The notes under the pieces: model-generated
Database searches by the model: none
Told to the model about the DNA's origin: nothing
What the model saw: only the letters and a program-made list of their open reading frames with translations
Position numbers and translations under genes: made by a program
In this document: positions 1 to 64,000 of the stretch, one piece after another
Position numbering within the stretch: position 1 is the first letter of the stretch
Layout: each line of letters opens with the position of its first letter
Assembly (NCBI GenBank): GCA_964035575.1
Contig: OZ037896.1
Span: 434,001-498,000, forward strand
Direction of reading: 5' to 3'
DNA from: Rhynchopus sp. YZ270_cl-10
Lineage: Eukaryota > Euglenozoa > Diplonemea > Diplonemida > Diplonemidae
Length of the DNA stretch: 64,000 nt

Positions 1-955
1 TTTTGAAAAAAGTATACTTTTTTTGAAATGAAACTTGAAAAAAAAAAAACTTTTGCAAACTTTACCCTGCCCAGAGAGGCAATCAGTAGAAGTAGAAAAT
101 ATAATTGCAAAGCGTCTTGTCAGAATTTTATTTATTTTTTTGTTTTGCAAATGGTGTGCTCTCTCTTCAAATTGGTAGGTGCAAAGGTTTGCAGTTTTTA
201 CAAAAAAAAAAAAAAAAAAAAAAAAAAGTAGATAAAAATCGGAGAAAAGATGGGGGTTTGCTAGGTGGTGCACACAAATCTTGCAAATTGGAAAAGGAAA
301 CACAACAAGACGACATAGATAACGAAAAAAACCCAAGAAAAAAAGAGTAGTTAAAAAAACGTACTAAAACGCAGCTCGGTCGTGCTCATACGTATGCAAT
401 CAGCTGGCTTGACTCCGCAAAAATAAAATAAAATGTGCTAAATAACCGAATGTGTCTTTGTGCTTGACAAACTAAAACCTTTCAAAAATAAAATTGTTTT
501 TTTTTTTGTTCCCTGGTTCCCTGTTCCCTTTGTTCACTTTTTGGGTGGTTTCTTTTTTGGTACCTCCCGCCTTCTTTTTTTCAGTATTTTTTTGAAAACA
601 ATACATAGTACACTTCTCTTCCACTTTCACTTTTACTGGAATGAATTTAATTGGACAAAAGAAAGAAAAAAAAAAGGGAGCCTTTTTTGTGGGTGATTTT
701 CCTCAAGGGAAAACACACCCAAAAGATACCCCTCCCTCGATGCCCCTCCTCTTGCGGGAAAAGCAAAATTGCGTTGACGCTTCCACACATCACCATGCCT
801 CTCACCCGTTGGGTGGTGGTTTGAAAATGTTTTTTTGTATGTTTTGAAAGTGCTTTTGTGCTCTGTTTAATTTTGCTTGATAGTTTTGTAGACGTGGGGT
901 TGGAGAGGAAGGGCGCGTTACTTTGTATTGAGATTACACAAATACACATACCATG

Positions 956-1042
956 CCCCTCACCTGTTGGGTAGTGGTGTTGCAGAGCACGGTTGGGGTG
1001 AACGACGTGACACTTCCGATCACAAAGTGGTGTGCGTAAAAA
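956..1042 (+). repeat. dispersed repeat, copy 1 of 2 (partner at 4490)
   Basis: A block with 'CAGAG(C/T)ACGGTTGG', then 'CGTGACACTT', then 'GTGTGCGTAAAAAA' occurs here and again at 4490-4572 in the same orientation with scattered mismatches. Function unknown. Confidence 0.6.
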
Positions 1043-1296
1043 AGAGGAAAAAAAAAAACGTACTGCGAAAGTAGAGCAAAAAAAAAAGGGGAGTGGGCCT
1101 ACTGCACGAGGACACAATGTCTCACGACATGACATAGCACATTTTTGACAAGCATTTTTATCGTTCACGCTTTTGCTTAGGTATTGTGCTTTTGTAATTG
1201 TCATGAGAAGTGTCGTCGTGTGTGTTGCCTGACCACCACCACCACCACCACCACCCCACTACTGCTAAGAGAGTTAGAACTATGTTTTTTTTTTTT

Positions 1297-1360
1297 GATA
1301 AATTGTTTGGAGTAGTATTGCCTCGGTTGTGTTGCCACAGTTTGTGCAATCTCCACTGTC
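1297..1360 (+). repeat. repeat family R2 copy
   Basis: R2 is about 65 bp, starts GATAAATTGTTGGAG and ends TGCAATCTCCAC. The ends can pair (GGAG...TTGC with GCAA...CTCC). This copy is followed by a T run and AG at about 1371-1372. Confidence 0.75.
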
Positions 1361-3340
1361 TTTTTTTTTTAGAATCATTTGTTCATTAGGTTATGTTCCC
1401 ATTTTTTGTCAACTATAATCTTGTTTTGTTCTCTTGTACACATTACACAGTACCCTTTCCTGGGATGCAGGCATAGCATTGCAGTTATAGATTTAAATTC
1501 TTATACCCTGTCTCCAGAATGTTCACACAGAAGAAAAAAACGAGAAAAAAAAAAGCGGGTTTTTTTAAAGGAAGCAGGGGTGCACACTGCATTGCTGTAT
1601 TGCTTTATTTCACCCTTGAAACCCTTGGAAAGGTAGGAGGCAAGCAAGAAAAAGAGCATTTACGTAAAAAGGGGGGAACCTTTTGTAGGAAGGGAAAAAT
1701 AGGGAGACCCTTTGAGGGGAAACTATTATTGTTTTCAAAAATAAGGGGGGAGGGTAGGACAATTTAATTCCGTTGGTTGCCGCTTTTTTTTGGGTCCCAA
1801 AAAATAAAAATTGGTATCTGAGTTTAAGGTAGTCCGATAAAAGAAAGAAACGAAATCAGAAAAAAATAATTTTTCGTTGATCGCGAGGTCCTCTTCACTG
1901 ACATACGAAAGGTCCTCAAGGACTCCGTATCCCTTCTCTTTGAACGCATACAACTCGAGCTTAAGGTCCGACAGGAAGGCTAAAACAACCATTTTTCGTT
2001 GATCGCACCGGATTTTTCTGGTGTGTGTACGAACAAAAATCAAAAAAAAAAAAAAATTCTGTGGATAAGTTGTTTCGTGTTTACATCGCTCTCACCAAAA
2101 AATTCGGGCACACTCAGATATGTTTTCATTTCCTCCCCAACCTTTGCAAGGCAGTTGTCAATTCATTGTCCTACCCTACTAATAACCATGCAAAGGGGTA
2201 TTTTAAAAAAAAAGTTCAAAACTTATTTATATGAGTCGGAGCTTAAGAACGCTCCAGATATAAACAACAACAAAAAAACGTTGACAGTGCAGACACGCCT
2301 CTCCGTTTTCATCGGGCGGATGCAAGGCACTGATAACAAAAAACAAAAAACTTTTTTGAAAAATAAAAAACCCCCAAACACAAGCACGACCCCCCTCGTC
2401 ACATCAAGCTCAACGCCACCACAGTACGTATCCGGCACACAATACTTATCTCTATGAATAGCTAATCTTCTATTTTGTGAGGGGGTAAAAAAAAACTTGA
2501 AAGATGAACTGGATGAGCCCTAATGGGTGCACAAAAAAACAGACGGACATTCCGGAAGGAAGACAGGACACATATGACGCAGAACCCCATCTTTTTTTTT
2601 TGTGGCGTTTTTGCTGTAGCATCACGACCACCTAGGTGCATACCCGCATTACAGTGTCTTTATTTCTTTCAAAAAAAAAAAAATACCTGCGATTCACTAA
2701 GAGAATGGAAAGTATTGAAAAAAAAAAAGTTAAGATGATTGCGAATGAGTCATCTTCGTTTCAAAAAGAGAAAAAAAGAAGAAAAAAAAAAAAGAGAGAA
2801 GAAGAAACAATCACACGAAATGGGTCAGTTGTTGCTCTACTGCTATTTAGTGACAAAAAAAAAAAAATGAGTGGCCAAAAGGGCTCTAAACCCCTTCGGT
2901 GCACTAAAAAAAAAAATGGCGGGTGTTTTTTGGAAGAAGGAATCTGAAGAAGGAACTGAAGGTTTTTGAATAACGTGGACAACACAAAAACATCGTACAC
3001 GGGACATGCACTTTGTTTCTGACAAATGTGTTTTTTTTTTTTTTTTTTTTTTTTTTGAAAAATTGTTGGAATAGTGAAGTTGCTAACAGTGCAAAGCTCC
3101 ACTTTCCCTTTTGCATTTTCCCCCAAAGGAGGGAAGGAGGAAGTTTTGAGGGCGTTAATTGGGTCGGCACATTCTGTTTTGTTTTTTTGGTCATCTTTAG
3201 CGCAGCTTGTTTTAGTTGGAATTTTGGGAAGGTGAGACGAAATGGGGAAAATGGGGACAACGGAAATATACTGCTCAGAGGGGAATGAACTTAGTGTCAA
3301 TCCTACCCTATTTTTCTTTTCTTTTTTTTTTTTTTTTATT

Positions 3341-3428
3341 CCTACAAGCGTAGCTTAAAGGAGAAATAGTTCCTCAGATACGGTCGCCAATCACCCCTCA
3401 AACAGGGTAATTGTGCGATCAACGAAAA
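3341..3428 (+). repeat. repeat family R6 copy
   Basis: Contains 'GATACGGTCGCCAATCA' flanked by 'GAGAAATAGTTCC' and 'ATCAACGAAA'. The same block is present in reverse orientation at about 33447-33555, inside an intron of the candidate gene at 32129-33986. Confidence 0.6.
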
Positions 3429-3478
3429 AACCTTTTTTCCTTTTACTTACCTATCAGAGTTACTATTTTTTTTTTTTT

Positions 3479-3548
3479 GATAAATTTTTCGAGGTAGTGT
3501 GTCGTTGCTTCGGTTGTGTTGCCACAGTTGTGCAATCTCCACTATCTC
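3479..3548 (+). repeat. repeat family R2 copy
   Basis: Diverged R2 copy: the core TCGGTTGTGTTGCCACAG and the terminal TGCAATCTCCAC are preserved. A long CT-rich tract follows. Confidence 0.7.
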
Positions 3549-3829
3549 CTCTCTCTCTTTACTTTTCCTTCCTCTTTTTTTTATTGTTAATCTAACGAAG
3601 GAAAGTGGGAGGGGGGGTGTGCAGAACTGGGGAATGAAATGGGATTTTTTTTGTCATTTTTGCCAATTGTTTCGGAGGCAAAAAAATTCACATTTTTAGA
3701 GAAAATGTGCTGTGTTTTGTCTATTTATAAAAAATACAAAAAAAAAGGGGGGAGTTGAGGTGAAGAAGTGACACACAATCACTGCTGTATGTAGGCATAC
3801 AGTTTTTCTTTTTTGATTTTTTTGATTTA

Positions 3830-4222
3830 CCGTAATCGTAAGAATTCTGGGGCGTAAAATTTTTGGGACGTAAATATTCTGGGACGTAACAAAACTGGGA
3901 CATTTTGGACTTTTTTAAACTTGGGACATTTTTACGTCCCAGAATATTTACGTCCCAGAATTGTCTGTGTGACCTTCCCCCCTCCCTCACCCATGCACTT
4001 CGGTGCAAACCCAAACATGCCCAACAAACAAGAAAAATATACATACTTGGGCCGGTTATGATCCCTCCGCCAACCAGCCGCACCCCACCACCCACACCCC
4101 CAAAAAATTGACAAGTACCCGGAAAACCGCCCGAACAATTCTGGGACGTAACAAAACTGGGACAATTGGGGAAAATCTGAAACTTGGGACATTTTTACGC
4201 CCCAGAATTTTTACGATTACGG
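3830..4222. mobile_element. MITE, 393 bp, TA target duplication
   Basis: The ends are inverted copies of CCGTAATCGTAA followed by A(A/G)ATTCTGGGGCG. Both sides carry the dinucleotide TA (3828-3829 and 4223-4224). The interior has further inverted and direct copies of 'TTCTGGGACGTAA'. No transposase is encoded. TIR plus TA duplication fits a Tc1/mariner-type non-autonomous element (inference). Confidence 0.8.
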
Positions 4223-4233
4223 TATTTTTTTTT

Positions 4234-4300
4234 TTGGAAAAATTGGGGTAGTGTAGTTTGCCTCGGGTTGTGTTGCCACAGTTTTGTGCAATCTCCCACT
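4234..4300 (+). repeat. repeat family R2 copy
   Basis: R2 copy starting GAAAAATTGGGG and ending TGCAATCTCCCACT, lying 11 bp after the MITE. Confidence 0.7.
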
Positions 4301-4489
4301 TTAGTTTACCCCCTCTCCTTTCAAACGCGGGAAAAAAAATGTGAAGACAAATGATAGTTCGCTTTCCGCACACTACAGCCATCCAACAAAGGTTGGTGGG
4401 GTAAAAAGGTTGGTGGGTAAAAACAGTGGTGGATTTGGGGGCAAAAAAGGATTGTTACCCCAACCCTTGTTGGATGACTGTATCTCACA

Positions 4490-4572
4490 CTTGTAGGGGT
4501 GGCGTGCAGAGTACGGTTGGATGAAGTGAATGCCGTGACACTTTCCGCTCACAAAAGTAGTGTGCGTAAAAA
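4490..4572 (+). repeat. dispersed repeat, copy 2 of 2 (partner at 956)
   Basis: Same blocks as at 956-1042: 'CAGAGTACGGTTGG', 'CCGTGACACTTTCCG', 'GTGTGCGTAAAAAA'. Confidence 0.6.
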
Positions 4573-5261
4573 ATAAAATAAAATAGAAACTTTGAATGTG
4601 ATAAAATGCGTCTTGGTCACATACACACACCACTTCAAGTTAAAATAAATTTCCCAACACTGCTGGTTTGCAGAGAGAACGAGAAACAGAAGAGCACGCT
4701 CAATATATTTTTTTTCAGGAAGGAAAAATAAAACCCCTTTGGATGCCATAAACACTAAAAAAAAACACCAAGTTTTCAAAAATAAAAATAAAAACATCAA
4801 CAAAATCGCTGGACGAATGAAAACGGACCTGAATAGGGGTTCCCTGAAACGAGAGAGAAAAAAAAAATTTTTTTTTGTTTGATGAGTTTTGGTAAAGGAA
4901 TAAGTTTTTGTTTTTGTTTTTGGTTTTTGGTTTTTGCGTGACCCTGCTTTCCCCCCGACTTTTTTTTTTGTACCAAACACGGGTGTACAGATGTACCTTT
5001 TAATGGGGCGCATACCTTCCCAAGAGCAAACAGAGAAGAGAAAAAAAAGTTTGAAAATCAACCGAAGACTCTCTCTCGATCAGTTACCTTAGCAAAAAGA
5101 ACACTTGGAAAGATGCATACAGCGCACAAAAGGGCGTGCGAACACCTTTTCCATCAGAGAAAAGAAAAAGAAGAAAAACAGAACCGGGCACCAGCAACCA
5201 GTTGTTCTACAAAAAAAGTATCCAACCACCGGCAGAATTCTGTCGAAAGGAAAGAAAAAAG

Positions 5262-5338
5262 CTGAAAGTGCAAACGCCTCACCCGGGGGGGACAGCTGAC
5301 ACTGGTTCTCCGCGGGTTTAAATCGAACCCCCAGGAAG
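5262..5338. repeat. repeat family R4 copy with hairpin
   Basis: Shared with 39731-39808: 'GTGCAAA(A)CGCCTC', then 'CTGACACT', then 'CCGCGGGT' and a C-run able to pair with the preceding G-run. The reverse strand has a weak tRNA B-box resemblance (GGTTCGATTTA) but no tRNA fold is seen. Confidence 0.6.
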
Positions 5339-5363
5339 CAAAAAAAAAGACAAAACAAAAAGG

Positions 5364-5394
5364 GTTTATAAGATAACTCTGTTTTGTCACCTTA
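5364..5394 (-). repeat. degenerate repeat family R1 copy
   Basis: Plus-strand GTTTATAAGATAA...TTTTGTCACCTTA keeps the two ends of R1 but lacks the central hairpin. Confidence 0.5.
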
Positions 5395-5641
5395 AAGACA
5401 ATGAAAAATGAAAATGAGCATCAAGAAAGAGAGAGAGAAAGCACACCACTGGCCCGCACTCTCCAAAAGAAATAACCTCTGGAAGAAAAAAACAATTACA
5501 GGGTTATTTAAAAATAAACTGCTTTGCCTTAGTTAAAAAAATGCGCTGGGGGAAACCTTTGTTCTTCGTTTTGCCATTTTTATTGTCGACTGACTGATTT
5601 CTTTTTGTATCAGGCCAGATTTTTCAATTGCGTGCGCTTTT

Positions 5642-5698
5642 TTTGAAAACTTGTTTGTTTGTATCAGTGTAGCCACCCCCTGAGGATGAGCTTCCACA
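5642..5698 (-). repeat. repeat family R3 copy
   Basis: On the plus strand: TTGAAAACTTGTTTG, then TATCAGTGTAG(C)CACC, then GAGGATGAGCTTCCAC. Shared with 19165-19217 and, in shorter form, with 33726-33762; both of those are in introns. Confidence 0.65.
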
Positions 5699-5990
5699 AA
5701 ACTATTTTAAAAAAACGCATTGTAAATCTGACAATCTGATTCATTAAATCAACAGAGTTAGACACTTGATATCCGATTTTTTTTTTTCCGAATTTCCAAA
5801 AAAACCCCTCCCCACCCTCCTCTCCCTCTCCGAAAATTTCGAGAACCAGCGTGATTCCCCCCCCTCCTCCTCCCCCATATTTATAAAAGAACCCCTTTCT
5901 CCCTTTTCGTTCGAAATACACCATTCCCCCCCCCCCCCCCCCCCACTGAGGTTCCCCCCCTAACTCTCAACCCTCCTCAAATCCATTTTT

Positions 5991-6053
5991 GATAAATTGT
6001 TGAAGTGTAGTTGCCTCGGGTTGTGTTGCCACAGTTGTGCAATCTCCACTGTC
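5991..6053 (+). repeat. repeat family R2 copy, near consensus
   Basis: Best R2 copy: GATAAATTGTTGAAG, GTAGTTGCCTCGGG, TTGTGTTGCCACAG, TTGTGCAATCTCCAC, then GTC, a T/C tract and CAG at 6080-6082. It begins 26 bp beyond the stop codon of the minus-strand mucin-like gene. Confidence 0.8.
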
Positions 6054-6078
6054 TTTTTTTTCCCCCATTTCATTCTTA

Positions 6079-9000
6079 TCAGAAATCATGATGCATTCCG
6101 AGGGATGGCAGCATTACGTCGTGAGATGGCTGCGGAAGCCCTTCTGAAGCAGGACTCATCACAGGGATGAATTCTGGGCTAAGCCCTGCCACGATAAGCC
6201 CTTCCCGTTCGTTCGCCTCTTCAATGCTAATTTTTTTCCGCGGGCTGCTGATGCCCCCTACGCCACTCCAGGCGCTTTCGGGGCTCACGCTAATGGTTGC
6301 CTGCACCACAGAGGACTTATACACGCCAAACGACACCACTAACTCATTCAACGGCTCCAAGGTGTCGTACCCCTCAAACGACAACGAAATCTTCCGCATA
6401 CTGTAGTTCCGCGCCTTTGACACTGCCTTCTTCAGATCCTTTACTGTCAGGTGCGCGCCGTATGGGACTTCAATTTCGAATCCATGGCCACGGATTTTAA
6501 TGTGCCCAGAATCCTTTTTGAGGCTTTCTCTTTCAACACGGAACTGCCGATACGCTCTCGACTCATGACAGGTTCGGTACAACCTGAAGAGGTCGGGGCA
6601 GGCGACATATACCTCTCGCGGGGTCAGTCTGGTTTCGGTTGCAGATCTCATATTGCGGACGGTTGACATCACAATGTTGAGAAGTGCGGAGGTCATATCA
6701 TCCCCGGTCACCTCTCTCGCAGACCCCCTGCGTGTGTATTGTAGAACCAGGTCGACGATGGCAGCACCTTTCACACCAATTTCTACACGGTGTCCAACAA
6801 GCGCTGCAAGGTCGTGCTCCTCGCTATCTAGGTCAAGAGAAGTGTCGGTCACAGCGTTGGAGGGTGAAGGGAGTCTGCCTGCGGCGGAGGCGGCCCGCAT
6901 ATGGGCCTTATACTTCTTGTATGCGAGGGTCTCCTTGAATGCGTCAGCGATGCGCAGCAGCTCTGCATGTTCCTCTTCGAAGCCCCCTCGTGAGGCGGTC
7001 CTCCCCTTCGCCGCTGCTGCCGATGCGTACTGCCGTTGTACAGCTTTCTTCGCACGCAGCACTTCAATGACCTTCACCATCTCCGCCACCTCCTGTGAAG
7101 TAGGGGATGTTGCCCCGCGCCATGGTCCCGGGGGTGGTGGTGCTAGTGCGGGGAAGTGCTGGACCTGCGAGTCCCCCATGCCTTGGGAGGAGATGCGGCT
7201 GTGCACCAACCCGCCAGCAGAGAGAGAGGGTGGCGCAAAGGAGTGGGTCTGCAGGAGGCTGTGTGCGGAGCGGGAGCGTTCGGGGTCCTCTGGGGTGAGG
7301 ATGCGTGGGGGGCGCTTTTGGCGTGGTGCGGCGGCGGGGGGTGCTGCTGCTGCTGCTGCTGCTGCTGCGACGGGAACCGCAGCTTCAGCCTGTTGGACGG
7401 CACGGATATCGTCGAAGGGGTTCTGAGGCTCCTGTGTAGGTGAGCGGTGTGGTTGTTCCTGTGGAGGCGACGGTGGTGGTAGTGGCGCGCCCTCCCTCGG
7501 CGCTGCGCCCGCACCGTACTCAACATCCTGCGGGGGGGTACGGTTGCGTGGGTTCCCCTCAATGTCCTCAAAGTCGTCGTGGCATTCCTCATCGCCCGTC
7601 TCGCTTACGCGGCGTGAGATGCGCCCTTTGCTGCGCAAATACAACACAACAATGACAACACTGCAGAGCAGCAGCACACCAAGCAGAGAGGCAATGAGGA
7701 TGATCGACGTAGTGTTGCTGAAGACGCCGTCGTCGCTGTCACCGGTGCTGTGGGAGAAGGTTGAAAAGGGGGTGTGTGGAGATGGGTGGTGTGTTGCATA
7801 CACAGTGGCCGGTGTCTCCGTGCTGCTGTCGACAGAGAGCACGCCTATGTTCGATGTGTCGACGCCGATGGCTGTGAGGTCCGTCACCAGCGCACTTTGC
7901 AGAACTGCCTCATTGTCGCCTGAGATGCGGGCGAGGACCTGTAGAGTGGTGTGTTGTGTTGTCGGCTTGCCTGTCATATAGAACTTCAGGAGTTGTGCAT
8001 CCTGTGTGCTGGCAGTGTTGTGGCATACCGTATCGCTAGGTTCCTCTGAGAACAGCTGGAACGTAATACGCGCCACACCCTCGGAGTCCGCCGTTTGCAA
8101 TGCAGCCGCAGATCTCTCAGCGGACAGAGACACAAGCTGTGGTGGGGTGTTGGGATGCAGGTCAATGTGGATGATGCGTCATACCTTCCAGACACCTCCC
8201 GTGCGATAGTAGTAAGGGTAGATGGCCATGTTCTCAACGAGTACCTGGGGGTGAGGTAGGTTTTAGATGACCAGACAAATACTGCGTGCTTAACTAACAG
8301 ACTAACATACCTGCATGAGTCTTGCCAGTGCCGCAATGATGACATTGCGGACCGAGCTCAGCCCCAAGTCCGCAATAGTGAGTCCGAACAGAAACAATTG
8401 CACCGTGATAGGCCCGTACACACTAGGTGTAGGCGTAGCAGGTGGTACAAGAGTGTCAGGAGCGACTGTGCTCGGCGCAGCAGTGGGTACACGCGTGACA
8501 ACAGCAGGTACATCAGTGGCAGGAATTCCTGTCGCAGGCACATCAGTGACGGGAATACCCGTATCCGGTGCCACAGTGTCATTCACTGGAGCCCCAGTGT
8601 CAGGCACATTTGTGTCAGGAACGTTGGTTTCGTTGACAGGTGTGTCAGTATCAGGAACATCGGTTTCGGGTACGTCAGTGTCGTTAACTGGTGTGTCAGT
8701 AATAGGCACATCCGTCATCGGTACGTCCGTGTCCGGGACAGCAGTATCATTAACTGGCACAGCAGTGTCTGGGATATCGGTCATCGGAACGTCCGTCTCG
8801 GGAACGTCAGTGTCATTGGCAGGTGACTCTGTCTCAGGCACATCCGTCTCGGGAACGTCTGTTTCGTTAACTGGTGCATCAGTCATTGGAACGTCTGTCT
8901 CAGGTGCGTCCGTCTCGGGAACGTCAGTGTCGTTGACAGGTACATCGGTGTCCGGCACATCCGTCATAGGAACATCTGTCTCAGGTGCATCCGTGTCGGG

Positions 9001-12000
9001 AATGTTTGTTTCGTTGACAGGTGAGTCCGTGTCAGGCACGTCGGTCATTGGTGTATCCGTGTCTGGAACATCAGTTTCGTTGACAGGTGAGTCTGTCTCA
9101 GTCGCATCAGTCACGGGAACATCTGTCTCAGGTACATCGGTGTCGGGAATGTCTGTTTCGTTGACAGGCGCATCAGTGTCCGGGACATCCGTCTCAGGTA
9201 CATCCGTGTCGGGAACATCGGTATCGTTGACAGGCGAGTCGGTCTCAGGCACATCGGTCTCGGGGACGTCAGTGTCGTTGACAGGAGCATCAGTGTCTGG
9301 GACATCCGTCATCGGTACGTCTGTCTCGGGAACATCAGTTTCGTTGACTGGCGAGTCTGTCTCAGGCGCATCAGTCACGGGAACATCTGTCTCAGGTACA
9401 TCGGTCTCGGGAATGTCTGTTTCGTTAACTGGTGAGTCCGTGTCAGGCACGTCGGTCATTGGCGCATCCGTGTCGGGAACATCGGTATCGTTGACAGGCG
9501 AGTCAGTCTCGGGAACGTCTGTCTCAGGTGCATCCGTGTTTGGAACGTCAGTGTCGTTGACGGGTGAGTCTGTGTCAGGCACATCAGTCATGGGAACGTC
9601 TGTCTCAGGTGCATCCGTATCGGGAATGTCTGTTTCGTTGACTGGTGAGTCCGTTTCAGGCACATCTGTCATTGGTGTATCCGTGTCGGGAACATCGGTA
9701 TCGTTGACAGGCGAGTCGGTCTCAGGCACATCGGTCTCGGGGACGTCAGTGTCGTTGACAGGAGCATCAGTGTCTGGGACATCCGTCATCGGTACGTCTG
9801 TCTCGGGAACATCAGTTTCGTTGACTGGCGAGTCTGTCTCAGGCGCATCAGTCACGGGAACATCTGTCTCAGGTACATCGGTCTCGGGAATGTCTGTTTC
9901 GTTAACTGGTGAGTCCGTGTCAGGCACGTCGGTCATTGGCGCATCCGTGTCGGGAACATCGGTATCGTTGACAGGCGAGTCCGTCTCAGGCACATCGGTC
10001 TCGGGAACGTCAGTGTCGTTGGCAGGCGCATCAGTGTCCGGGACATCCGTCATCGGTACATCCGTCTCAGGTACATCTGTCTCGTTGACAGGTGAGTCTG
10101 TCTCAGGCGCATCAGTCACGGGAACATCTGTCTCAGGTACATCGGTCTCGGGAATGTCTGTTTCGTTAACTGGTGAGTCCGTGTCAGGCACGTCGGTCAT
10201 TGGCGCATCCGTGTCGGGAACATCGGTATCGTTGACAGGCGAGTCAGTCTCGGGAACGTCTGTCTCAGGTGCATCCGTGTTTGGAACGTCAGTGTCGTTG
10301 ACGGGTGAGTCTGTGTCAGGCACATCAGTCATGGGAACGTCTGTCTCAGGTGCATCCGTATCGGGAATGTCTGTTTCGTTGACTGGTGAGTCCGTTTCAG
10401 GCACATCTGTCATTGGTGTATCCGTGTCGGGAACATCGGTATCGTTGACAGGCGAGTCGGTCTCAGGCACATCGGTCTCGGGGACGTCAGTGTCGTTGAC
10501 AGGAGCATCAGTGTCTGGGACATCCGTCATCGGTACGTCTGTCTCGGGAACATCAGTTTCGTTGACTGGCGAGTCTGTCTCGGGCGCATCAGTCATTGGC
10601 ACATCCGTGTCGGGAACGTCGGTGTCGTTTACAGGAGCATCGGTGTCCGGGACATCAGTCATCGGTACGTCCGTCTCAGGTACATCTGTTTCGTTTACAG
10701 GTGAGTTCGTCTCGGGAACATCAGTCTCAGGTGCGTCCGTATCGGGAACGTCAGTGTCGTTGACAGGCACATCGGTGTCCGGGACATCCGTAATTGGTAC
10801 ATCAGTCTCAGGTACATCTGTGTCGTTGACAGGTGAGTTCGTGTCAGGCACATCGGTCTCGGGAACGTCTGTCTCAGGTGCATCCGTATCGGGAATGTCT
10901 GTTTCGTTGACAGGCGCATCAGTGTCCGGGACATCCGTCTCAGGTACATCCGTGTCGGGAACATCGGTATCGTTGACAGGCGAGTCCGTCTCAGGCACAT
11001 CGGTCTCGGGGACGTCAGTGTCGTTGGCAGGCACATCAGTGTCCGGGACATCCGTCATCGGTACGTCTGTCTCGGGAACATCAGTTTCGTTGACAGGTGA
11101 GTCTGTCTCAGGCGCATCAGTTACGGGAATGTCGGTTTCATTTGCTGGTGTGTCGGTCTCAGGCACATCGGTCTCGGGAACGTCTGTCTCAGGTGCATCC
11201 GTATCGGGAATGTCTGTTTCGTTGACAGGCACATCAGTGTCCGGGACATCCGTCATCGGTACGTCCGTCTCAGGTACATCTGTTTCGTTGACAGGTGAGT
11301 CCGTGTCAGGCACGTCTGTCATTGGTATATCCGTGTCGGGAACATCGGTATCGTTGACAGGCGAGTCTGTCTCAGGCACATCGGTCTCGGGAACGTCAGT
11401 GTCGTTGACAGGCGCCTCAGTGTCCGGGACATCCGTCATCGGTACGTCTGTCTCAGGTGCATCCGTTTCGTTGACAGGTGAGTTCGTCTCGGGAACATCA
11501 GTCTCAGGTACATCCGTCTCGGGAACGTCAGTGTCGTTGACGGGTGAGTCTGTGTGAGGGACATCAGTCATTGGAACGTCTGTCTCAGGTGCATCCGTAT
11601 CGGGAATGTCTGTTTCGTTGACTGGTGAGTCCGTTTCAGGCACATCTGTCATTGGTGTATCCGTGTCGGGAACATCGGTATCGTTGACAGGCGAGTCTGT
11701 CTCAGGTGCGTCGGTCTCGGGAATGTCAGTGTCGTTGACAGGCACATCAGTGTCCGGGACATCCGTAATTGGTACATCAGTCTCAGGTACATCTGTGTCG
11801 TTGACAGGTGAGTTTGTGTCAGGCACATCGGTCTCGGGAACGTCTGTCTCAGGTACATCCGTATCGGGAATGTCTGTTTCGTTGACAGGCGCATCAGTGT
11901 CCGGCACATCCGTCTCAGGTACATCCGTGTCGGGAATGTCTGTTTCGTTGACAGGTGAGTTCGTCTCGGGAACATCAGTCTCAGGTACATCTGTGTCGGG

Positions 12001-15000
12001 AACATCCGTGTCGTTGACAGGTGAGTCCGTGTCCGGGACCTCAGTTTCAGGCACATCCGTCTCGGGAACGTCAGTGTCGTTGACAGGAGCATCGGTGTCT
12101 GGGATATCCGTCATCGGTACGTCTGTGTCAGGCACATCGGTCATTGGCACATCCGTATCGGGAATGTCTGTTTCATTTGCTGGTGTGTCGGTCTCAGGCA
12201 CATCGGTCTCGGGAACGTCTGTTTCGTTGACGGGCACATCGGTGTCCGGGACATCAGTCTCAGGTGCATCTGTTTCGTTGACTGGTGAGTTCGTCTCGGG
12301 AACATCAGTCTCAGGCATATCTGTGTCGGGAACATCCGTGTCGTTGGCTGGTGCATCAGTATCTGGGACCTCAGTTTCAGGCACATCCGTCTCGGGAACG
12401 TCAGTGTCATTGACAGGTGAGTCAGTCTCAGGCACATCCGTGACAGGAACATCTGTCTCAGGTGCGTCTGTGTCAGGAATGTCGGTTTCATTTGCTGGTG
12501 AGTCAGTCTCAGGCACATCCGTCACGGGAACGTTAGTGTCGTTGACAGGAGCATCGGTGTCTGGGACATCCGTCATCGGTTCATCTGTCTCAGGTGCATC
12601 CGTGTCGGGAATGTCTGTTTCGTTGACTGGTGAGTCCGTGCCAGGCACGTCTGTCATTGGTGCATCCGTATCGGGGACGTCGGTGTCGTTGAGAGGAGCA
12701 TCGGTGTCCGGTACATCCGTGATCGGCACATCCGTCTCAGGCACGTCAGTCTCGTTCGCTGGTGTGTCTGTGTCAGGCACATCCGTCATGGGAACGTCTG
12801 TCTCAGGTGCATCGGTCTCGGGAATGTCTGTTTCGTTGACAGGTGAGTTCGTCTCGGGAACATCTGTCTCATTGAAAGGCGGGGTCTCAGGTGCATCCGT
12901 CATTGGTACATCCGTATCAGGTACATCTGTCTCAGGAACGTCAGTGTCATTGACAGGTGAATCGGTCTGAGGCACATCTGTAATTGGCACATTCGTCTCA
13001 GGTACATCTGTGTCGGGAACGTCAGTGTCGTTGACAGGCGAGTCAGTGTCCGGCACATCCGTCATTGGCACGTCTGTCTCAGGTGCATCCGTATTCGGTG
13101 CGTCCGTTGCGTTGACAGGTGAGTCGGTCTCGGGGACGTCGGTCATTGGTACGTCCGTGTCGGGAATATCCGTTTCGTTGTCTGGTGAGCCTGTGTCAGG
13201 TGTATCAGTATCCGGCACATCGGTAATCGGCACATCAGTCGTAGGTACTTCTGTTTCGTTGACGGGTGTGTCGGTCTCAGGCACATCCGTCTCGGGAACG
13301 TCTGTGTCGTTGACAGGCACATCAGTGTCTGGGACATCCGTCATAGGAAAGTCTGTCTCAGGTGCAGCGGTCTCGGGAATGTCTGTTTCGTTGACTGGTG
13401 TGTCAGTGACGGGAATGTCTGTAATTGGTACCTCTGTGTCGGGTGCATCTGTCTCGGGAACGTCCGTGCCGTTGGCCGGAGATTCCGTGTCAGGAACAGG
13501 AGTCTCAGGTACGTCTGTGTCTGGAACATCTGTTTCATTCACAGGTGAGTCTGTGTCAGGCACATCAGTCATCGGAACGTCCGTCTCAGGTGCATCGGTC
13601 TCGGGAATGTCGGTTTCGTTTACAGGCGAGTTCGTCTCGGGAACATCAGTCTCAGGTACATCTGTGTCGGGAACATCCGTGTCGTTGGCTGGTGCATTGG
13701 TATCCGGGACCTCAGTTTCAGGTACATCCGTCTCGGGAACGTCTGTATCGTTGACAGGAGCATCAGTGTCTGGGACATCCGTCATAGGAAAGTCTGTCTC
13801 AGGTGCATCAGTCTCGGGGATGTCGGTGTCGTTGACGGGCACATCGGTGTCCGGAACGTCCGTAATCGGTACATCAGTCTCAGGTGCATCTGTTTCGTTT
13901 ACAGGTGAGTTCGTCTCGGGAACATCAGTTTCAGGCACATCGGTATCGGGAATGTCTGTTTCGTTGACAGGAGCATCGGTGTCCGGCACATCGGTCATCG
14001 GTACGTCTGTGTCAGGCACATCGGTGTCATTCACGGGTGACGAAGTGTCAGGTGCTTGTGTTTCAGGAACATCCGTGTCTGGTGTATCTGTATCATTTAC
14101 CGGAGATTCAGTGTCAGGAATATCTATCTCAGGTACGTCTGTGTCGGGTGCAAGTGTGTCCGGCACATCTGTTTCGTTCACAGGCGATGAAGTGTCAGGT
14201 GCTTGCGTTTCAGGTACATCCGTCTCGGGCACCTCTGTGTCGTTCACTGGAGATTCAGTCTCAGGAATGTCTGTTTCAGGGACGTCTGTGTCAGGCACAT
14301 CCGTGTCGTTCACTGGAGATTCAGTGTCGGGAATGTCTGTCTCAGGGACATCTGTGTTTGGTGCAGACGTATCCGGAACATCTGTGTCGTTCACGGGTGA
14401 TGAAGTTTCAGGTGCTTGCGTCTCGGGCACATCCGTCTCGGGCGCATCCGTGTCAGGCACATCTGTGTCGTTGACCGGAGCTTCAGTCTCAGGAAGGTCT
14501 GTCTCAGGGGCGTCTGTGTCGTTCACGGGTGATGAAGTGTCGGGTACTTGCGTTTCGGGTACCTCAGTGTCTGGAGCGTCCGTGTCGTTGACCGGCGATT
14601 CAGTTTCAGGAACATCCGTCTCAGGTACATCTGTGTCCGGCACGTCCGTGTCGTTGAGTGGAGATTCAGTCTCAGGAATGTCTGTTTCAGGGACGTCTGT
14701 GTCAGGCACATCTGTGTCGTTCACGGGTGATGAAGTTTCAGGTGCTTGTGTCTCGGGCACATCCGTCTCGGGCGCATCCGTGTCAGGCACATCTGTGTCG
14801 TTGACCGGAGATTCAGTCTCAGGAATGTCTGTTTCAGGGACGTCTGTGTCAGGAACATCTGTGTCGTTCACAGGTGATGAAGTATCAGGTGCTTGTGTTT
14901 CAGGTACATCCGTGTCGGGCGCATCCGTGTCAGGCACGTCCGTGTCGTTGACCGGAGATTCAGTGTCAGGAATATCTGTGTCGGGTGCAAGTGTGTCCGG

Positions 15001-17559
15001 AATATCGGTGTCGTTCACAGGCGATGAAGTGTCTGGTGATTGTGTTTCAGGGACGTCTGTGTCAGGCACATCTGTGTCGTTCACTGGAGATTCAGTCTCA
15101 GGAATGTCTGTTTCAGGGACGTCTGTGTCAGGCACATCTGTGTCGGGCGCATCCGTGTCGTTGCCCGGAGATTGGGTCTCAGGAATGTCTGTCTCAGGAA
15201 CATCCGTTTCCGGAACATCGGTGTCGTTCACAGGTGACGAAGTGTCGGGTGCTTGCGTTTCAGGTACCTCAGTGTCTGGCGCATCCGTGTCAGGCACATC
15301 TGTGTCGTTGACTGGAGATTCAGTGTCAGGAACGTCTGTGTCGGGTGCAAGTGTGTCCGGAATATCGGTATCGTTAACAGGCGATGAAGTGTCAGGCGCT
15401 TCAGTTTCGGGCACATCCGTCTCAGGCACATCTGTGTCGTTCACAGGAGATTCGGTCTCAGGGAAGTCTGTCTCAGGCACATCGGTGTCGTTCACAGGCG
15501 ATGAAGTGTCTGGTGCTTGCGTCTCGGGCACATCCGTCTCGGGGGAGTCCGTGTCAGGTACGTCCGTGTCGTTGACTGGAGCTTCAGTCTCAGGAAGGTC
15601 TGTCTCAGGGACGTCTGTATCGTTCACGGGTGATGAAGTGTCGGGTACTTGCGTTTCGGGTACCTCAGTGTCTGGAGCGTCCGTGTCGTTGACCGGCGAT
15701 TCAGTTTCAGGAACATCCGTCTCAGGCACATCTGTGTCCGGCACGTCCGTGTCGTTGACAGGAGATCCGGTCTCGGGGACGTCTGTCTCAGGCACATCTG
15801 TTTCGTTCACAGGCGATGAAGTATCAGGTGCCTGTGTTTCAGGCACATCCGTCTCGGGCGCATCCGTGTCAGGCACGTCCGTGTCGTTGACTGGAGATTC
15901 AGTGTCAGGAATGTCCGTCTCAGGGGCGTCTGTATCAGGAACATCTGTGTCGTTCACGGGTGATGAAGTATCGGGTGCTTGTGTTTCAGGTACCTCAGTG
16001 TCGGGCGCATCCGTGTCAGGCACGTCCGTGTCGTTGACTGGAGATTCAGTGTCAGGAATGTCTGTGTCAGGTGCAAGTGTGTCCGGAACATCGGTGTCGT
16101 TCACGGGTGATGAAGTGTCGGGTGCTTGTGTTTCAGGTACCTCAGTGTCTGGCGCATCCGTGTCAGGCACATCTGTGTCGTTGACCGGAGATTCAGTGTC
16201 GGGAAGATCAGTTTCGGGCACATCCGTATCAGGCACGTCCGTGTCGTTGACAGGAGATTCGGTCTCAGGAATGTCGCTCTCGGGCACATCTGTGTCGTTC
16301 ACGGGTGATGAAGTATCAGGTGCTTGTGTTTCAGGCACATCCGTCTCGGGCACATCCGTGTCAGGCACGTCCGTGTCGTTGACTGGAGATTCAGTGTCAG
16401 GAATGTCCGTCTCAGGGGCGTCTGTATCAGGAACATCTGTGTCGTTCACAGGTGATGAAGTATCAGGTGCTTGTGTTTCAGGTACCTCAGTGTCTGGCGC
16501 ATCCGTGTCAGGCACATCCGTGTCGTTGACTGGAGATTCAGTCTCAGGTACGTCTGTGTCGGGTGCAAGTGTGTCCGGAATATCGGTGTCGTTCACAGGC
16601 GATGAAGTGTCTGGTGCTTGCGTCTCGGGCACATCCGTGTCAGGCACATCTGTGTCGGGCGCATCCGTGTCGTTGCCCGGAGATTGGGTCTCAGGAATGT
16701 CCGTCTCAGGGGCGTCTGTATCAGGAACATCTGTGTCGTTCACAGGTGATGAAGTATCAGGTGCTTGTGTTTCAGGTACCTCAGTGTCTGGCGCATCCGT
16801 GTCGTTGACTGGAGATTCAGTCTCAGGTACGTCTGTGTCGGGTGCAAGTGTGTCCGGAATATCGGTGTCGTTCACAGGCGATGAAGTGTCTGGTGCTTGC
16901 GTCTCGGGCACATCCGTGTCAGGCACATCTGTGTCGTTGACCGGAGACTCGGTGTCCGGAATAGCTGTGTCAGGTGCAAGTGTATCCGGTACATCGGTGT
17001 CGTTCACAGGCGATGAAGTGTTCGGTACCTCTGTCTCTGGAACGTCCGTGTCGTTGACTGGAGAATCAGTGTCAGGAATGTCAGTCTCAGGAATATCTGT
17101 TATTGGTGCCAGCGTCTCGGGGGCATCCGTGTCTGGCACACCCGTGTCGTTCACAGGCGACTCCGTGTCGGGAATGGCCGTCACGGGGTTTGAAGTCTCT
17201 TCGAGCCCACCAGGGCTGTCAGTCTCATTTGTGGCTGCGGGTGCGTCTGTGTCGTTGACGGAGGCTAGCAGCACAGCGTCGCGCCCTGTGTAGAACTGCG
17301 AGGAGAGAAGGCGCTCCTCTGCCTGCACGTCTGTGTGCGGCCTCTTCGCTTCGTAGATGTCTTGCTGCTCGTCGCCCTCGACCACCACATCCTGGCTCAG
17401 GTGCAGCAGCCCAAGCCACACGCCCAACGCTATGAGCACTGCAAGCGCACAGAACAGTGCCGTCGCCTTGCACCTGCCCCCACCCCTACCATTGCCCCCT
17501 TCATACCCCTCCGTGCCCCGTTGGTGACGATTGTGCCAGGACGCATCGGCGTGTAGCAT
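6079..17559 (-). CDS. giant mucin-like membrane protein with D/T/P repeats (3 exons)
   Basis: Exons: 17559-8311 (3083 codons), 8244-8185 (20 codons) and 8136-6079. The introns are 66 and 48 nt, both phase 0, with donors GTATGTTAG and GTATGACG and acceptors CCCCCAG and CCACAG. Total about 3788 aa. Seen: a basic N-terminus, one hydrophobic segment at about residues 33-55 (signal anchor or uncleaved signal), then about 2950 residues of PVNDTD, VPDTD, VPETD, VPMTD units (Asx-Thr, Pro, Asp/Glu). Many NDT/NET sites could be N-glycosylated and the Thr O-glycosylated. A non-repetitive membrane-proximal region of about 165 aa spans all three exons, in the position of SEA domains but not recognised as one. 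A second membrane segment lies near 3245-3268, followed by a cytoplasmic tail of about 520 aa with Pro-rich and poly-Ala stretches. Near residues 3650-3720 is a ubiquitin-fold-like segment (GHGFEIEVPYGAHLTVKDL). The ATG is preceded by a pyrimidine-rich stretch and TTTCAG. The role is probably surface coat or receptor; the family is not recognised. Confidence 0.85.
8600..17220 (-). repeat. coding minisatellite of Asp-Thr-Pro units
   Basis: Codon-scale repeats (15-18 nt units arranged in higher-order blocks) fill most of exon 1. Recent in-frame duplications are visible: 9352-9840 matches 10093-10581 (offset 741 = 3x247) almost perfectly, and 9234-9500 matches 9711-9981 (offset 477 = 3x159). The part near the N-terminus (about 14030-17150) uses more TDVPETQAPDTSSPVN blocks; the part nearer the membrane uses more VPMTD units. 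Confidence 0.9.
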
Positions 17560-18123
17560 TTACTGAAATCAACTCAGCATATAAAAAGAAGAAAAAACGG
17601 GTAAGCACAAAGAAAGAGGAGGGCTGAAAAAACCTTCTGGAGCAAGGAACGACCTGGCCGTGCGGTCGGGGAGCCTCAAGCAGTGAGCACGAAAGGTTTC
17701 TGCAAGGTGATGAAGAAGAAGGTAGAAATGCAGAACCCTGGGCAAACGTGACGCGTGGGTATGTGTGTGTCGTGTGCGTTACGTTTCCCTGTTGATGGCG
17801 TTTGTTTTTTCTGGGAGGGGTTGAGCGAAGTACCCAAAAAAAAAAAATTAAGGGGCGGGAAGAGGGTTCATTGTAAGTAGGGGTAAAGGAGGTAAGACTG
17901 TGTTGTGTACTACTATTTTGTTTGTTTTATCTTTTTGGTTCCGTGTACACGTACCACATGGCATGTGGTAAAAATTTGAAAGACGAACCGACCTTCCCAG
18001 CGGTACTTTCAAGTTGTGAAAAAGAAGAAGCTGACAATGTGCAAAAATAGTCCATGGAACGGTTTGAAGGACGAACCTCAGTGCTACAGTGTTTCACGTC
18101 AAGTCACCTTGAAGAAAAGGAAA

Positions 18124-18165
18124 GTTTTATAAGATGAACCCAAGTCTCTCATGTTTAGGCACCTT
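18124..18165 (-). repeat. repeat family R1 copy
   Basis: Plus strand GTTTTATAAGATGAACCC...TTTAGGCACCTTT. On the minus strand it is followed by a pyrimidine tract CTTTCCTTTTCTTCAAG, as in true intron 3' ends. Confidence 0.75.
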
Positions 18166-18185
18166 TAAACAAACGTAACTTGCCA

Positions 18186-18250
18186 ATACAAAGCCCTCTC
18201 ATGAGCAGTGTACTTTGCTACATGACCGGGTATACCGTGGGGGGTGGACC
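18186..18250 (-). repeat. repeat part B (companion of R1)
   Basis: Plus strand AATACAAAGCCCTCTCATG, then CAGTGTA and CATGACCGGGTATACCG. Similar blocks are at 28723, 30717, 31201 and 57537, each tens of bp from an R1 copy or R1-like remnant. Confidence 0.65.
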
Positions 18251-18853
18251 CCCCCAACCACGCAGTCTTCGATACATCCATTTTCGTCGTTTACATACAA
18301 AATAAAGAGAGTTTTATTAACATTTGAACGTGCGCGCACACAACGCAAAAGAAACATTGTGGTCCCAAAAAATAAAAAAGGGACATTTTTTTGAGTGCGA
18401 CACGCTACTATCTATTAGAGATACTGAACCATTGTCTTGAACGTCTTTTTTTCTGTTTCACAGTAGGGGCTAACAGTCATGCAAGCAGACAACCAAAAAG
18501 AAAAAAAAATCTGACAATGCAAACAGTCTCCCTACGCTCAAAATACCCCCCCCCCCCCCCTCTGCGAATATCGTAAAGAATGAAAGAAAAGTTGGGAAAG
18601 TTCTACTGTTTTTTTTTTTTGTTTTGTTTTTTTTTAGTTTATTTTGTGGGATTCACATCCCTATGAGGATCTATCATCTTTTTTTGTTTCGCCCAGCTTT
18701 GAGCGGAAATGATCCCTCTGTTCTACTTTATTTTAAAAGCGTCAAACTTGACGCATACCCACCCCATTCCCCCCCTCTCCCCATGGACAATGCCAAAGGC
18801 GCAGCTAGATATGCCCCTGACCCAGGAACGTGAATGAATTCCCTGCTGTTGCG

Positions 18854-20405
18854 CTACGCTCTGTTGTGCTTGACGCCCCCGTTGAACTGCACATTCATCG
18901 CCAGCGTTATCGCGTCGTCAAACCCGTCCATGCTGTCCCCAGTCCCAAAAAAAGAGTTCGCACAGTTCTTGAAACATCCCTTAGAGTACGGCAGTGTGTC
19001 GACGTCGTAGTTTTTGAGGTGGTCTCGTGTTGTCTGACAGTGTTGTTTGGTTTATTTTGATAATTTGGATTCCCATGGAGAGTCTTCCCTTTGAATAACT
19101 GTTAGCGTAATACTGTTGGACACTTTTGTAAGCGTTCCATTACGTTCTAACAGTTTTACCTTTTTTTGAAAACTTTGTTTTTGTATTAGTGTAGACACCC
19201 GAGGATGAACTCCACTACTTTTTTCTTCAAAACTTTGAACACATACCTGCGCCGTCAACGAGAGGTAGTAATGGTAGAGCGTCAACCCGCCTACGAAGAA
19301 ACACACCAGAGCCATGTACACCAGCAGGATGAGAACCGGGACCATGCTGGCCTCCTTCGCAAACTCTGACGCCGACATATGTCGTGCACGCGACTCCTGC
19401 AGCCAGTAGTGGCAGATGGTGCCGGTGATGTACCACGCAGACAAATGTGTGGTCGTCAAAAACCACAAAAAATGGCAGTAGTTGTTCTTCCCGACACAGC
19501 TCCCCACCCACGGACAGTGGTGGTCAAAGATCTCCACACAGTTATTACACTCAAAGCAGTGCTTTGCCCTGGGTGACCTATATGTATTACACGCCTTGCA
19601 GAACCACGCCCGCACCGAGCGACCTCTAAAATTCACATAAATTGCGGGCGGCGGTGAGCCTATTGGAGGGGTATTGTATCGGCGAAGAATTCCTGGGTCG
19701 GTTGAAGCTGTCTTTGACAGCAGAATGACTGGGACGAGACAGACTATTACCGCTATTATGTTCAACGCAGCGCTGAGATGCCGTGCCACGAATATCATAT
19801 ACACGATAAACGGCAGCAGAATCATACATTCTGCCAGAAGACAGAACCCCGTATTCGGACCGAGCACCCCCCACCTTCCACCACAAAGGAGAATGTTGTT
19901 GCCCCGATACAGATCCACCGGGCTGATCTCGCTGTGCGGGGCCTCGATGCTCACCTCGTCATCTTCGACCGACACTATTATATCGCACTCCGCCATGCTA
20001 TTGCTTCGTACATTCTGCCCCACCCCTACCCCAGACGCATACGACCCTGCCACCAACCCCCTTGGTAGTGGGTTCACCTTCTCGCTCGGCCCCGGAAGAG
20101 GGGCGTGCTGTGTACTATGATCCGAAGGGATGTGGTGGGCGGTCTCATTTACGGGACGAGAGGTGGATGCGGAGGCGGACACAGGGTTTGCGATGTTATG
20201 GGGCTCAGAGGGGCGCGCTGTAAGGGGAGAGAGAGAGGTGAGTAGTTGAGAAATAATGAACACCTCGGCGTCTTTTGTTGGTACGCTACCCACGTCAAAT
20301 ACGCAAAAAAAATTGTTTTTTTTCCTGATAAAATGTTGGAGTGTAGTTTTGCCGGTTGTAGTGCAATACCTACCATGCAGAGAAGGGTGTTTTGGTGTTT
20401 TTCAT
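18854..20405 (-). CDS. DHHC-type palmitoyltransferase (3 exons)
   Basis: S-acylates cysteines of membrane-associated proteins. Exons: 20405-20374, 20285-19247 and 19033-18854. Introns are 88 and 213 nt; the phases agree (32+1039+180 nt = 416 aa plus stop). The first exon adds MKNTKTPFSA and removes the need for a non-ATG start. After a long polar N-terminal region come two membrane segments (LLAECMILLPFIVYMIFV and a following one), the Cys-rich domain CKACNTYRSPRAKHC...C, and the catalytic DHHC at residues 265-268 in the usual HHCPWVGSCVGKNN context. Two more membrane segments follow. The third exon starts TTRD, a variant of the conserved TTxE motif, then PYSKGCFKN, matching the usual 'NPYxxGxxxN' region of the family. 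Intron 1 contains an R2 copy and intron 2 an R3 copy. Location: an internal membrane (family knowledge). The substrate is unknown. Confidence 0.9.
19165..19217 (-). repeat. repeat family R3 copy inside an intron
   Basis: Lies in intron 2 of the DHHC gene. Plus strand TTGAAAACTTTGTTTTTG, TATTAGTGTAGACACC, GAGGATGAACTCCAC. Confidence 0.75.
20327..20373 (+). repeat. repeat family R2 copy forming the 5' half of an intron
   Basis: Plus strand GATAAAATGTTGGAGTGTAG...GTAGTGCAATACCTAC. Its right edge is exactly the 5' splice site (GTAGGT on the minus strand) of DHHC intron 1. Confidence 0.75.
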
Positions 20406-20989
20406 GAGGGGGTGAGGTAGAGAAAAAAAGGGGAGAACAACCCCCCATCTACACACCTGTGTGTCCGTTGGAGCCGAGGGAAATGGAGCCAGCGAATTCG
20501 GGGTCGGTTTCTTCTGACAGCATCTTCTTGCGAGAGGGGCTGGGAGAGAGGTGCGGTCAGCAGCCCCCCTCCCCCCCCCCCCCCCCTCCCCCCCCCTTGA
20601 AGGAGCCCCCCCTTCTCGCACTGCGTGTGTACTGGTTTGGTTGTGTGTAGAGCAGGGGTGGGGGAGAGAGAGGGGGGATACAGAGACGAAAAAAAAAGTG
20701 AAAATGCTTGCCGAAATTCTTCAGCGGACGCAGTCATTGGCAATAAAGAAGAGTTTATAAGATGACCCTAAGCCTCTCGTTGAAAGGAATCGGAGGAACG
20801 GCAAGCTGGAGTAGGATGGATCACCCCGTTCCGAAGAGGAATGCAGCCACCCTGGCCTGCAGGACAACAATACTTCTGTGCAATCGGTTCCGGCCAGGAA
20901 TTAAGCGCTCCTAGACTACACCCCATTTCGTGGGTTCCATTCGAAAAAATAGATCCCAAAGGGGAAAAAGGAAGTGGGGGGGGGGGGTA
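20406..20989. other. intergenic region with C/G runs
   Basis: Contains a C-rich run at about 20566-20598, an R1 copy at 20753 and a G run at about 20976-20987. No coding sequence is supported. Confidence 0.55.
20753..20786 (-). repeat. repeat family R1 copy (partial)
   Basis: Plus strand GTTTATAAGATGACCCTAAG then CCTCTCGTTGAAAGG; the 3' half of the hairpin is missing. Confidence 0.65.
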
Positions 20990-21783
20990 GGGGGGGTCAA
21001 AAGGGGTAAACAAATTGAAAAAAATGAGTTTTTGTTCCTAAGTGCTAAAAAATGACCAAAACCAGAAAATACCACCCTCAGATGTCCAAAAATCCATCTG
21101 CGCCCGGTTTTGAGCAGTTTTGAGCCTCAAGAAGCCCCGTATCTGCTTTTTTCAAAAATGTACACACAACTTGTACCTGCCCACCCCCTGTAGGTAGAGC
21201 AACTCACACATCCATCACGCCTCAGTGTGAGCCAGGGGCCAGAAAAGCCCCCAAAGCCACATATTTTCACCCCAAAACCTATCCCGAAGGGTACCCAGGC
21301 TGTTTCGGGGTGTTTAGAGGGACTTGGTGGAACTTAGAACCATGTTTCAAAAGTGTCAAGGAACTCGTACCAAGGGTTTTCCCACCCAAGGTACTAAGTA
21401 CTGGTACCCTTTTGAAACATGGTTCTAAGTTCCACCAAGTCCCTCTAAACACCCCGAAACAGCCTGGGTACCCTTCGGGATAGGTTTTGGGGTGAAAATA
21501 TGTGGCTTTGGGGGCTTTTCTGGCCCCTGGCTCACACTGAGGCGTGATGGATGTGTGAGTTGCTCTACCTACAGGGGGTGGGCAGGTACAAGTTGTGTGT
21601 ACATTTTTGAAAAAAGCAGATACGGGGCTTCTTGAGGCTCAAAAGTGCTCAAAACCGGGCGCAGATGGATTTTTGGACATCTGAGGGTGGTATTTTCTGG
21701 TTTTGGTCATTTTTTAGCACTTAGAAACCAAAACTCGATTTTTATCATTTTGTTATCGCTTTTTGGGGGCTTTTGACCCCCCC
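20990..21783. mobile_element. foldback (long inverted repeat) element, TA duplication
   Basis: Two arms of roughly 350 bp are near-perfect reverse complements around a centre near 21380; the arms end GGGGGGGTCAAAAG / CTTTTGACCCCCCC. TA flanks both ends (20988-20989 and 21784-21785). The innermost paired part includes TTTGAAACATGGTTC. No reading frame of note. A transcript would form one very long hairpin. Confidence 0.85.
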
Positions 21784-21788
21784 TAGGG

Positions 21789-24502
21789 CAGTGCGCCTAG
21801 GAAACGGTCAACGTTTCCCAAAAGGAAACGTTGACGTTTCCCAGATTCTTGGGAAACGTTGAGGAAACGCTAAAGAAACGTTGCAAGGGGTTTTCTTTAG
21901 TTAACACATAGTATTTGACAAAACGCTCAAGACCCTCGCGAAAAGTCGCACGTCTGTGTATCCCCTCCCCGCTTGTTTTCTCCTCTCTCTTTTCTCCCCC
22001 GTTCTCCGACGCTTTCTGCACTTCAGACAAACACATTTATACCGTAGATTTGCATAATGCCCAAAAGGAAGGCGGATGACGCGTGGGACTACGTGAAGGT
22101 TGTGGAAGGTGCAGGGACAAAGCTCCGGAAGGTGGAGTGCACCTTTTGTGATAAGAAATTCTCAGTGTCGTCTGCGGGGAGGATCAAAGAACACCTCCTT
22201 GGGAAGGGGTCGTCAGTGACTGCGTGCTCCCCAAAAGACGACAAGAAGGATGAGTTTGAAATAGCAAAAGCGAAGTTGCAGAACACAGAGGCGAAGGTAA
22301 CGCAGCAGAAGGACAACAAACAAACGTCGCTAGACCCCTTTCTCACACGCGTAACCACCAAGATCGAAGCCATGCAGAGTATTAGGGACTTCTTCTACGA
22401 AGAGTGCATTCCCTTCCGGAAAGCAAAGAGCCGCTCATTCATGACGTTAGTCATGATGTTGTCGCGGATGTCTCAATCTGAGGCATCCGAGTTCAAGCCG
22501 CCATCCCCCGACGACCTTGCAGGCGAACTACTGCAGGAGTACGTCGCAGAGATGGACAAACTCTGCGAAAAGGGCATGCTTGCCGAAGCAAAGTTCGGGC
22601 TGTCGTTATTGTCGGACGGCTGGACTGATTGCAACGACAGGTCCATCTTTAACGGGATCGTGAGTACGTCCACATCGACGTACTATGTGGATAACAAGAC
22701 GAGCAAGAGAAAAACTATGGCCGCGATCGCAGACTATATCTGCTCCCTTCCTGTGCTTATCCCCGAGGAGGTAAGGTCGAAGCTGATACACATTTGTGTT
22801 GATGGGGCATGCAAGGAGGCCCTCCCCTTAATTCGAGCCCGGGTTGAGAAGGTGTTAACGTCTGTTTGTGTTCTCCACACCTATGATCTTCTTTTAGAAG
22901 ATCTAGGTGACTCCTCCAAAGCGAGCACAAAGGAAGAATTCAAATTCTTCAATGAAGTCGTGCACAAAGCTACGGCGTTGGCGAAGTGGGTGAAGACACG
23001 CCAGCGCTTGGTCACACTTCTTGAGGAGAGGTCCGACAAGAGGCTGCTGCTACCTGTGGACACTCGCTTTGGAAGCTTTTTTATCATGATGCAACGGTTG
23101 CTGGACTTGAAAGGGCCGCTGCGTGAGATGTTTGCTGGTGAAGGCTTTGGCGAGTGGAAGGCTCAGCTAAGGAGTGCGGATGCGAAGGCCACAGCTACCG
23201 AATGGGCGTCGGTTGTGCTCCAGGACGCCTTCTGGAAGAAGCTGGAGGGGGCGTGGCACATTGGAGATGTGATCTTCACCGTGTTGAAGCGTTACGACAA
23301 CGACGACGCGTCGGGGAACAGCGCTTCCGTGGAGTACGTGAAGGAGGGTTTCGCCGAGCTGAAGAAGAACATCGAAGCGCTACCCATAACTCAATTCCTC
23401 ACGGCAGCACGTAAGCAAAAAATTGCAGACAGGGTGAACACCAGATGGAAATACGTTGCAGCCCCCATCCACAACGCGGCACATGCACTGTCACCAACAT
23501 TCCGCCTGACAGCGAGGGATGACGATGAGTCTAAAGCAGGGCTGAAGGTATGTATGGCAGGTGACCTTCGCATAATCTGCTTTACTACAGGAGGCGCTGC
23601 TGCGGTATTATGATGAAGAGAAAGCACTGCAAGCTTTGGAAGAGTACGAAAACTGGAGCACGCAAAATTTCGGTGTACTAGAAGAAAAGGCGATCGCGTC
23701 GAAGTGGGGTGGACACAAGTGGTGGTCCATGTTCGGAGCAGAATGGCCTCTGCTCAAAGAGCTGGCAACAATCATGCTCGCTCAAACTTCATCTGTTGGT
23801 GCGGCTGAGAGAGGTTGGAGCTGCTACGGCGACGTAAAAACCAGGAAGCGCAATGGGTTGTCAGCCAGCACGGCTGACAAACTTACACGCATTCTGTACA
23901 ACAAGAGGAACACGTCCACCACCCACGTCGTGGCCGGTTACTGGGAGCTTGACGAGGTGGTGCTAGGAGACGACAGTGTGGATGGAATCGAAGGATGATT
24001 TTTTTTTTGTTTTTTTTTGTTTTTTTTTACGTTCTTTGTTTTCATTGTGTTTTTTTCCTGTTGAAACTGCGCATTTTCAACACCTACTTTTTTGTCTTTG
24101 TTGGTATCCAATAAAGAACCCCAGGTAGGTTGACCTCAAAAAAAAATCTCAGCGACTTGTTTTTTCTTGGGTGGGGTTGTAACAATCTCAGCTTGGGCGG
24201 AGTGCAGTATCTGTCCTCAGATCAGTTTGGAAGCCATCCCGACATCTTTTATGATGTCCCAACTGAGTATTGTCACCACTCATGTACAATTTTTTGTGAT
24301 GTTGTTCCTGTTGTGACGCTGTGGTGATAAAGACATCGTCGCGGGGGGTTTTTTTTTGTTTTCCCCGTTTCCCTTCACGTTTCCCAAAACCACGTTTCGT
24401 AACGTTTCCAACAAAGAAACGCCAACGTTTCCCGTTTCCCAACGTTTCCGTTTCCCAGTTTTTTGGGAAACGTGCGTTTCCCCACGTTTCCTAAAAGCAC
24501 TG
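21789..24502 (+). mobile_element. complete hAT DNA transposon
   Basis: The termini CAGTGCGCCTAGGAAACG and, inverted, CAGTGCTTTTAGGAAACG match the CAGTG-type hAT ends. The flanking 8-mers CCCTAGGG (21781-21788) and GCCTAGGG (24503-24510) agree at 7 of 8 positions, the expected hAT target duplication. Many GGGAAACGTT-type motifs lie just inside both ends (21800-21885 and 24365-24490), probably transposase binding sites. It encodes one transposase. The insertion sits right at the edge of the foldback element. Confidence 0.9.
22057..23998 (+). CDS. hAT transposase with BED zinc finger (2 exons)
   Basis: Exons 22057-23547 (497 codons) and 23591-23998, joined across a 43-nt phase-0 intron (GTATGT...CTACAG) that otherwise introduces a premature stop. 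Total about 632 aa. Residues 20-60 hold a BED-type finger (CTFCDKKF...HLLGKG...C) for DNA binding. The RNase-H-like core shows LLSDGWTD and VCVLHTYDLLLED, the usual first catalytic Asp region and the CxxH region. The C-terminal dimerisation segment is recognisable (SSVGAAERGWSCYGDVKTRK). No stop or frameshift interrupts it, so the copy may be functional. It is the only clear gene on the plus strand. It has about 170 nt of 5' sequence inside the element; an AATAAA-like signal (CCAATAAAG) is at 24110. Confidence 0.92.
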
Positions 24503-24607
24503 GCCTAGGGGGGGGGGGGGGGGGTACAATATAGTTTACACGGCGGGGTCCGCACACCCCGAGGGTCCGTAAAACGGCATGTTAGGACACTCCCTCTTTA
24601 CGGAGTG

Positions 24608-24727
24608 TCATTACGTACCCTAGGGTACGTAATTACGGACCCTAGGGTACGTAATTACGTACCCTAGGGTCCGTAATTACGTACCCTAGGGTCCGTAATT
24701 ACGGACCCTAGGGTACGTAATTACGGA
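24608..24727. repeat. 22-bp palindromic subterminal repeats
   Basis: About five tandem copies of a unit mixing ACGGACCCTAGGGT and ACGTAATTACG. One further set in the right subterminal region at 28108-28145. Confidence 0.8.
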
Positions 24728-25091
24728 GCCTCCCAGGGAAAGGGACTCTCGAAAAATTTTTTTTGCCCCCGTTTAGGGCTAATTTCGACGATTTGAGGCC
24801 ATTAAAAGCAAAATTTGGCACTTTTGAGCATCTGTGGGGGTCTAAAACGCAGTTTAGAGTACCACAATTTTTAGTGGGTTTTACCGAAAACAAGTCAATT
24901 TTTGGGCCGAAAAAAAAATTTTTTTGACATCACAAAATTGCCCTTGGTGGGCCTATGTGTCCTCAATGCTGGGCGAAAAATGCAAATATAGCTATTTTTA
25001 ACTTTCACACACAATTTTAACGGGTTTTACCTGTGTACCTGTGTATCTGTGTATCTGTGTACCTGTGTACAGAATATTTGTTGTGAAAGAC

Positions 25092-25354
25092 ATGCATTGA
25101 GGAGGGTAAGACAGTGGTCGCAGTTTGTACTTGATAGCATTACAACATTTAACTTCTCCACGGGGGTCTTGGGCCGTTCACTCGGTTATACCTTGACCAG
25201 CGGAAGATATTCTTGAGGCCTTTTTGGTCTCTAGAATATCCGGTATTCCCGAACGGAGGCGCACTTTGTGTGTTACTACGACCTGGCAATTTCCAGCAGT
25301 AGGTTAAGTAATCTTTCTTGTAAATTGTTGGATCATTATCTCCTCAGTGCATGA
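25092..25354. mobile_element. 260-bp MITE, copy 1
   Basis: Ends TGCATTGAGGAG and CTCCTCAGTGCA are inverted repeats. The body has an internal hairpin (CGGAAGATATTCTTGAGG with its partner TCTAGAATATCCGG). Nearly identical to 27679-27942. Confidence 0.75.
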
Positions 25355-25673
25355 ATGCCCCACGTGACTGGACACTTTTGTGTTTGTCATGTGGAGCTGT
25401 GGTTGCTTTTTCACGACTTTTTTCCTTGTACACCAGTGTACCGTGTACCGGGGTACCTGGGCCGAAAATACACCAGTACCCAGGTGCCTGGGTGCCCAGA
25501 CACACCACTGTACCCAGAATCCAGTCTCCCACCCAGAAAACCTACTCATACACCAGAAAAGTGAAAATAGCTACTCGATCAGAAAAGTCGGCTACTCGAC
25601 CAGAAAAGTAGCTGGGAAAAGTTCAGAAAAAGCCAGAAAATTTCAACAAAACGCATTTTTAGGTTCTCGAAGA

Positions 25674-26149
25674 CACTGGGTACTGGGTACTGGGTACTGG
25701 GTACTGGGTACTGGGTACTGGGTACTGGGTACTGGGTACTGGGTACTGGGTACTGGGTACTGGGTACTGTGTACTGGGTACTGGGTACTGGGTACTGGGT
25801 ACTGGGTACTGGGTACTGGGTACTGGGTACTGGGTACTGGGTACTGGGTACTGGGTACTGGGTACTGGGTACTGGGTACTGGGTACTGGGTACTGGGTAC
25901 TGGGTACTGGGTACTGGGTACTGGGTACTGGGTACTGGGTACTGGGTACTGGGTACTGGGTACTGGGTACTGGGTACTGGGTACTGGGTACTGGGTACTG
26001 GGTACTGGGTACTGGGTACTGGGTACTGGGTACTGGGTACTGGGTACTGGGTACTGGGTACTGGGTACTGGGTACTGGGTACTGGGTACTGGGTACTGGG
26101 TACTGGGTACTGGGTACTGGGTACTGGGTACTGGGTACTGGGTACTGGG
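25674..26149 (+). repeat. (GGGTACT)n heptamer array
   Basis: About 67 near-perfect copies of a 7-bp unit with one TACTGTG variant near 25768. GGG every 7 nt gives strong G-quadruplex potential on the plus strand. The adjoining 25430-25520 holds imperfect opposite-orientation CCAGTACC/CCAGGTACC units. Frames are open on both strands only because 7-mer repeats lack stops. Confidence 0.95.
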
Positions 26150-27678
26150 CACCCAGAGAAAGCACCTTAAAAGCAGCGAAGGCGCAGGTTACGGGGAAGA
26201 CAAGGTATGTAATTATGTTTAACTTTCAGTTACTAGTGAAGATTTAACAAAAAAATGCCGCATATTTCAACTTGTTCGTGTTTTCAACTCGAAATAAACG
26301 CGTAATGTTCACACTATTAAATAGCTATTTTTTTACGCACCAATCATTTTGTGTCACCTCATGACATGAAGGAGGAAATAGAAACAAAGCATTTTGAACA
26401 CACTTGCGGTTCTGGGGACGAACCGCGCTGCAGAGCCACTCCTCAGGTCGAGGTGTGTGCGTTTCACCACAACCTCTCCCATGGGTTTTATCGTGTGATG
26501 AGTGTTACGTTTCTATTTGGTTCCACAGGCGCTCGTTACCTGCTTCACATAATTCACCTCGCTTCACTCGAACCATTTGTGCAGCAGGTCACTCTCTCGA
26601 CCTGTAGCGTGGAAAAAATCTATCTTATTTCACGGCAATAAATAGCCTTTTTTATTAACCTCACCTTTCCCGACTACTACGTTTGTATACCATAACTTAA
26701 TCACACCCCACATTTACACTTATACAGGATCGTGAAGTCTGAACTGCACCCGCGATTGCGATGAGAAGCTTCACCGCGGTCCGACATTCAACAACTCAAA
26801 ATCTACCCGCATCAATCTATTCTGAGTTTGCGGACGAAGATCTGGGTGGAGGGGGGTGGGTACACTTAGTCAGTCACTGCTATAGCCATTAACCAAGGGA
26901 GCATAGCTAGTGCAAGAAATTCGACTTTGGAAACCTTCCGGAAAGTCTGTCCTCTGCTTGCGGAGGACTAGACACAAGAAAATATTGCGTTCCCCCAGAA
27001 AACCAGTGCACAATTCACACTCCTTGTGGGTGGTCTTGTTGCCTTTTTGGTCAACAGTAATTTTGGCCCAGGCATGCTCTTGAAGCATGACAATTTAGTG
27101 TGTATGGGGCAGGGTGTTGTTTTGTTCTGAATTCTCTTTGTTATAACATCTAAGTCAATCGCGGGTGGTGGTTTGTGTAGTGTGAGGCACTCTTTTTAAC
27201 AAACTTCCTGCGGCTGCTAAAGTGTTATTTCTTCGGATTTAACAACGTACAGCGTAACATAGTGGATTAGCCTGGTCGACACAACCTTTGATAGCTATGG
27301 GATAACCAACCCCCTTCGACCCCTCGTGGGTTCACTGAACAAGCCCTAGTGGTAGTTAAACGCGATTGACATTTACATTCCTAAAGATGAAAGAATAAGA
27401 CAACACTTCTGTACCCGCGCATCAAAATTGTGGAAAACTTTGCACCCCAAACACCCTCAACAACGCCCGCCAAAAGGCGCCCCTTGTTGCTGGGACTTGG
27501 TTCTCATTGATACACTGCACAGCAGGCATTCCTCTGAGTCCAACGCAGTTTGGCCTGTCTGCAGCGTTGCACCGAAGGTGCACGAAGACAGGGTCTGGTG
27601 GTAAATTTTGCGTCTCGCATTCCCTCAGGGAAGTTTAAAAACTCTTGAGCTCGGTTTGTTGTCAAAGAAATATTCCAC

Positions 27679-27942
27679 CATGTATTGAGGAGGGTAAGAC
27701 AGTGTTCGCAGTTTCTACTTGATAGCATTACAACATTTAACTTCTCCACGGGGGTCTTGGGCCGTTCACTCGGTTATACCTTGACTACCGGAAGATATTC
27801 TTGAGGCCTTTTTGGTCTCTAGAATATCCGGTCTTCCCGAACGGAGGCACACTTTGTGTGTTACTACGACCTGGCAATTTCCAGCAGTAGGTTAAGTAAT
27901 CTTTCTTGTAAATTGTTGGATCATTATCTCCTCAGTGCATGG
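27679..27942. mobile_element. 260-bp MITE, copy 2, inside a larger hairpin
   Basis: Same element as 25092-25354 (a few mismatches). Its flanks continue the inverted symmetry: GAGCTCGGTTTGTTGTCAAAG...CCACCATG on the left, CATGGTGG...CTTTGACAACTAACCGAGCTC on the right. Confidence 0.75.
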
Positions 27943-28572
27943 TGGAAGACGTCTTTGACAACTAACCGAGCTCACGACTTTTTTCGGTATGTAACTTGGG
28001 ATAGGCCCACATGATCATGGTCTATCATGTGGTACCTGTGTACCACTCGGTTTGCTCCCAGGGCTTTTCGACCAGCAGTCACACATCCAAACAGTGATTT
28101 CCCACCTTAGACCACGTAATTACGTACCCTAGGGTCCGTAATTACGGACCCGGGTCCGCACTTGAGGGTCCGTAAAGAGGGTCCGTAAAATTTACGGACC
28201 CTCGGGTGTGTGGACCCCGCCGTGTAGTTCGCGATATATTACCTCAAAAGGTAAAACAGAGAAACAAAGTAAAAATTCAACAAAAAAAAAAAAAAATAGA
28301 AAACGACTTCAGGATATGACAGTTAAATGAAATAAAGAAAACACTTTTTCGTTTATCGCACCGCAAAAGGTTTGTGTTTTTCACTGATGAATGTGAGTGA
28401 TGTTAGTGGAAAAACAATACGCTAAAGCGGGCACGCACCATCCGTCGTTTTCCATTTCTATTCGTCAATGCTTGATAACACAAAAAAAAAATCTAGGAAA
28501 GAAATACAACGTACAGTAAAAAACACAGACATACAAATACAATATCTCCACGAAGCTCCAAATGAAAGAAAC

Positions 28573-28614
28573 GTTTATAAGATGATCCTAAGCCTCTCGT
28601 GCTTGGTCACCTTA
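28573..28614 (-). repeat. repeat family R1 copy, near consensus
   Basis: Plus strand GTTTATAAGATGATCCTAAG then CCTCTCGTGCTTGGTCACC. On the minus strand the pyrimidine stretch GTTTCTTTCATTTGGAG follows. Confidence 0.8.
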
Positions 28615-28722
28615 TCATATTCGTTATCGCACAGCTTCAGCTGCGCTGGCTTTTGAAATGACCCCCTCTCCTTTCCCAAGAGCGTGGCAGAATATATTAG
28701 AAAAAAAAAAGAAAGGTAGAGT

Positions 28723-28785
28723 TGAAATACAAAGCCCTCTCGTGACAGTGTATATGACCGGCGTACCGGGGCGGACCCTAACCAA
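28723..28785 (-). repeat. repeat part B copy
   Basis: Plus strand TTGAAATACAAAGCCCTC, TCGTGACAGTGTA, TATGACCGGCGTACCGGGG. Confidence 0.65.
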
Positions 28786-28803
28786 AAAAACCACCATATT
28801 TTT

Positions 28804-30435
28804 TTAAAGACAGAACTGCCCGCCAAAGTCTAGCACCTTTGTGGAGAGCACTACTGGGGTTACGCAGGCTGCCGGGTGGTACTGGCGGATGTGGGTTGCA
28901 ATACCGATAAGCGCTGCCTCGTTTGTTAGAGCACCACCACCACCACCACCACCCGCCCCACCCCCATCACGCGAGAGCACATCACACAAGGCTTCCGTCA
29001 GAACCGACTCCACCGTTGCAGTCCGTCCTGCTATCTGTGACGATGTTGTCAAGACAGAGACGGAGGCAGCCGCACTGAGAAGCGCCGAATCCTGATCGGT
29101 CTGGGTCTCAATCATCTCCGCCTCACCGCTTTTGAACAAACGAATCCTACACGGCAGCGTCAGATGCGACGCCGTGTACGAACAGTCCAGCACGACACTC
29201 ACCTTCTTCTCGGGCGCAACCTTCTTAAAGACATCCAACAGATCGCTCAGGCTTACCACATTAAAGTTGTCTGGTGTGGTGCTGAAGTCCGACGGCAGCA
29301 ATACCTCCTCCTCCTTGCCCCCACATGACATCAACGCAGCGTGCCCTATAAAGTAAAACACATTCAGCGCAGCGGGGCTCTCCACAAGCCATTCTGCCCA
29401 CCGCATAATCCCATCACGGCGCGTCCCCGAACCGTTTCCGGTCAATAGAACCCCGCCGTCTTCAGCCTCCTCTAGGGCCTCCATGATAACGCAGTCGGAG
29501 TATTTTGATTCAAGAAAGGTGCGCATTTTTTTTACGCCGTTTGAGAAGACGCGGGTTTTGCTTAAATCGTATTCAGCATGCCCGCGACGGCTGTAGTCCA
29601 CACCGATGAGAACTGCACGGACCCCGTAGTGGTCCTTCATAGAGGTGCGGGAGATAACAGAGTTCACGCGAGGAATGCTGCTTACATCTTTGAGTGCAGA
29701 GTAGTCAAGCGATTTCGCGGTTTGCCCCGCTTGCAGTGCGTTTGAGAGCGCATCAGGCGCAACCCTGCGTACTGTTGTGATAAGCGATGGATTGGTAGCT
29801 GGAGTGGCTCCCGGCACCCCTCCTGCTAATGTCAAGGCATATGTTGCACAGTCTGTGATCGATGTGAACGACACCACAACGTTGCACCCTTCATCATCCT
29901 TCAACCGAAACAACCCTGTCGGCAGGCTAAACGCCGCCGCAATCGTCTCCCGCAACAACTGACTGTCCTCCTCCCTGCTGCTCACCCGGAACCCCTCTAC
30001 GACCCCCTGATAGTTCACCTGAAAGCGTTTGGAGACGTGGCGGTCATGGCGTAGCCCTATGGGTGCCTCATGAGATGGAGACCGCACCAAATGGTCGTAC
30101 CCTGGTGAAGTAGGGATAGGCACGTTGCCCTGCAGGGTGGTGACTCCGTTCGCAGCGTTGTAGTCTACAATAAGATGTGCCGGTGGTGGCGGTGGGTTCA
30201 GAGGGATATACCCCCCAGGGTACGCCTGGCTCGCCGGGCCTGCACCAACCGGGGAATGGGGATGTGCCTGGTCGTGAAAGGGGGAGGCCGGGGTGGGTGT
30301 GTTCACTCCCTGCATCAGCGGTGGGTGTGGATGTGGATGTGGATGTGCGTGCGCTGGAGACAAATGCTGTTCCAGATCCTCAGTACCAACCGGGGTGGCC
30401 TCGCTTCTCCACCCTGTCGGGGAATATGGGTCCAT
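28804..30435 (-). CDS. metacaspase-like protein, probable pseudoenzyme
   Basis: 543 aa in one exon, ATG at 30435; ACTACAG about 27 nt upstream is a candidate acceptor. Residues 1-130 are His/Pro-rich and low complexity. Residues 136-205 resemble a ubiquitin-fold interaction domain (weak). The caspase-like p20 part begins near 270 with YGVRAVLIGVDY. The catalytic His is present in FYFIGHA (H365). Where active metacaspases have D-[CS]-C-H-S-G, this protein has VVLDCSYTAS (D417-C418-S419): Ser at the nucleophile position and Tyr for the next His. C418 could in principle serve, but the spacing disagrees. A Gly-rich run (491-501) and a p10-like tail follow. Some trypanosome metacaspases carry Cys-to-Ser changes and are inactive (family knowledge), so a regulatory, non-proteolytic role is likely here. 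Confidence 0.75.
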   Translation of the reverse strand: MDPYSPTGWRSEATPVGTEDLEQHLSPAHAHPHPHPHPPLMQGVNTPTPASPFHDQAHPHSPVGAGPASQAYPGGYIPLNPPPPPAHLIVDYNAANGVTTLQGNVPIPTSPGYDHLVRSPSHEAPIGLRHDRHVSKRFQVNYQGVVEGFRVSSREEDSQLLRETIAAAFSLPTGLFRLKDDEGCNVVVSFTSITDCATYALTLAGGVPGATPATNPSLITTVRRVAPDALSNALQAGQTAKSLDYSALKDVSSIPRVNSVISRTSMKDHYGVRAVLIGVDYSRRGHAEYDLSKTRVFSNGVKKMRTFLESKYSDCVIMEALEEAEDGGVLLTGNGSGTRRDGIMRWAEWLVESPAALNVFYFIGHAALMSCGGKEEEVLLPSDFSTTPDNFNVVSLSDLLDVFKKVAPEKKVSVVLDCSYTASHLTLPCRIRLFKSGEAEMIETQTDQDSALLSAAASVSVLTTSSQIAGRTATVESVLTEALCDVLSRDGGGAGGGGGGGALTNEAALIGIATHIRQYHPAACVTPVVLSTKVLDFGGQFCL

Positions 30436-30984
30436 GAGGAAGGAGGGGGAGGGAGCGAGGTCCTCTGTAGTAGTGGTGAGTGGTGTTTTTTTTGATATTA
30501 AATGATGTGCTTTCGGGGTATAGTATGGGCTGATTGTTGGGTCAGGGTGTGGTGAATGGTGTACGATGCAGAGAGCAGGGGTTTTTTTTTGTGTTATCGA
30601 ACCGCCCCGTTGTGTTGTATTATAGAGTTGCTGAGAAGGGAAACTGTAAGCAGAACATAGAGATTATCCTCCATCCTATTTTGGGAAGAGGTTGAATCCA
30701 TGATTTTTAAGTTGACTTGAAATACAAAGACCTCTCGTGAACAGTGTACCTCGGTGGATATGACCCGGGGTGGTATTAACTATTTTTTTCAAAGAAGAAA
30801 GGCATGCCTGGGGGGGAGGTAATAATACTGGGTAAAAATGGGGGTGTACTTATTTTTCTTTCAAAATAAAATGCAGAAATAGCATTTTTCTCCTAAGGAT
30901 GCATAAGAACAGCCACATTTCCGTTGTTCGCACCCCACGATACCGCAAAACCCCCCCTCCACCCCTCCCCTTCCCCACCCCGCA
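30436..30984. other. intergenic region between two minus-strand genes
   Basis: Contains the candidate acceptor region of the metacaspase-like gene (30455-30490) and a part-B repeat (30717). Nothing coding seen. Confidence 0.55.
30717..30775 (-). repeat. repeat part B copy
   Basis: Plus strand TTGAAATACAAAGACCTC, TCGTGAACAGTGTA, GATATGACCCGGGG; no good R1 partner nearby. Confidence 0.6.
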
Positions 30985-31892
30985 TTAGCTGGGTATCGAA
31001 CCCTCGATTTCGCCTTCTGTGTGTTCAAGGGCGTCCTTCTTCCGTTTTGCGTGGAGGATGCGCGCCTTTTGCAGAAGGTGCTCTGAAAGCTTCTCTGCCT
31101 GTAGCGTGGTTGTGTTTTTGTGTGGATTTCAAAATAAGAAAAGTTTATAAGATGATCCTAAGCCTCTCATGCTTAGTCACCTTTAAAAAAAAAGATGTGA
31201 TTGTGAAATGCAACCCTCTTGTGATAGTGTGGTGCAGGATACAACAAAATACACCCTTTGTGGTTTACATCTGACATCCCCCCTCTAGTCAGCGCTATCC
31301 ACAGCAGAGTCTCTTTCACAATCGGGGGGCTTTTTTGTTCCTTTGTATATCCACTTTCACATACCTGTCTGTCCATAACAAAGTTCTTATCCAACTCCAT
31401 TCTCCTGACAAGAAGCATATTCCGCATCAGCTCCATATCCCATGAGGTAAGGAACATTGGATCGTTCTGGAGCACCCACTGGTCGATCCCTCCGTACGAC
31501 TCCATGAGGGAGAGTGCGTCGTGCTCGATGGGCGGACGGAACTGGTGGTCGAGGAGCTCAGAGTAGATTGTCTTGGCATTGGCCTCGTCTGTCCACCCGT
31601 ACACAGTGGGGAAGTTGCGCCTGTGGTTGATCTGCTCAGACCACGACATCGTACGTCTATGCTGCACCCTCTTCCCAAACCACGTCGTCATAATAGTCTC
31701 AGGCCACATCTCCCCGAGGTCCCCCTGAATCTCCCCGGTCTCCGTCATCTTCTCCTTTATCGTTTTATAAGCGACCAACGCCTCATCCTTCGCGACCTTG
31801 TTCCATCCAAACCGTGTCCTTGTTTTTGTGAAGTCCGGAAACCGGAAGGCTCCCTGGGGGAACATCTGGTAGGGATTCAATCCAGGGGTCAT
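30985..31892 (-). CDS. bL28m-like mitochondrial ribosomal protein (2 exons)
   Basis: Exons 31892-31365 (176 codons) and 31098-30985 (37 codons plus TAA), total 213 aa. The 266-nt intron is phase 0 (CAG|GTATGTG...GCTACAG). The start is the first ATG; an upstream in-frame GTG was not used. The core 'LSLMESYGGIDQWVLQ' followed by DMELMRNMLLVRRM matches the bL28m pattern 'D..YGLD.YIL......GM.L...ML'. Upstream are the basic stretches RFGWNKVAK and RVQHRRTMSW, suitable for rRNA contact. The C-terminal exon is Lys/Arg-rich then acidic. If correct, it is a component of the mitochondrial large subunit. The intron contains R1 and part-B repeats, with R1 immediately before the acceptor tract. Confidence 0.65.
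31143..31184 (-). repeat. repeat family R1 copy inside an intron
   Basis: Located in the bL28m intron. On the transcript strand the stem CTAAGC...GCTTAG with loop ATGAGAG ends about 45 nt before the acceptor. Confidence 0.85.
31201..31245 (-). repeat. repeat part B copy inside an intron
   Basis: Plus strand TTGTGAAATGCAACCCTC, TTGTGATAGTGTGGTGCAGG, 17 bp after R1 and in the same bL28m intron. Confidence 0.6.
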
Positions 31893-32128
31893 CGCCTCGG
31901 ACACACCGGTGTTGTTTAACTGTTTTTTGGGGGGGTGGGGTGAAGGTTGTGGGAAAAAGTGATTTAAAAAAAAAACAAGTAATTGCTATCGGAAAAAAAA
32001 CGGGGTGTGATGTGGAACTCCATCCTGTAGAAATAATCTACAACACGCCCAGCATTCTGCTCTTCTGCAGGTATGCTAACGCTCTTCGTAAGCTGCCAGA
32101 CCCACTGGGACGCCAGCATCTGAAACGT

Positions 32129-33986
32129 TCAAGAAGGGGGGCTGTCCTCTTCGTCCAGCACCATCTGCTCGATAGCGTTGTTGGACGTCGGCTCGGCAGG
32201 CTCGGCGTGTTCCAGCTCGTTTTTGTCCACAGGCTCCCCACATTGTCGTCGTCGTTGGAGCAGTGCGGAAGGAACACAGAATGCACAGACTACAACACAT
32301 CGATCACACCATCAGCACCTCCAGCAAATCGCCAGGATGCTACGGTGGTTTCGAAAATCGCGCGGAGTTTTCCACATCACACCCGTTTTTCCTTAGCAAT
32401 TACTTGTCCTTGTTGGTATTGTTGTTTTCAACCACCTTCCTTCAACCCTTGTAGGGGTCAGTTGTAATTTTTTTCGCGAAAACATGAAATTATACATTTC
32501 AAGAGAACAAATTAAAAAGGGTCCTTATTTGCATTTTTGGGCTCCGCCCGTGCAGTGGTGGGGTCAATCTCGAAAATTGGACAATTTTTTGACCACTTAA
32601 ATTTTGAGAAATATGAGCCCGGTTCCTTATACGTGGGGCCCATTTTCGGCTAAATTTTTCCTCAAAATCTGGTTTTGTAAAATTGACCCTTTACTCCCCC
32701 CCCACATCGATTTCAATACTATACCTTACTTCACCTACGGTTACCCTTACAGGGGGGGTGAAGGAAGGTAAGTTGAAAAAGGGTCCTTATTTGCATTTTT
32801 GGGCTCCGCCCGTGCAGTGGTGGGGTCAATCTCGAAAATTGGACAATTTTTTGACCACTTAAATTTTGAGAAATATGAGCCCGGTTCCTTATACGTGGGG
32901 CCCATTTTCGGCTAAATTTTTCCTCAAAATCTGGTTTTGTAAAATTGACCCTTTACTCCCCCCCCACATCGATTTCAATACTATACCTTACTTCACCTAC
33001 GGTTACCCTTACAGGGGGGGTGAAGGAAGGTAAGTTGAAAAGGGTCCTTATTTGCATTTTTGGGCTCCGCCCGTGCAGTGGTGGGGTCAATCTCGAAAAT
33101 TGGACAATTTTTTGACCACTTAAATTTTGAGAAATATGAGCCCGGTTCCTTATACGTGGGGCCCATTTTCGGCTAAATTTTTCCTCAAAATCTGGTTTTG
33201 TAAAATTGACCCTTTACTCCCCCCCCACATCGATTTCAATACTATACCTTACTTCACCTACGGTTACCCTTACAGGGGGGGTGAAGGAAGGTAAGTTGAA
33301 AAGATGGAGTTTTGTTAGAATCAAAAGGGAGAGAGAGAGAGTTTTGGATTGTGAATGGGGGGGTAATGGGGTTATGCAATGATGGAAAAAGATTGGAGTA
33401 GAGTGCTAAAAAAACGCAGCTCGGTGGTGCAAAAAATTAGGGGGACTCTGAGAAGAAAAACGAGGGGATTTCGTTGACTGCTCACCCCTTGATTGGCGAC
33501 CGTATCGAGGGAACTATTTTTCTCCATTTTAAAGCCACGCTTTTAGGTAAATATACAAAAAGAATTTCATACCGATGGGGTGGCGTGTGCACCGGATGGT
33601 CTCAGTTGGTGCTGGCGTTGGAACATGGTTTGCGGTGAACGAGCATAGGTCGGTGTGCTGCTGTACAACTCAGGGAACTGTCCGCTGGCTGTGATAGAAA
33701 AATTGTTGGGTGGTATTTTATGTTATTTTGAAAACTTCGTTTTTGATGACAGGATGAACACTTTTTATTTTTGGACCCCTTTTGAAACATTATGAATAAT
33801 CAACGCTTCCCCACCACTGCCGCGAAAGCCGTCACAGCTGCTTGGTTGGCAGTCAAAAAATCATAAAACGTTATTGGGGAGGAAAATAAGAAAGGGATGG
33901 GGAGAGAGAGAGGGGTTGTTGTCAATACCAAATAGGTCTCTCGGCTTGCTGTTGAGCAGCAACGCGGCTGTTTGTTTGACCGCCAT
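32129..33986 (-). CDS. candidate small spliced gene of unknown function
   Basis: Proposed exons: 33986-33929 (starts MAVKQTAALLLNSKP), optional 33837-33805 (33 nt, VTAFAAVVGK), 33688-33573 (SGQFPELYSSTPTYARSPQ...), 32339-32310 (HPGDLLEVLM) and 32233-32129 (PVDKNELEHAEPAEP..., acidic, TGA stop). All joins keep phase, with or without the second exon. The most convincing piece is 33688-33573, bounded by TCTATCACAG and a GTATGA donor, and the acidic final exon. The weak points are the donor GTTGAT of exon 2 and the poor pyrimidine tracts before the last two exons. Predicted length is about 100-113 aa. The large intron carries an R6 repeat and the 262-bp satellite; the short one an R3 copy. The product is not recognised. 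Confidence 0.35.
32519..33301. repeat. satellite: three tandem units of about 262 bp
   Basis: Units start GGGTCCTTATTTGCATTT at 32519, 32781 and 33042 and are almost identical; each ends GAAGGTAAGTTGAAAA. The segment TGGGGTCAATCTCGAAAATT...TACGTGGGGCCCATTTTCGG recurs inverted inside the MITE at 58243-59206 (about 58919-59012). Confidence 0.95.
33447..33555 (-). repeat. repeat family R6 copy inside a probable intron
   Basis: Reverse orientation of the block at 3341-3428. The adjacent ACGCAGCTCGGTGGTGC (33413-33430) also recurs near 369-385 as ACGCAGCTCGGTCGTGC. Confidence 0.55.
33726..33762 (-). repeat. repeat family R3 copy (short) inside a probable intron
   Basis: Plus strand TTTTGAAAACTTCGTTTTTG then GACAGGATGAACAC, ahead (on the transcript) of the TTTTTCTATCACAG acceptor of exon 3 of the candidate gene. 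Confidence 0.6.
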
Positions 33987-34798
33987 TTTGTTATTATTTC
34001 CCCCTCAAAAAAAAAAAAAAAATCCAAAAAAAAAAGGGGGGAAAAAAATCACCCCTCCCCTTTGCCCCTCCTTTTGCGGACTGTGGTAGATAATGTGGTG
34101 TGTAGAAAATAGAAAAAAAAAATCACGAAAACGGGAGGGAATATTTGAGTAAATGTGAAGCACAGCAAACATCAAAAATTGATACACTTGACCCTTCTGT
34201 GCCTTTTGTTAATTTGAAATGTGTCATTTCAGGTTTTCAAAAAAAAGAGGGAAAACTGACCCTACAGGGGAAGGAAAATGTGTGGAAGAAAAGAGCAATG
34301 GGTATTTCTTTTTTTTTTTTTTTTCGATCATTCCTTGTGTTTTTTATCCAACAAATATCCTAACCTCGTCAAAAGACAGGCTGCTTTTGTGCACAAGAAC
34401 GCACCACGTATTTTTTTTTTTTGAAGAAAATAGGGGGAAAATATTGGATGACCTGTCCAGGCTCGGCAGAGAAATAGTTCTCTGGTGTTTGAAGGAGGGG
34501 GGAAATAGAAAAAAAAATTTTTTTTATAAGATGAACCTAAGCCTCTCGTGCTTAGTCACCTTTTAAAAATATCAGAATGGCGATGTCTCGTTGTGCTTAG
34601 GAACACCAAGAGAGAACGAAAGATTAAGATATTATTTTCAATCGAAAGAGGGAGTTTTTATCCACCAGCGTCGCCTCCTCTTTTTTTTGTAAAGAAAGAA
34701 TATCAAAGCCTCTGCTCAAGTCTCTCGCGATTTAACCTTTGAAGGAGAGAAAAAAAAACGGCCCCCTTTTTTGTGTATAGTCTTTGGCTAATATCTTA
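33987..34798. other. upstream region of the candidate spliced gene
   Basis: A/T homopolymers and an R1 copy at 34523. On the minus strand R1 is followed by a long pyrimidine tract and CACCAG (about 34484), a strong-looking 3' splice site with no exon I can assign. Confidence 0.5.
34523..34563 (-). repeat. repeat family R1 copy, near consensus
   Basis: Plus strand TTTTATAAGATGAACCTAAG, CCTCTCGTGCTTAGTCACC. Transcript-strand follow-on: T/C tract then AACACCAG. Confidence 0.8.
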
Positions 34799-35489
34799 CC
34801 TTTTTGACAATCCGTTTCCGTTTATCGTGAAGCGAACCACAGCTCCACCGTCTTGACGTGGAAACGAGAAGAACGGAAAAAGAGAAAAAATGCTCATTTT
34901 TTTAATTTTTAAAAAACCACGAATAATTTCAATACAAAAAAAAACCTTTACCTCCACCACGGCAACACAAGAGCAGGACAAGACTCAACCTCTTTAAAGC
35001 AACGGACGTTCACGAGACCCGAAGTCTCTCTGCTTTCCTTGTGTGCAACAGACAAACAAGACAACGCTAAGCCACGGCTACCTCGGGAGGGGGTCCCAAA
35101 CAGTTCTCTGCACCAATCCTCTAAGTGTACAAAGAACAAAGTAGAAAATACAAACAAATCACCGTACAGCAGGGGACACAGACACTAAACCAAATAAAGA
35201 GTCGACCATCCCCCCAAAAAAAAGGAACATATGGGCGGGGGTGTGGCAGTCCCTGTGTAAAATGAGAGCACTGAAGACAAAATGCTGGCGAGATCAGACT
35301 CAGCCTCTGTGTTTCGTTGGCGCAAAAAAAAAAAAAAAATGTGTCATTTCCAAAGCAATCCTGGAAATGAGACTGTATAGTTGACACTACGCAAATGCGG
35401 AATCTGCACTAGGGTTTTGTGTGCCTCTTTTGTTTGAATCTTGGAAAAGACCGGGGGAAAAAAGAGTGGCTGCAACAAACCCATTAAGC
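34799..35489 (-). other. possible spliced exons, unresolved
   Basis: Minus-strand pieces look exon-like: 35124 to about 34954 begins after TTTGTACACTTAG and ends at GGAG|GTAAAGG; 34834-34799 follows a long C/T tract ending GTCAAG and ends AAAAAG|GTAAGA. An ATG at about 35489 opens MGLLQPLFFPPVFSKIQ, which joins the first piece in phase through a GTAGTG donor. However, that ATG is only 24 nt past the stop of the K+ channel gene, and the downstream end cannot be closed. A real small gene is possible but not established. Confidence 0.2.
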
Positions 35490-35512
35490 GCTTAGTTGCC
35501 TGAACAATGACA

Positions 35513-38500
35513 TTAGAAAGTGTCCATGGAATTAATGCGTTCGCGCACTGCCCGTGCGTCTGTGGAAACTTGTCGTCGTACGTGGCGCATTGGGGTGACG
35601 TCGTCATTGTCTATTGAGAGCGCTGTGTATTGTTTTGTTTTGTTTTGTTTTGTTGTTGCTATTTGCGACTTTGTACAGGGCCCTATACGGTCCTATACGC
35701 GGGGTTAACATCATGTGGTATTTGCTTACCCGAGACATACCTCTAGCCCGCGACTTCTTCGGCACTCCAGGCCCAGGCCCCAAGACCCCCGACGCTACCG
35801 TGTTTTGTCGGAACAGCGCAGCTTCGTCGGGCGACTTTATTGTCCCAGTACGGGGCTTCTGGAGAACCCTGTCGAGGGAGAAGGACTCGGCGTTCAGCGG
35901 CTGTCAAGAAGAATATCAAACAACGTTCAAAAGGTTGATCATGCAAATCATGCAAACGCCTCTCGACACACTAGGTATAGAGGGGGGGTGGGAAAAAATG
36001 TCGAAAACATACCACGCCTTGGTTGGTGTAAGTGACTGCGGTGAGCTCGTCGTCGATGGTATCGCTCATATTCATTGAATCTTCTGTGAAGCTATGCGCG
36101 CCTTTAGTGGACAGTGCAGGGGACTTGGGGACACGTTGCGACTTCGCGCCATGCGTGGTGAAGGATTCGCTCCGGTGCGTGCGAGCGTCGCCATTGTCGA
36201 AGGGGCAGTCCTTCTGTGTGGAGTCATCCAACTCATCAACACAGATGTTGTCACTCAGAGGCGTCCCACCTTCACACTCCACGCCCCCATTAACCTTATC
36301 GTCGTTCTCCCCTATCCGTTCTTCTACTACACGACGGATTTTATCCTCAAATGCAGGGAAAATGCTCAAAATCCCTCTAAAATCTTGCTTTTGAAGCTTA
36401 AAACAAGAGCACGCAGTGACCGACCGCACCGAAGCGGTTCGCTGCGTCTGCTTTAACAGCGCGATCTCCCCAAACCACGACCCACTCTGCAACGTTGCGG
36501 CCGAAATCTCCTCCCCGCTTGGGGACGTCAGAATCACCTCCACCACCCCTTGGGCGATGAAGTACATTTCGTGCCCGAGGTCGCCCTCCACAATGATGAA
36601 TTCATATGGGGCAACCAGGACCTGTTGTGTGACAGCGGCAAGCGCGGTCAAGGTGCGTTCTTCGATGCCTTGAAACAGAGGCACCCTGCTGACAATTTTA
36701 CGCTTCACGCAGAGAATGACCTTTTCCTGCATGAACGGCGGCAGATCCCTTAGAATCTCAAAATAATCCTTCAGCGACGTTTCTAGCAACGCCGGATAAA
36801 TGTTAAATGCACCCTTCTGCACCTCCCAGGGGACTTCATAGTGTCGCATGAGGGAGTACAGCTTGGACTTCTTTTCATTAACGTTCTGCTGAAAGGCGTC
36901 CAACCTGATGACCGACGATGCCACTTGCCCAGTCAAAAAGGACAGGACAATGACACTCAACAAAATGATTGGCAAGGAATAGAGCCTGCTGTATTTGTTT
37001 TCCGGAACGATGTCCCCATAACCTACTGAGGACAGTGTAACGGTAGCCCAATAGAGGCCTTTTAAGTACTGTTCTAGCATGTCGCTCTGGTCTGTTCTGG
37101 TGTCCCCTGGGGTACCTCCTTGATCGTCTATCACGAGGTACAGCGAGCCAATGATATTAATGGTCCACATACACCAGAAAATCGCCTTCGCCACGGTACA
37201 CCAACCGGAAGGGGGTTTGAGAGGGTTTGCCGACGCAAATAGGCTGAGTACCCTCCACGCATGAAGAAGCTTCGGCAACCCCATAAAACGACCAAACGTG
37301 AAGTTAAGAAAACACAGCTCATACGGAAGCGAGCTGAAAATGTCAAAGTAAAGCCACGACCCTGTATACGCTCTGCGGATGTCACTGAGGGAACGGTCCT
37401 CTAGCGCGTACCCCTTTAGCACGGCGGTGTGTGAGACCACCTTGATGAAGACTACGTGAAATGCAAAGCCTCCTAAGGATATGACCACTTGGTGTAGGTT
37501 GGGCACTGCATCGTAGTATAGGATTTTGTACATAACGGTGATGGCCTCAACGAAGACTACAAGAAGGTAGCAAAAATCGAACACCTGACGGAGACGTGAG
37601 TCCGGCAGGATGACGGACTCCCCCATTACATATTGTTTATTCGCAGCGAGAGACCGCTCCGCTTGTTTCACCCTAAAGTCAAACACACGTTGCTGCTCCA
37701 CCTCGTCGAGGTACTCCTCGTCCAGACACTCCTCCTCCTCCTCCTCCTCTTCCTCCTCCATCACTCCGCTCGGTTCTGACTCGCTCAGTGTTTTGTTAGA
37801 TTCTTTGTCGCCATCAGAAGAAGGGGTGGACGGTGCTATTTTGATGCTTTGAAGCGGTTCAAGAGAAAGATCGCTTGAGGGGCTTGCTGCAAAACGCTGT
37901 CGTTTCGGGTTTTGGACGGAGAGCGTGCTTTCGCTGCGTGGGACGTTCGCTTTGTCTCCGCGATCCCTCCCAGAGTTTCCTAAACGATCGGTATCTATGC
38001 TGCAGGTGTTAGGGGTGTGTAGGTTGCTTGTTGTGCCGGGTTTGAGAATTGCTCGGCTGCTCATTTTGCTTGTAAGAGATGCCACATCCATGTCGGAGTC
38101 TGCGACGCTCTCCTCCTCACCACAGGAGGCTTTGCTCTCTCGCATTTGCGCAACAACTTTGCGAAATTGTTTTTTCACAGACCGGCCTACCTCTCTCGGG
38201 CTTGGATTGGTTTGCGGACTCATATCACCCAGCCCTGCCAGCAGATCCCCTGATGAAGCGACCGGTTGAAACCCTCCTAAATCCACTGCAGTAATCCCTG
38301 AGCTTGGTGTTGGGGAAGGATCCTGCCGTTTCTTTGTGATGCTCAAATCTATGATATTTTTGAGACGCGAAGGGGACGGTGCAGGGGAGACCTGGGGGGC
38401 ATCGTCTTCAGGGTCGTTTTTCTCCTTACGATTTGCTTCTTGTGCGCGTTTGACGAGGTTGGTAAACGGATCGCTGACAGATTGAGTAGAGCAAAACGAA

Positions 38501-39225
38501 GCGTGTTGCGTTCCCATACCAAGAAACGACGCGGCTGGGGTGGTGTCTTCTTGAAGATTGTTCTGAATTTTAATTTTCTTTGCAGCTTCCGCAGCGATCT
38601 TTATCTTCCCTTTTATGCTAGAGTTGCCGGAGTTTACAGAACGGTGTAGCAAAGCAAGAGATTTCTCTATAGATTTGAATTGAGTGTGCATCACTTCAGC
38701 CATAGCATCCTGCTGGCGTAACAGACGAGATAGTGTATCGGTCATGTCGACGCTGCGTCTATCGTTGTCCAAGGCCTTTTGTTTTCGCGAATCAATTTCC
38801 AAACAATTGAAGTAATCATCGTGAGGCTTTCTGGGAGCTTTTGCAGGAGGGCTGGCTACCCCAACCAATCCTGCTAAAGGATTCGTGGGAGGGGCAGGCG
38901 GGTCGTCAGGACCTCGAGAAAAGCTTTTGGTGATACGTGACATCGTCATTCCCGTTGAAACCACAGATTTAAAACGTTTCTTCCCAAAGCTTCGCGAATT
39001 TTCCTTCACCGCCGCATCAATCTTAGTACTCTTCGCTGGCGCCTCTACCTCCAACATACCCGGTACATTTTGCACCACATCCCCCTCTGTCGCCCTCCTC
39101 AAACACGACTGCAACGGCACCTGACACTCCCCCGGAGAAGACGGCGAAGCCCTCGGAGATGGTTTCGAACTGCCACCTTGGGGCCCCTCTAAATTTATTG
39201 TCAAATCGCACTGCTGTTTCGACAT
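35513..39225 (-). CDS. voltage-/cyclic-nucleotide-type K+ channel (3 exons)
   Basis: Exons 39225-36013 (1071 codons), 35900-35741 and 35610-35513; phases 0 and 1 fit, total 1156 aa. Introns use GTATGTTTTC...CTTGACAG and GTATGTCTC...TCAATAG. A long polar, Ser-rich cytoplasmic N-terminus (about 540 aa) has a Glu run near 488-505. Six membrane segments follow (the first around FCYLLVVFVEAITVMYK). The pore filter is TLSSVGYGD (GYGD at 735-738), the K+-selective signature. A C-linker and a cyclic-nucleotide-binding-like domain occupy about 850-970 (EFIIVEGDLGHEMYFIAQG, GSWFGEIALL, RTASVRS), keeping the Phe-Gly-Glu and Arg-Thr-Ala-Ser core typical of ligand-binding copies. This is the CNG/HCN/EAG superfamily; the S4 is not classic in Arg spacing, so voltage sensing is uncertain. 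The last exon gives a short basic, helical tail (RRQVSTDARAVRERI). The ATG directly follows 23 A residues. Confidence 0.92.
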
Positions 39226-39266
39226 TTTTTTTTTTTTTTTTTTTTTTTCAATGGGGGTAAAGAAAG

Positions 39267-39305
39267 GTTTATAAGATGAACCTAAGCCTCGTGCTTAGTC
39301 ACCTA
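39267..39305 (-). repeat. repeat family R1 copy
   Basis: Plus strand GTTTATAAGATGAACCTAAG, CCTCGTGCTTAGTCACC; 2 nt shorter in the loop. It lies about 42 nt upstream of the K+ channel ATG. Confidence 0.8.
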
Positions 39306-39730
39306 TAAAGGGGAGAGAGAGAGAGAGAAGAGAAGAAATGAAAGATTATCGCATGCAGTGTGTAGGTGGCATAGTGCGGAAAGGGATGTGGGGTTGTGGG
39401 GGGGAGGTTAAGATATATGTGGGAGATGAGTGTAGCGATTCTGAGGTACGGTGTGGGGGGTGGTGGTTGCGCAAAATGGCAAGATAGCAGGACGGACTGC
39501 AACGGTGGAGTTCGGTTCTGACGGAAGCCTTGTGTGATGTGCTCTCGGGTGATGGGGGTGGGGCGGGGTGGGTGGTGGTGGGGGGAAATCATAATAGTAA
39601 AGGGGAGAGGAATCGGTCGTAGGTGGTATACTCTTCTTTGAAGATCTGCTTTTGTTGATTTTTTTGGTAACTGAAAAGTTATTTCCAAAGCGAAAGAGAA
39701 AAAAAAAGTAACACAAAACCAACACCGGAA

Positions 39731-39808
39731 AGTGAAGTTGATAGTGCAAAACGCCTCTGGGGCGCAGGCAACTGACACTCCGCGGGTCGAAAACCCCCGG
39801 AGTGTTGC
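39731..39808. repeat. repeat family R4 copy with hairpin
   Basis: ACTCCGCGGGT and its partner ACCCCCGGAGT form a stem around CGAAA. The upstream GTGCAAAACGCCTC and CTGACACT match 5262-5338. Confidence 0.6.
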
Positions 39809-39861
39809 ACCTGCAAAAAAAATATTACTCATTTTTTAATGCAAAAACCCCCCTCCCCTCC

Positions 39862-42800
39862 CTACAAAAGCAACGCGACCACCATAAGCCCCGCCGTCAG
39901 AACTGCCGACGGAATCATGCCCTCTGCCCCCAAAATTCCAGGAAGCACCACCGGAGCTAATGTTGGCGGTTCCGTCACGGGCTCTACTGTCTGTGGCGGC
40001 ACCGTTCTAGGCTGTGGTGCCGCTGTGACCTGGTGTGGTGTGGGCGGTGGTGCTGTGGGGGGTGCGTTCGTCACCCCACCACCTCCTCCACCTCCCACCG
40101 ACACTGCAGAAGAGACTAACGAGGCGCCGCTGGAACTCCAAAAATTTGCGCTCAAATCGGTTGCAAAAGGTGACGACCCATTTGCACCTGCCTCACGCAG
40201 CACGCTACCACTGCTTTGCAAATCTTCCACCACCGCTGCCGTAACTGCAGAAGACAATCCCTCTGTTGCACGCACCGCAGCCACAACCTCAAACTCTGTG
40301 ATCACAAAGAGCCCCGAAGACGCCTGCATAACGTCTGCTGTACGAGACGCAACTTTAGTGCAGTTTCCAGAAGCCTTATCTGCAACGCTAATTGAAGTAC
40401 CCCCTGAGTAGCAAACCCAAACCAAAAGCACTTTGCTCACAAAAGGGACCTTTGCGGACAGCATTTTCATCATCTGTTTTTCCGCAGTAACAGCGTCAAA
40501 TGTTGCAATAAACTCTGTCACCTTCGCCAATGACGCAAACGACGCAACAGGGAGACCCAAACTAACCGACCCCGTCTGCACCACCGCCGGCGGCAACGTT
40601 GCGCCCACCACAGCAAATTGCAGCGTGACCCCCACCCCACCACACCTCCCCTGACACGCTACATTGACAGTCATCGCACTGCAGGTTCCGCTAATATAAA
40701 ACCCTTCCAACACAGTAACACCATAGGTAACACTGTACTTCGGGGCAGCAAAATAGTCAGGCCCAGAAGTACTGTTAACTGTAAGGTATGCGGAAGCAGT
40801 GGGGTTGGTGCAGTGCCCGGTGATGGTGAGGAGTGATTGAGAGTCGTGGAGGGTGGGTGAACCTAGGGTGTCTTGCAATGATACTGGAAGGGAGATGTTG
40901 GAGCCAGGTGTGTACGGTGTGGATCGTACACATATGTCGGTTGGAATTATACTACCTGTTGTGTGGCAGGTCCAGGATGGAGAAGAAGGAGTCGTCTCTG
41001 GACGAATGCGTGCCGCCTGAGCGATGCGGATTTCATAGAGAAATGATTTGTCTGGGTGTGCTAGGCTATGTGGATCGGTGTTTCTGTTCCATGGTTGTCC
41101 CATCTCGGTGGTGGAAAGTGAAAATCTTGCGATAACATTGGGATGTTCGATGAACGATACCTTCAAGAATGTTTGACCATCTATCAAAGTAAATATGTGT
41201 TTGCTAACAGCCCACCCCGCAGGTTGCGTGCACACAGCTGGGGTAAGGTCCGTTCGGCATTCCCCCATATTCGCTCCGTCCACGCAGGTCTGCAAAACCC
41301 TCTCCGCAGCTCTGCATGGTACCGTTAACGGGTGGAAATGAACCGCCACCGCACTCCCCAAATCTTCAGGGTGGGTTACCTGCACGCCGTCCGCCCCCAA
41401 CGCAACGATTTTTACGCTAAATTGTACCCCAAGAAGCCATTGTACCGGACCCACCACGGTGCCTTCACCATTCGCACCGCAGGAAGCCCTGCCAAGCGAG
41501 AGCGGCATCCACCCTGAAGGAATATACTTTCCACTCCGGTCGACACATGGCATTGTAATGTTTGTATACGCTTCGAGACGGGTTGCTTGGCGGACGAAGA
41601 GGAGCGGACCTTCTTGTGTACTCCCTATGTATTCTGTCTTGCGGACGGAAGCACTAAGGTAAACCGGAGAGGACGCGGTGACGGTGAAGGTCCATGGGTG
41701 GTGTGCGCAGAGCGTTGCATTGGTGGGGACACACGATACATGGCGTGTCGTTGTATTGGAGTCGATGTGGAAGGTGGCCCTACCTGCCTTTGCACGCTTT
41801 GTCCACACTATGGTACGATATGAGGCCCCATGCCACGCATTGGCTGTCATAGTGAAGGTCATGTAGTTGTCCCCATGGACACGTTGTCCTAATGAATCTA
41901 CTACGTCGTAGGACACAGTGGTTCCGACTCCGGTTATTGCGGCGGGTGTGCTGAGCATAGAACTACCGTATAAATTCGTAAAGTTCTGGGAACGAACGAA
42001 ACCAACCGGATTTGACACCGTGATGGTAAGCCCCGTGGCTGGGGTGGTCGAAACTCCGATGGTGGTGGGGAGCCCTGAGAGGGCGGCAGCATTGATGGTG
42101 CAGGTGCCTGAGGTGGGGAAGGTTCCGTTGATATGAATAACGTCGCTTCTGATCTGCCCAGATCCATCTCGGAGTGCGAGAACCGGGCAGATCAGACCAG
42201 ACGCTCCCTGAAACGCCCCGGCGCATGCAAAACACCCCTCAGGCGTCATCTCTGTGGGGATGATGTCAAGCCCGCGGGGGCTGCTCCAAAGAAGCCCGCC
42301 GAGCCCTGAAATGCTCGCACTCCCGTCCATCGCAACCAACCGCAGCTCCACCAACCTCTCCCTCGCACTATACGTGGCACCGCCTACCACATCCACCGAC
42401 CCCGAACTCTCCCATCTCCATTGACTCAGATCGGTTGCGGAATAGGTCACGGTAAACCCCTGACTGCTTGCCTCAGGGAGCGAATCTGGTGGTTTCACCG
42501 TAACACGACAGTCACATCCCCCTGTATGCCCCGCAGTGAATTTAATAAAGGTTAACCTAAACGAGGCTACCCCAAGGTGGTACGAAGCCTGCGGTGTTAC
42601 CTCTGCTGTCGCACAGATTGCAGAAATGGGTCCACATTGAACGGAGGCCTGCGACACTGCCGATTCTTTTACAGCTACGTACCAGGTTGCATCTTCGGGG
42701 AGGACCCCTGGAGGGTGGCCTATGGTATACGCATTGAAGGTGCATGGGGGTGTACCCTGGCGGATGGTGGTGGTGCAGGACTGTCCTGATGCTTTCGCAG

Positions 42801-45800
42801 GATCATCGAGGGCTATGAGCAACGCTTCTACAGAAAGATGCACCATCGGGTGGTTGACATCCCCGAGAAGCCTCGTAGCATCGGGCAAGCCTGGCACCGC
42901 AAAAGACAACCCCATCTGCACCGCCACACCACTCAACTCCACAGAAACATCCCCAGGTCCTCCGGTCTTTCCATGTTCTACAGCCGGGGTAGGTATGCCA
43001 TTGTACATATTACTTCCTTGAGTGATTTGTGGTCCTCCTTTCGCAAAGAGGAGGGTGCCTAAGGTATACTTCGTGCTGTTCAATACAGCCTGCGGCTGTT
43101 TAGGGGTTGATGCTTTTATAGTGAGAAGCGCGGCAGGGCGTTTGTACTGTGCTCTTGTCTGGTAGAGGTGCTGTGAAGAGAATTCTGTGATCCCTCCTAC
43201 AGTGTACGCACGGTCGCCCATATCGTCTGCAGCGTATGCAATGAAGTTCCATACACCGAGGGTGTGGTTAGGTGTGAGGTGCTGAAGAGAGCTGTTATAA
43301 TGGGGTACTACAATAAGCTGGGTTGCGTCGGTCAGCACCGTGAGAATGCGGGGTGTGATGAAGGTCAGCCTGCATTGATAGCAGGCTCGGGTAATATACG
43401 CACGGATTGTAGAGCTACCGTTTACCACTGAAATTGGGTTGTTATTACCAAATAGAGGTGAAGTGACGGAAACTGCAGATCCTGCTCCATTTCCTAACCC
43501 CGTCAGACTCCCGAAAGGATAGACCCCACTCCCCTCCAACGAAGCGAAGTTAAACCCATCCGTTCGAAGTGCTGTCAACGAAAACGGCCTGCGTTTCCGC
43601 ACCGCCGCCGCAGGCACCCCACTTAACACCCATTTTGTACTGCATGTCTGCACCTTAAATGCGAATACCATACCCGGTTTATCGGTATATTCCCTTAAGG
43701 GGAAGGATCCGTATACGATAGGGGCGATGGTGCCTGTTGGAGGAGTAAGGATGTAGTCGAACCAGACCTCACATCGGCTGCAGGGGCGGATAAAGAAGAA
43801 TTGAAGCAGGCCTGAAGGGGAAACGACGAGACGTGCCTTGGGGGTGGAGGCAGCGTATTCTGTAGGGCCGATGAAGGCGTGGCAGCCGATGCGTTCTCCT
43901 GCAGGGTGTGAGGCGCGAGATGCACCGTCGTGGAGAAAGCCTCCGTGGCCGTAGCGCATATACGTTGCCGCGCTGTCGACAGCGAGAACCGTGCGCACCC
44001 ACATTGCCCGCTGCCATTGCCCGACCACCGCTGTTTCAGACACAGCCCATTTTGAGGCAAACCGCTGCACATTCTCTACCCCTACACGAAATAGCTCGCC
44101 AACATAAATCGTTGGCCCCGGAAGCGTCTGGCTATAAACCTGCATCGCATCCATCCTAGGCTTCCGTACCGAAAATGGTCTGGTCAGTTTGGTGCGGTCC
44201 GCAAAAATGGGATTCCGATCGGACGCACGTTTACCATTGATTTCCATGCAGGTTTGCGCAGTGTTGCCTGAGAAGCAGAGGTCCAGCTGGAGGGTGCATT
44301 TTTCGCATTCCGCGGTGAGGATGTTCCACGCTATAGCCGCGCCTCCATTCGTGGTGACCGCAGAAAGGGTAACATCCCCTGCCATGTACGCACCCATCCC
44401 ACGCAGTATAGTGCCCAACCCCCCACGACGTAGTTGGTACACCTTCAGCGCCCCGCCGTCGTTGCATCCACTCCAACTCTGTTTTGTCACCCTCACAAAA
44501 ACGCCGTCAGTGAACGTAAACGCACGCCCCCCATTCCCATTAAGCACGACTGTCTCAATCGGAAATGGTACCCCCACGGAAACCCCATTTAGATATGACC
44601 AGCCTAGGCCTGGAGAAGTACCGTAGGTACGGTAGTTTTGGGTGGTAGTTTGAAGTCGTCGTTGTGATGTGCAGTCGTCATCGAGGGTGACGCGGCTGTG
44701 TACTGCCCAGGTGGCATAGGTTTCTACTGGGGTAGACCATGTGTACTGGGTGGAGGAGGTTGCGTAGGTGGTGATGGAGGAGGTGCTGCTGGTGACTGTG
44801 GTGCGGATATCGCAGGATGACACAGCGTCGCGTACATAGAACGCAAAGTGTACAATCAACCCGGCAGACAGAACACCCTGTGGTGCGCCTCCGGCATCCA
44901 CCCGAACAGCCCCCAAGGATGGCGCTTTCCCTTCCTCAACGATGTACTGCCGTGCTGCTCCATTCTGGACGGTGAGTGAATAGGTTAGTTGCGTTTCATA
45001 GGCCCACTGCCGTTCTTCACTGCCAGCAATAAGGTAGTAGGACGCCAAGCTGAACTGCACGATTTGCCCAGCACCGCATGGGGAAGGCGCACCGTGGATC
45101 AGGTTTTGCGTCGTGTGTTCTTGGGTGAAGGTGGTCTTGCGGTCGGCGGGGTTTGCGGTGACCCAGAGGTTGATTAGGACACAAAGCGATGTTTCGTACT
45201 GTTCACGGTTGTTTTTATGGTCCCACTGTGAGCCACAGAGGTGGAAGGCTGCGTGGCGTACCGGGGTTTTGTGTGTAGTTCTGTATGCTAAAGTGGTCTG
45301 CACCTTGCCGTCCATCACCTCACCACGTGTCGCTACCACATCAACACTGCCATGCGCATATGTATAGGCCCCAATGGTCTGCATATCATCGTATGTTGAA
45401 TCTAATACAATATCCTGGCTTGTCCAGGTGGTCCCTTTTGTCCAGGTGACCCCCTGTTGCCAAGGGGAGGAGCGAATCCCGGTTGGTACTATGGTAGCAT
45501 TGCGTGGTGTGGTGTCGGCGATGACGGCGCCGTTTGATGTGATGTTTTCGAAGGTGGCGTCGAAGGTGATGCCACCCGCTGCGAATTCATCGGTGGAGAG
45601 ATGGATGTCGATGCAGGCTGGGCAGACTGTGCTCGCAGTTGTCGCGGTGGTGGAAGAGACACGCGCTGTGGTGCGCGCTGTCGAGGCTGGCTCCGGCACC
45701 ACAACAAGCGTTGAATTGCATCGAAACATCTCAGATGAAACCGGCTGTGTTCCCTCAGGGTACGCCGGTCCACTTAGATAACGGAAGCCCACTGCGGTGA

Positions 45801-48800
45801 AGGGAAGCGTCGCTATGGTGCGCACCGTAGGCGCACTCCCGACCAACACAGCAACAAACGTTGCCACCCCTTCCACCATCGGCGCCGCCAGCGGCGCCCC
45901 CAACGCAACCGACCCATTCCCTATAAGATCCCCCGACACCACACGCCACTGTGGGTACACCACGCTGACACCACTCACCGAGGCTGCCGTCACCGTCACA
46001 ACAAACCCCGCAGAGGAGGTACCCCCCTCAGGAAACCCCACCACACTGTCGAGACACTGCAACGTGACGTCCTCCCCGCTGAACGTTAAAACAGCGGTAC
46101 CACGCTGCGACCCATCGTCAAACAACTCATACGACTCAGGCCCCGCACCCCATGAGGTGTGAAAGGTAAAGGTACAACGATTGCACGGAGTATGCGGGCG
46201 GAGCGTCCATTGCGCACCCCAGGTGGTTCCGGCGATTATCTGGGCTGGATACGACTCTACAAGACAAGAACCTGGCAGGTCTCCAGGGTAGACACAACCA
46301 CGCACTCTGTTCGCATCCGGAACCATCAACGGCCGGAAGGGGTCCACCATTGCGAACACATCTCCTGCGTGGAATTCGTCATAAACAAACGTTGGCACGG
46401 TGTCAGTCGGAGGGACTACATATGACCCCGGCCGTGCTGTCACTACAATACCTTCTCTAACTGATGCAACAACAGCGCTAGTTGTAACCTGCAAAGTGCT
46501 TGCCGGAATCCGGATTGGAGTGGTAAACGTCGCTGTCGTAGTGAACCCTGTCTTCGCAAAGGTGAAGACCAACGTACACCCACCCTTGCCCCCAAAGCGT
46601 GAGCAGACGTTGTCCACAATGTACACACGAAATACTACCGTAAATGTCGTCACCTCACCCAACACTTCCTTCAGACCGGACCTCTCTAACAACCCAGGCT
46701 CTGTGGTAAAAGCAAGATCCGGTGCATCATTGTGCAGCACCCTATCCACAACAGACTCCTCCACCACAGCGGTAATGGTCCAGCCTTGCAGCGCTCTGGG
46801 AACCTTCTCGATGTTCACCCCTTTCTCTGTCTTGGGGATATACGTCATGATGTACGGAGACAACGCCTCGAGGTACGAACCACCCTTTGCTGCAAGCGCC
46901 TGCGAAGGCGTAGATGTAAACACCGCTGGGGACGGTGTTCTGTCAACAGCGAGATGCGCGGGAATGGAGAGAACCGGACGCACGGAGGCCAGGAAAAATT
47001 TGGTGGGGACCGGCTTCGTCACGCTGACCGCAAAATATGTCCAGGTCGTCCCATAGCTCGCATTGAGATACACTACCCCATGGTCCCCCGAGGAAAGCAT
47101 TGGGGTGAAGCTGTGTGTATACTCCCCACCTCTCCCCCACGGCTTGGGCTCTGCTAGAAGTGAGATGCTCGCACCAAACATCATCGCAACCTCTGCAGGG
47201 ATGGTCGCAGAGTTTGCAAAGCTGAGATATATGGTACCGTTCGCTGCGTATTCTGGTTGGGAAAGACGCAATGCTTGAAAGGTTATAGTACAAGGAAGGC
47301 CATGGGTGCAGGGTTTTTGATAGCATGTTGTAGGCGATGATACTGTGCAAGGAAGCTTTGTGGTGTCAATAGAGTCAATGAGAAGCCCATCAGGGTATTG
47401 TTCCGCAATGTGAACCCACTGTGCAGGGGAAAGAAGCAAGGTCCCGGAGGTTGTCTTTACCGCAAAGCGGATTCCACAACCGAATTCACCGTGGCAAACG
47501 GAGCGGTACTGAAGTGACATTCTCGCAACACCACTTCGCATGAACCCCCACAGTCTGTTCTCCGCCCATCCATATAGATTTGGCGTGACGCACCCTCCGC
47601 CGACATTCCATACCGCAAACACCCCGGACACTGTTGGGTCATCGTATAGTATACACTCCAACCCGGTCCAAGTGTCCACCACAAAGCAGCGTTGCACCTC
47701 CACCGTATAGTCTCCAATAGGGACCGCCACCCCATCGGTGGTGGTCACTTCGATGGTGTAGTCTACAATTGAGCCGGAGGGGAGGAGGGGTGTGCGCGAG
47801 AGCTGTCCGGTGATCGGGCTGGTGAGGGTGGAGGTGGGGATAGTGGTGTATTGCGCGGAGAGGGTCGGGGAGTACTGCGTGAAGTGCGTAGATGCGTTGT
47901 ACGAGAGTGTCGAGGAGGCTGCGAGGGTGAGCTGCAGGCCCGTCCCTGCGTCATGCCAGTAGCCGCCCCCGCCCCCTTGGGAGACATCACCACGGTTGTA
48001 CAGCTGATACACCACACCCGGTCTGCTTACAAGCTTGCCCGCAGAGGAGAATCCCTGCCCCTCCCCCGCCTTGTAGACACATAGTTTGTACCGTGACGCG
48101 GTGCCCCCCGCAGGAGGCAGTGCAAACGCAGACCCATCCGCAACTCCTGAAGAAAAATTGGAGACCCAGGTTAATTGGAACCAATCCCCGCCAGGGCCGA
48201 CCTGATTGGGGATTGGGCAGACAGTAGTATCGTTCGCGAGCGTGATGAGGTCGGCGGTGAACCCTGCTGCCCCATTGAGCGCTGTGCAGTCGACCCCCTC
48301 CGCAGCACCACACCAACTGGAGAGGGATAACGGCTCGTTATTATGCTGCGTGGTTCGCATATCGTATGCGCTTGCATTGGTTTGCGTTGACGATACAGAC
48401 ACCTCCAGGTAGGACGGGTGCACATGCAAATATCCATCACCTTCCAAAGCCGAACTCAACACCAACCATGGACGCGCCGACGTATTGTTGAAATGCACCG
48501 CCCTGTAGCACACCAGATAGCTCCCTGGGTCTAGGGGAACCTGGAGGTAGGCTGGCACCGTTGTTATGGAATTTACCGTGCTTCCGCTTCGAATATGAGG
48601 GCAAAACGCCTGCCCATATACGTCTGTCGTAATATTATCTGCACAGCTTCCTACATTCTGCGCCGTCGCCTCCACTCCAGGGCTCAAACAGTCCGCATCC
48701 AACGCTGTCCAATTCGCGACGGTACCCCATGAGGTTTCGTACCCTGCATTCGGGAGACGCCCCACCGGAGAGCGTACCAACACCAATTTAAATTGGTTTC

Positions 48801-51800
48801 CCAACGCCATCCCCGCTGCATACGAAACAAATGAAAACCCACTTCCCTGCGCTATACTACCATCCGTTGCGGAGGTGGGGTTCGAAACAAAGGCGGTGGA
48901 AACTCCAGCAAGGATTGTCGCATCCCCCTTAGCCTCTGCTGAATAGAGGGAATACGCTGGACGAATCGCAGGGTCAACCACAAAGGCACGCATCCGGGCA
49001 GGCTCGGTTCGGAACCCTAGCTTTCCAGTAGCAGAGCGTACGATGTACTGCGAAGTAATATTCTCCCCCTGGGCGACCTCAACCCAACGCACCCTCCCTA
49101 CCCCTTCCCGGTAGAACACAGTGCGCAGACAGACCTTGTATTCCACAGGAATATCGTTTTCTGTTGCGGGTAATACGGTGCGAAGTTGTGCCACATCGAT
49201 TGGTCCGTCTCCAGGTCCAAGAAAACCTAATCCCGAGCCTCTGTGAACGGAGCTTCCCCAAGGCGATAGAACGGTGGACCCATTGTGGCAGGAGGAGTTG
49301 GTGTTGATGATCTTTGCCATATCCCCGTGGCGTCCTGTTGTGAGCACGTCGTTGCTTGCCGCGGTGCTGCACAGCGCATCCGGGGTGACCCTCTTACAGC
49401 GTGCAAAGTTGATGACGGAGAGGCCTTGGTTGGTGGGTTGTGCCCCCTCTGTGACGTACCAGCGAACCTGGTTGTCAATCACAGTGTACCCTCCTGAAGC
49501 TTCAAGGGGACTCCACCAGGACATTGTATCTTCATTGGCTTGACGAAGCTGGATGCACAATGAATAATTTCCTGGGGTATGCGGAGCTGTCAAATAAAAG
49601 TACAATGTGTTCTGATCGACCACAGAAAATGCGGTTGTCGCTGCCGATCCGATACCGCCTTCGGTTCCTGCAGCCTCGATATGACAGCCTTGGTTTTGTT
49701 CTGCTCCTATGGGAATCAGTTTTGCGAATAAAGTGAAATCCGCTTCATAAGACCCATTGGTGGTAGTAATAAGTCGTAAAGTATCAACAAAGACACGAAA
49801 TTGCCGCAACTCACCTCCCAGAAGAATATCCTTGTGTGCAATAGGTGATAACATCCTCATACTGTGTGCTGGAAGTACCTCCCAGGTTTGGTTAAAAATC
49901 GCCCAATTTGAGCGGCCAGCGTGTTTAAAGCAGAGTTTGTATGATCCTGGAGGGGGTAAGGTGATGACTGCAGCAGACACGGAGACACCGCCGGTGAAGA
50001 TGTGGTCGTGCGGGACGATATCGTCGTATATATCAGGTGTTGTTGCGGTTAAGGCAAGAAGGTGTGGCTCTGTTGCATTGCACGGTGCGCCACCGCATAA
50101 TACCAAGGTAGGTTTGGCCTGCGCGCAAGGCTGCGTTGCCATTGGGTTGTCATACAGCCCTGACTGCTGCGGTGACCCTGAACCAGACACATTGCAGATC
50201 AAGGAAAGATGTGTGTCTGCCATCCTTCCCTCCACACCCCACCGCATAGGAGTAACATCACAACTCCCATTTGTATCGATCATCCTCAGAACATCACCAC
50301 TCGAGCTGTTATCCCTCCCTGCAATCTGCAGGCCTGAGGTGCTGTCCTCTATCAAAAACAATGCCTGCATCCCCGACCTTTGTTCCACTGCAGTGAAGGA
50401 GAGGGTTGTCAATGCGGGTTCGGTTGGGGTGAAATATGCGGGGGTGGTCCATTCGCTGCGGCGGAGAAGAGGGTATCCAGTAGGGTACGTGGGGTCATCC
50501 CATTGTCTGCCTGAGGTGGATGGGGGGAGGGCAACCCAGTTGCGCCAATGTAGTCGGTGGCAGACGGTATAGTCGGCAATCTCGGGGACGGTGATGTAAT
50601 ATGCGACGTTGGAGATGCTGGCATGGTCGGCAGCAGACCCGGGGCAGGTGGTGGTGTCGGTGGCGGAGCGTGCATCATTGCATTCCACCATGCCTCCATC
50701 CATGCTCTCAGCGTTGTGCTGCGTGGTGTACCCCGGATAGTCACAAGGCTTCCCTTTAGGGACTAACCGCACAGCGCTCCCCACAGTCATCCCTACAGTG
50801 TCATATCCTGTATAATTCCGTGCAAAGTTCCATTTCCGTGAGTCCAATGATACTCCGGCTGTTGTATTCCATTTTTCTACAATTAGTGGACCCCACGTCC
50901 CCGCTCTCGTGTCGTTCATATACCATGTGACTCCGGAAGGGTATCCGTCATGTTTGGTAACGTTGTTCGGGAGAACCTCTCCTGGGGAGAGGGTGTGTGC
51001 TGGGGTGGCGGTGTTGCCCGGTGTGTATGAGTCGTTGAGGTGCGTCCAGCGGTGTGGGAGGGCGCCTCGGGTGCCTTTGTGGAAGGGGAGGACACGCATG
51101 CCGGAGTGGGGTACACAGGAGGTGGACGAAAAGGTGCAGGTTCTGCGATAGCAGACATGCCACGATGTGCCGGCCCCGGGGACATGAAGTGTTGCGGCTG
51201 CTGTCGCAACCCCTGCGATATCATCTGTAGCATTTTGCGTGGGGTCACCACGGAGATCCTTTGCACCAATCGGGTACAACGCTTCTTCGTCAATAAACCC
51301 GCTGGACGACGTCCCCGAAGCTACGTCCAAATCGCGCGACCAACACCCTGCCATCGGCTGCGAACCATACTGCACTGCACGCCCATCAGACACCACCTCC
51401 GCAAACAACGCTACCGGAACTATACGAAACATATCCCCCCCAGGGGGACTCCAATAGTTCCATGTCTCCGCATTGCGTGGCACCACAGACACACCTTCCA
51501 ACACTGTAGTCCGGCTCGCAGGGAATGTGTTGAGCGTTGCATCCCCATCAGAAAAGATTATCTCCCCCCAGGAGTGCGGCGTCACATCTGCCATGGACCA
51601 CCCAATCGTTTCCGGCGTTGTCACAAAGCTTGTTTGCACAGCGCTGCACGCCTCTGGTGTTGTACAACGATAGAGCTTTCTCCAAACCGGCTGGGATGCG
51701 GAGCTGTTTGTTCCGTTGGAGAGAACCGCGCGCCCCTCAAGCGAGGAGAAGCAGACATCGTACCCCCCCTCCACCTGGGGCAACCGGAGATAGACGTACG

Positions 51801-53760
51801 CCTCCGCCTCCGTTTTGCCTGCAGTAGCATTCCAGAGGGTGTGGTAGGTGCCGGAAGAGGACCACCCATCGACCAAAGGGTTGGCATATTGAGTGCCAAA
51901 CACCCCAACCCCCCCAGCAGTTGCCCCCTCAACCAAGCCATCCACACCTGCCACAACCCACACCCCATTTGCATGCACAAAACTGCTTCCATAATAATCC
52001 TTATCATGGTCCTGGTATTCATAGGTACATGGCACCCCAGATGGCACCACCTTGACATTATCCCCAGCTACACACTGTTTCAAATCCGTTGAACAAGAGG
52101 ACGGTGCATACGAAAAGTTAAACCCCCTCTGGTCAGACAGAAGCTGCATCACCGCGTACTGCCCTACCGTCGCCTCCGGGAGGTAATACCACAGCTCTGT
52201 GGGAGCGGTGTTCCAGATGGGGCCACTACTGTGCGGAACGTTCTGCCAAACTCCGTTTGCTTCGGAGGATTGCGGGGTGTACAGCGCTGCGTCTACTGTA
52301 TGCTTGAAGCAGATGATGAAGGGGGTCGCTGCGGAGGGTGCCACGAAGGTGGAGTATGCGGAGTTCACGTAGTGCGCCCGGTGTGTACGGTCGTCATCGC
52401 TGAGGCCGTATTTGGTGCGGGTGGCAAGCGCTGAGATAGAGGGAGAGGTGGCATAGTCCAGGCAGCGGTCGTGCAGAGCCGCTACGTAGGCAAAGAGGCG
52501 CATCTCAAACTCCCCTTCATCGGAGACGTTGAAGGTCCGTGGGGTCCGCTCAAAGCTCCCCCCATCCACCACTGCTGCAACCCGCACCCGAAACTCCTGC
52601 CCCTCCCAGAGTGTTGTTGCAGGGGACACTTCGCTCGTAAAATTGCTAATAGCGCGGAGTGAAGCCGTAATAGAAGTGGTCAAACTTTTTGTCAGCGAAA
52701 CCGACCCACTCACCGAATGACTCAATGATTTCGAATACGTTAACGAAGTAGAAATCGACGGCGAAACGGAAAACGTCAACGACAAACTCCGACTTAGCGT
52801 GCCACTGATACTCGCTGTCGGCAAAGAGAGGGATAATGAAAAGGACCCGGTGTGGGTAACAGTCGCTGTCGGCAAAGAAAACGACTGACTCGCGGTCGGC
52901 AGCGTCAACGACTCAGACCTGGTCACACTATGCGTTGTGGAGTGCGAGAACGACGCGGTCCCTGTAGGCAGACTGAGGGATAGCGACTTCGACTCTGTAC
53001 CAGTGGGCAGCGACATTGAAAAAGAGCGCGACACACTGAACGACTTCGATTGGGAATAGGTCTCCGTCCCTGACGGAAGACTGAACGTAAACGAACGCGA
53101 TTTTGTCTCCGACTGCGTTCCCGTGGGCAGCGAAAACGACACTGATCTGGACACCGACTGCGACGGCGACACCGACCACGTCAATGACTTTGTCCCTGTC
53201 GGCAGACTCAACGAAACGGACTTCGTCTGAGTCCCAGTTGGCAACGACAACGACACTGACTGCGATCGCGACCTTGAAACCGATAAAGACCTCGACATGG
53301 TTGCACTCCCTGTCGGCAGGCTCATTGACAACGACGCTGACTGCGTCCCAGTAGGCAGCGATAAGCTGGTTGACAACGACTTCGACAGCGACTTCGATAG
53401 CGACGTTGACAATGACTTTGACTCCGATTTTGACAGCGATTTTGACAGCGAATCCGACTTTGACAATGACACCGACGCTGACTGCGTCCCAGTGGGAAGG
53501 GACAAACTGAGCGACAATGACTTTGAATCAGATTTTGACATCGACATTGACAATGACTTCGACGCTGACAACGACAACGACGCTGATTGCGTCCCAGTAG
53601 GCAGCGACAAACTGGTTGACTCCGATTTTGATAACGACACCGACCCTGACCTACTCGCACTGATCGATGCTGTCGCGGTATCCACCCCCTCCACGCCACA
53701 CAAACATTCCAGATACAGCCCAAGCCACACTATGATAGGGACCAGGCGCTTCAGACGCAT
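39862..53760 (-). CDS. giant Ser-rich surface protein, probably GPI-anchored (4632 aa)
   Basis: One uninterrupted exon of 13.9 kb. Residues 1-25 form a signal peptide (LVPIIVWLGLYLECLCG). Residues about 28-360 are SxSxS repeats punctuated by SLSLPTGTQS units, suited to dense O-glycosylation or a stalk. The rest is extracellular-type sequence rich in Thr, Gly, Trp and Cys with many NxT/S sites. In the first half a module recurs with a strand ending 'PG.Y.(V/L)C' (PGSYKLCFKH, PGSYLVCYRA, PGNYSLCIQL, GGYDVCFSS, EIADYTVCHR). In the second half a CxxC strand recurs (CNRCTFTFH, CEKCTLQLD, CSRCEVWFD, CYQCRLTFI, CDCRVTVK). The protein ends in a hydrophobic tail (ILGAEGMIPSAVLTAG, then LMVVALLL) with no cytoplasmic residues, a GPI-signal pattern. 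Role inferred: adhesin or coat protein. Similar Ser-repeat giants occur in free-living kinetoplastids (general knowledge, not checked). Confidence 0.85.
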   Translation of the reverse strand: MRLKRLVPIIVWLGLYLECLCGVEGVDTATASISASRSGSVSLSKSESTSLSLPTGTQSASLSLSASKSLSMSMSKSDSKSLSLSLSLPTGTQSASVSLSKSDSLSKSLSKSESKSLSTSLSKSLSKSLSTSLSLPTGTQSASLSMSLPTGSATMSRSLSVSRSRSQSVSLSLPTGTQTKSVSLSLPTGTKSLTWSVSPSQSVSRSVSFSLPTGTQSETKSRSFTFSLPSGTETYSQSKSFSVSRSFSMSLPTGTESKSLSLSLPTGTASFSHSTTHSVTRSESLTLPTASQSFSLPTATVTHTGSFSLSLSLPTASISGTLSRSLSLTFSVSPSISTSLTYSKSLSHSVSGSVSLTKSLTTSITASLRAISNFTSEVSPATTLWEGQEFRVRVAAVVDGGSFERTPRTFNVSDEGEFEMRLFAYVAALHDRCLDYATSPSISALATRTKYGLSDDDRTHRAHYVNSAYSTFVAPSAATPFIICFKHTVDAALYTPQSSEANGVWQNVPHSSGPIWNTAPTELWYYLPEATVGQYAVMQLLSDQRGFNFSYAPSSCSTDLKQCVAGDNVKVVPSGVPCTYEYQDHDKDYYGSSFVHANGVWVVAGVDGLVEGATAGGVGVFGTQYANPLVDGWSSSGTYHTLWNATAGKTEAEAYVYLRLPQVEGGYDVCFSSLEGRAVLSNGTNSSASQPVWRKLYRCTTPEACSAVQTSFVTTPETIGWSMADVTPHSWGEIIFSDGDATLNTFPASRTTVLEGVSVVPRNAETWNYWSPPGGDMFRIVPVALFAEVVSDGRAVQYGSQPMAGCWSRDLDVASGTSSSGFIDEEALYPIGAKDLRGDPTQNATDDIAGVATAAATLHVPGAGTSWHVCYRRTCTFSSTSCVPHSGMRVLPFHKGTRGALPHRWTHLNDSYTPGNTATPAHTLSPGEVLPNNVTKHDGYPSGVTWYMNDTRAGTWGPLIVEKWNTTAGVSLDSRKWNFARNYTGYDTVGMTVGSAVRLVPKGKPCDYPGYTTQHNAESMDGGMVECNDARSATDTTTCPGSAADHASISNVAYYITVPEIADYTVCHRLHWRNWVALPPSTSGRQWDDPTYPTGYPLLRRSEWTTPAYFTPTEPALTTLSFTAVEQRSGMQALFLIEDSTSGLQIAGRDNSSSGDVLRMIDTNGSCDVTPMRWGVEGRMADTHLSLICNVSGSGSPQQSGLYDNPMATQPCAQAKPTLVLCGGAPCNATEPHLLALTATTPDIYDDIVPHDHIFTGGVSVSAAVITLPPPGSYKLCFKHAGRSNWAIFNQTWEVLPAHSMRMLSPIAHKDILLGGELRQFRVFVDTLRLITTTNGSYEADFTLFAKLIPIGAEQNQGCHIEAAGTEGGIGSAATTAFSVVDQNTLYFYLTAPHTPGNYSLCIQLRQANEDTMSWWSPLEASGGYTVIDNQVRWYVTEGAQPTNQGLSVINFARCKRVTPDALCSTAASNDVLTTGRHGDMAKIINTNSSCHNGSTVLSPWGSSVHRGSGLGFLGPGDGPIDVAQLRTVLPATENDIPVEYKVCLRTVFYREGVGRVRWVEVAQGENITSQYIVRSATGKLGFRTEPARMRAFVVDPAIRPAYSLYSAEAKGDATILAGVSTAFVSNPTSATDGSIAQGSGFSFVSYAAGMALGNQFKLVLVRSPVGRLPNAGYETSWGTVANWTALDADCLSPGVEATAQNVGSCADNITTDVYGQAFCPHIRSGSTVNSITTVPAYLQVPLDPGSYLVCYRAVHFNNTSARPWLVLSSALEGDGYLHVHPSYLEVSVSSTQTNASAYDMRTTQHNNEPLSLSSWCGAAEGVDCTALNGAAGFTADLITLANDTTVCPIPNQVGPGGDWFQLTWVSNFSSGVADGSAFALPPAGGTASRYKLCVYKAGEGQGFSSAGKLVSRPGVVYQLYNRGDVSQGGGGGYWHDAGTGLQLTLAASSTLSYNASTHFTQYSPTLSAQYTTIPTSTLTSPITGQLSRTPLLPSGSIVDYTIEVTTTDGVAVPIGDYTVEVQRCFVVDTWTGLECILYDDPTVSGVFAVWNVGGGCVTPNLYGWAENRLWGFMRSGVARMSLQYRSVCHGEFGCGIRFAVKTTSGTLLLSPAQWVHIAEQYPDGLLIDSIDTTKLPCTVSSPTTCYQKPCTHGLPCTITFQALRLSQPEYAANGTIYLSFANSATIPAEVAMMFGASISLLAEPKPWGRGGEYTHSFTPMLSSGDHGVVYLNASYGTTWTYFAVSVTKPVPTKFFLASVRPVLSIPAHLAVDRTPSPAVFTSTPSQALAAKGGSYLEALSPYIMTYIPKTEKGVNIEKVPRALQGWTITAVVEESVVDRVLHNDAPDLAFTTEPGLLERSGLKEVLGEVTTFTVVFRVYIVDNVCSRFGGKGGCTLVFTFAKTGFTTTATFTTPIRIPASTLQVTTSAVVASVREGIVVTARPGSYVVPPTDTVPTFVYDEFHAGDVFAMVDPFRPLMVPDANRVRGCVYPGDLPGSCLVESYPAQIIAGTTWGAQWTLRPHTPCNRCTFTFHTSWGAGPESYELFDDGSQRGTAVLTFSGEDVTLQCLDSVVGFPEGGTSSAGFVVTVTAASVSGVSVVYPQWRVVSGDLIGNGSVALGAPLAAPMVEGVATFVAVLVGSAPTVRTIATLPFTAVGFRYLSGPAYPEGTQPVSSEMFRCNSTLVVVPEPASTARTTARVSSTTATTASTVCPACIDIHLSTDEFAAGGITFDATFENITSNGAVIADTTPRNATIVPTGIRSSPWQQGVTWTKGTTWTSQDIVLDSTYDDMQTIGAYTYAHGSVDVVATRGEVMDGKVQTTLAYRTTHKTPVRHAAFHLCGSQWDHKNNREQYETSLCVLINLWVTANPADRKTTFTQEHTTQNLIHGAPSPCGAGQIVQFSLASYYLIAGSEERQWAYETQLTYSLTVQNGAARQYIVEEGKAPSLGAVRVDAGGAPQGVLSAGLIVHFAFYVRDAVSSCDIRTTVTSSTSSITTYATSSTQYTWSTPVETYATWAVHSRVTLDDDCTSQRRLQTTTQNYRTYGTSPGLGWSYLNGVSVGVPFPIETVVLNGNGGRAFTFTDGVFVRVTKQSWSGCNDGGALKVYQLRRGGLGTILRGMGAYMAGDVTLSAVTTNGGAAIAWNILTAECEKCTLQLDLCFSGNTAQTCMEINGKRASDRNPIFADRTKLTRPFSVRKPRMDAMQVYSQTLPGPTIYVGELFRVGVENVQRFASKWAVSETAVVGQWQRAMWVRTVLAVDSAATYMRYGHGGFLHDGASRASHPAGERIGCHAFIGPTEYAASTPKARLVVSPSGLLQFFFIRPCSRCEVWFDYILTPPTGTIAPIVYGSFPLREYTDKPGMVFAFKVQTCSTKWVLSGVPAAAVRKRRPFSLTALRTDGFNFASLEGSGVYPFGSLTGLGNGAGSAVSVTSPLFGNNNPISVVNGSSTIRAYITRACYQCRLTFITPRILTVLTDATQLIVVPHYNSSLQHLTPNHTLGVWNFIAYAADDMGDRAYTVGGITEFSSQHLYQTRAQYKRPAALLTIKASTPKQPQAVLNSTKYTLGTLLFAKGGPQITQGSNMYNGIPTPAVEHGKTGGPGDVSVELSGVAVQMGLSFAVPGLPDATRLLGDVNHPMVHLSVEALLIALDDPAKASGQSCTTTIRQGTPPCTFNAYTIGHPPGVLPEDATWYVAVKESAVSQASVQCGPISAICATAEVTPQASYHLGVASFRLTFIKFTAGHTGGCDCRVTVKPPDSLPEASSQGFTVTYSATDLSQWRWESSGSVDVVGGATYSARERLVELRLVAMDGSASISGLGGLLWSSPRGLDIIPTEMTPEGCFACAGAFQGASGLICPVLALRDGSGQIRSDVIHINGTFPTSGTCTINAAALSGLPTTIGVSTTPATGLTITVSNPVGFVRSQNFTNLYGSSMLSTPAAITGVGTTVSYDVVDSLGQRVHGDNYMTFTMTANAWHGASYRTIVWTKRAKAGRATFHIDSNTTTRHVSCVPTNATLCAHHPWTFTVTASSPVYLSASVRKTEYIGSTQEGPLLFVRQATRLEAYTNITMPCVDRSGKYIPSGWMPLSLGRASCGANGEGTVVGPVQWLLGVQFSVKIVALGADGVQVTHPEDLGSAVAVHFHPLTVPCRAAERVLQTCVDGANMGECRTDLTPAVCTQPAGWAVSKHIFTLIDGQTFLKVSFIEHPNVIARFSLSTTEMGQPWNRNTDPHSLAHPDKSFLYEIRIAQAARIRPETTPSSPSWTCHTTGSIIPTDICVRSTPYTPGSNISLPVSLQDTLGSPTLHDSQSLLTITGHCTNPTASAYLTVNSTSGPDYFAAPKYSVTYGVTVLEGFYISGTCSAMTVNVACQGRCGGVGVTLQFAVVGATLPPAVVQTGSVSLGLPVASFASLAKVTEFIATFDAVTAEKQMMKMLSAKVPFVSKVLLVWVCYSGGTSISVADKASGNCTKVASRTADVMQASSGLFVITEFEVVAAVRATEGLSSAVTAAVVEDLQSSGSVLREAGANGSSPFATDLSANFWSSSGASLVSSAVSVGGGGGGGVTNAPPTAPPPTPHQVTAAPQPRTVPPQTVEPVTEPPTLAPVVLPGILGAEGMIPSAVLTAGLMVVALLL
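52650..53690 (-). repeat. Ser-rich coding repeats
   Basis: Short AGC/TCG/TCA/TCC-Leu/Lys units with interspersed 'SLPTGTQS' codons (plus strand CTGCGTCCCAGT(A/G)GG). Several intervals repeat at 60-130 bp. Confidence 0.85.
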
Positions 53761-54207
53761 GGTGCTAATTTAGTTTTCTTTTTGCTTTTCCGATTAGCGA
53801 AAAGCGTCAGCCAAGGCAAAAGGAGAAAAACCCCTCCTGTCACAACCAAACCAAAGACATATTTTTGAGGTTTCGTTTTAGGAAAATAATTTGCAGTGTG
53901 TGGTGTTGTATGTTTCCTGCTATATGATGTGTTAGGGGGGTGATGGGAGTAGGTGTTTAAAAAAAAAGAATTGGTGTTTTAGTTTCAGGGGAGAATCTTC
54001 CAATAGGATATATTTTCGTCTTTGTTTTGAAAATGAGGAATCGCGCAAAAAATGTGCACAATCTTTAAAACACACAATACAAACTTACCAAGGCAGAACA
54101 AAAAAAGGAGGAAAATGGCAAAGAAATCCTGGCCTGGAAAGGCCCACCTCTCTTAGTTGCCCTATTTTTCTCCCCCATCCACATTTTTTCCCTCTTTGGT
54201 TTCCCCT
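53761..54207. other. intergenic region upstream of the Ser-rich giant gene
   Basis: On the minus strand GTGACAG (about 53840) precedes a C/T-rich leader, and ATTAG lies 4 nt before the ATG; either could be an acceptor. Nothing else recognised. Confidence 0.5.
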
Positions 54208-55312
54208 CTAGAACTGCGGGGTTTGATGCTTCCCACCAATCGGGTGCCGATCGATTGGGGTCGAGAAGTTGCAGTTCCGTGCGAACTTGCTTTTTCCTGT
54301 ACCTGCGGTGGTGCCCTGCACAGACATGGTCATCCCGCTACGCGGGTTCCCTGAATAGACTGTGATTGGCTCGTCTAGGGTGTAGTCAAATGAGTCTATG
54401 GGCCCGGTTGTGGTGAGGTCCTCTGTCTGCGACATGTTGAGTCTGCTTTTGTTCATGCATTCAAGCGTGCCCAGCGGCGGCTCTGTTGGGTTCACGTTCC
54501 CTGTGCTTGAGTTGTACGAGGTGCGGTACTCATGCGGCGCAGGCTTCGGAACGTGCAGTGAGCGTTTTGCGGTGTCGATGACCTCGTCGACCTGCCGGCC
54601 ACGTCTGCTGCCAAACTTCTCAGGGCGGAAGGCGTTGCAGTCGGCGTTCTCAGGTGTGTAATGTTGTGCTGTGGTCTGTAAAGTGTGCGAAAAGGGGAAT
54701 TGATTGTTTTTTTTTTGTTTTGCGCTCTTTTTGGTGGTCTTTAAAAATATACTGTGGAAAGGGGAAGACATGAACCACACAGTGACATAGGGGGGTAGTT
54801 TCAAAAGGGGGGTGTCATTTGGGGGGGGGGTGTTCCCCCAGGGGAAAGTGGGTCAGTTTTGCTTAAAGAAGGTTGTGAAAGTAACAGAGCAAACCCATAC
54901 TGTAACATTCATCTTCATATTCGGGTTGAGCTCAGGCGAGATGAGGAACTTCGTCGACTGGAACCCACCCTGTCCTCGCATGGTGCCTGTTGGGGGGAAA
55001 TAAGAGGAGAAAAATTTATAAGATGAACCTCTCATTGACGGCACCTCCAACTGACCTACCGTTGGATGGTGGAGACCACAGAGATGGCGGTTTTGCTTTT
55101 AAAGAGAACATACGTTCGCCGGCAATGACCTTGTGCACTGCAGGCTCCTCACCGCCAGGAGTGCACAGCGAGGACTCTTCGTACCAGTTGCCCATGAGGC
55201 ATCCCTTCTTAGCACGGTTGTACGACCTCTCGTCCACCCAGTTCCCGTGGGGCTGGTAGGCATCGATCTTGTTGTACGCACGCTGGCGGGTGTCCGTTCG
55301 GTTGAACGCCAT
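54208..55312 (-). CDS. conserved-looking 268-aa protein, perhaps ciliary (3 exons)
   Basis: Exons 55312-55060, 54986-54901 and 54675-54208; phases 1 and 0 fit (253+86+468 nt). Introns: GTAGGT...CCAACAG and GTATGG...TTTACAG. Hydrophilic, no signal or membrane segment, rich in Asn, Tyr and Pro. Near the start it has GNWVDERSY and MGNWYEESSL, a repeated GNW-x-(D/E)-E motif that resembles short repeats in axonemal microtubule-associated proteins (weak inference). The Tyr/Pro-rich C-terminus (KFARNCNFSTPIDRHPIGG) would fit a filament-lining protein. I do not recognise the family. The 73-nt intron 1 consists largely of an R1 copy plus the pyrimidine tract. A further R1 copy at 55386 followed by CCACCAG (about 55355) suggests a 5' UTR acceptor. 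Confidence 0.75.
55014..55048 (-). repeat. repeat family R1 copy inside a 73-nt intron
   Basis: Plus strand TTTATAAGATGAACCTCTC, TTGACGGCACCTCC; it makes up about half of intron 1 of the 268-aa protein gene. Confidence 0.75.
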
Positions 55313-55624
55313 CTGCTCTTTGCAGCAATGTCAATCTGTGTGTCTCCTCGTGTAAACCTGGTGGAATTGTAAAAAAGAAAGAAACGTTTATAAGATGATC
55401 CTCAGCCTCTCTGTGCTTGGTCACCTTGATGACAATGAAATTGCAGATAAAACTCCGCCTCTATTCAGAGTCACCACATAGTCAAATGACTCCGTTCACA
55501 ACTTCATACTAACAGAACCATGAAGCATTCCCTCCCAGACGAGGGAGCGTAGATGGTAAACATCACAAAGAAAAAGTGGTAATAAAAACAAAGTGGGGGA
55601 GGGGAGTGGTGGGGGGGGGACCTA
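55313..55624. other. intergenic region with R1 and G-rich DNA
   Basis: Contains the putative 5' leader acceptor of the preceding gene, R1 at 55386 and a G run at 55611-55619. A sequence near 55440-55500 recalls R1/part-B wording (CTCTATTCAGAGTCACC) but is too diverged to call. Confidence 0.5.
55386..55428 (-). repeat. repeat family R1 copy upstream of a gene
   Basis: Plus strand GTTTATAAGATGATCCTCAG, CCTCTCTGTGCTTGGTCACC. Transcript side: GTTTCTTTCTTTTTTAC, then CCACCAG and a leader of about 40 nt to the ATG. Confidence 0.8.
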
Positions 55625-57080
55625 GGGGGTCCGACTCCCTAGTAAAATTTTGTCAGGTTTTCATTTTTTTCACCATTAGGCCATTTCCCGGGCACCCCCG
55701 GGTGAATCCTGCCCCCAAAATAGGGTGTCTGGGCCCTGTGGGGCTAAATTCACCCTCTAGGTACCCCCAAATACAAAAAAAATTGAAAAATATGGTGAAA
55801 AATCGGTTTTTTGGCCTTAGGCAAAATGGCCGGTTTTTGACTAAAAATGGTGTCTCCAAAAAAAAACCAAAAAAAACCCCAAAAAATAGACGAAAAAAGG
55901 CGTCTGTGGCCACAATTTCGACGGAAATAAGTGGGTTGAGTCAATTGCAACCGGTTTTTCACCCTTTTGACAATTTTGCGACGCTTTTTTTGTGTTTTTT
56001 CTCGTCCTTGGAACATCCTTGGAACACCCCCGGTGTTCCAAGGACGTTTTTGCACCTAAAAACACAAAAAAACGTCAAAAAAAGTGTCAAAAGGGTGAAA
56101 CCCCGTTTTCAATTGACCCAAAACACATTTTTGGGTCGAAATTGTGTGCAGAGACGCCTTTTTTCGTCTATTTTTTGGACTTTTCTTTGATTTTTTGGAA
56201 ATTTGGTCAAAATCGGCAATGTTGCCCAAAAGGCCAAAATAGCCTATTTTTCACCATATTTTTCAATTTTTTTTGTATTCTGTAACCTCTCTCTATTTTA
56301 CGGCAGGTGTGACCGGTTGAGGTGATACTTCCGGACTGAGGAAGGGCATTCTTTTACTTTTTTTTCTGTGTGTTTGTTTTCTTGTTGTAGTCTTTTTTGG
56401 TGAAGGGGCTTGGCCGACGACACTGAGAACCTCTTTGGTTCATAGCTGTTAACGACGTCTGGTCCTACCTAGCTGTACACTCTAATTCTAAAAATAAAAT
56501 AAAATAAAACCAATAGGCAAAGGGGGAGGGGGGAGGCTAAAAGCCAAACAAAAGTAAAGAATGAAAAAGAAAAACTCAAGTGCTCTGGGACGGCCGCGAG
56601 TTCCTGCTCCGCTTTAGGCCCCGCAGACGGTTGTAGAGGGTGTAAGCCTCTTCCACCTCGTCGGAGCTCATCGACGGCTTCTTCGCTTCTTTCCACAGGT
56701 AGAGGCAGGTGAGGGCGTCATCCACCGACTGCCAATCCCCTCCCGCTGCCAGCGACTGGTGCTGAAGCGTGTTCGGGTAGAACGTGTCCTTCCACGCCTC
56801 GGCGGTCGCTGGACACCCCATGTTGTTGAATCCTGGGCAGGGCGCCATACCGGCATAGAACGGCACGTTGGTCGGGAGGGCTGTAGGTGCGGGTTGAGAG
56901 CCACTCTCCGGATTTTTTTTGTATTTTGGGGTACCTAGAGGGTGAATTTAGCCCCACAGGGCCCAGACACCCTATTTTGGGGGCAGGATTCGCCTGGAGG
57001 TGCCCGGGAAATGGCCGAATGTTGAAAAAAATGAAAACCGGACAAAATTCCTTAAGGAATTCCTTAAGAGTCGGACCCCC
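55625..57080. mobile_element. foldback element, TA-flanked, split by a host exon
   Basis: Ends GGGGGTCCGACTC / GAGTCGGACCCCC are inverted and flanked by TA (55623-55624, 57081-57082). The left arm runs 55625 to about 56020, the right arm resumes as its reverse complement to about 56282, and the missing outer 170 bp of the right arm is found at about 56910-57080. Between them lie about 630 bp holding a host coding exon. ATTTTTTTTGTATT occurs at both junctions (about 56268 and 56912). Confidence 0.75.
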
Positions 57081-57462
57081 TATGGGGGGGGGGAGTGGTG
57101 GGGAGGAAGAGGAGATGAATAAAAATACAAAAAGAATCACCCTCGGGGGGGTGAGTAAATGAATGGTGTTAAGAGATGAGATAAAGGGCGTTTTGTTAAA
57201 AAGCATGCTGAGTTCCTATTTGCTGGAACCTAGCCAGAGGGAGCAAGAGGGTTGTTACGAGTTGTGTCAAAGCGGGGGAGCGAGACAAAAAAAAGGGGAT
57301 GAGAAAATTTGTTTGTGCGTAAAGTGTGTAATAAAGATTCTGTGATGATATTTTTATTACTGCAGTACGCTCCCACTGACTACCTGGCAGTGAAGAGGAA
57401 ACCTCTTTGAGGCCAAAAAAACGAGCAAGTAGACTGTTGGCTGTTGCTTTCACTGACAACAT
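56576..57462 (-). CDS. small, possibly mitochondrial protein (2 exons)
   Basis: Exon 57462-57384 (79 nt) gives MLSVKATANSLLARFFG..., a typical amphipathic presequence with Arg/Lys and no acidic residue until position 21. Exon 56880-56576 gives LPTNVPFYAGMAPCPGFNN, then CPATAEAWKDTFYP and an acidic/basic helical tail, ending RNSRPSQST. The intron of 503 nt is phase 1 (CCAG|GTAGTC...CACCTACAG); 79+305 nt = 127 aa plus stop. The second exon is the stronger call; the first rests on phase, donor and presequence character. The family is not recognised. The intron contains the outer right arm of the foldback element. Confidence 0.6.
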
Positions 57463-58242
57463 CGGCAAAGAGAAGTATGATATACCTCTGGTAGCCTAGT
57501 CACCTTGGCACGCCCTGCGCAATATAAAAAAAATGACTTGAAATACAAAGCCCTCTCGCGACAGTGTACTTCTAAACGCAAAGCAAGAATAGGATATTGT
57601 CCCCTACGTTGCTTTATCACAATACGTCAGAACAAACCCTGCAAATCTGCAGTGTTCTAAATCCATTTGTGGGCAACACTCAGGAAGACAGCCGTCAGGA
57701 CCACCTTGCCCTCCCCTCGCAGGACATATTGAGGGACAGGATGTAAATTTAGTTTTGGGGTGAATAAAATAATCGGATGTCAAAAGTGTTGAACTCTGTT
57801 TTTTTCTTTCTTTCAAAAAAAAATTATGCTTGGCGTGGTCGGAAACCAGACGGGAGAAAGTACGGGACAGGGGAATTCTGGGGTGTGTAGCAATTTCCGG
57901 TTCCCCCTAGTCGTAGAGGTACAGGGAAATTTGGGTTCCGATAACCACAACCAAGACCGCAATAAATGAGAGTTAGTGCAAAGGCCCAACGAGGTATACT
58001 CAAGACGGTAGTAAAATAAAAAAGTAGTGTACAGGGGGTTTTTCCACGGTGGGGCTGTGGGTGGTCTCGGGAAACCACCCAAGGTTTTTTGGGTGGTTTT
58101 GTGTCTGAATGTGTATTGTGTTGGGAATTATTTCATATACTTTCTTTTCTAAACGAAGGCAAAGTATTCGGAAGAAAAAAAAAAGCCACCGAAAAACCGC
58201 AAAAAAAAAAAAATACCCCAAATCTTGGAAAACTCCCTGTTA
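57463..58242. other. intergenic region with repeat remnants
   Basis: A degenerate R1 (57476-57512) and a part-B copy (57537-57575) occur as a pair; A runs at 58170 and 58200. No coding signal. Confidence 0.5.
57537..57575 (-). repeat. repeat part B copy
   Basis: Plus strand CTTGAAATACAAAGCCCTC then TCGCGACAGTGTACTTC. Confidence 0.65.
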
Positions 58243-59206
58243 GGGGTGGCATCAAAACAAAAAACGCGGACAATGTCCGCGTTTTTGGGGGGGGAGGGGG
58301 GGGTCTGAAATTCCAGAAAACGCGGACATTTTGGGGTTTTTTTTTCCCTCGAAAATTTTTTTCTTCACGGGGTTGTACACGATTTTGACCAAAATTTATT
58401 TAAAAACTCGTCCATTTCGGAAAATTGACCCCACCACAGAACCGGCGGATTCAGGAAATGCAAATGCCGGTGTTTTCGGGCAAAATAAAAAATACAAGAT
58501 GCCCGCGTTTTTTTTGCAAAATGTACACGAATGGGGGGCCCTTAAACCCCTGCTACCTGTGCTTCTACAGGCAAACACTTGGACCCCTTTACCTTACACT
58601 GACGAGTTTTGACCAAAATCAAGAACTTGTCCATTTTGGCAAATTGACCCCACCACAGAACGGACGGATTCCGGAAATGCAAATGCCGGTGTTTTTGCGC
58701 ATTTTCATGGTTTCAGCATCAGAGAGAGAAAATCTGGGTTGTGGGATTTACCTTGGCCCCTTTACCTTACACTCATTTTGACCAAAACCAAGAACTTGGC
58801 CATTTCGGAAAATTGACCCCACCACAGCACGGACAGATTCCGGAAATGCCAATCGCGGCATGTTTTGGGGCTGAAAAATTTTCACCAGAAAATTTTTTTC
58901 AGCAGCATTTTTTGGCCGAAAATGGGCCCCACGTATAAGCAACCGGGCTCATATTTTCAAAAATTTAAGTGGTCAAAAAATTGTCCAATTTTCGAAATTG
59001 ACCCCACCACTTTCTGGACGGATTCCGGAAATGCCAAAAAACTGTGTTTTGGGTCACGAATTTGCACCCCGTCACCCAAAAACCAGCAAAAAATAGGGGG
59101 AAAAAAAACAAAAAATGTCCGCGTTTTGGGGGGGGGGGGAGGGGGGGGGTCTGAAATTCCCCAAAAACGCGGACATTGTCCGCGTTTTTTGTTTTGATGC
59201 CACCCC
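58243..59206. mobile_element. Harbinger-like MITE, TTA duplication
   Basis: Perfect inverted ends of at least 44 bp start GGGGTGGCATCAAAAC and include CGCGGACAATGTCCGCG. TTA flanks both sides (58240-58242, 59207-59209), as for PIF/Harbinger elements (family knowledge). The interior has about four degenerate tandem blocks (near 58408, 58612, 58787, 58980) containing ATTGACCCCACCAC and GGATTCCGGAAATGC, and shares a segment with the satellite at 32519-33301. Confidence 0.85.
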
Positions 59207-59737
59207 TTAGTTTACTACATTTATTGCACAGCAAATTTGTTGTGTTTTTTTCACTGTATGAGTTTTGTGTGAGTGGTGACACAAAATACTGGATGAAAAC
59301 ACAATTTGCAGGCACCTTCCGTCCGATTCTATTTCCTCTGGACAATGCTTGGTATAATAAAATGAAATACCCCCCCCTTCTTTGTTTATTCGTTGTTTGT
59401 TGTTTGTTGATCGCATCCATCCTCGTCCGTACTTCAGGAAAAGCACACAGCACTTTTGGTGGTATTGAAATGCCCTTTGTGAAATCCGTCCGCACACTTT
59501 TTTTTTTTTTTTTTTTTTTCAAACCCCAAAAGTCCCGAAAACCCCGAAAAACCCGCGTCCTGAAGTACGGTGGAGAGGTGGAGCACAAGGGGGGAAGGGG
59601 AAAACGGTAAAACTCATGACCACCGACGAGCGCGTCTTTCATTTCCAGACGTATTGCATACTCGTACAAAATGAAATACCCCCCCCTTCTTTGTTTATTC
59701 GTTGTTTGTTGTTTGTTGATCGCATCCATCAGGACCC
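59207..59737. other. 3' flank of the retroelement with a 60-bp direct repeat
   Basis: AAATACCCCCCCCTTCTTTG...GATCGCATCCATC occurs at 59362-59421 and again at 59671-59730 in direct orientation. A T run is at 59499-59519. The second copy ends 8 nt from the RT stop codon. These may be split direct repeats of the YR retroelement. Confidence 0.6.
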
Positions 59738-62700
59738 TTAATAGGGACGCGCAGCGCTCTCGAAGAGAGAAGTGATCGCCTGTAGCTGCTCGTTTGTCTT
59801 CGCTTTGTCTCCTCTGGTGAATCGGTCCGCTCTCTGCTGTTTTGTCCCCACGTGAGCGCACCTCAGGGTCATTCCGTTCTGCTTTGCCGCCGCAAACATC
59901 TCCGACAGAATGGCGTTCGCCGCAAAGTTGCTGCTGTGTCCCCGCTCAATGCAGAAAACGGCAGACAAGTTGTCGACCTTCATGTGTACAGTGCACGCGC
60001 TGGTGTATTTTGCCGCCAATAGCACAGACTTAGCTGCCGCATACAGCTCCTTCAGGAAGATTGAGGTGTCCTCGTGGCCTGCGCCGAACGTTCCCTGCGC
60101 AACCTTCTCGTCTTCGTCGTCTTCCAGGATTGCTGCCCACTCTGCTTTTGAGGCGTCTGACCACACTGTGATTGTCTTAGTGGGGGGTTGTAGGATCCAG
60201 CTGTTTGTCGTCATCAATGATATCCGCTTTCGCACTTCAAAAATCACACTGGGAGGTACTTCGACATGTATGTCCCACAAAAGAACGTTCTGAAGTGTCT
60301 TCGAAGCCAGGTTTTGCACGAAGGTGATGGCTGCTGGTAATGTGCACAGTGGTGTGTGTGTTGTGTACGAATGCCACACTATGCATCCAAAAACTACGTA
60401 GAACTGGCGTGGCGTCAGCTTCCCCGTGCGCAGCGCGGCCAGTTCATCCTTCTGCACAAACTTTTCGAGCCATGCCGGTTCAGATCGGAATGTGTGTTTC
60501 TCCAAGTTAAATTCCACTCCGAATACGCAGAACTGTTGTGTAGGGGTACCGTACGTCGGATCGTCCATGTTGAGTTCGACGTTTGCTTTGTCGCATCGTT
60601 CGCAGAATGACGAAAATTGTGCCACCGCTTCCTCTCGGGATTGTTGTATGACGATGAAGTTGTCTATCCAGCAGATACCAAACTCTTCGGGCAATAGTAC
60701 ACGCGAGCAGCGTTGTGCAATCGCTGGAGCGAACGACCAACCCATCGCCAAGCAATTTAACACTGTCCTAGTGAATTGTCCCCGTTCTCCTGCGGTGTTG
60801 ACACCAAAAAACGGTCGGATGCTTGCGTCTACTTCGATTTGGTAGAACCAACTTCTAGCGTCGGACAGAACGACCCAATTGCTGTTCACTATTCTGTGGA
60901 TAACAGCCGTGATGTGCGGCAGTCTCATCTGCGGTGGCGGACCCATCGACCTGTTCAGCTTTCTGCCATCCACCACGAATCGCAAACCCCCCGACTTTTT
61001 CTCCACAGTGAAGGCATGCAGAATCACTTCTTGGGGTGCAGAAGTTCGCGACAGGACGCCGAAGTCGATGAGGGTATCCAGATGTTGAGCCATGTGACGC
61101 GAGGTACCTCTCCTTATCCCAGCTTGCTTGTCCCAACCCTCCTTCAGGTGTGATACGAATGTTTCTCTCTTACGGATGATCTGCAGAATGTCTTCCAGCT
61201 CGTTCTCCTTGTCGAGGCTCTCCAATGTGTCTAAGCAGATGCGTCCTCTCGATATCGCAGCAATGTAGTCCTGGTCTGTTCCTCCTGCACGCGCCTCGGC
61301 GGGAGGACGAATGTTCGTGGCGCTGCTTCGTACGCATAGCGAGTTGTCGTACAGGCTCAGAAGCCCCGCATCCTCAGACGGTGATTGTGAGTCCTCCAAT
61401 ATGGTTTGTATGAAAGTTTGTTCTGAATCTGCGGGTAAATCGTCGCATGTTCCTTCTTTGTTGTGGACGGGGCTAAGGTCGTGGTTGTAATATCTTGGGT
61501 ATGGTATTTTAAAAGCCTGCGGGATGGGTGCTTCATGCACGAACTTCAGTCTTCTAGGTGCAGGGGCTTCGACAGCAAAGTCGTCTGTTCGACCCGTTGC
61601 AGACCTCCTTTCGGCAAGTAGCGGATGAGACCCTCCACCGTGTCGTGTCGCGTGATCATCTGGATCTGTTCCAACGGTACTCTCTTGTTGTTGAGGTGGT
61701 GCGCCGCTCCTCGCCTTAGGGAGTGAGGAGTGAGGTTCTGATTTACTCTTTTCAACGATTTGCCTATTGTCCTGTAAGAGAGGTCTTTGAATAGTCGGTC
61801 GGAGCCCTTCGATTTCTTCATCTGACCCTTTAAAGCTTTCAACATCGACGGAGCCATATCCATTCCTGTGTGTTTCCCGAGGCGGAAAGGGTCTGACTTC
61901 GTGTCGACCCAGTGGACCCCAATCTGTGCAGTATGGTCGTTCATCGAAATTTCTTCTGCTTTGAGTCCCAACACGTCTGAGCATCGTGCTGCCCCTTGCC
62001 ACATCATCGTCAACGCCAGCTTCAGCGATGGGTTTTTGGCTAAAGATATAGCCTTGCGTATCTCCTCTGTTGTCGCCGGAGGTGCTTGGGTCGTCGGCTT
62101 CAGCGCTCCCAATCTCCTCAGTGCCCGTTGGTAGTCGGCCAACAGTTGCGAACCTTCGGTTCTCGTATTCGCCATTCGTTTCAGCGCTGCCGACGCTACG
62201 ATTGAGGTTTGTAATGCTGCTGATGGGAGCATGTTTTCCATTGTTCGCTTCTTCTCTAACCACAGAATGATCGCCTCGTCGTACCCTAGCTCTGTCTTCA
62301 TGTGTTGCTCCCAATTTGTTTTGAACTCGTTCAGACGGCGCCACACGCTTCGCAGCTCCCCCATGTACGACCCCGATAACGCCTGTGACAGAGTGTGTTG
62401 CGCCTTCTCCATGACCAGCCGAGCTTGTTCTGTGGTGAGTGGCATTTCCTTCTGTCGTGGACGTCCGAGATGCGAAGGAGGTCTTTCTTCCAGCAAAGCG
62501 CTCAGGCTGAGGTTCCTCGGGGGCGCCGCCCCCCGTGAATTTTCTTCCCTGTTGTCGGGTTCTAGGGTTGTCTTCTCTTTTATCTTCTTCTTCGTCGCCA
62601 ATATTCTGCCTCTGATCCCCAATGACCCCATTGTTGCCGGTGTTGTCTTGCTTGGTGTAGTGTTTTGAATTTTCTTCCCTATTGTAGTCATTAAGTTGTC

Positions 62701-63139
62701 GTCTTTTGTTTGGTATTGTCCCCGTATCGTGCTCGGTGTAGTGTTTTGAATTTTCTTCCCTATTGTCGCCATTAAATTGTCGTCTTTTGTTTGGTATTGT
62801 CCCCGTATCGTGCTTTGTGTCGTGTTTTGAATTTTCTTCCCTATTGTCGCCATTAAATTGTCGTCTTTTGTTTGGTATTGTCCCCGTATCGTGCTTTGTG
62901 TCGTGTTTTGAATTTTCTTCCCTATTGTCGCCATTAAATTGTCGTCTTTTGTTTGGTATTGTCCCCGTATCGTGCTTTGTGTCGTGTTTTGAATTTTCTT
63001 CCCTATTGTCGCCATTAAATTGTCGTCTTTTGCTTGGTATTGTCCCCGTATCTTCCTTTTTGTAGCGTCCTGCATTGTCTTCCCTGATGTCCTCCCGATA
63101 GTACTCCTGTTTTCTTGTATTTCTTCCCCTGTCAGTCAA
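59738..63139 (-). CDS. reverse transcriptase-RNase H ORF of YR retroelement
   Basis: 1133 codons as an open frame; no ATG near its beginning (it opens at a TTG overlapping the Gag stop), so expression by frameshift or reinitiation from Gag, or an internal start, is likely. Residues about 25-165 are 27-aa repeats (KHDTGTIPNKRRQFNGDN). The RT core: GGLRFVVDGRKLNRS, motif A LSDARSWFYQI with the catalytic Asp, motif B region NCLAMGWSFAPAIAQ, motif C ICWIDNFIVI near residue 823. Motif C has Asp-Asn instead of Asp-Asp. RNase H has its four acidic residues in VWSDASKAEW, FLKELYAA, VDNLSAVF and QQRADRFTRG. It converts element RNA to cDNA for recombinase-mediated integration. Confidence 0.88.
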   Translation of the reverse strand: MTDRGRNTRKQEYYREDIREDNAGRYKKEDTGTIPSKRRQFNGDNREENSKHDTKHDTGTIPNKRRQFNGDNREENSKHDTKHDTGTIPNKRRQFNGDNREENSKHDTKHDTGTIPNKRRQFNGDNREENSKHYTEHDTGTIPNKRRQLNDYNREENSKHYTKQDNTGNNGVIGDQRQNIGDEEEDKREDNPRTRQQGRKFTGGGAPEEPQPERFAGRKTSFASRTSTTEGNATHHRTSSAGHGEGATHSVTGVIGVVHGGAAKRVAPSERVQNKLGATHEDRARVRRGDHSVVREEANNGKHAPISSITNLNRSVGSAETNGEYENRRFATVGRLPTGTEEIGSAEADDPSTSGDNRGDTQGYIFSQKPIAEAGVDDDVARGSTMLRRVGTQSRRNFDERPYCTDWGPLGRHEVRPFPPRETHRNGYGSVDVESFKGSDEEIEGLRPTIQRPLLQDNRQIVEKSKSEPHSSLPKARSGAPPQQQESTVGTDPDDHATRHGGGSHPLLAERRSATGRTDDFAVEAPAPRRLKFVHEAPIPQAFKIPYPRYYNHDLSPVHNKEGTCDDLPADSEQTFIQTILEDSQSPSEDAGLLSLYDNSLCVRSSATNIRPPAEARAGGTDQDYIAAISRGRICLDTLESLDKENELEDILQIIRKRETFVSHLKEGWDKQAGIRRGTSRHMAQHLDTLIDFGVLSRTSAPQEVILHAFTVEKKSGGLRFVVDGRKLNRSMGPPPQMRLPHITAVIHRIVNSNWVVLSDARSWFYQIEVDASIRPFFGVNTAGERGQFTRTVLNCLAMGWSFAPAIAQRCSRVLLPEEFGICWIDNFIVIQQSREEAVAQFSSFCERCDKANVELNMDDPTYGTPTQQFCVFGVEFNLEKHTFRSEPAWLEKFVQKDELAALRTGKLTPRQFYVVFGCIVWHSYTTHTPLCTLPAAITFVQNLASKTLQNVLLWDIHVEVPPSVIFEVRKRISLMTTNSWILQPPTKTITVWSDASKAEWAAILEDDEDEKVAQGTFGAGHEDTSIFLKELYAAAKSVLLAAKYTSACTVHMKVDNLSAVFCIERGHSSNFAANAILSEMFAAAKQNGMTLRCAHVGTKQQRADRFTRGDKAKTNEQLQAITSLFESAARPY
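61546..63075 (-). CDS. tyrosine recombinase of YR retroelement
   Basis: 509 aa from an ATG at 63075, entirely inside the RT frame but in another frame. Residues about 5-150 are 27-aa repeats (KIQNTTQSTIRGQYQTKDDN). The recombinase fold follows, with the catalytic set visible: first Arg in GAARCSDVLGL (about 360), HxxR in TPHSLRRGAAH (about 453), a later His in ITRHDTVEG and the nucleophile Tyr in IRYLPKGG (about 483). All residues needed are present. It integrates circular cDNA without target duplication (family knowledge). Confidence 0.9.
   Translation of the reverse strand: MQDATKRKIRGQYQAKDDNLMATIGKKIQNTTQSTIRGQYQTKDDNLMATIGKKIQNTTQSTIRGQYQTKDDNLMATIGKKIQNTTQSTIRGQYQTKDDNLMATIGKKIQNTTPSTIRGQYQTKDDNLMTTIGKKIQNTTPSKTTPATMGSLGIRGRILATKKKIKEKTTLEPDNREENSRGAAPPRNLSLSALLEERPPSHLGRPRQKEMPLTTEQARLVMEKAQHTLSQALSGSYMGELRSVWRRLNEFKTNWEQHMKTELGYDEAIILWLEKKRTMENMLPSAALQTSIVASAALKRMANTRTEGSQLLADYQRALRRLGALKPTTQAPPATTEEIRKAISLAKNPSLKLALTMMWQGAARCSDVLGLKAEEISMNDHTAQIGVHWVDTKSDPFRLGKHTGMDMAPSMLKALKGQMKKSKGSDRLFKDLSYRTIGKSLKRVNQNLTPHSLRRGAAHHLNNKRVPLEQIQMITRHDTVEGLIRYLPKGGLQRVEQTTLLSKPLHLED
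62661..63065 (-). repeat. 81-bp tandem repeats coding in two frames
   Basis: Five units start at 62661, 62742, 62823, 62904 and 62985. As 81 = 27 codons, both overlapping ORFs read a 27-aa repeat. The two outer units are more diverged than the three inner ones. Confidence 0.95.
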
Positions 63140-64000
63140 CGTCTGGGCCCTGCGTACCTTCTTAACTCCTTTCCCGTGTTGCCCCAGTAGTCTCGGTCGC
63201 GCCCCCTCGTATCGTCTCCTCCCCTGTCCCTGTCGTCTCTCTTCTCCTTGGCGTCCCTCCCTGAATCCCGCGTCTTCGACGGTACCTCTGCGTGCGGCTG
63301 CTTCTTGGCCGTGTCCATAATGCGAGCTTGGATGACTTTTGAGAAGTCATCCACCGCGTATCCCTTTGCTTTAGACTCGTACATCATCCTTCCGGCAGCA
63401 TTAGCCCCAATAATTGTGGTCGAGGTGAGTTCTACTATGGTGTTGTGTATGGGCGTCAGGAACTTGGTTGCGGGTGGGTCCTCTGAGTCCTCGATCAGCG
63501 CCAGGGAGTTGTCCAGCGCCTCGAAGCATCTTAGGACGCCCTTTTGATACTCGAGTGCATTGTCAAAAGTGGGTAGGGTCGACTCCCTGAATGCCTTTCC
63601 TACCTTTTCCCTGATCTCCTTTCTGATGCGGCTGTTTTGGATGTTTTTCCAGGTTGCAACAACATACGGCGAGAAATCAGCGTCGAGTGCCGTTTGCTGG
63701 GACTTCTTGATAAACTCTATAGTTTTCTTGAGACTCTCGTTCTCCTGCTGCAGAAAATCCAAACGTGCAAAAGTGTGCATGAAAAGCTTCTTAGCGGTTT
63801 CCGGAATCACTGCGAGGAGCCCTTCCACCGTGTCCTCTGCGTCGTCGTCCTCCTCGTCCTGCTGCTGCTGCTCGATCGGCTTTTCCTTTTTCACCTTCGT
63901 TCTTGGCGCACGTCTCCACGCGCACACCGGACACACCCATCTCTCTGTCTTCTTGAGGAAGTCTGTGATCACCCCTTCAGGGATTAGCCCCGTGTTCCGC
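63136..64000 (-). CDS. Gag-like ORF of YR retroelement, 5' end outside window
   Basis: The frame stays open to the window edge, so the N-terminus is missing; at least 287 codons here. A CPVC motif near the visible start (ERWVCPVCAWRRA) may be half of a zinc-binding site. A coiled-coil-like stretch follows (FARLDFLQQENESLKKTIEF). The C-terminus is Arg/Asp-rich (KEKRDDRDRGGDDTRGRDRD), probably RNA-binding. The stop overlaps the opening of the RT frame. It would form the nucleoprotein particle. Confidence 0.7.
   Translation of the reverse strand, partial: RNTGLIPEGVITDFLKKTERWVCPVCAWRRAPRTKVKKEKPIEQQQQDEEDDDAEDTVEGLLAVIPETAKKLFMHTFARLDFLQQENESLKKTIEFIKKSQQTALDADFSPYVVATWKNIQNSRIRKEIREKVGKAFRESTLPTFDNALEYQKGVLRCFEALDNSLALIEDSEDPPATKFLTPIHNTIVELTSTTIIGANAAGRMMYESKAKGYAVDDFSKVIQARIMDTAKKQPHAEVPSKTRDSGRDAKEKRDDRDRGGDDTRGRDRDYWGNTGKELRRYAGPRR

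Follow-up and report, generated by a model that had tools for sequence, protein, structure and literature searches.

In the 64-kb window (the whole stretch of DNA analysed here), a short structured repeat, R1, occurs in nine copies, all on the minus strand, as recovered by a covariance model run with filters off (E ≤ 0.053). These are the nine places at which the initial annotation had recorded the repeat, which establishes R1 as real. Four further matches in the window are weaker (E 0.13-0.89), one of which, at 34526-34576 on the plus strand, is the opposite strand of the palindrome at 34511. The sequence CATCTTATAAA, allowing at most one mismatch, occurs nine times in the window against a shuffle mean of 0.57, and the genome-wide count of the R1 motif is 3,876.

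Three of these minus-strand copies precede putative splice acceptors, by 28, 28 and 44 nt. The TATAAAC end of the tail copy at 55378..55429 (covariance model) lies 28 nt from the AG at 55359-55358, the presumed trans-splice acceptor, on the same strand, of a CFAP143-like gene. A weak, degenerate R1-like tail at 55006..55049 (E 0.053) lies within intron 1 of that gene (54987..55113, minus strand; 127 nt, GTATGTT...CAACAG), its TATAAA end being 28 nt from the end of the intron. The copy at 31135..31185 lies within the bL28m cis-intron (31099..31364, minus strand; 266 nt, GTATGTG...CTACAG), with 44 nt between its TATAAAC end and the intron end. Homology of the spliced proteins supports both of the intron locations originally proposed. 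With the bL28m intron spliced out, chain 7aoi_A1 scores 44.8 bits instead of 37.4, and the match continues beyond the junction; the other gene, first described as encoding 268 aa, is CFAP143-like and 250 aa long in our model. The earlier placement of R1 at 3' splice sites holds insofar as R1 stands just upstream of the putative acceptor in these three cases, and single R1 copies may be taken up by splice acceptors.

The remaining copies occupy varied settings. At 39259..39307 (covariance model) the loop is shorter by 2 nt and the copy lies 33 nt upstream of the ATG (39225) of a cyclic-nucleotide-binding channel ORF; the surroundings at 34511..34564 are non-coding, and a pyrimidine tract and CACCAG come after R1. 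The copy at 28565..28615 (covariance model) has LINE sequence on its 5' side, 42 nt of LINE ORF2 end and 3' UTR preceding R1 (28611-28652), and to judge from this sequence it is a longer 5'-truncated LINE. Upstream of the DHHC gene, a tail at 20745..20771 is 5'-truncated inside the hairpin; a degenerate tail at 18117..18167 adjoins a copy of a second repeat, R2; and a weakly matching, degenerate R1-like tail at 5356..5395 has an internal deletion and still folds. A pyrimidine tract and AG do follow R1 at 55386, 34523, 18124 and 28573, as originally described, the tract being short at 28573. A promoter reading of R1, suggested by its TATAAA, was dropped because R1 occurs inside introns and at LINE ends.

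Two other repeats had been described in the window, and both are present on the minus strand in smaller numbers than first listed: searches at E ≤ 0.01 retrieve four copies of R2 rather than five (18184..18229, 28720..28760, 30713..30753 and 57534..57571) and two of R3 rather than three (5642..5694 and 19165..19218, the latter in sequence after a DHHC exon). R2 has a CACGAGAGG or CATGAGAGG motif in common with R1; R2 alone hardly folds (-2.7 kcal/mol). A tail copy of a second hairpin LINE family, having a 1476-aa open frame, lies at 39730..39784, also on the minus strand.

The RNA of R1 forms a 15-bp hairpin with a U-rich end after the stem. The CTAAGC/GCTTAG pairing recognised initially is part of this structure, which is not limited to those 6 bp: the full stem reads ATAAGGTGA-CTAAGC / GCTTAG-GN-TCATCTTAT, with AAACUUUUCUUU directly 3' of the hairpin and T-rich sequence flanking R1. 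The folding z-score is -3.78, and two-sided changes affect 11 of the 15 stem pairs, a number reached in none of 500 shuffles.

We conclude that R1 very probably forms the stem-loop at the 3' terminus of a diplonemid-like LINE, and that most R1 copies are retroposed tails only. This LINE is ~6.5 kb long, with a first open frame of 644 aa and a second of 1462 aa carrying an APE-type endonuclease and a reverse transcriptase (Pfam: Exo_endo_phos, 1.9e-13; RVT_1, 5e-24), and its 3' UTR consists of 13 nt plus R1. All ten of the 1462-aa copies fetched end in ...GATAAG-R1-CTTTTCT and diverge beyond that point, with 3' flanks that are T-rich from their start. When 105 aa of sequence upstream of R1 served as query and the best 150 of 488 candidates were scored, many matches lay at the ends of 1462-aa open frames, and others formed a truncation series starting at query residues 5, 13, 17, 24, 33, 41 ... 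71. Elements ending in R1 range from the full-length LINE down to a ~50-nt "tail only", with a common 3' end, variable 5' truncation and a conserved terminal stem-loop in place of poly(A); for contrast, a reverse-transcriptase family with a 1364 designation has a poly(A) 3' end in 3/3 copies. The LINE looks young. Its bulge base is A in all ten copies and A, G or T among tails, so further source LINEs must exist.

The 5' end of the LINE, CTGTACTTCATTG, is identical in 3/3 copies, each of which has the final 13 nt of the spliced leader at its start; the second hairpin LINE, whose tail is unrelated in sequence to R1, begins with (C)TGTACTTCATTG in 3/3 copies. A kinetoplastid/diplonemid-type spliced-leader end has 740 matches, whereas the dinoflagellate spliced leader has none at ≤ 1 mismatch, and a dinoflagellate host was rejected on these grounds. 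Most named relatives of the R1 LINE are proteins of Diplonema papillatum, and the one with the highest score is 47% identical. The term diplonemid-like rests on the spliced leader, bL28m and the LINE relatives.

The 5' ends of tail copies are not distributed as a simple ladder. In 47 of 62 copies, no more than 5 nt from the LINE precede GTGAC, followed upstream by a T-rich flank in which T makes up 66-81% at positions -4 to -11, and in 35 of the 62 the LINE match covers 3-5 nt, placing the start at (T)AAG/GTGAC, the hairpin base. Because the ends cluster there, plain 5' truncation is insufficient to account for them. Evidence for target-site duplications was weak: permutation tests in three registers gave p values of 0.032, 0.114 and 0.0002, a register-free search gave p = 0.075, and three full-length copies showed 7-8-nt T-rich repeats by eye, although alignment did not raise these clearly above mismatched pairs. 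Long duplications were considered and set aside; direct repeats of 57, 81, 233, 58 and 28-37 bp lie close around a few copies, other repeats being farther away, and only 3/61 copies exceed the 99th percentile of the null. A SINE with a Pol III-derived head seems unlikely, no head being seen among the copies. The window contains no tRNA genes, and no Rfam family matches R1 there at E ≤ 0.5.

The strand on which these elements lie is the surprise. Of 398 hairpin LINEs and tails entered, 221 could be placed relative to host genes, and 221/221 lie on the host-gene strand (same:opposite 118:0 for R1, 54:0 for the second-family tail, 43:0 for LINE-1462 and 6:0 for LINE-1476). The places counted were the first ~100 of three lists of matches, plus 20, plus 40, and form a non-random sample of the 3,876; the LINEs entered comprised 66 of 1462 type and 14 of 1476 type among the best 150 matches, the other 70 standing outside the counts and by eye never departing from the strand map. 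R2 gave 13:0. Orientation at R2 and second-tail loci was set by R1, except at L080-L084, where it was set by the 1476-aa LINE, so that up to 5 of 16 second-tail matches are not independent.

A crude codon model was too weak to orient loci (sense exceeded antisense in 20/34), and kinase genes were used instead, 127 of 131 matches being counted after omission of a gene's second piece; 75/75 placeable kinases lie on the host-gene strand. Of 97 contigs, 96 have a single strand or one minus-to-plus switch. The other, C2, runs plus, minus, plus, and its placed kinases lie in the first plus domain only; a map drawn from kinases alone makes nine R1 copies 'opposite', all in C2, the minus domain of which is sampled by none of the kinases.

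Other mobile elements in the same genome behave differently. Among 150 reverse-transcriptase matches, 27 represented the R1 LINE itself (13:0), two were left out, and the 121 'other' sequences gave 41 same and 30 opposite (221:0 versus 41:30, Fisher 1.3e-21). With families separated by score and open-frame length, without alignment, the poly(A)-tailed family 1364 gave 5:11, while some of the others favour the strand of the genes (1747, 4:1; 1900-type, 6:1; 2034, 4:1; 1597, 2:0); the strand rule may therefore extend beyond hairpin LINEs, family 1364 being the only one of these others with a known 3' end. A DNA transposon gave 4:15, based on 34 of 45 transposase matches after weak or partial ones were left out, and on a BED-type assignment made by eye only. 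One host thus supplies its own control, hairpin LINEs and tails at 221:0 against a poly(A)-tailed family at 5:11. Orientation bias of retrotransposons is normally partial and attributed to selection.

We infer a mechanism for this pattern, of which the most likely form is priming by stem-loop LINEs in transcribed T-tracts. Trans-splicing would cut the LINE RNA out of a polycistronic transcript; the reverse transcriptase would recognise the R1 hairpin; and the U-rich RNA end would base-pair to a template-strand A-tract, where cDNA synthesis would begin. Tail-only copies would arise if RNA upstream of the protein-bound hairpin were lost or left uncopied. Priming may be possible only on the template strand of transcribed T-tracts, perhaps since rU:dA hybrids are weak, and in this proposal insertion would be sense-only as a result. 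Target choice alone cannot yield wholly sense insertion, since T-runs of ≥ 8 show an excess of only ~1.5:1 (263 sense, 176 antisense). Because transcribed T-tracts also serve cis and trans acceptors, R1 may land just upstream of these and would then extend the pyrimidine tract. At somewhat under even odds we place the full reading that two LINE families insert sense-only by transcription-coupled integration, in which a U-rich RNA end primes on template A-tracts exposed by the polymerase, yielding a mobile ~50-nt pyrimidine-tract module that is delivered genome-wide in the correct orientation to acceptors, with no antisense copies.

Strand might instead be random at insertion, with antisense copies removed by selection against decoy AGs in pyrimidine tracts. 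This unlikely though serious alternative draws on the five AG dinucleotides read directly in the R1 reverse complement and on the milder sense excess, ~4:1, given for Leishmania SIDERs of gene clusters in the text available of PMC2689281; but the kilobase-long poly(A)-tailed family and the DNA transposon persist in antisense, the count is already 43:0 for hairpin LINE copies that are nearly identical, and 19/25 R1 copies do not lie within 150 nt upstream of sequence judged coding-like by the crude model. To much the same degree we doubt that strand is set by replication direction, through the use of Okazaki 3' ends as primers at A-tracts, with forks moving outward, for which a single strand or one minus-to-plus switch in 96/97 contigs fits a central origin and divergent transcription alike.

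Two further readings concern R1 itself rather than its strand. The initial annotation had proposed that copies spread as ready-made introns, each R1 copy being a complete intron (AAG/GTGAC ... U-tract AG) inserted and spliced out whole. AAG/GTGAC does resemble a 5' splice site and TTATAAAC a branch site, a pyrimidine tract and AG come after many copies, and all placeable copies are sense-oriented. We nevertheless regard this as highly improbable: the two introns that hold R1 and have homology support begin with GTATGT, 179 and 64 nt ahead of R1, and not with the GTGAC of R1 itself; coding-like sequence holds 0/40 R1 copies (crude codon model); sequence shared from GTGAC onward spans a median of 46 nt (pairs among 62 copies), ending short of any 3' splice site; and LINE copies end in R1. 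That R1 is a selected host element of splicing or RNA processing, marking cis and trans acceptors and merely captured by the LINE, we consider quite unlikely, if less so. It would accommodate the strand rule, the covarying hairpin, the window copies 28-44 nt upstream of putative acceptors, and the more frequent location of R1 no more than 150 nt ahead of coding-like sequence (24% of 25, versus 9% of 180 other T-tracts; Fisher p = 0.034, crude codon model). Against it, the 5' arm is changed and the 3' arm intact in L088, L091, L092, L097, L098, L101 and L104 (copies selected via their 3' half), the strand rule also holds for LINE copies whose frames are intact (43:0), and the tail of the 1476-aa LINE obeys it despite its unrelated sequence. 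The conserved splicing structure once suggested is needless to explain a hairpin that belongs to a LINE 3' end, whereas the description of R1 as mobile, structured, sense-oriented and pyrimidine-rich at its 3' end was borne out.

The stem-loop LINE reading finds partial parallels elsewhere. UnaL2 is a stringent-type LINE and has short 3' tandem repeats. As described in the portions available of the respective reports, in zebrafish LINEs of the stringent type the element's own protein recognises a stem-loop at the 3' end (PMC4176376; see also PMC5135761), and LINEs of this type share with the R1 LINE a 3'-terminal stem-loop and short repeats bearing the LINE's 3' end. The R1 LINE differs in its U-rich end in place of short 3' tandem repeats, its spliced-leader 5' end, its tail-only copies without a SINE head, and the exclusively sense orientation of the copies placed. 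SIDER, ingi and L1Tc of trypanosomatids are, like R1, LINE-derived short repeats of euglenozoans numbering in the thousands, and SIDERs similarly show a sense excess in polycistronic units, as far as the text at hand extends (PMC2689281, PMC2424063). Partial text of the former gives 1,853-1,986 SIDERs per Leishmania genome, with antisense copies common in spacers (PMC2689281). The trypanosomatid hallmark is at the 5' end (79-nt Pr77), whereas the unit shared by R1 elements is 3' and sense in every placed copy (118:0), and the 5' end of the LINE is a spliced-leader remnant. Introners resemble R1 in being short mobile repeats in introns with a pyrimidine tract (PMC9860276, in part), but in neither of the two cases tested is the intron formed by R1. 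Among LINE-like reverse transcriptases of D. papillatum, identity to the R1 LINE reaches at most ~50% in the aligned region; that organism is likewise polycistronic and trans-splicing, and the portion available of its genome paper does not mention a tail hairpin, strand rule or tail-only copies (PMC10161547). SL-tagged retrogenes of dinoflagellates, in the available part of PMC12014239, also carry a spliced-leader remnant at the retroposed 5' end, the tag here being on a LINE.

The orientation data bear on an integration step coupled to transcription or replication, and a polycistronic, trans-splicing genome can gain ready-made pyrimidine tracts near acceptors without introners.

The R1 repeat, a hairpin of about 50 nt, had been described in the initial annotation as an introner-like family with nine copies in the window, and a covariance model trained on 17 R1 copies recovered nine matches at those positions (E ≤ 0.053), all on the minus strand; for the short repeats R2 and R3, the five and three copies then reported were reduced to four and two at E ≤ 0.01. 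In the 152 Mb of genome searched (126 contigs), the R1 motif occurs at 3,876 places (up to 3 mismatches in 34 positions) and a reversed-pattern control at none. R1 folds (−15.7 kcal/mol, z −3.78) into a 15-bp stem interrupted by a GN bulge, into which the freely varying motif base falls; this base is A, G or T, and rarely C (20 exact C-type matches genome-wide). Two-sided changes affect 11 of the 15 pairs among 121 distinct relatives, and none of 500 shuffles reached any of five covariation measures, with slid controls lower, although these figures lean towards the hairpin because the alignment was fitted to it. A similar fold is formed by several relatives whose arms differ in sequence.

Some R1 copies share additional upstream sequence, of variable length, that reads as a protein end. 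A 105-residue query from this sequence gave 150 scored matches among 488 candidates, which run from 1462-aa open frames to a few tens of residues and have a common end point. All ten fetched 1462-aa copies terminate in ...TGATAAG-GTGACTAAGCACGAGAGGCTTAGGATCATCTTATAAACTTTTCT before diverging into T-rich flank; three share a sharp 5' end, and one, read through, has stop-to-stop frames of 644 and 1462 aa, the latter carrying endonuclease and reverse transcriptase domains. R1 is the 3' end of this LINE (LINE-1462), whose 5' end, CTGTACTTCATTG, is the last 13 nt of the spliced leader as seen at locus L041. A second hairpin family, LINE-1476, has the same domains in a 1476-aa frame, its own tail terminating in a hairpin plus ACTTCACTTT, and the 5' end (C)TGTACTTCATTG in three of three copies. 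Of the repeat families, R1 and this second tail are the two connected with a LINE, as distinct from R2, R3, R4 and a third tail-like family. The leader remnant begins at the same or next base (CTGTACTTCATTG) in both families (loci L075-L077 and L110-L112), as if reverse transcription stopped at a fixed leader nucleotide; in trypanosomes a modified uridine lies near that position. At L041, L039 and L040, a full or partial spliced leader directly precedes possible open frames, an arrangement resembling that of retroposed trans-spliced mRNAs.

Tail-only copies, having R1 and little or no upstream LINE, usually begin at the hairpin base, since in 35 of 62 R1 copies the similarity to the LINE reaches 3-5 nt upstream of GTGAC (at least 7 nt in 15, 0-2 nt in 12). 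The sequence before the hairpin is T-rich (in 47 copies, 66-81% T between −4 and −11), and target duplications around tail-only copies are only weakly supported. At L030, L051, L029, L055 and L053, R1 is flanked by direct repeats (57, 81, 233, 58 and 28-37 bp) whose length exceeds that of usual duplications.

With the bL28m intron (31364-31099) spliced out, the protein scores 44.8 bits against chain 7aoi_A1, compared with 37.4 bits unspliced, and the alignment now crosses the junction. The three-exon CFAP143-like protein matches a T. brucei protein (1.2e-15) and CFAP143 (4.9e-12), the alignment spanning the exon 2/3 junction, with the exon 1/2 junction between two aligned stretches. All splice acceptors near R1 are predicted; the TATAAA(C) of R1 would end 44 nt upstream of that of bL28m, and 28 nt upstream of both the intron-1 and trans-splice acceptors of the CFAP143-like gene. 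By a crude coding model, 24% of 25 R1 copies have coding-like sequence within the next 150 nt downstream, versus 9% of 180 other T-tracts (p 0.034).

We call the host diplonemid-like from its bL28m, nearest among solved structures to a trypanosomatid bL28m, from the kinetoplastid/diplonemid spliced-leader end found at 740 genome places (≤1 mismatch; the dinoflagellate leader at none), and from the named relatives of the R1-type LINE, mostly Diplonema papillatum proteins. Host genes nameable in the window (bL28m, DHHC, channel, CFAP143-like) are all on the minus strand. The window also holds a dense palindromic array (GTAATTACGTACCCTAGGG; 24607-24731) and an inverted repeat of 358 bp with 49 nt between its arms (20999-21763). 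We mapped 525 features on 97 contigs (218 R1, 100 LINE-1476-type tails, 66 LINE-1462, 14 LINE-1476 and 127 kinase genes), and 96 contigs showed one strand or a single switch, minus left and plus right; the exception, C2, is divided into a plus, a minus and a second plus domain, and its kinases were seen in the first plus domain only. On the general pattern, a chromosome looks like one pair of giant gene arrays transcribed outwards.

When each set was predicted from the others, every placed feature lay on the host-gene strand: R1 118:0 (same:opposite; 100 unplaced), LINE-1476-type tails 54:0 (46), LINE-1462 43:0 (23), LINE-1476 6:0 (8) and kinase genes 75:0 (52). Within R1-oriented loci, R2 (13:0), LINE-1476-type tails (16:0, up to five not independent), a third tail-like family (9:0) and R4 (14:0) agreed, with R3 at 7:1 and two further repeat families at 5:2 and 2:1. 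Another repeat family (AGTGGAGATTGCACAACTGTGGCAACACAACC...; window 1298-6050, minus), often followed by A-runs, is nearly sense-only (14:1). T-runs on the sense strand outnumber A-runs by only about 1.5 to 1, and T-tract preference alone therefore predicts many antisense copies.

The main rival explanation of strand purity is selection against antisense copies, and other mobile elements of the same genome argue against it. The strand rule is not general to mobile DNA here, because other reverse-transcriptase families (named by open-frame length) and a transposase sit on both strands. The 121 reverse-transcriptase matches divide into 41 on the host-gene strand, 30 on the opposite strand and 50 unplaced. 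The rule is absent from the poly(A)-tailed 1364 family (5:11); the remainder are 1320-type 7:7, 1862 5:5, 3381 5:2, 986 2:2, 1747 4:1, 1900-type 6:1, 2034 4:1, 1597 2:0 and 1057 1:0, and some other LINEs may share the rule. A putative DNA transposase, assigned by eye to the BED-finger type, has its open frame at 22057-23613 (plus) and 33 near-identical copies of full or almost full length elsewhere; those placed mostly run against the host-gene strand (4:15, 15 unplaced, n=34; hand-made map).

Leishmania SIDERs have a sense excess of about 4:1 (PMC2689281). Titles and abstract openings on diplonemid retrotransposons, diplonemid introners and sense-oriented non-LTR elements at polypyrimidine tracts or splice acceptors, with passages of PMC10161547 and mostly outside subscription journals, yielded no description of R1-like LINE tails or a complete strand rule. 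In the mechanism we favor over selection, the LINE RNA would be trans-spliced; ORF2 may recognise the R1 hairpin, by analogy with stem-loop LINEs (PMC4176376); the U-rich RNA end would prime on A-tracts of the template strand; and strand purity may come from access that is coupled to transcription or replication.
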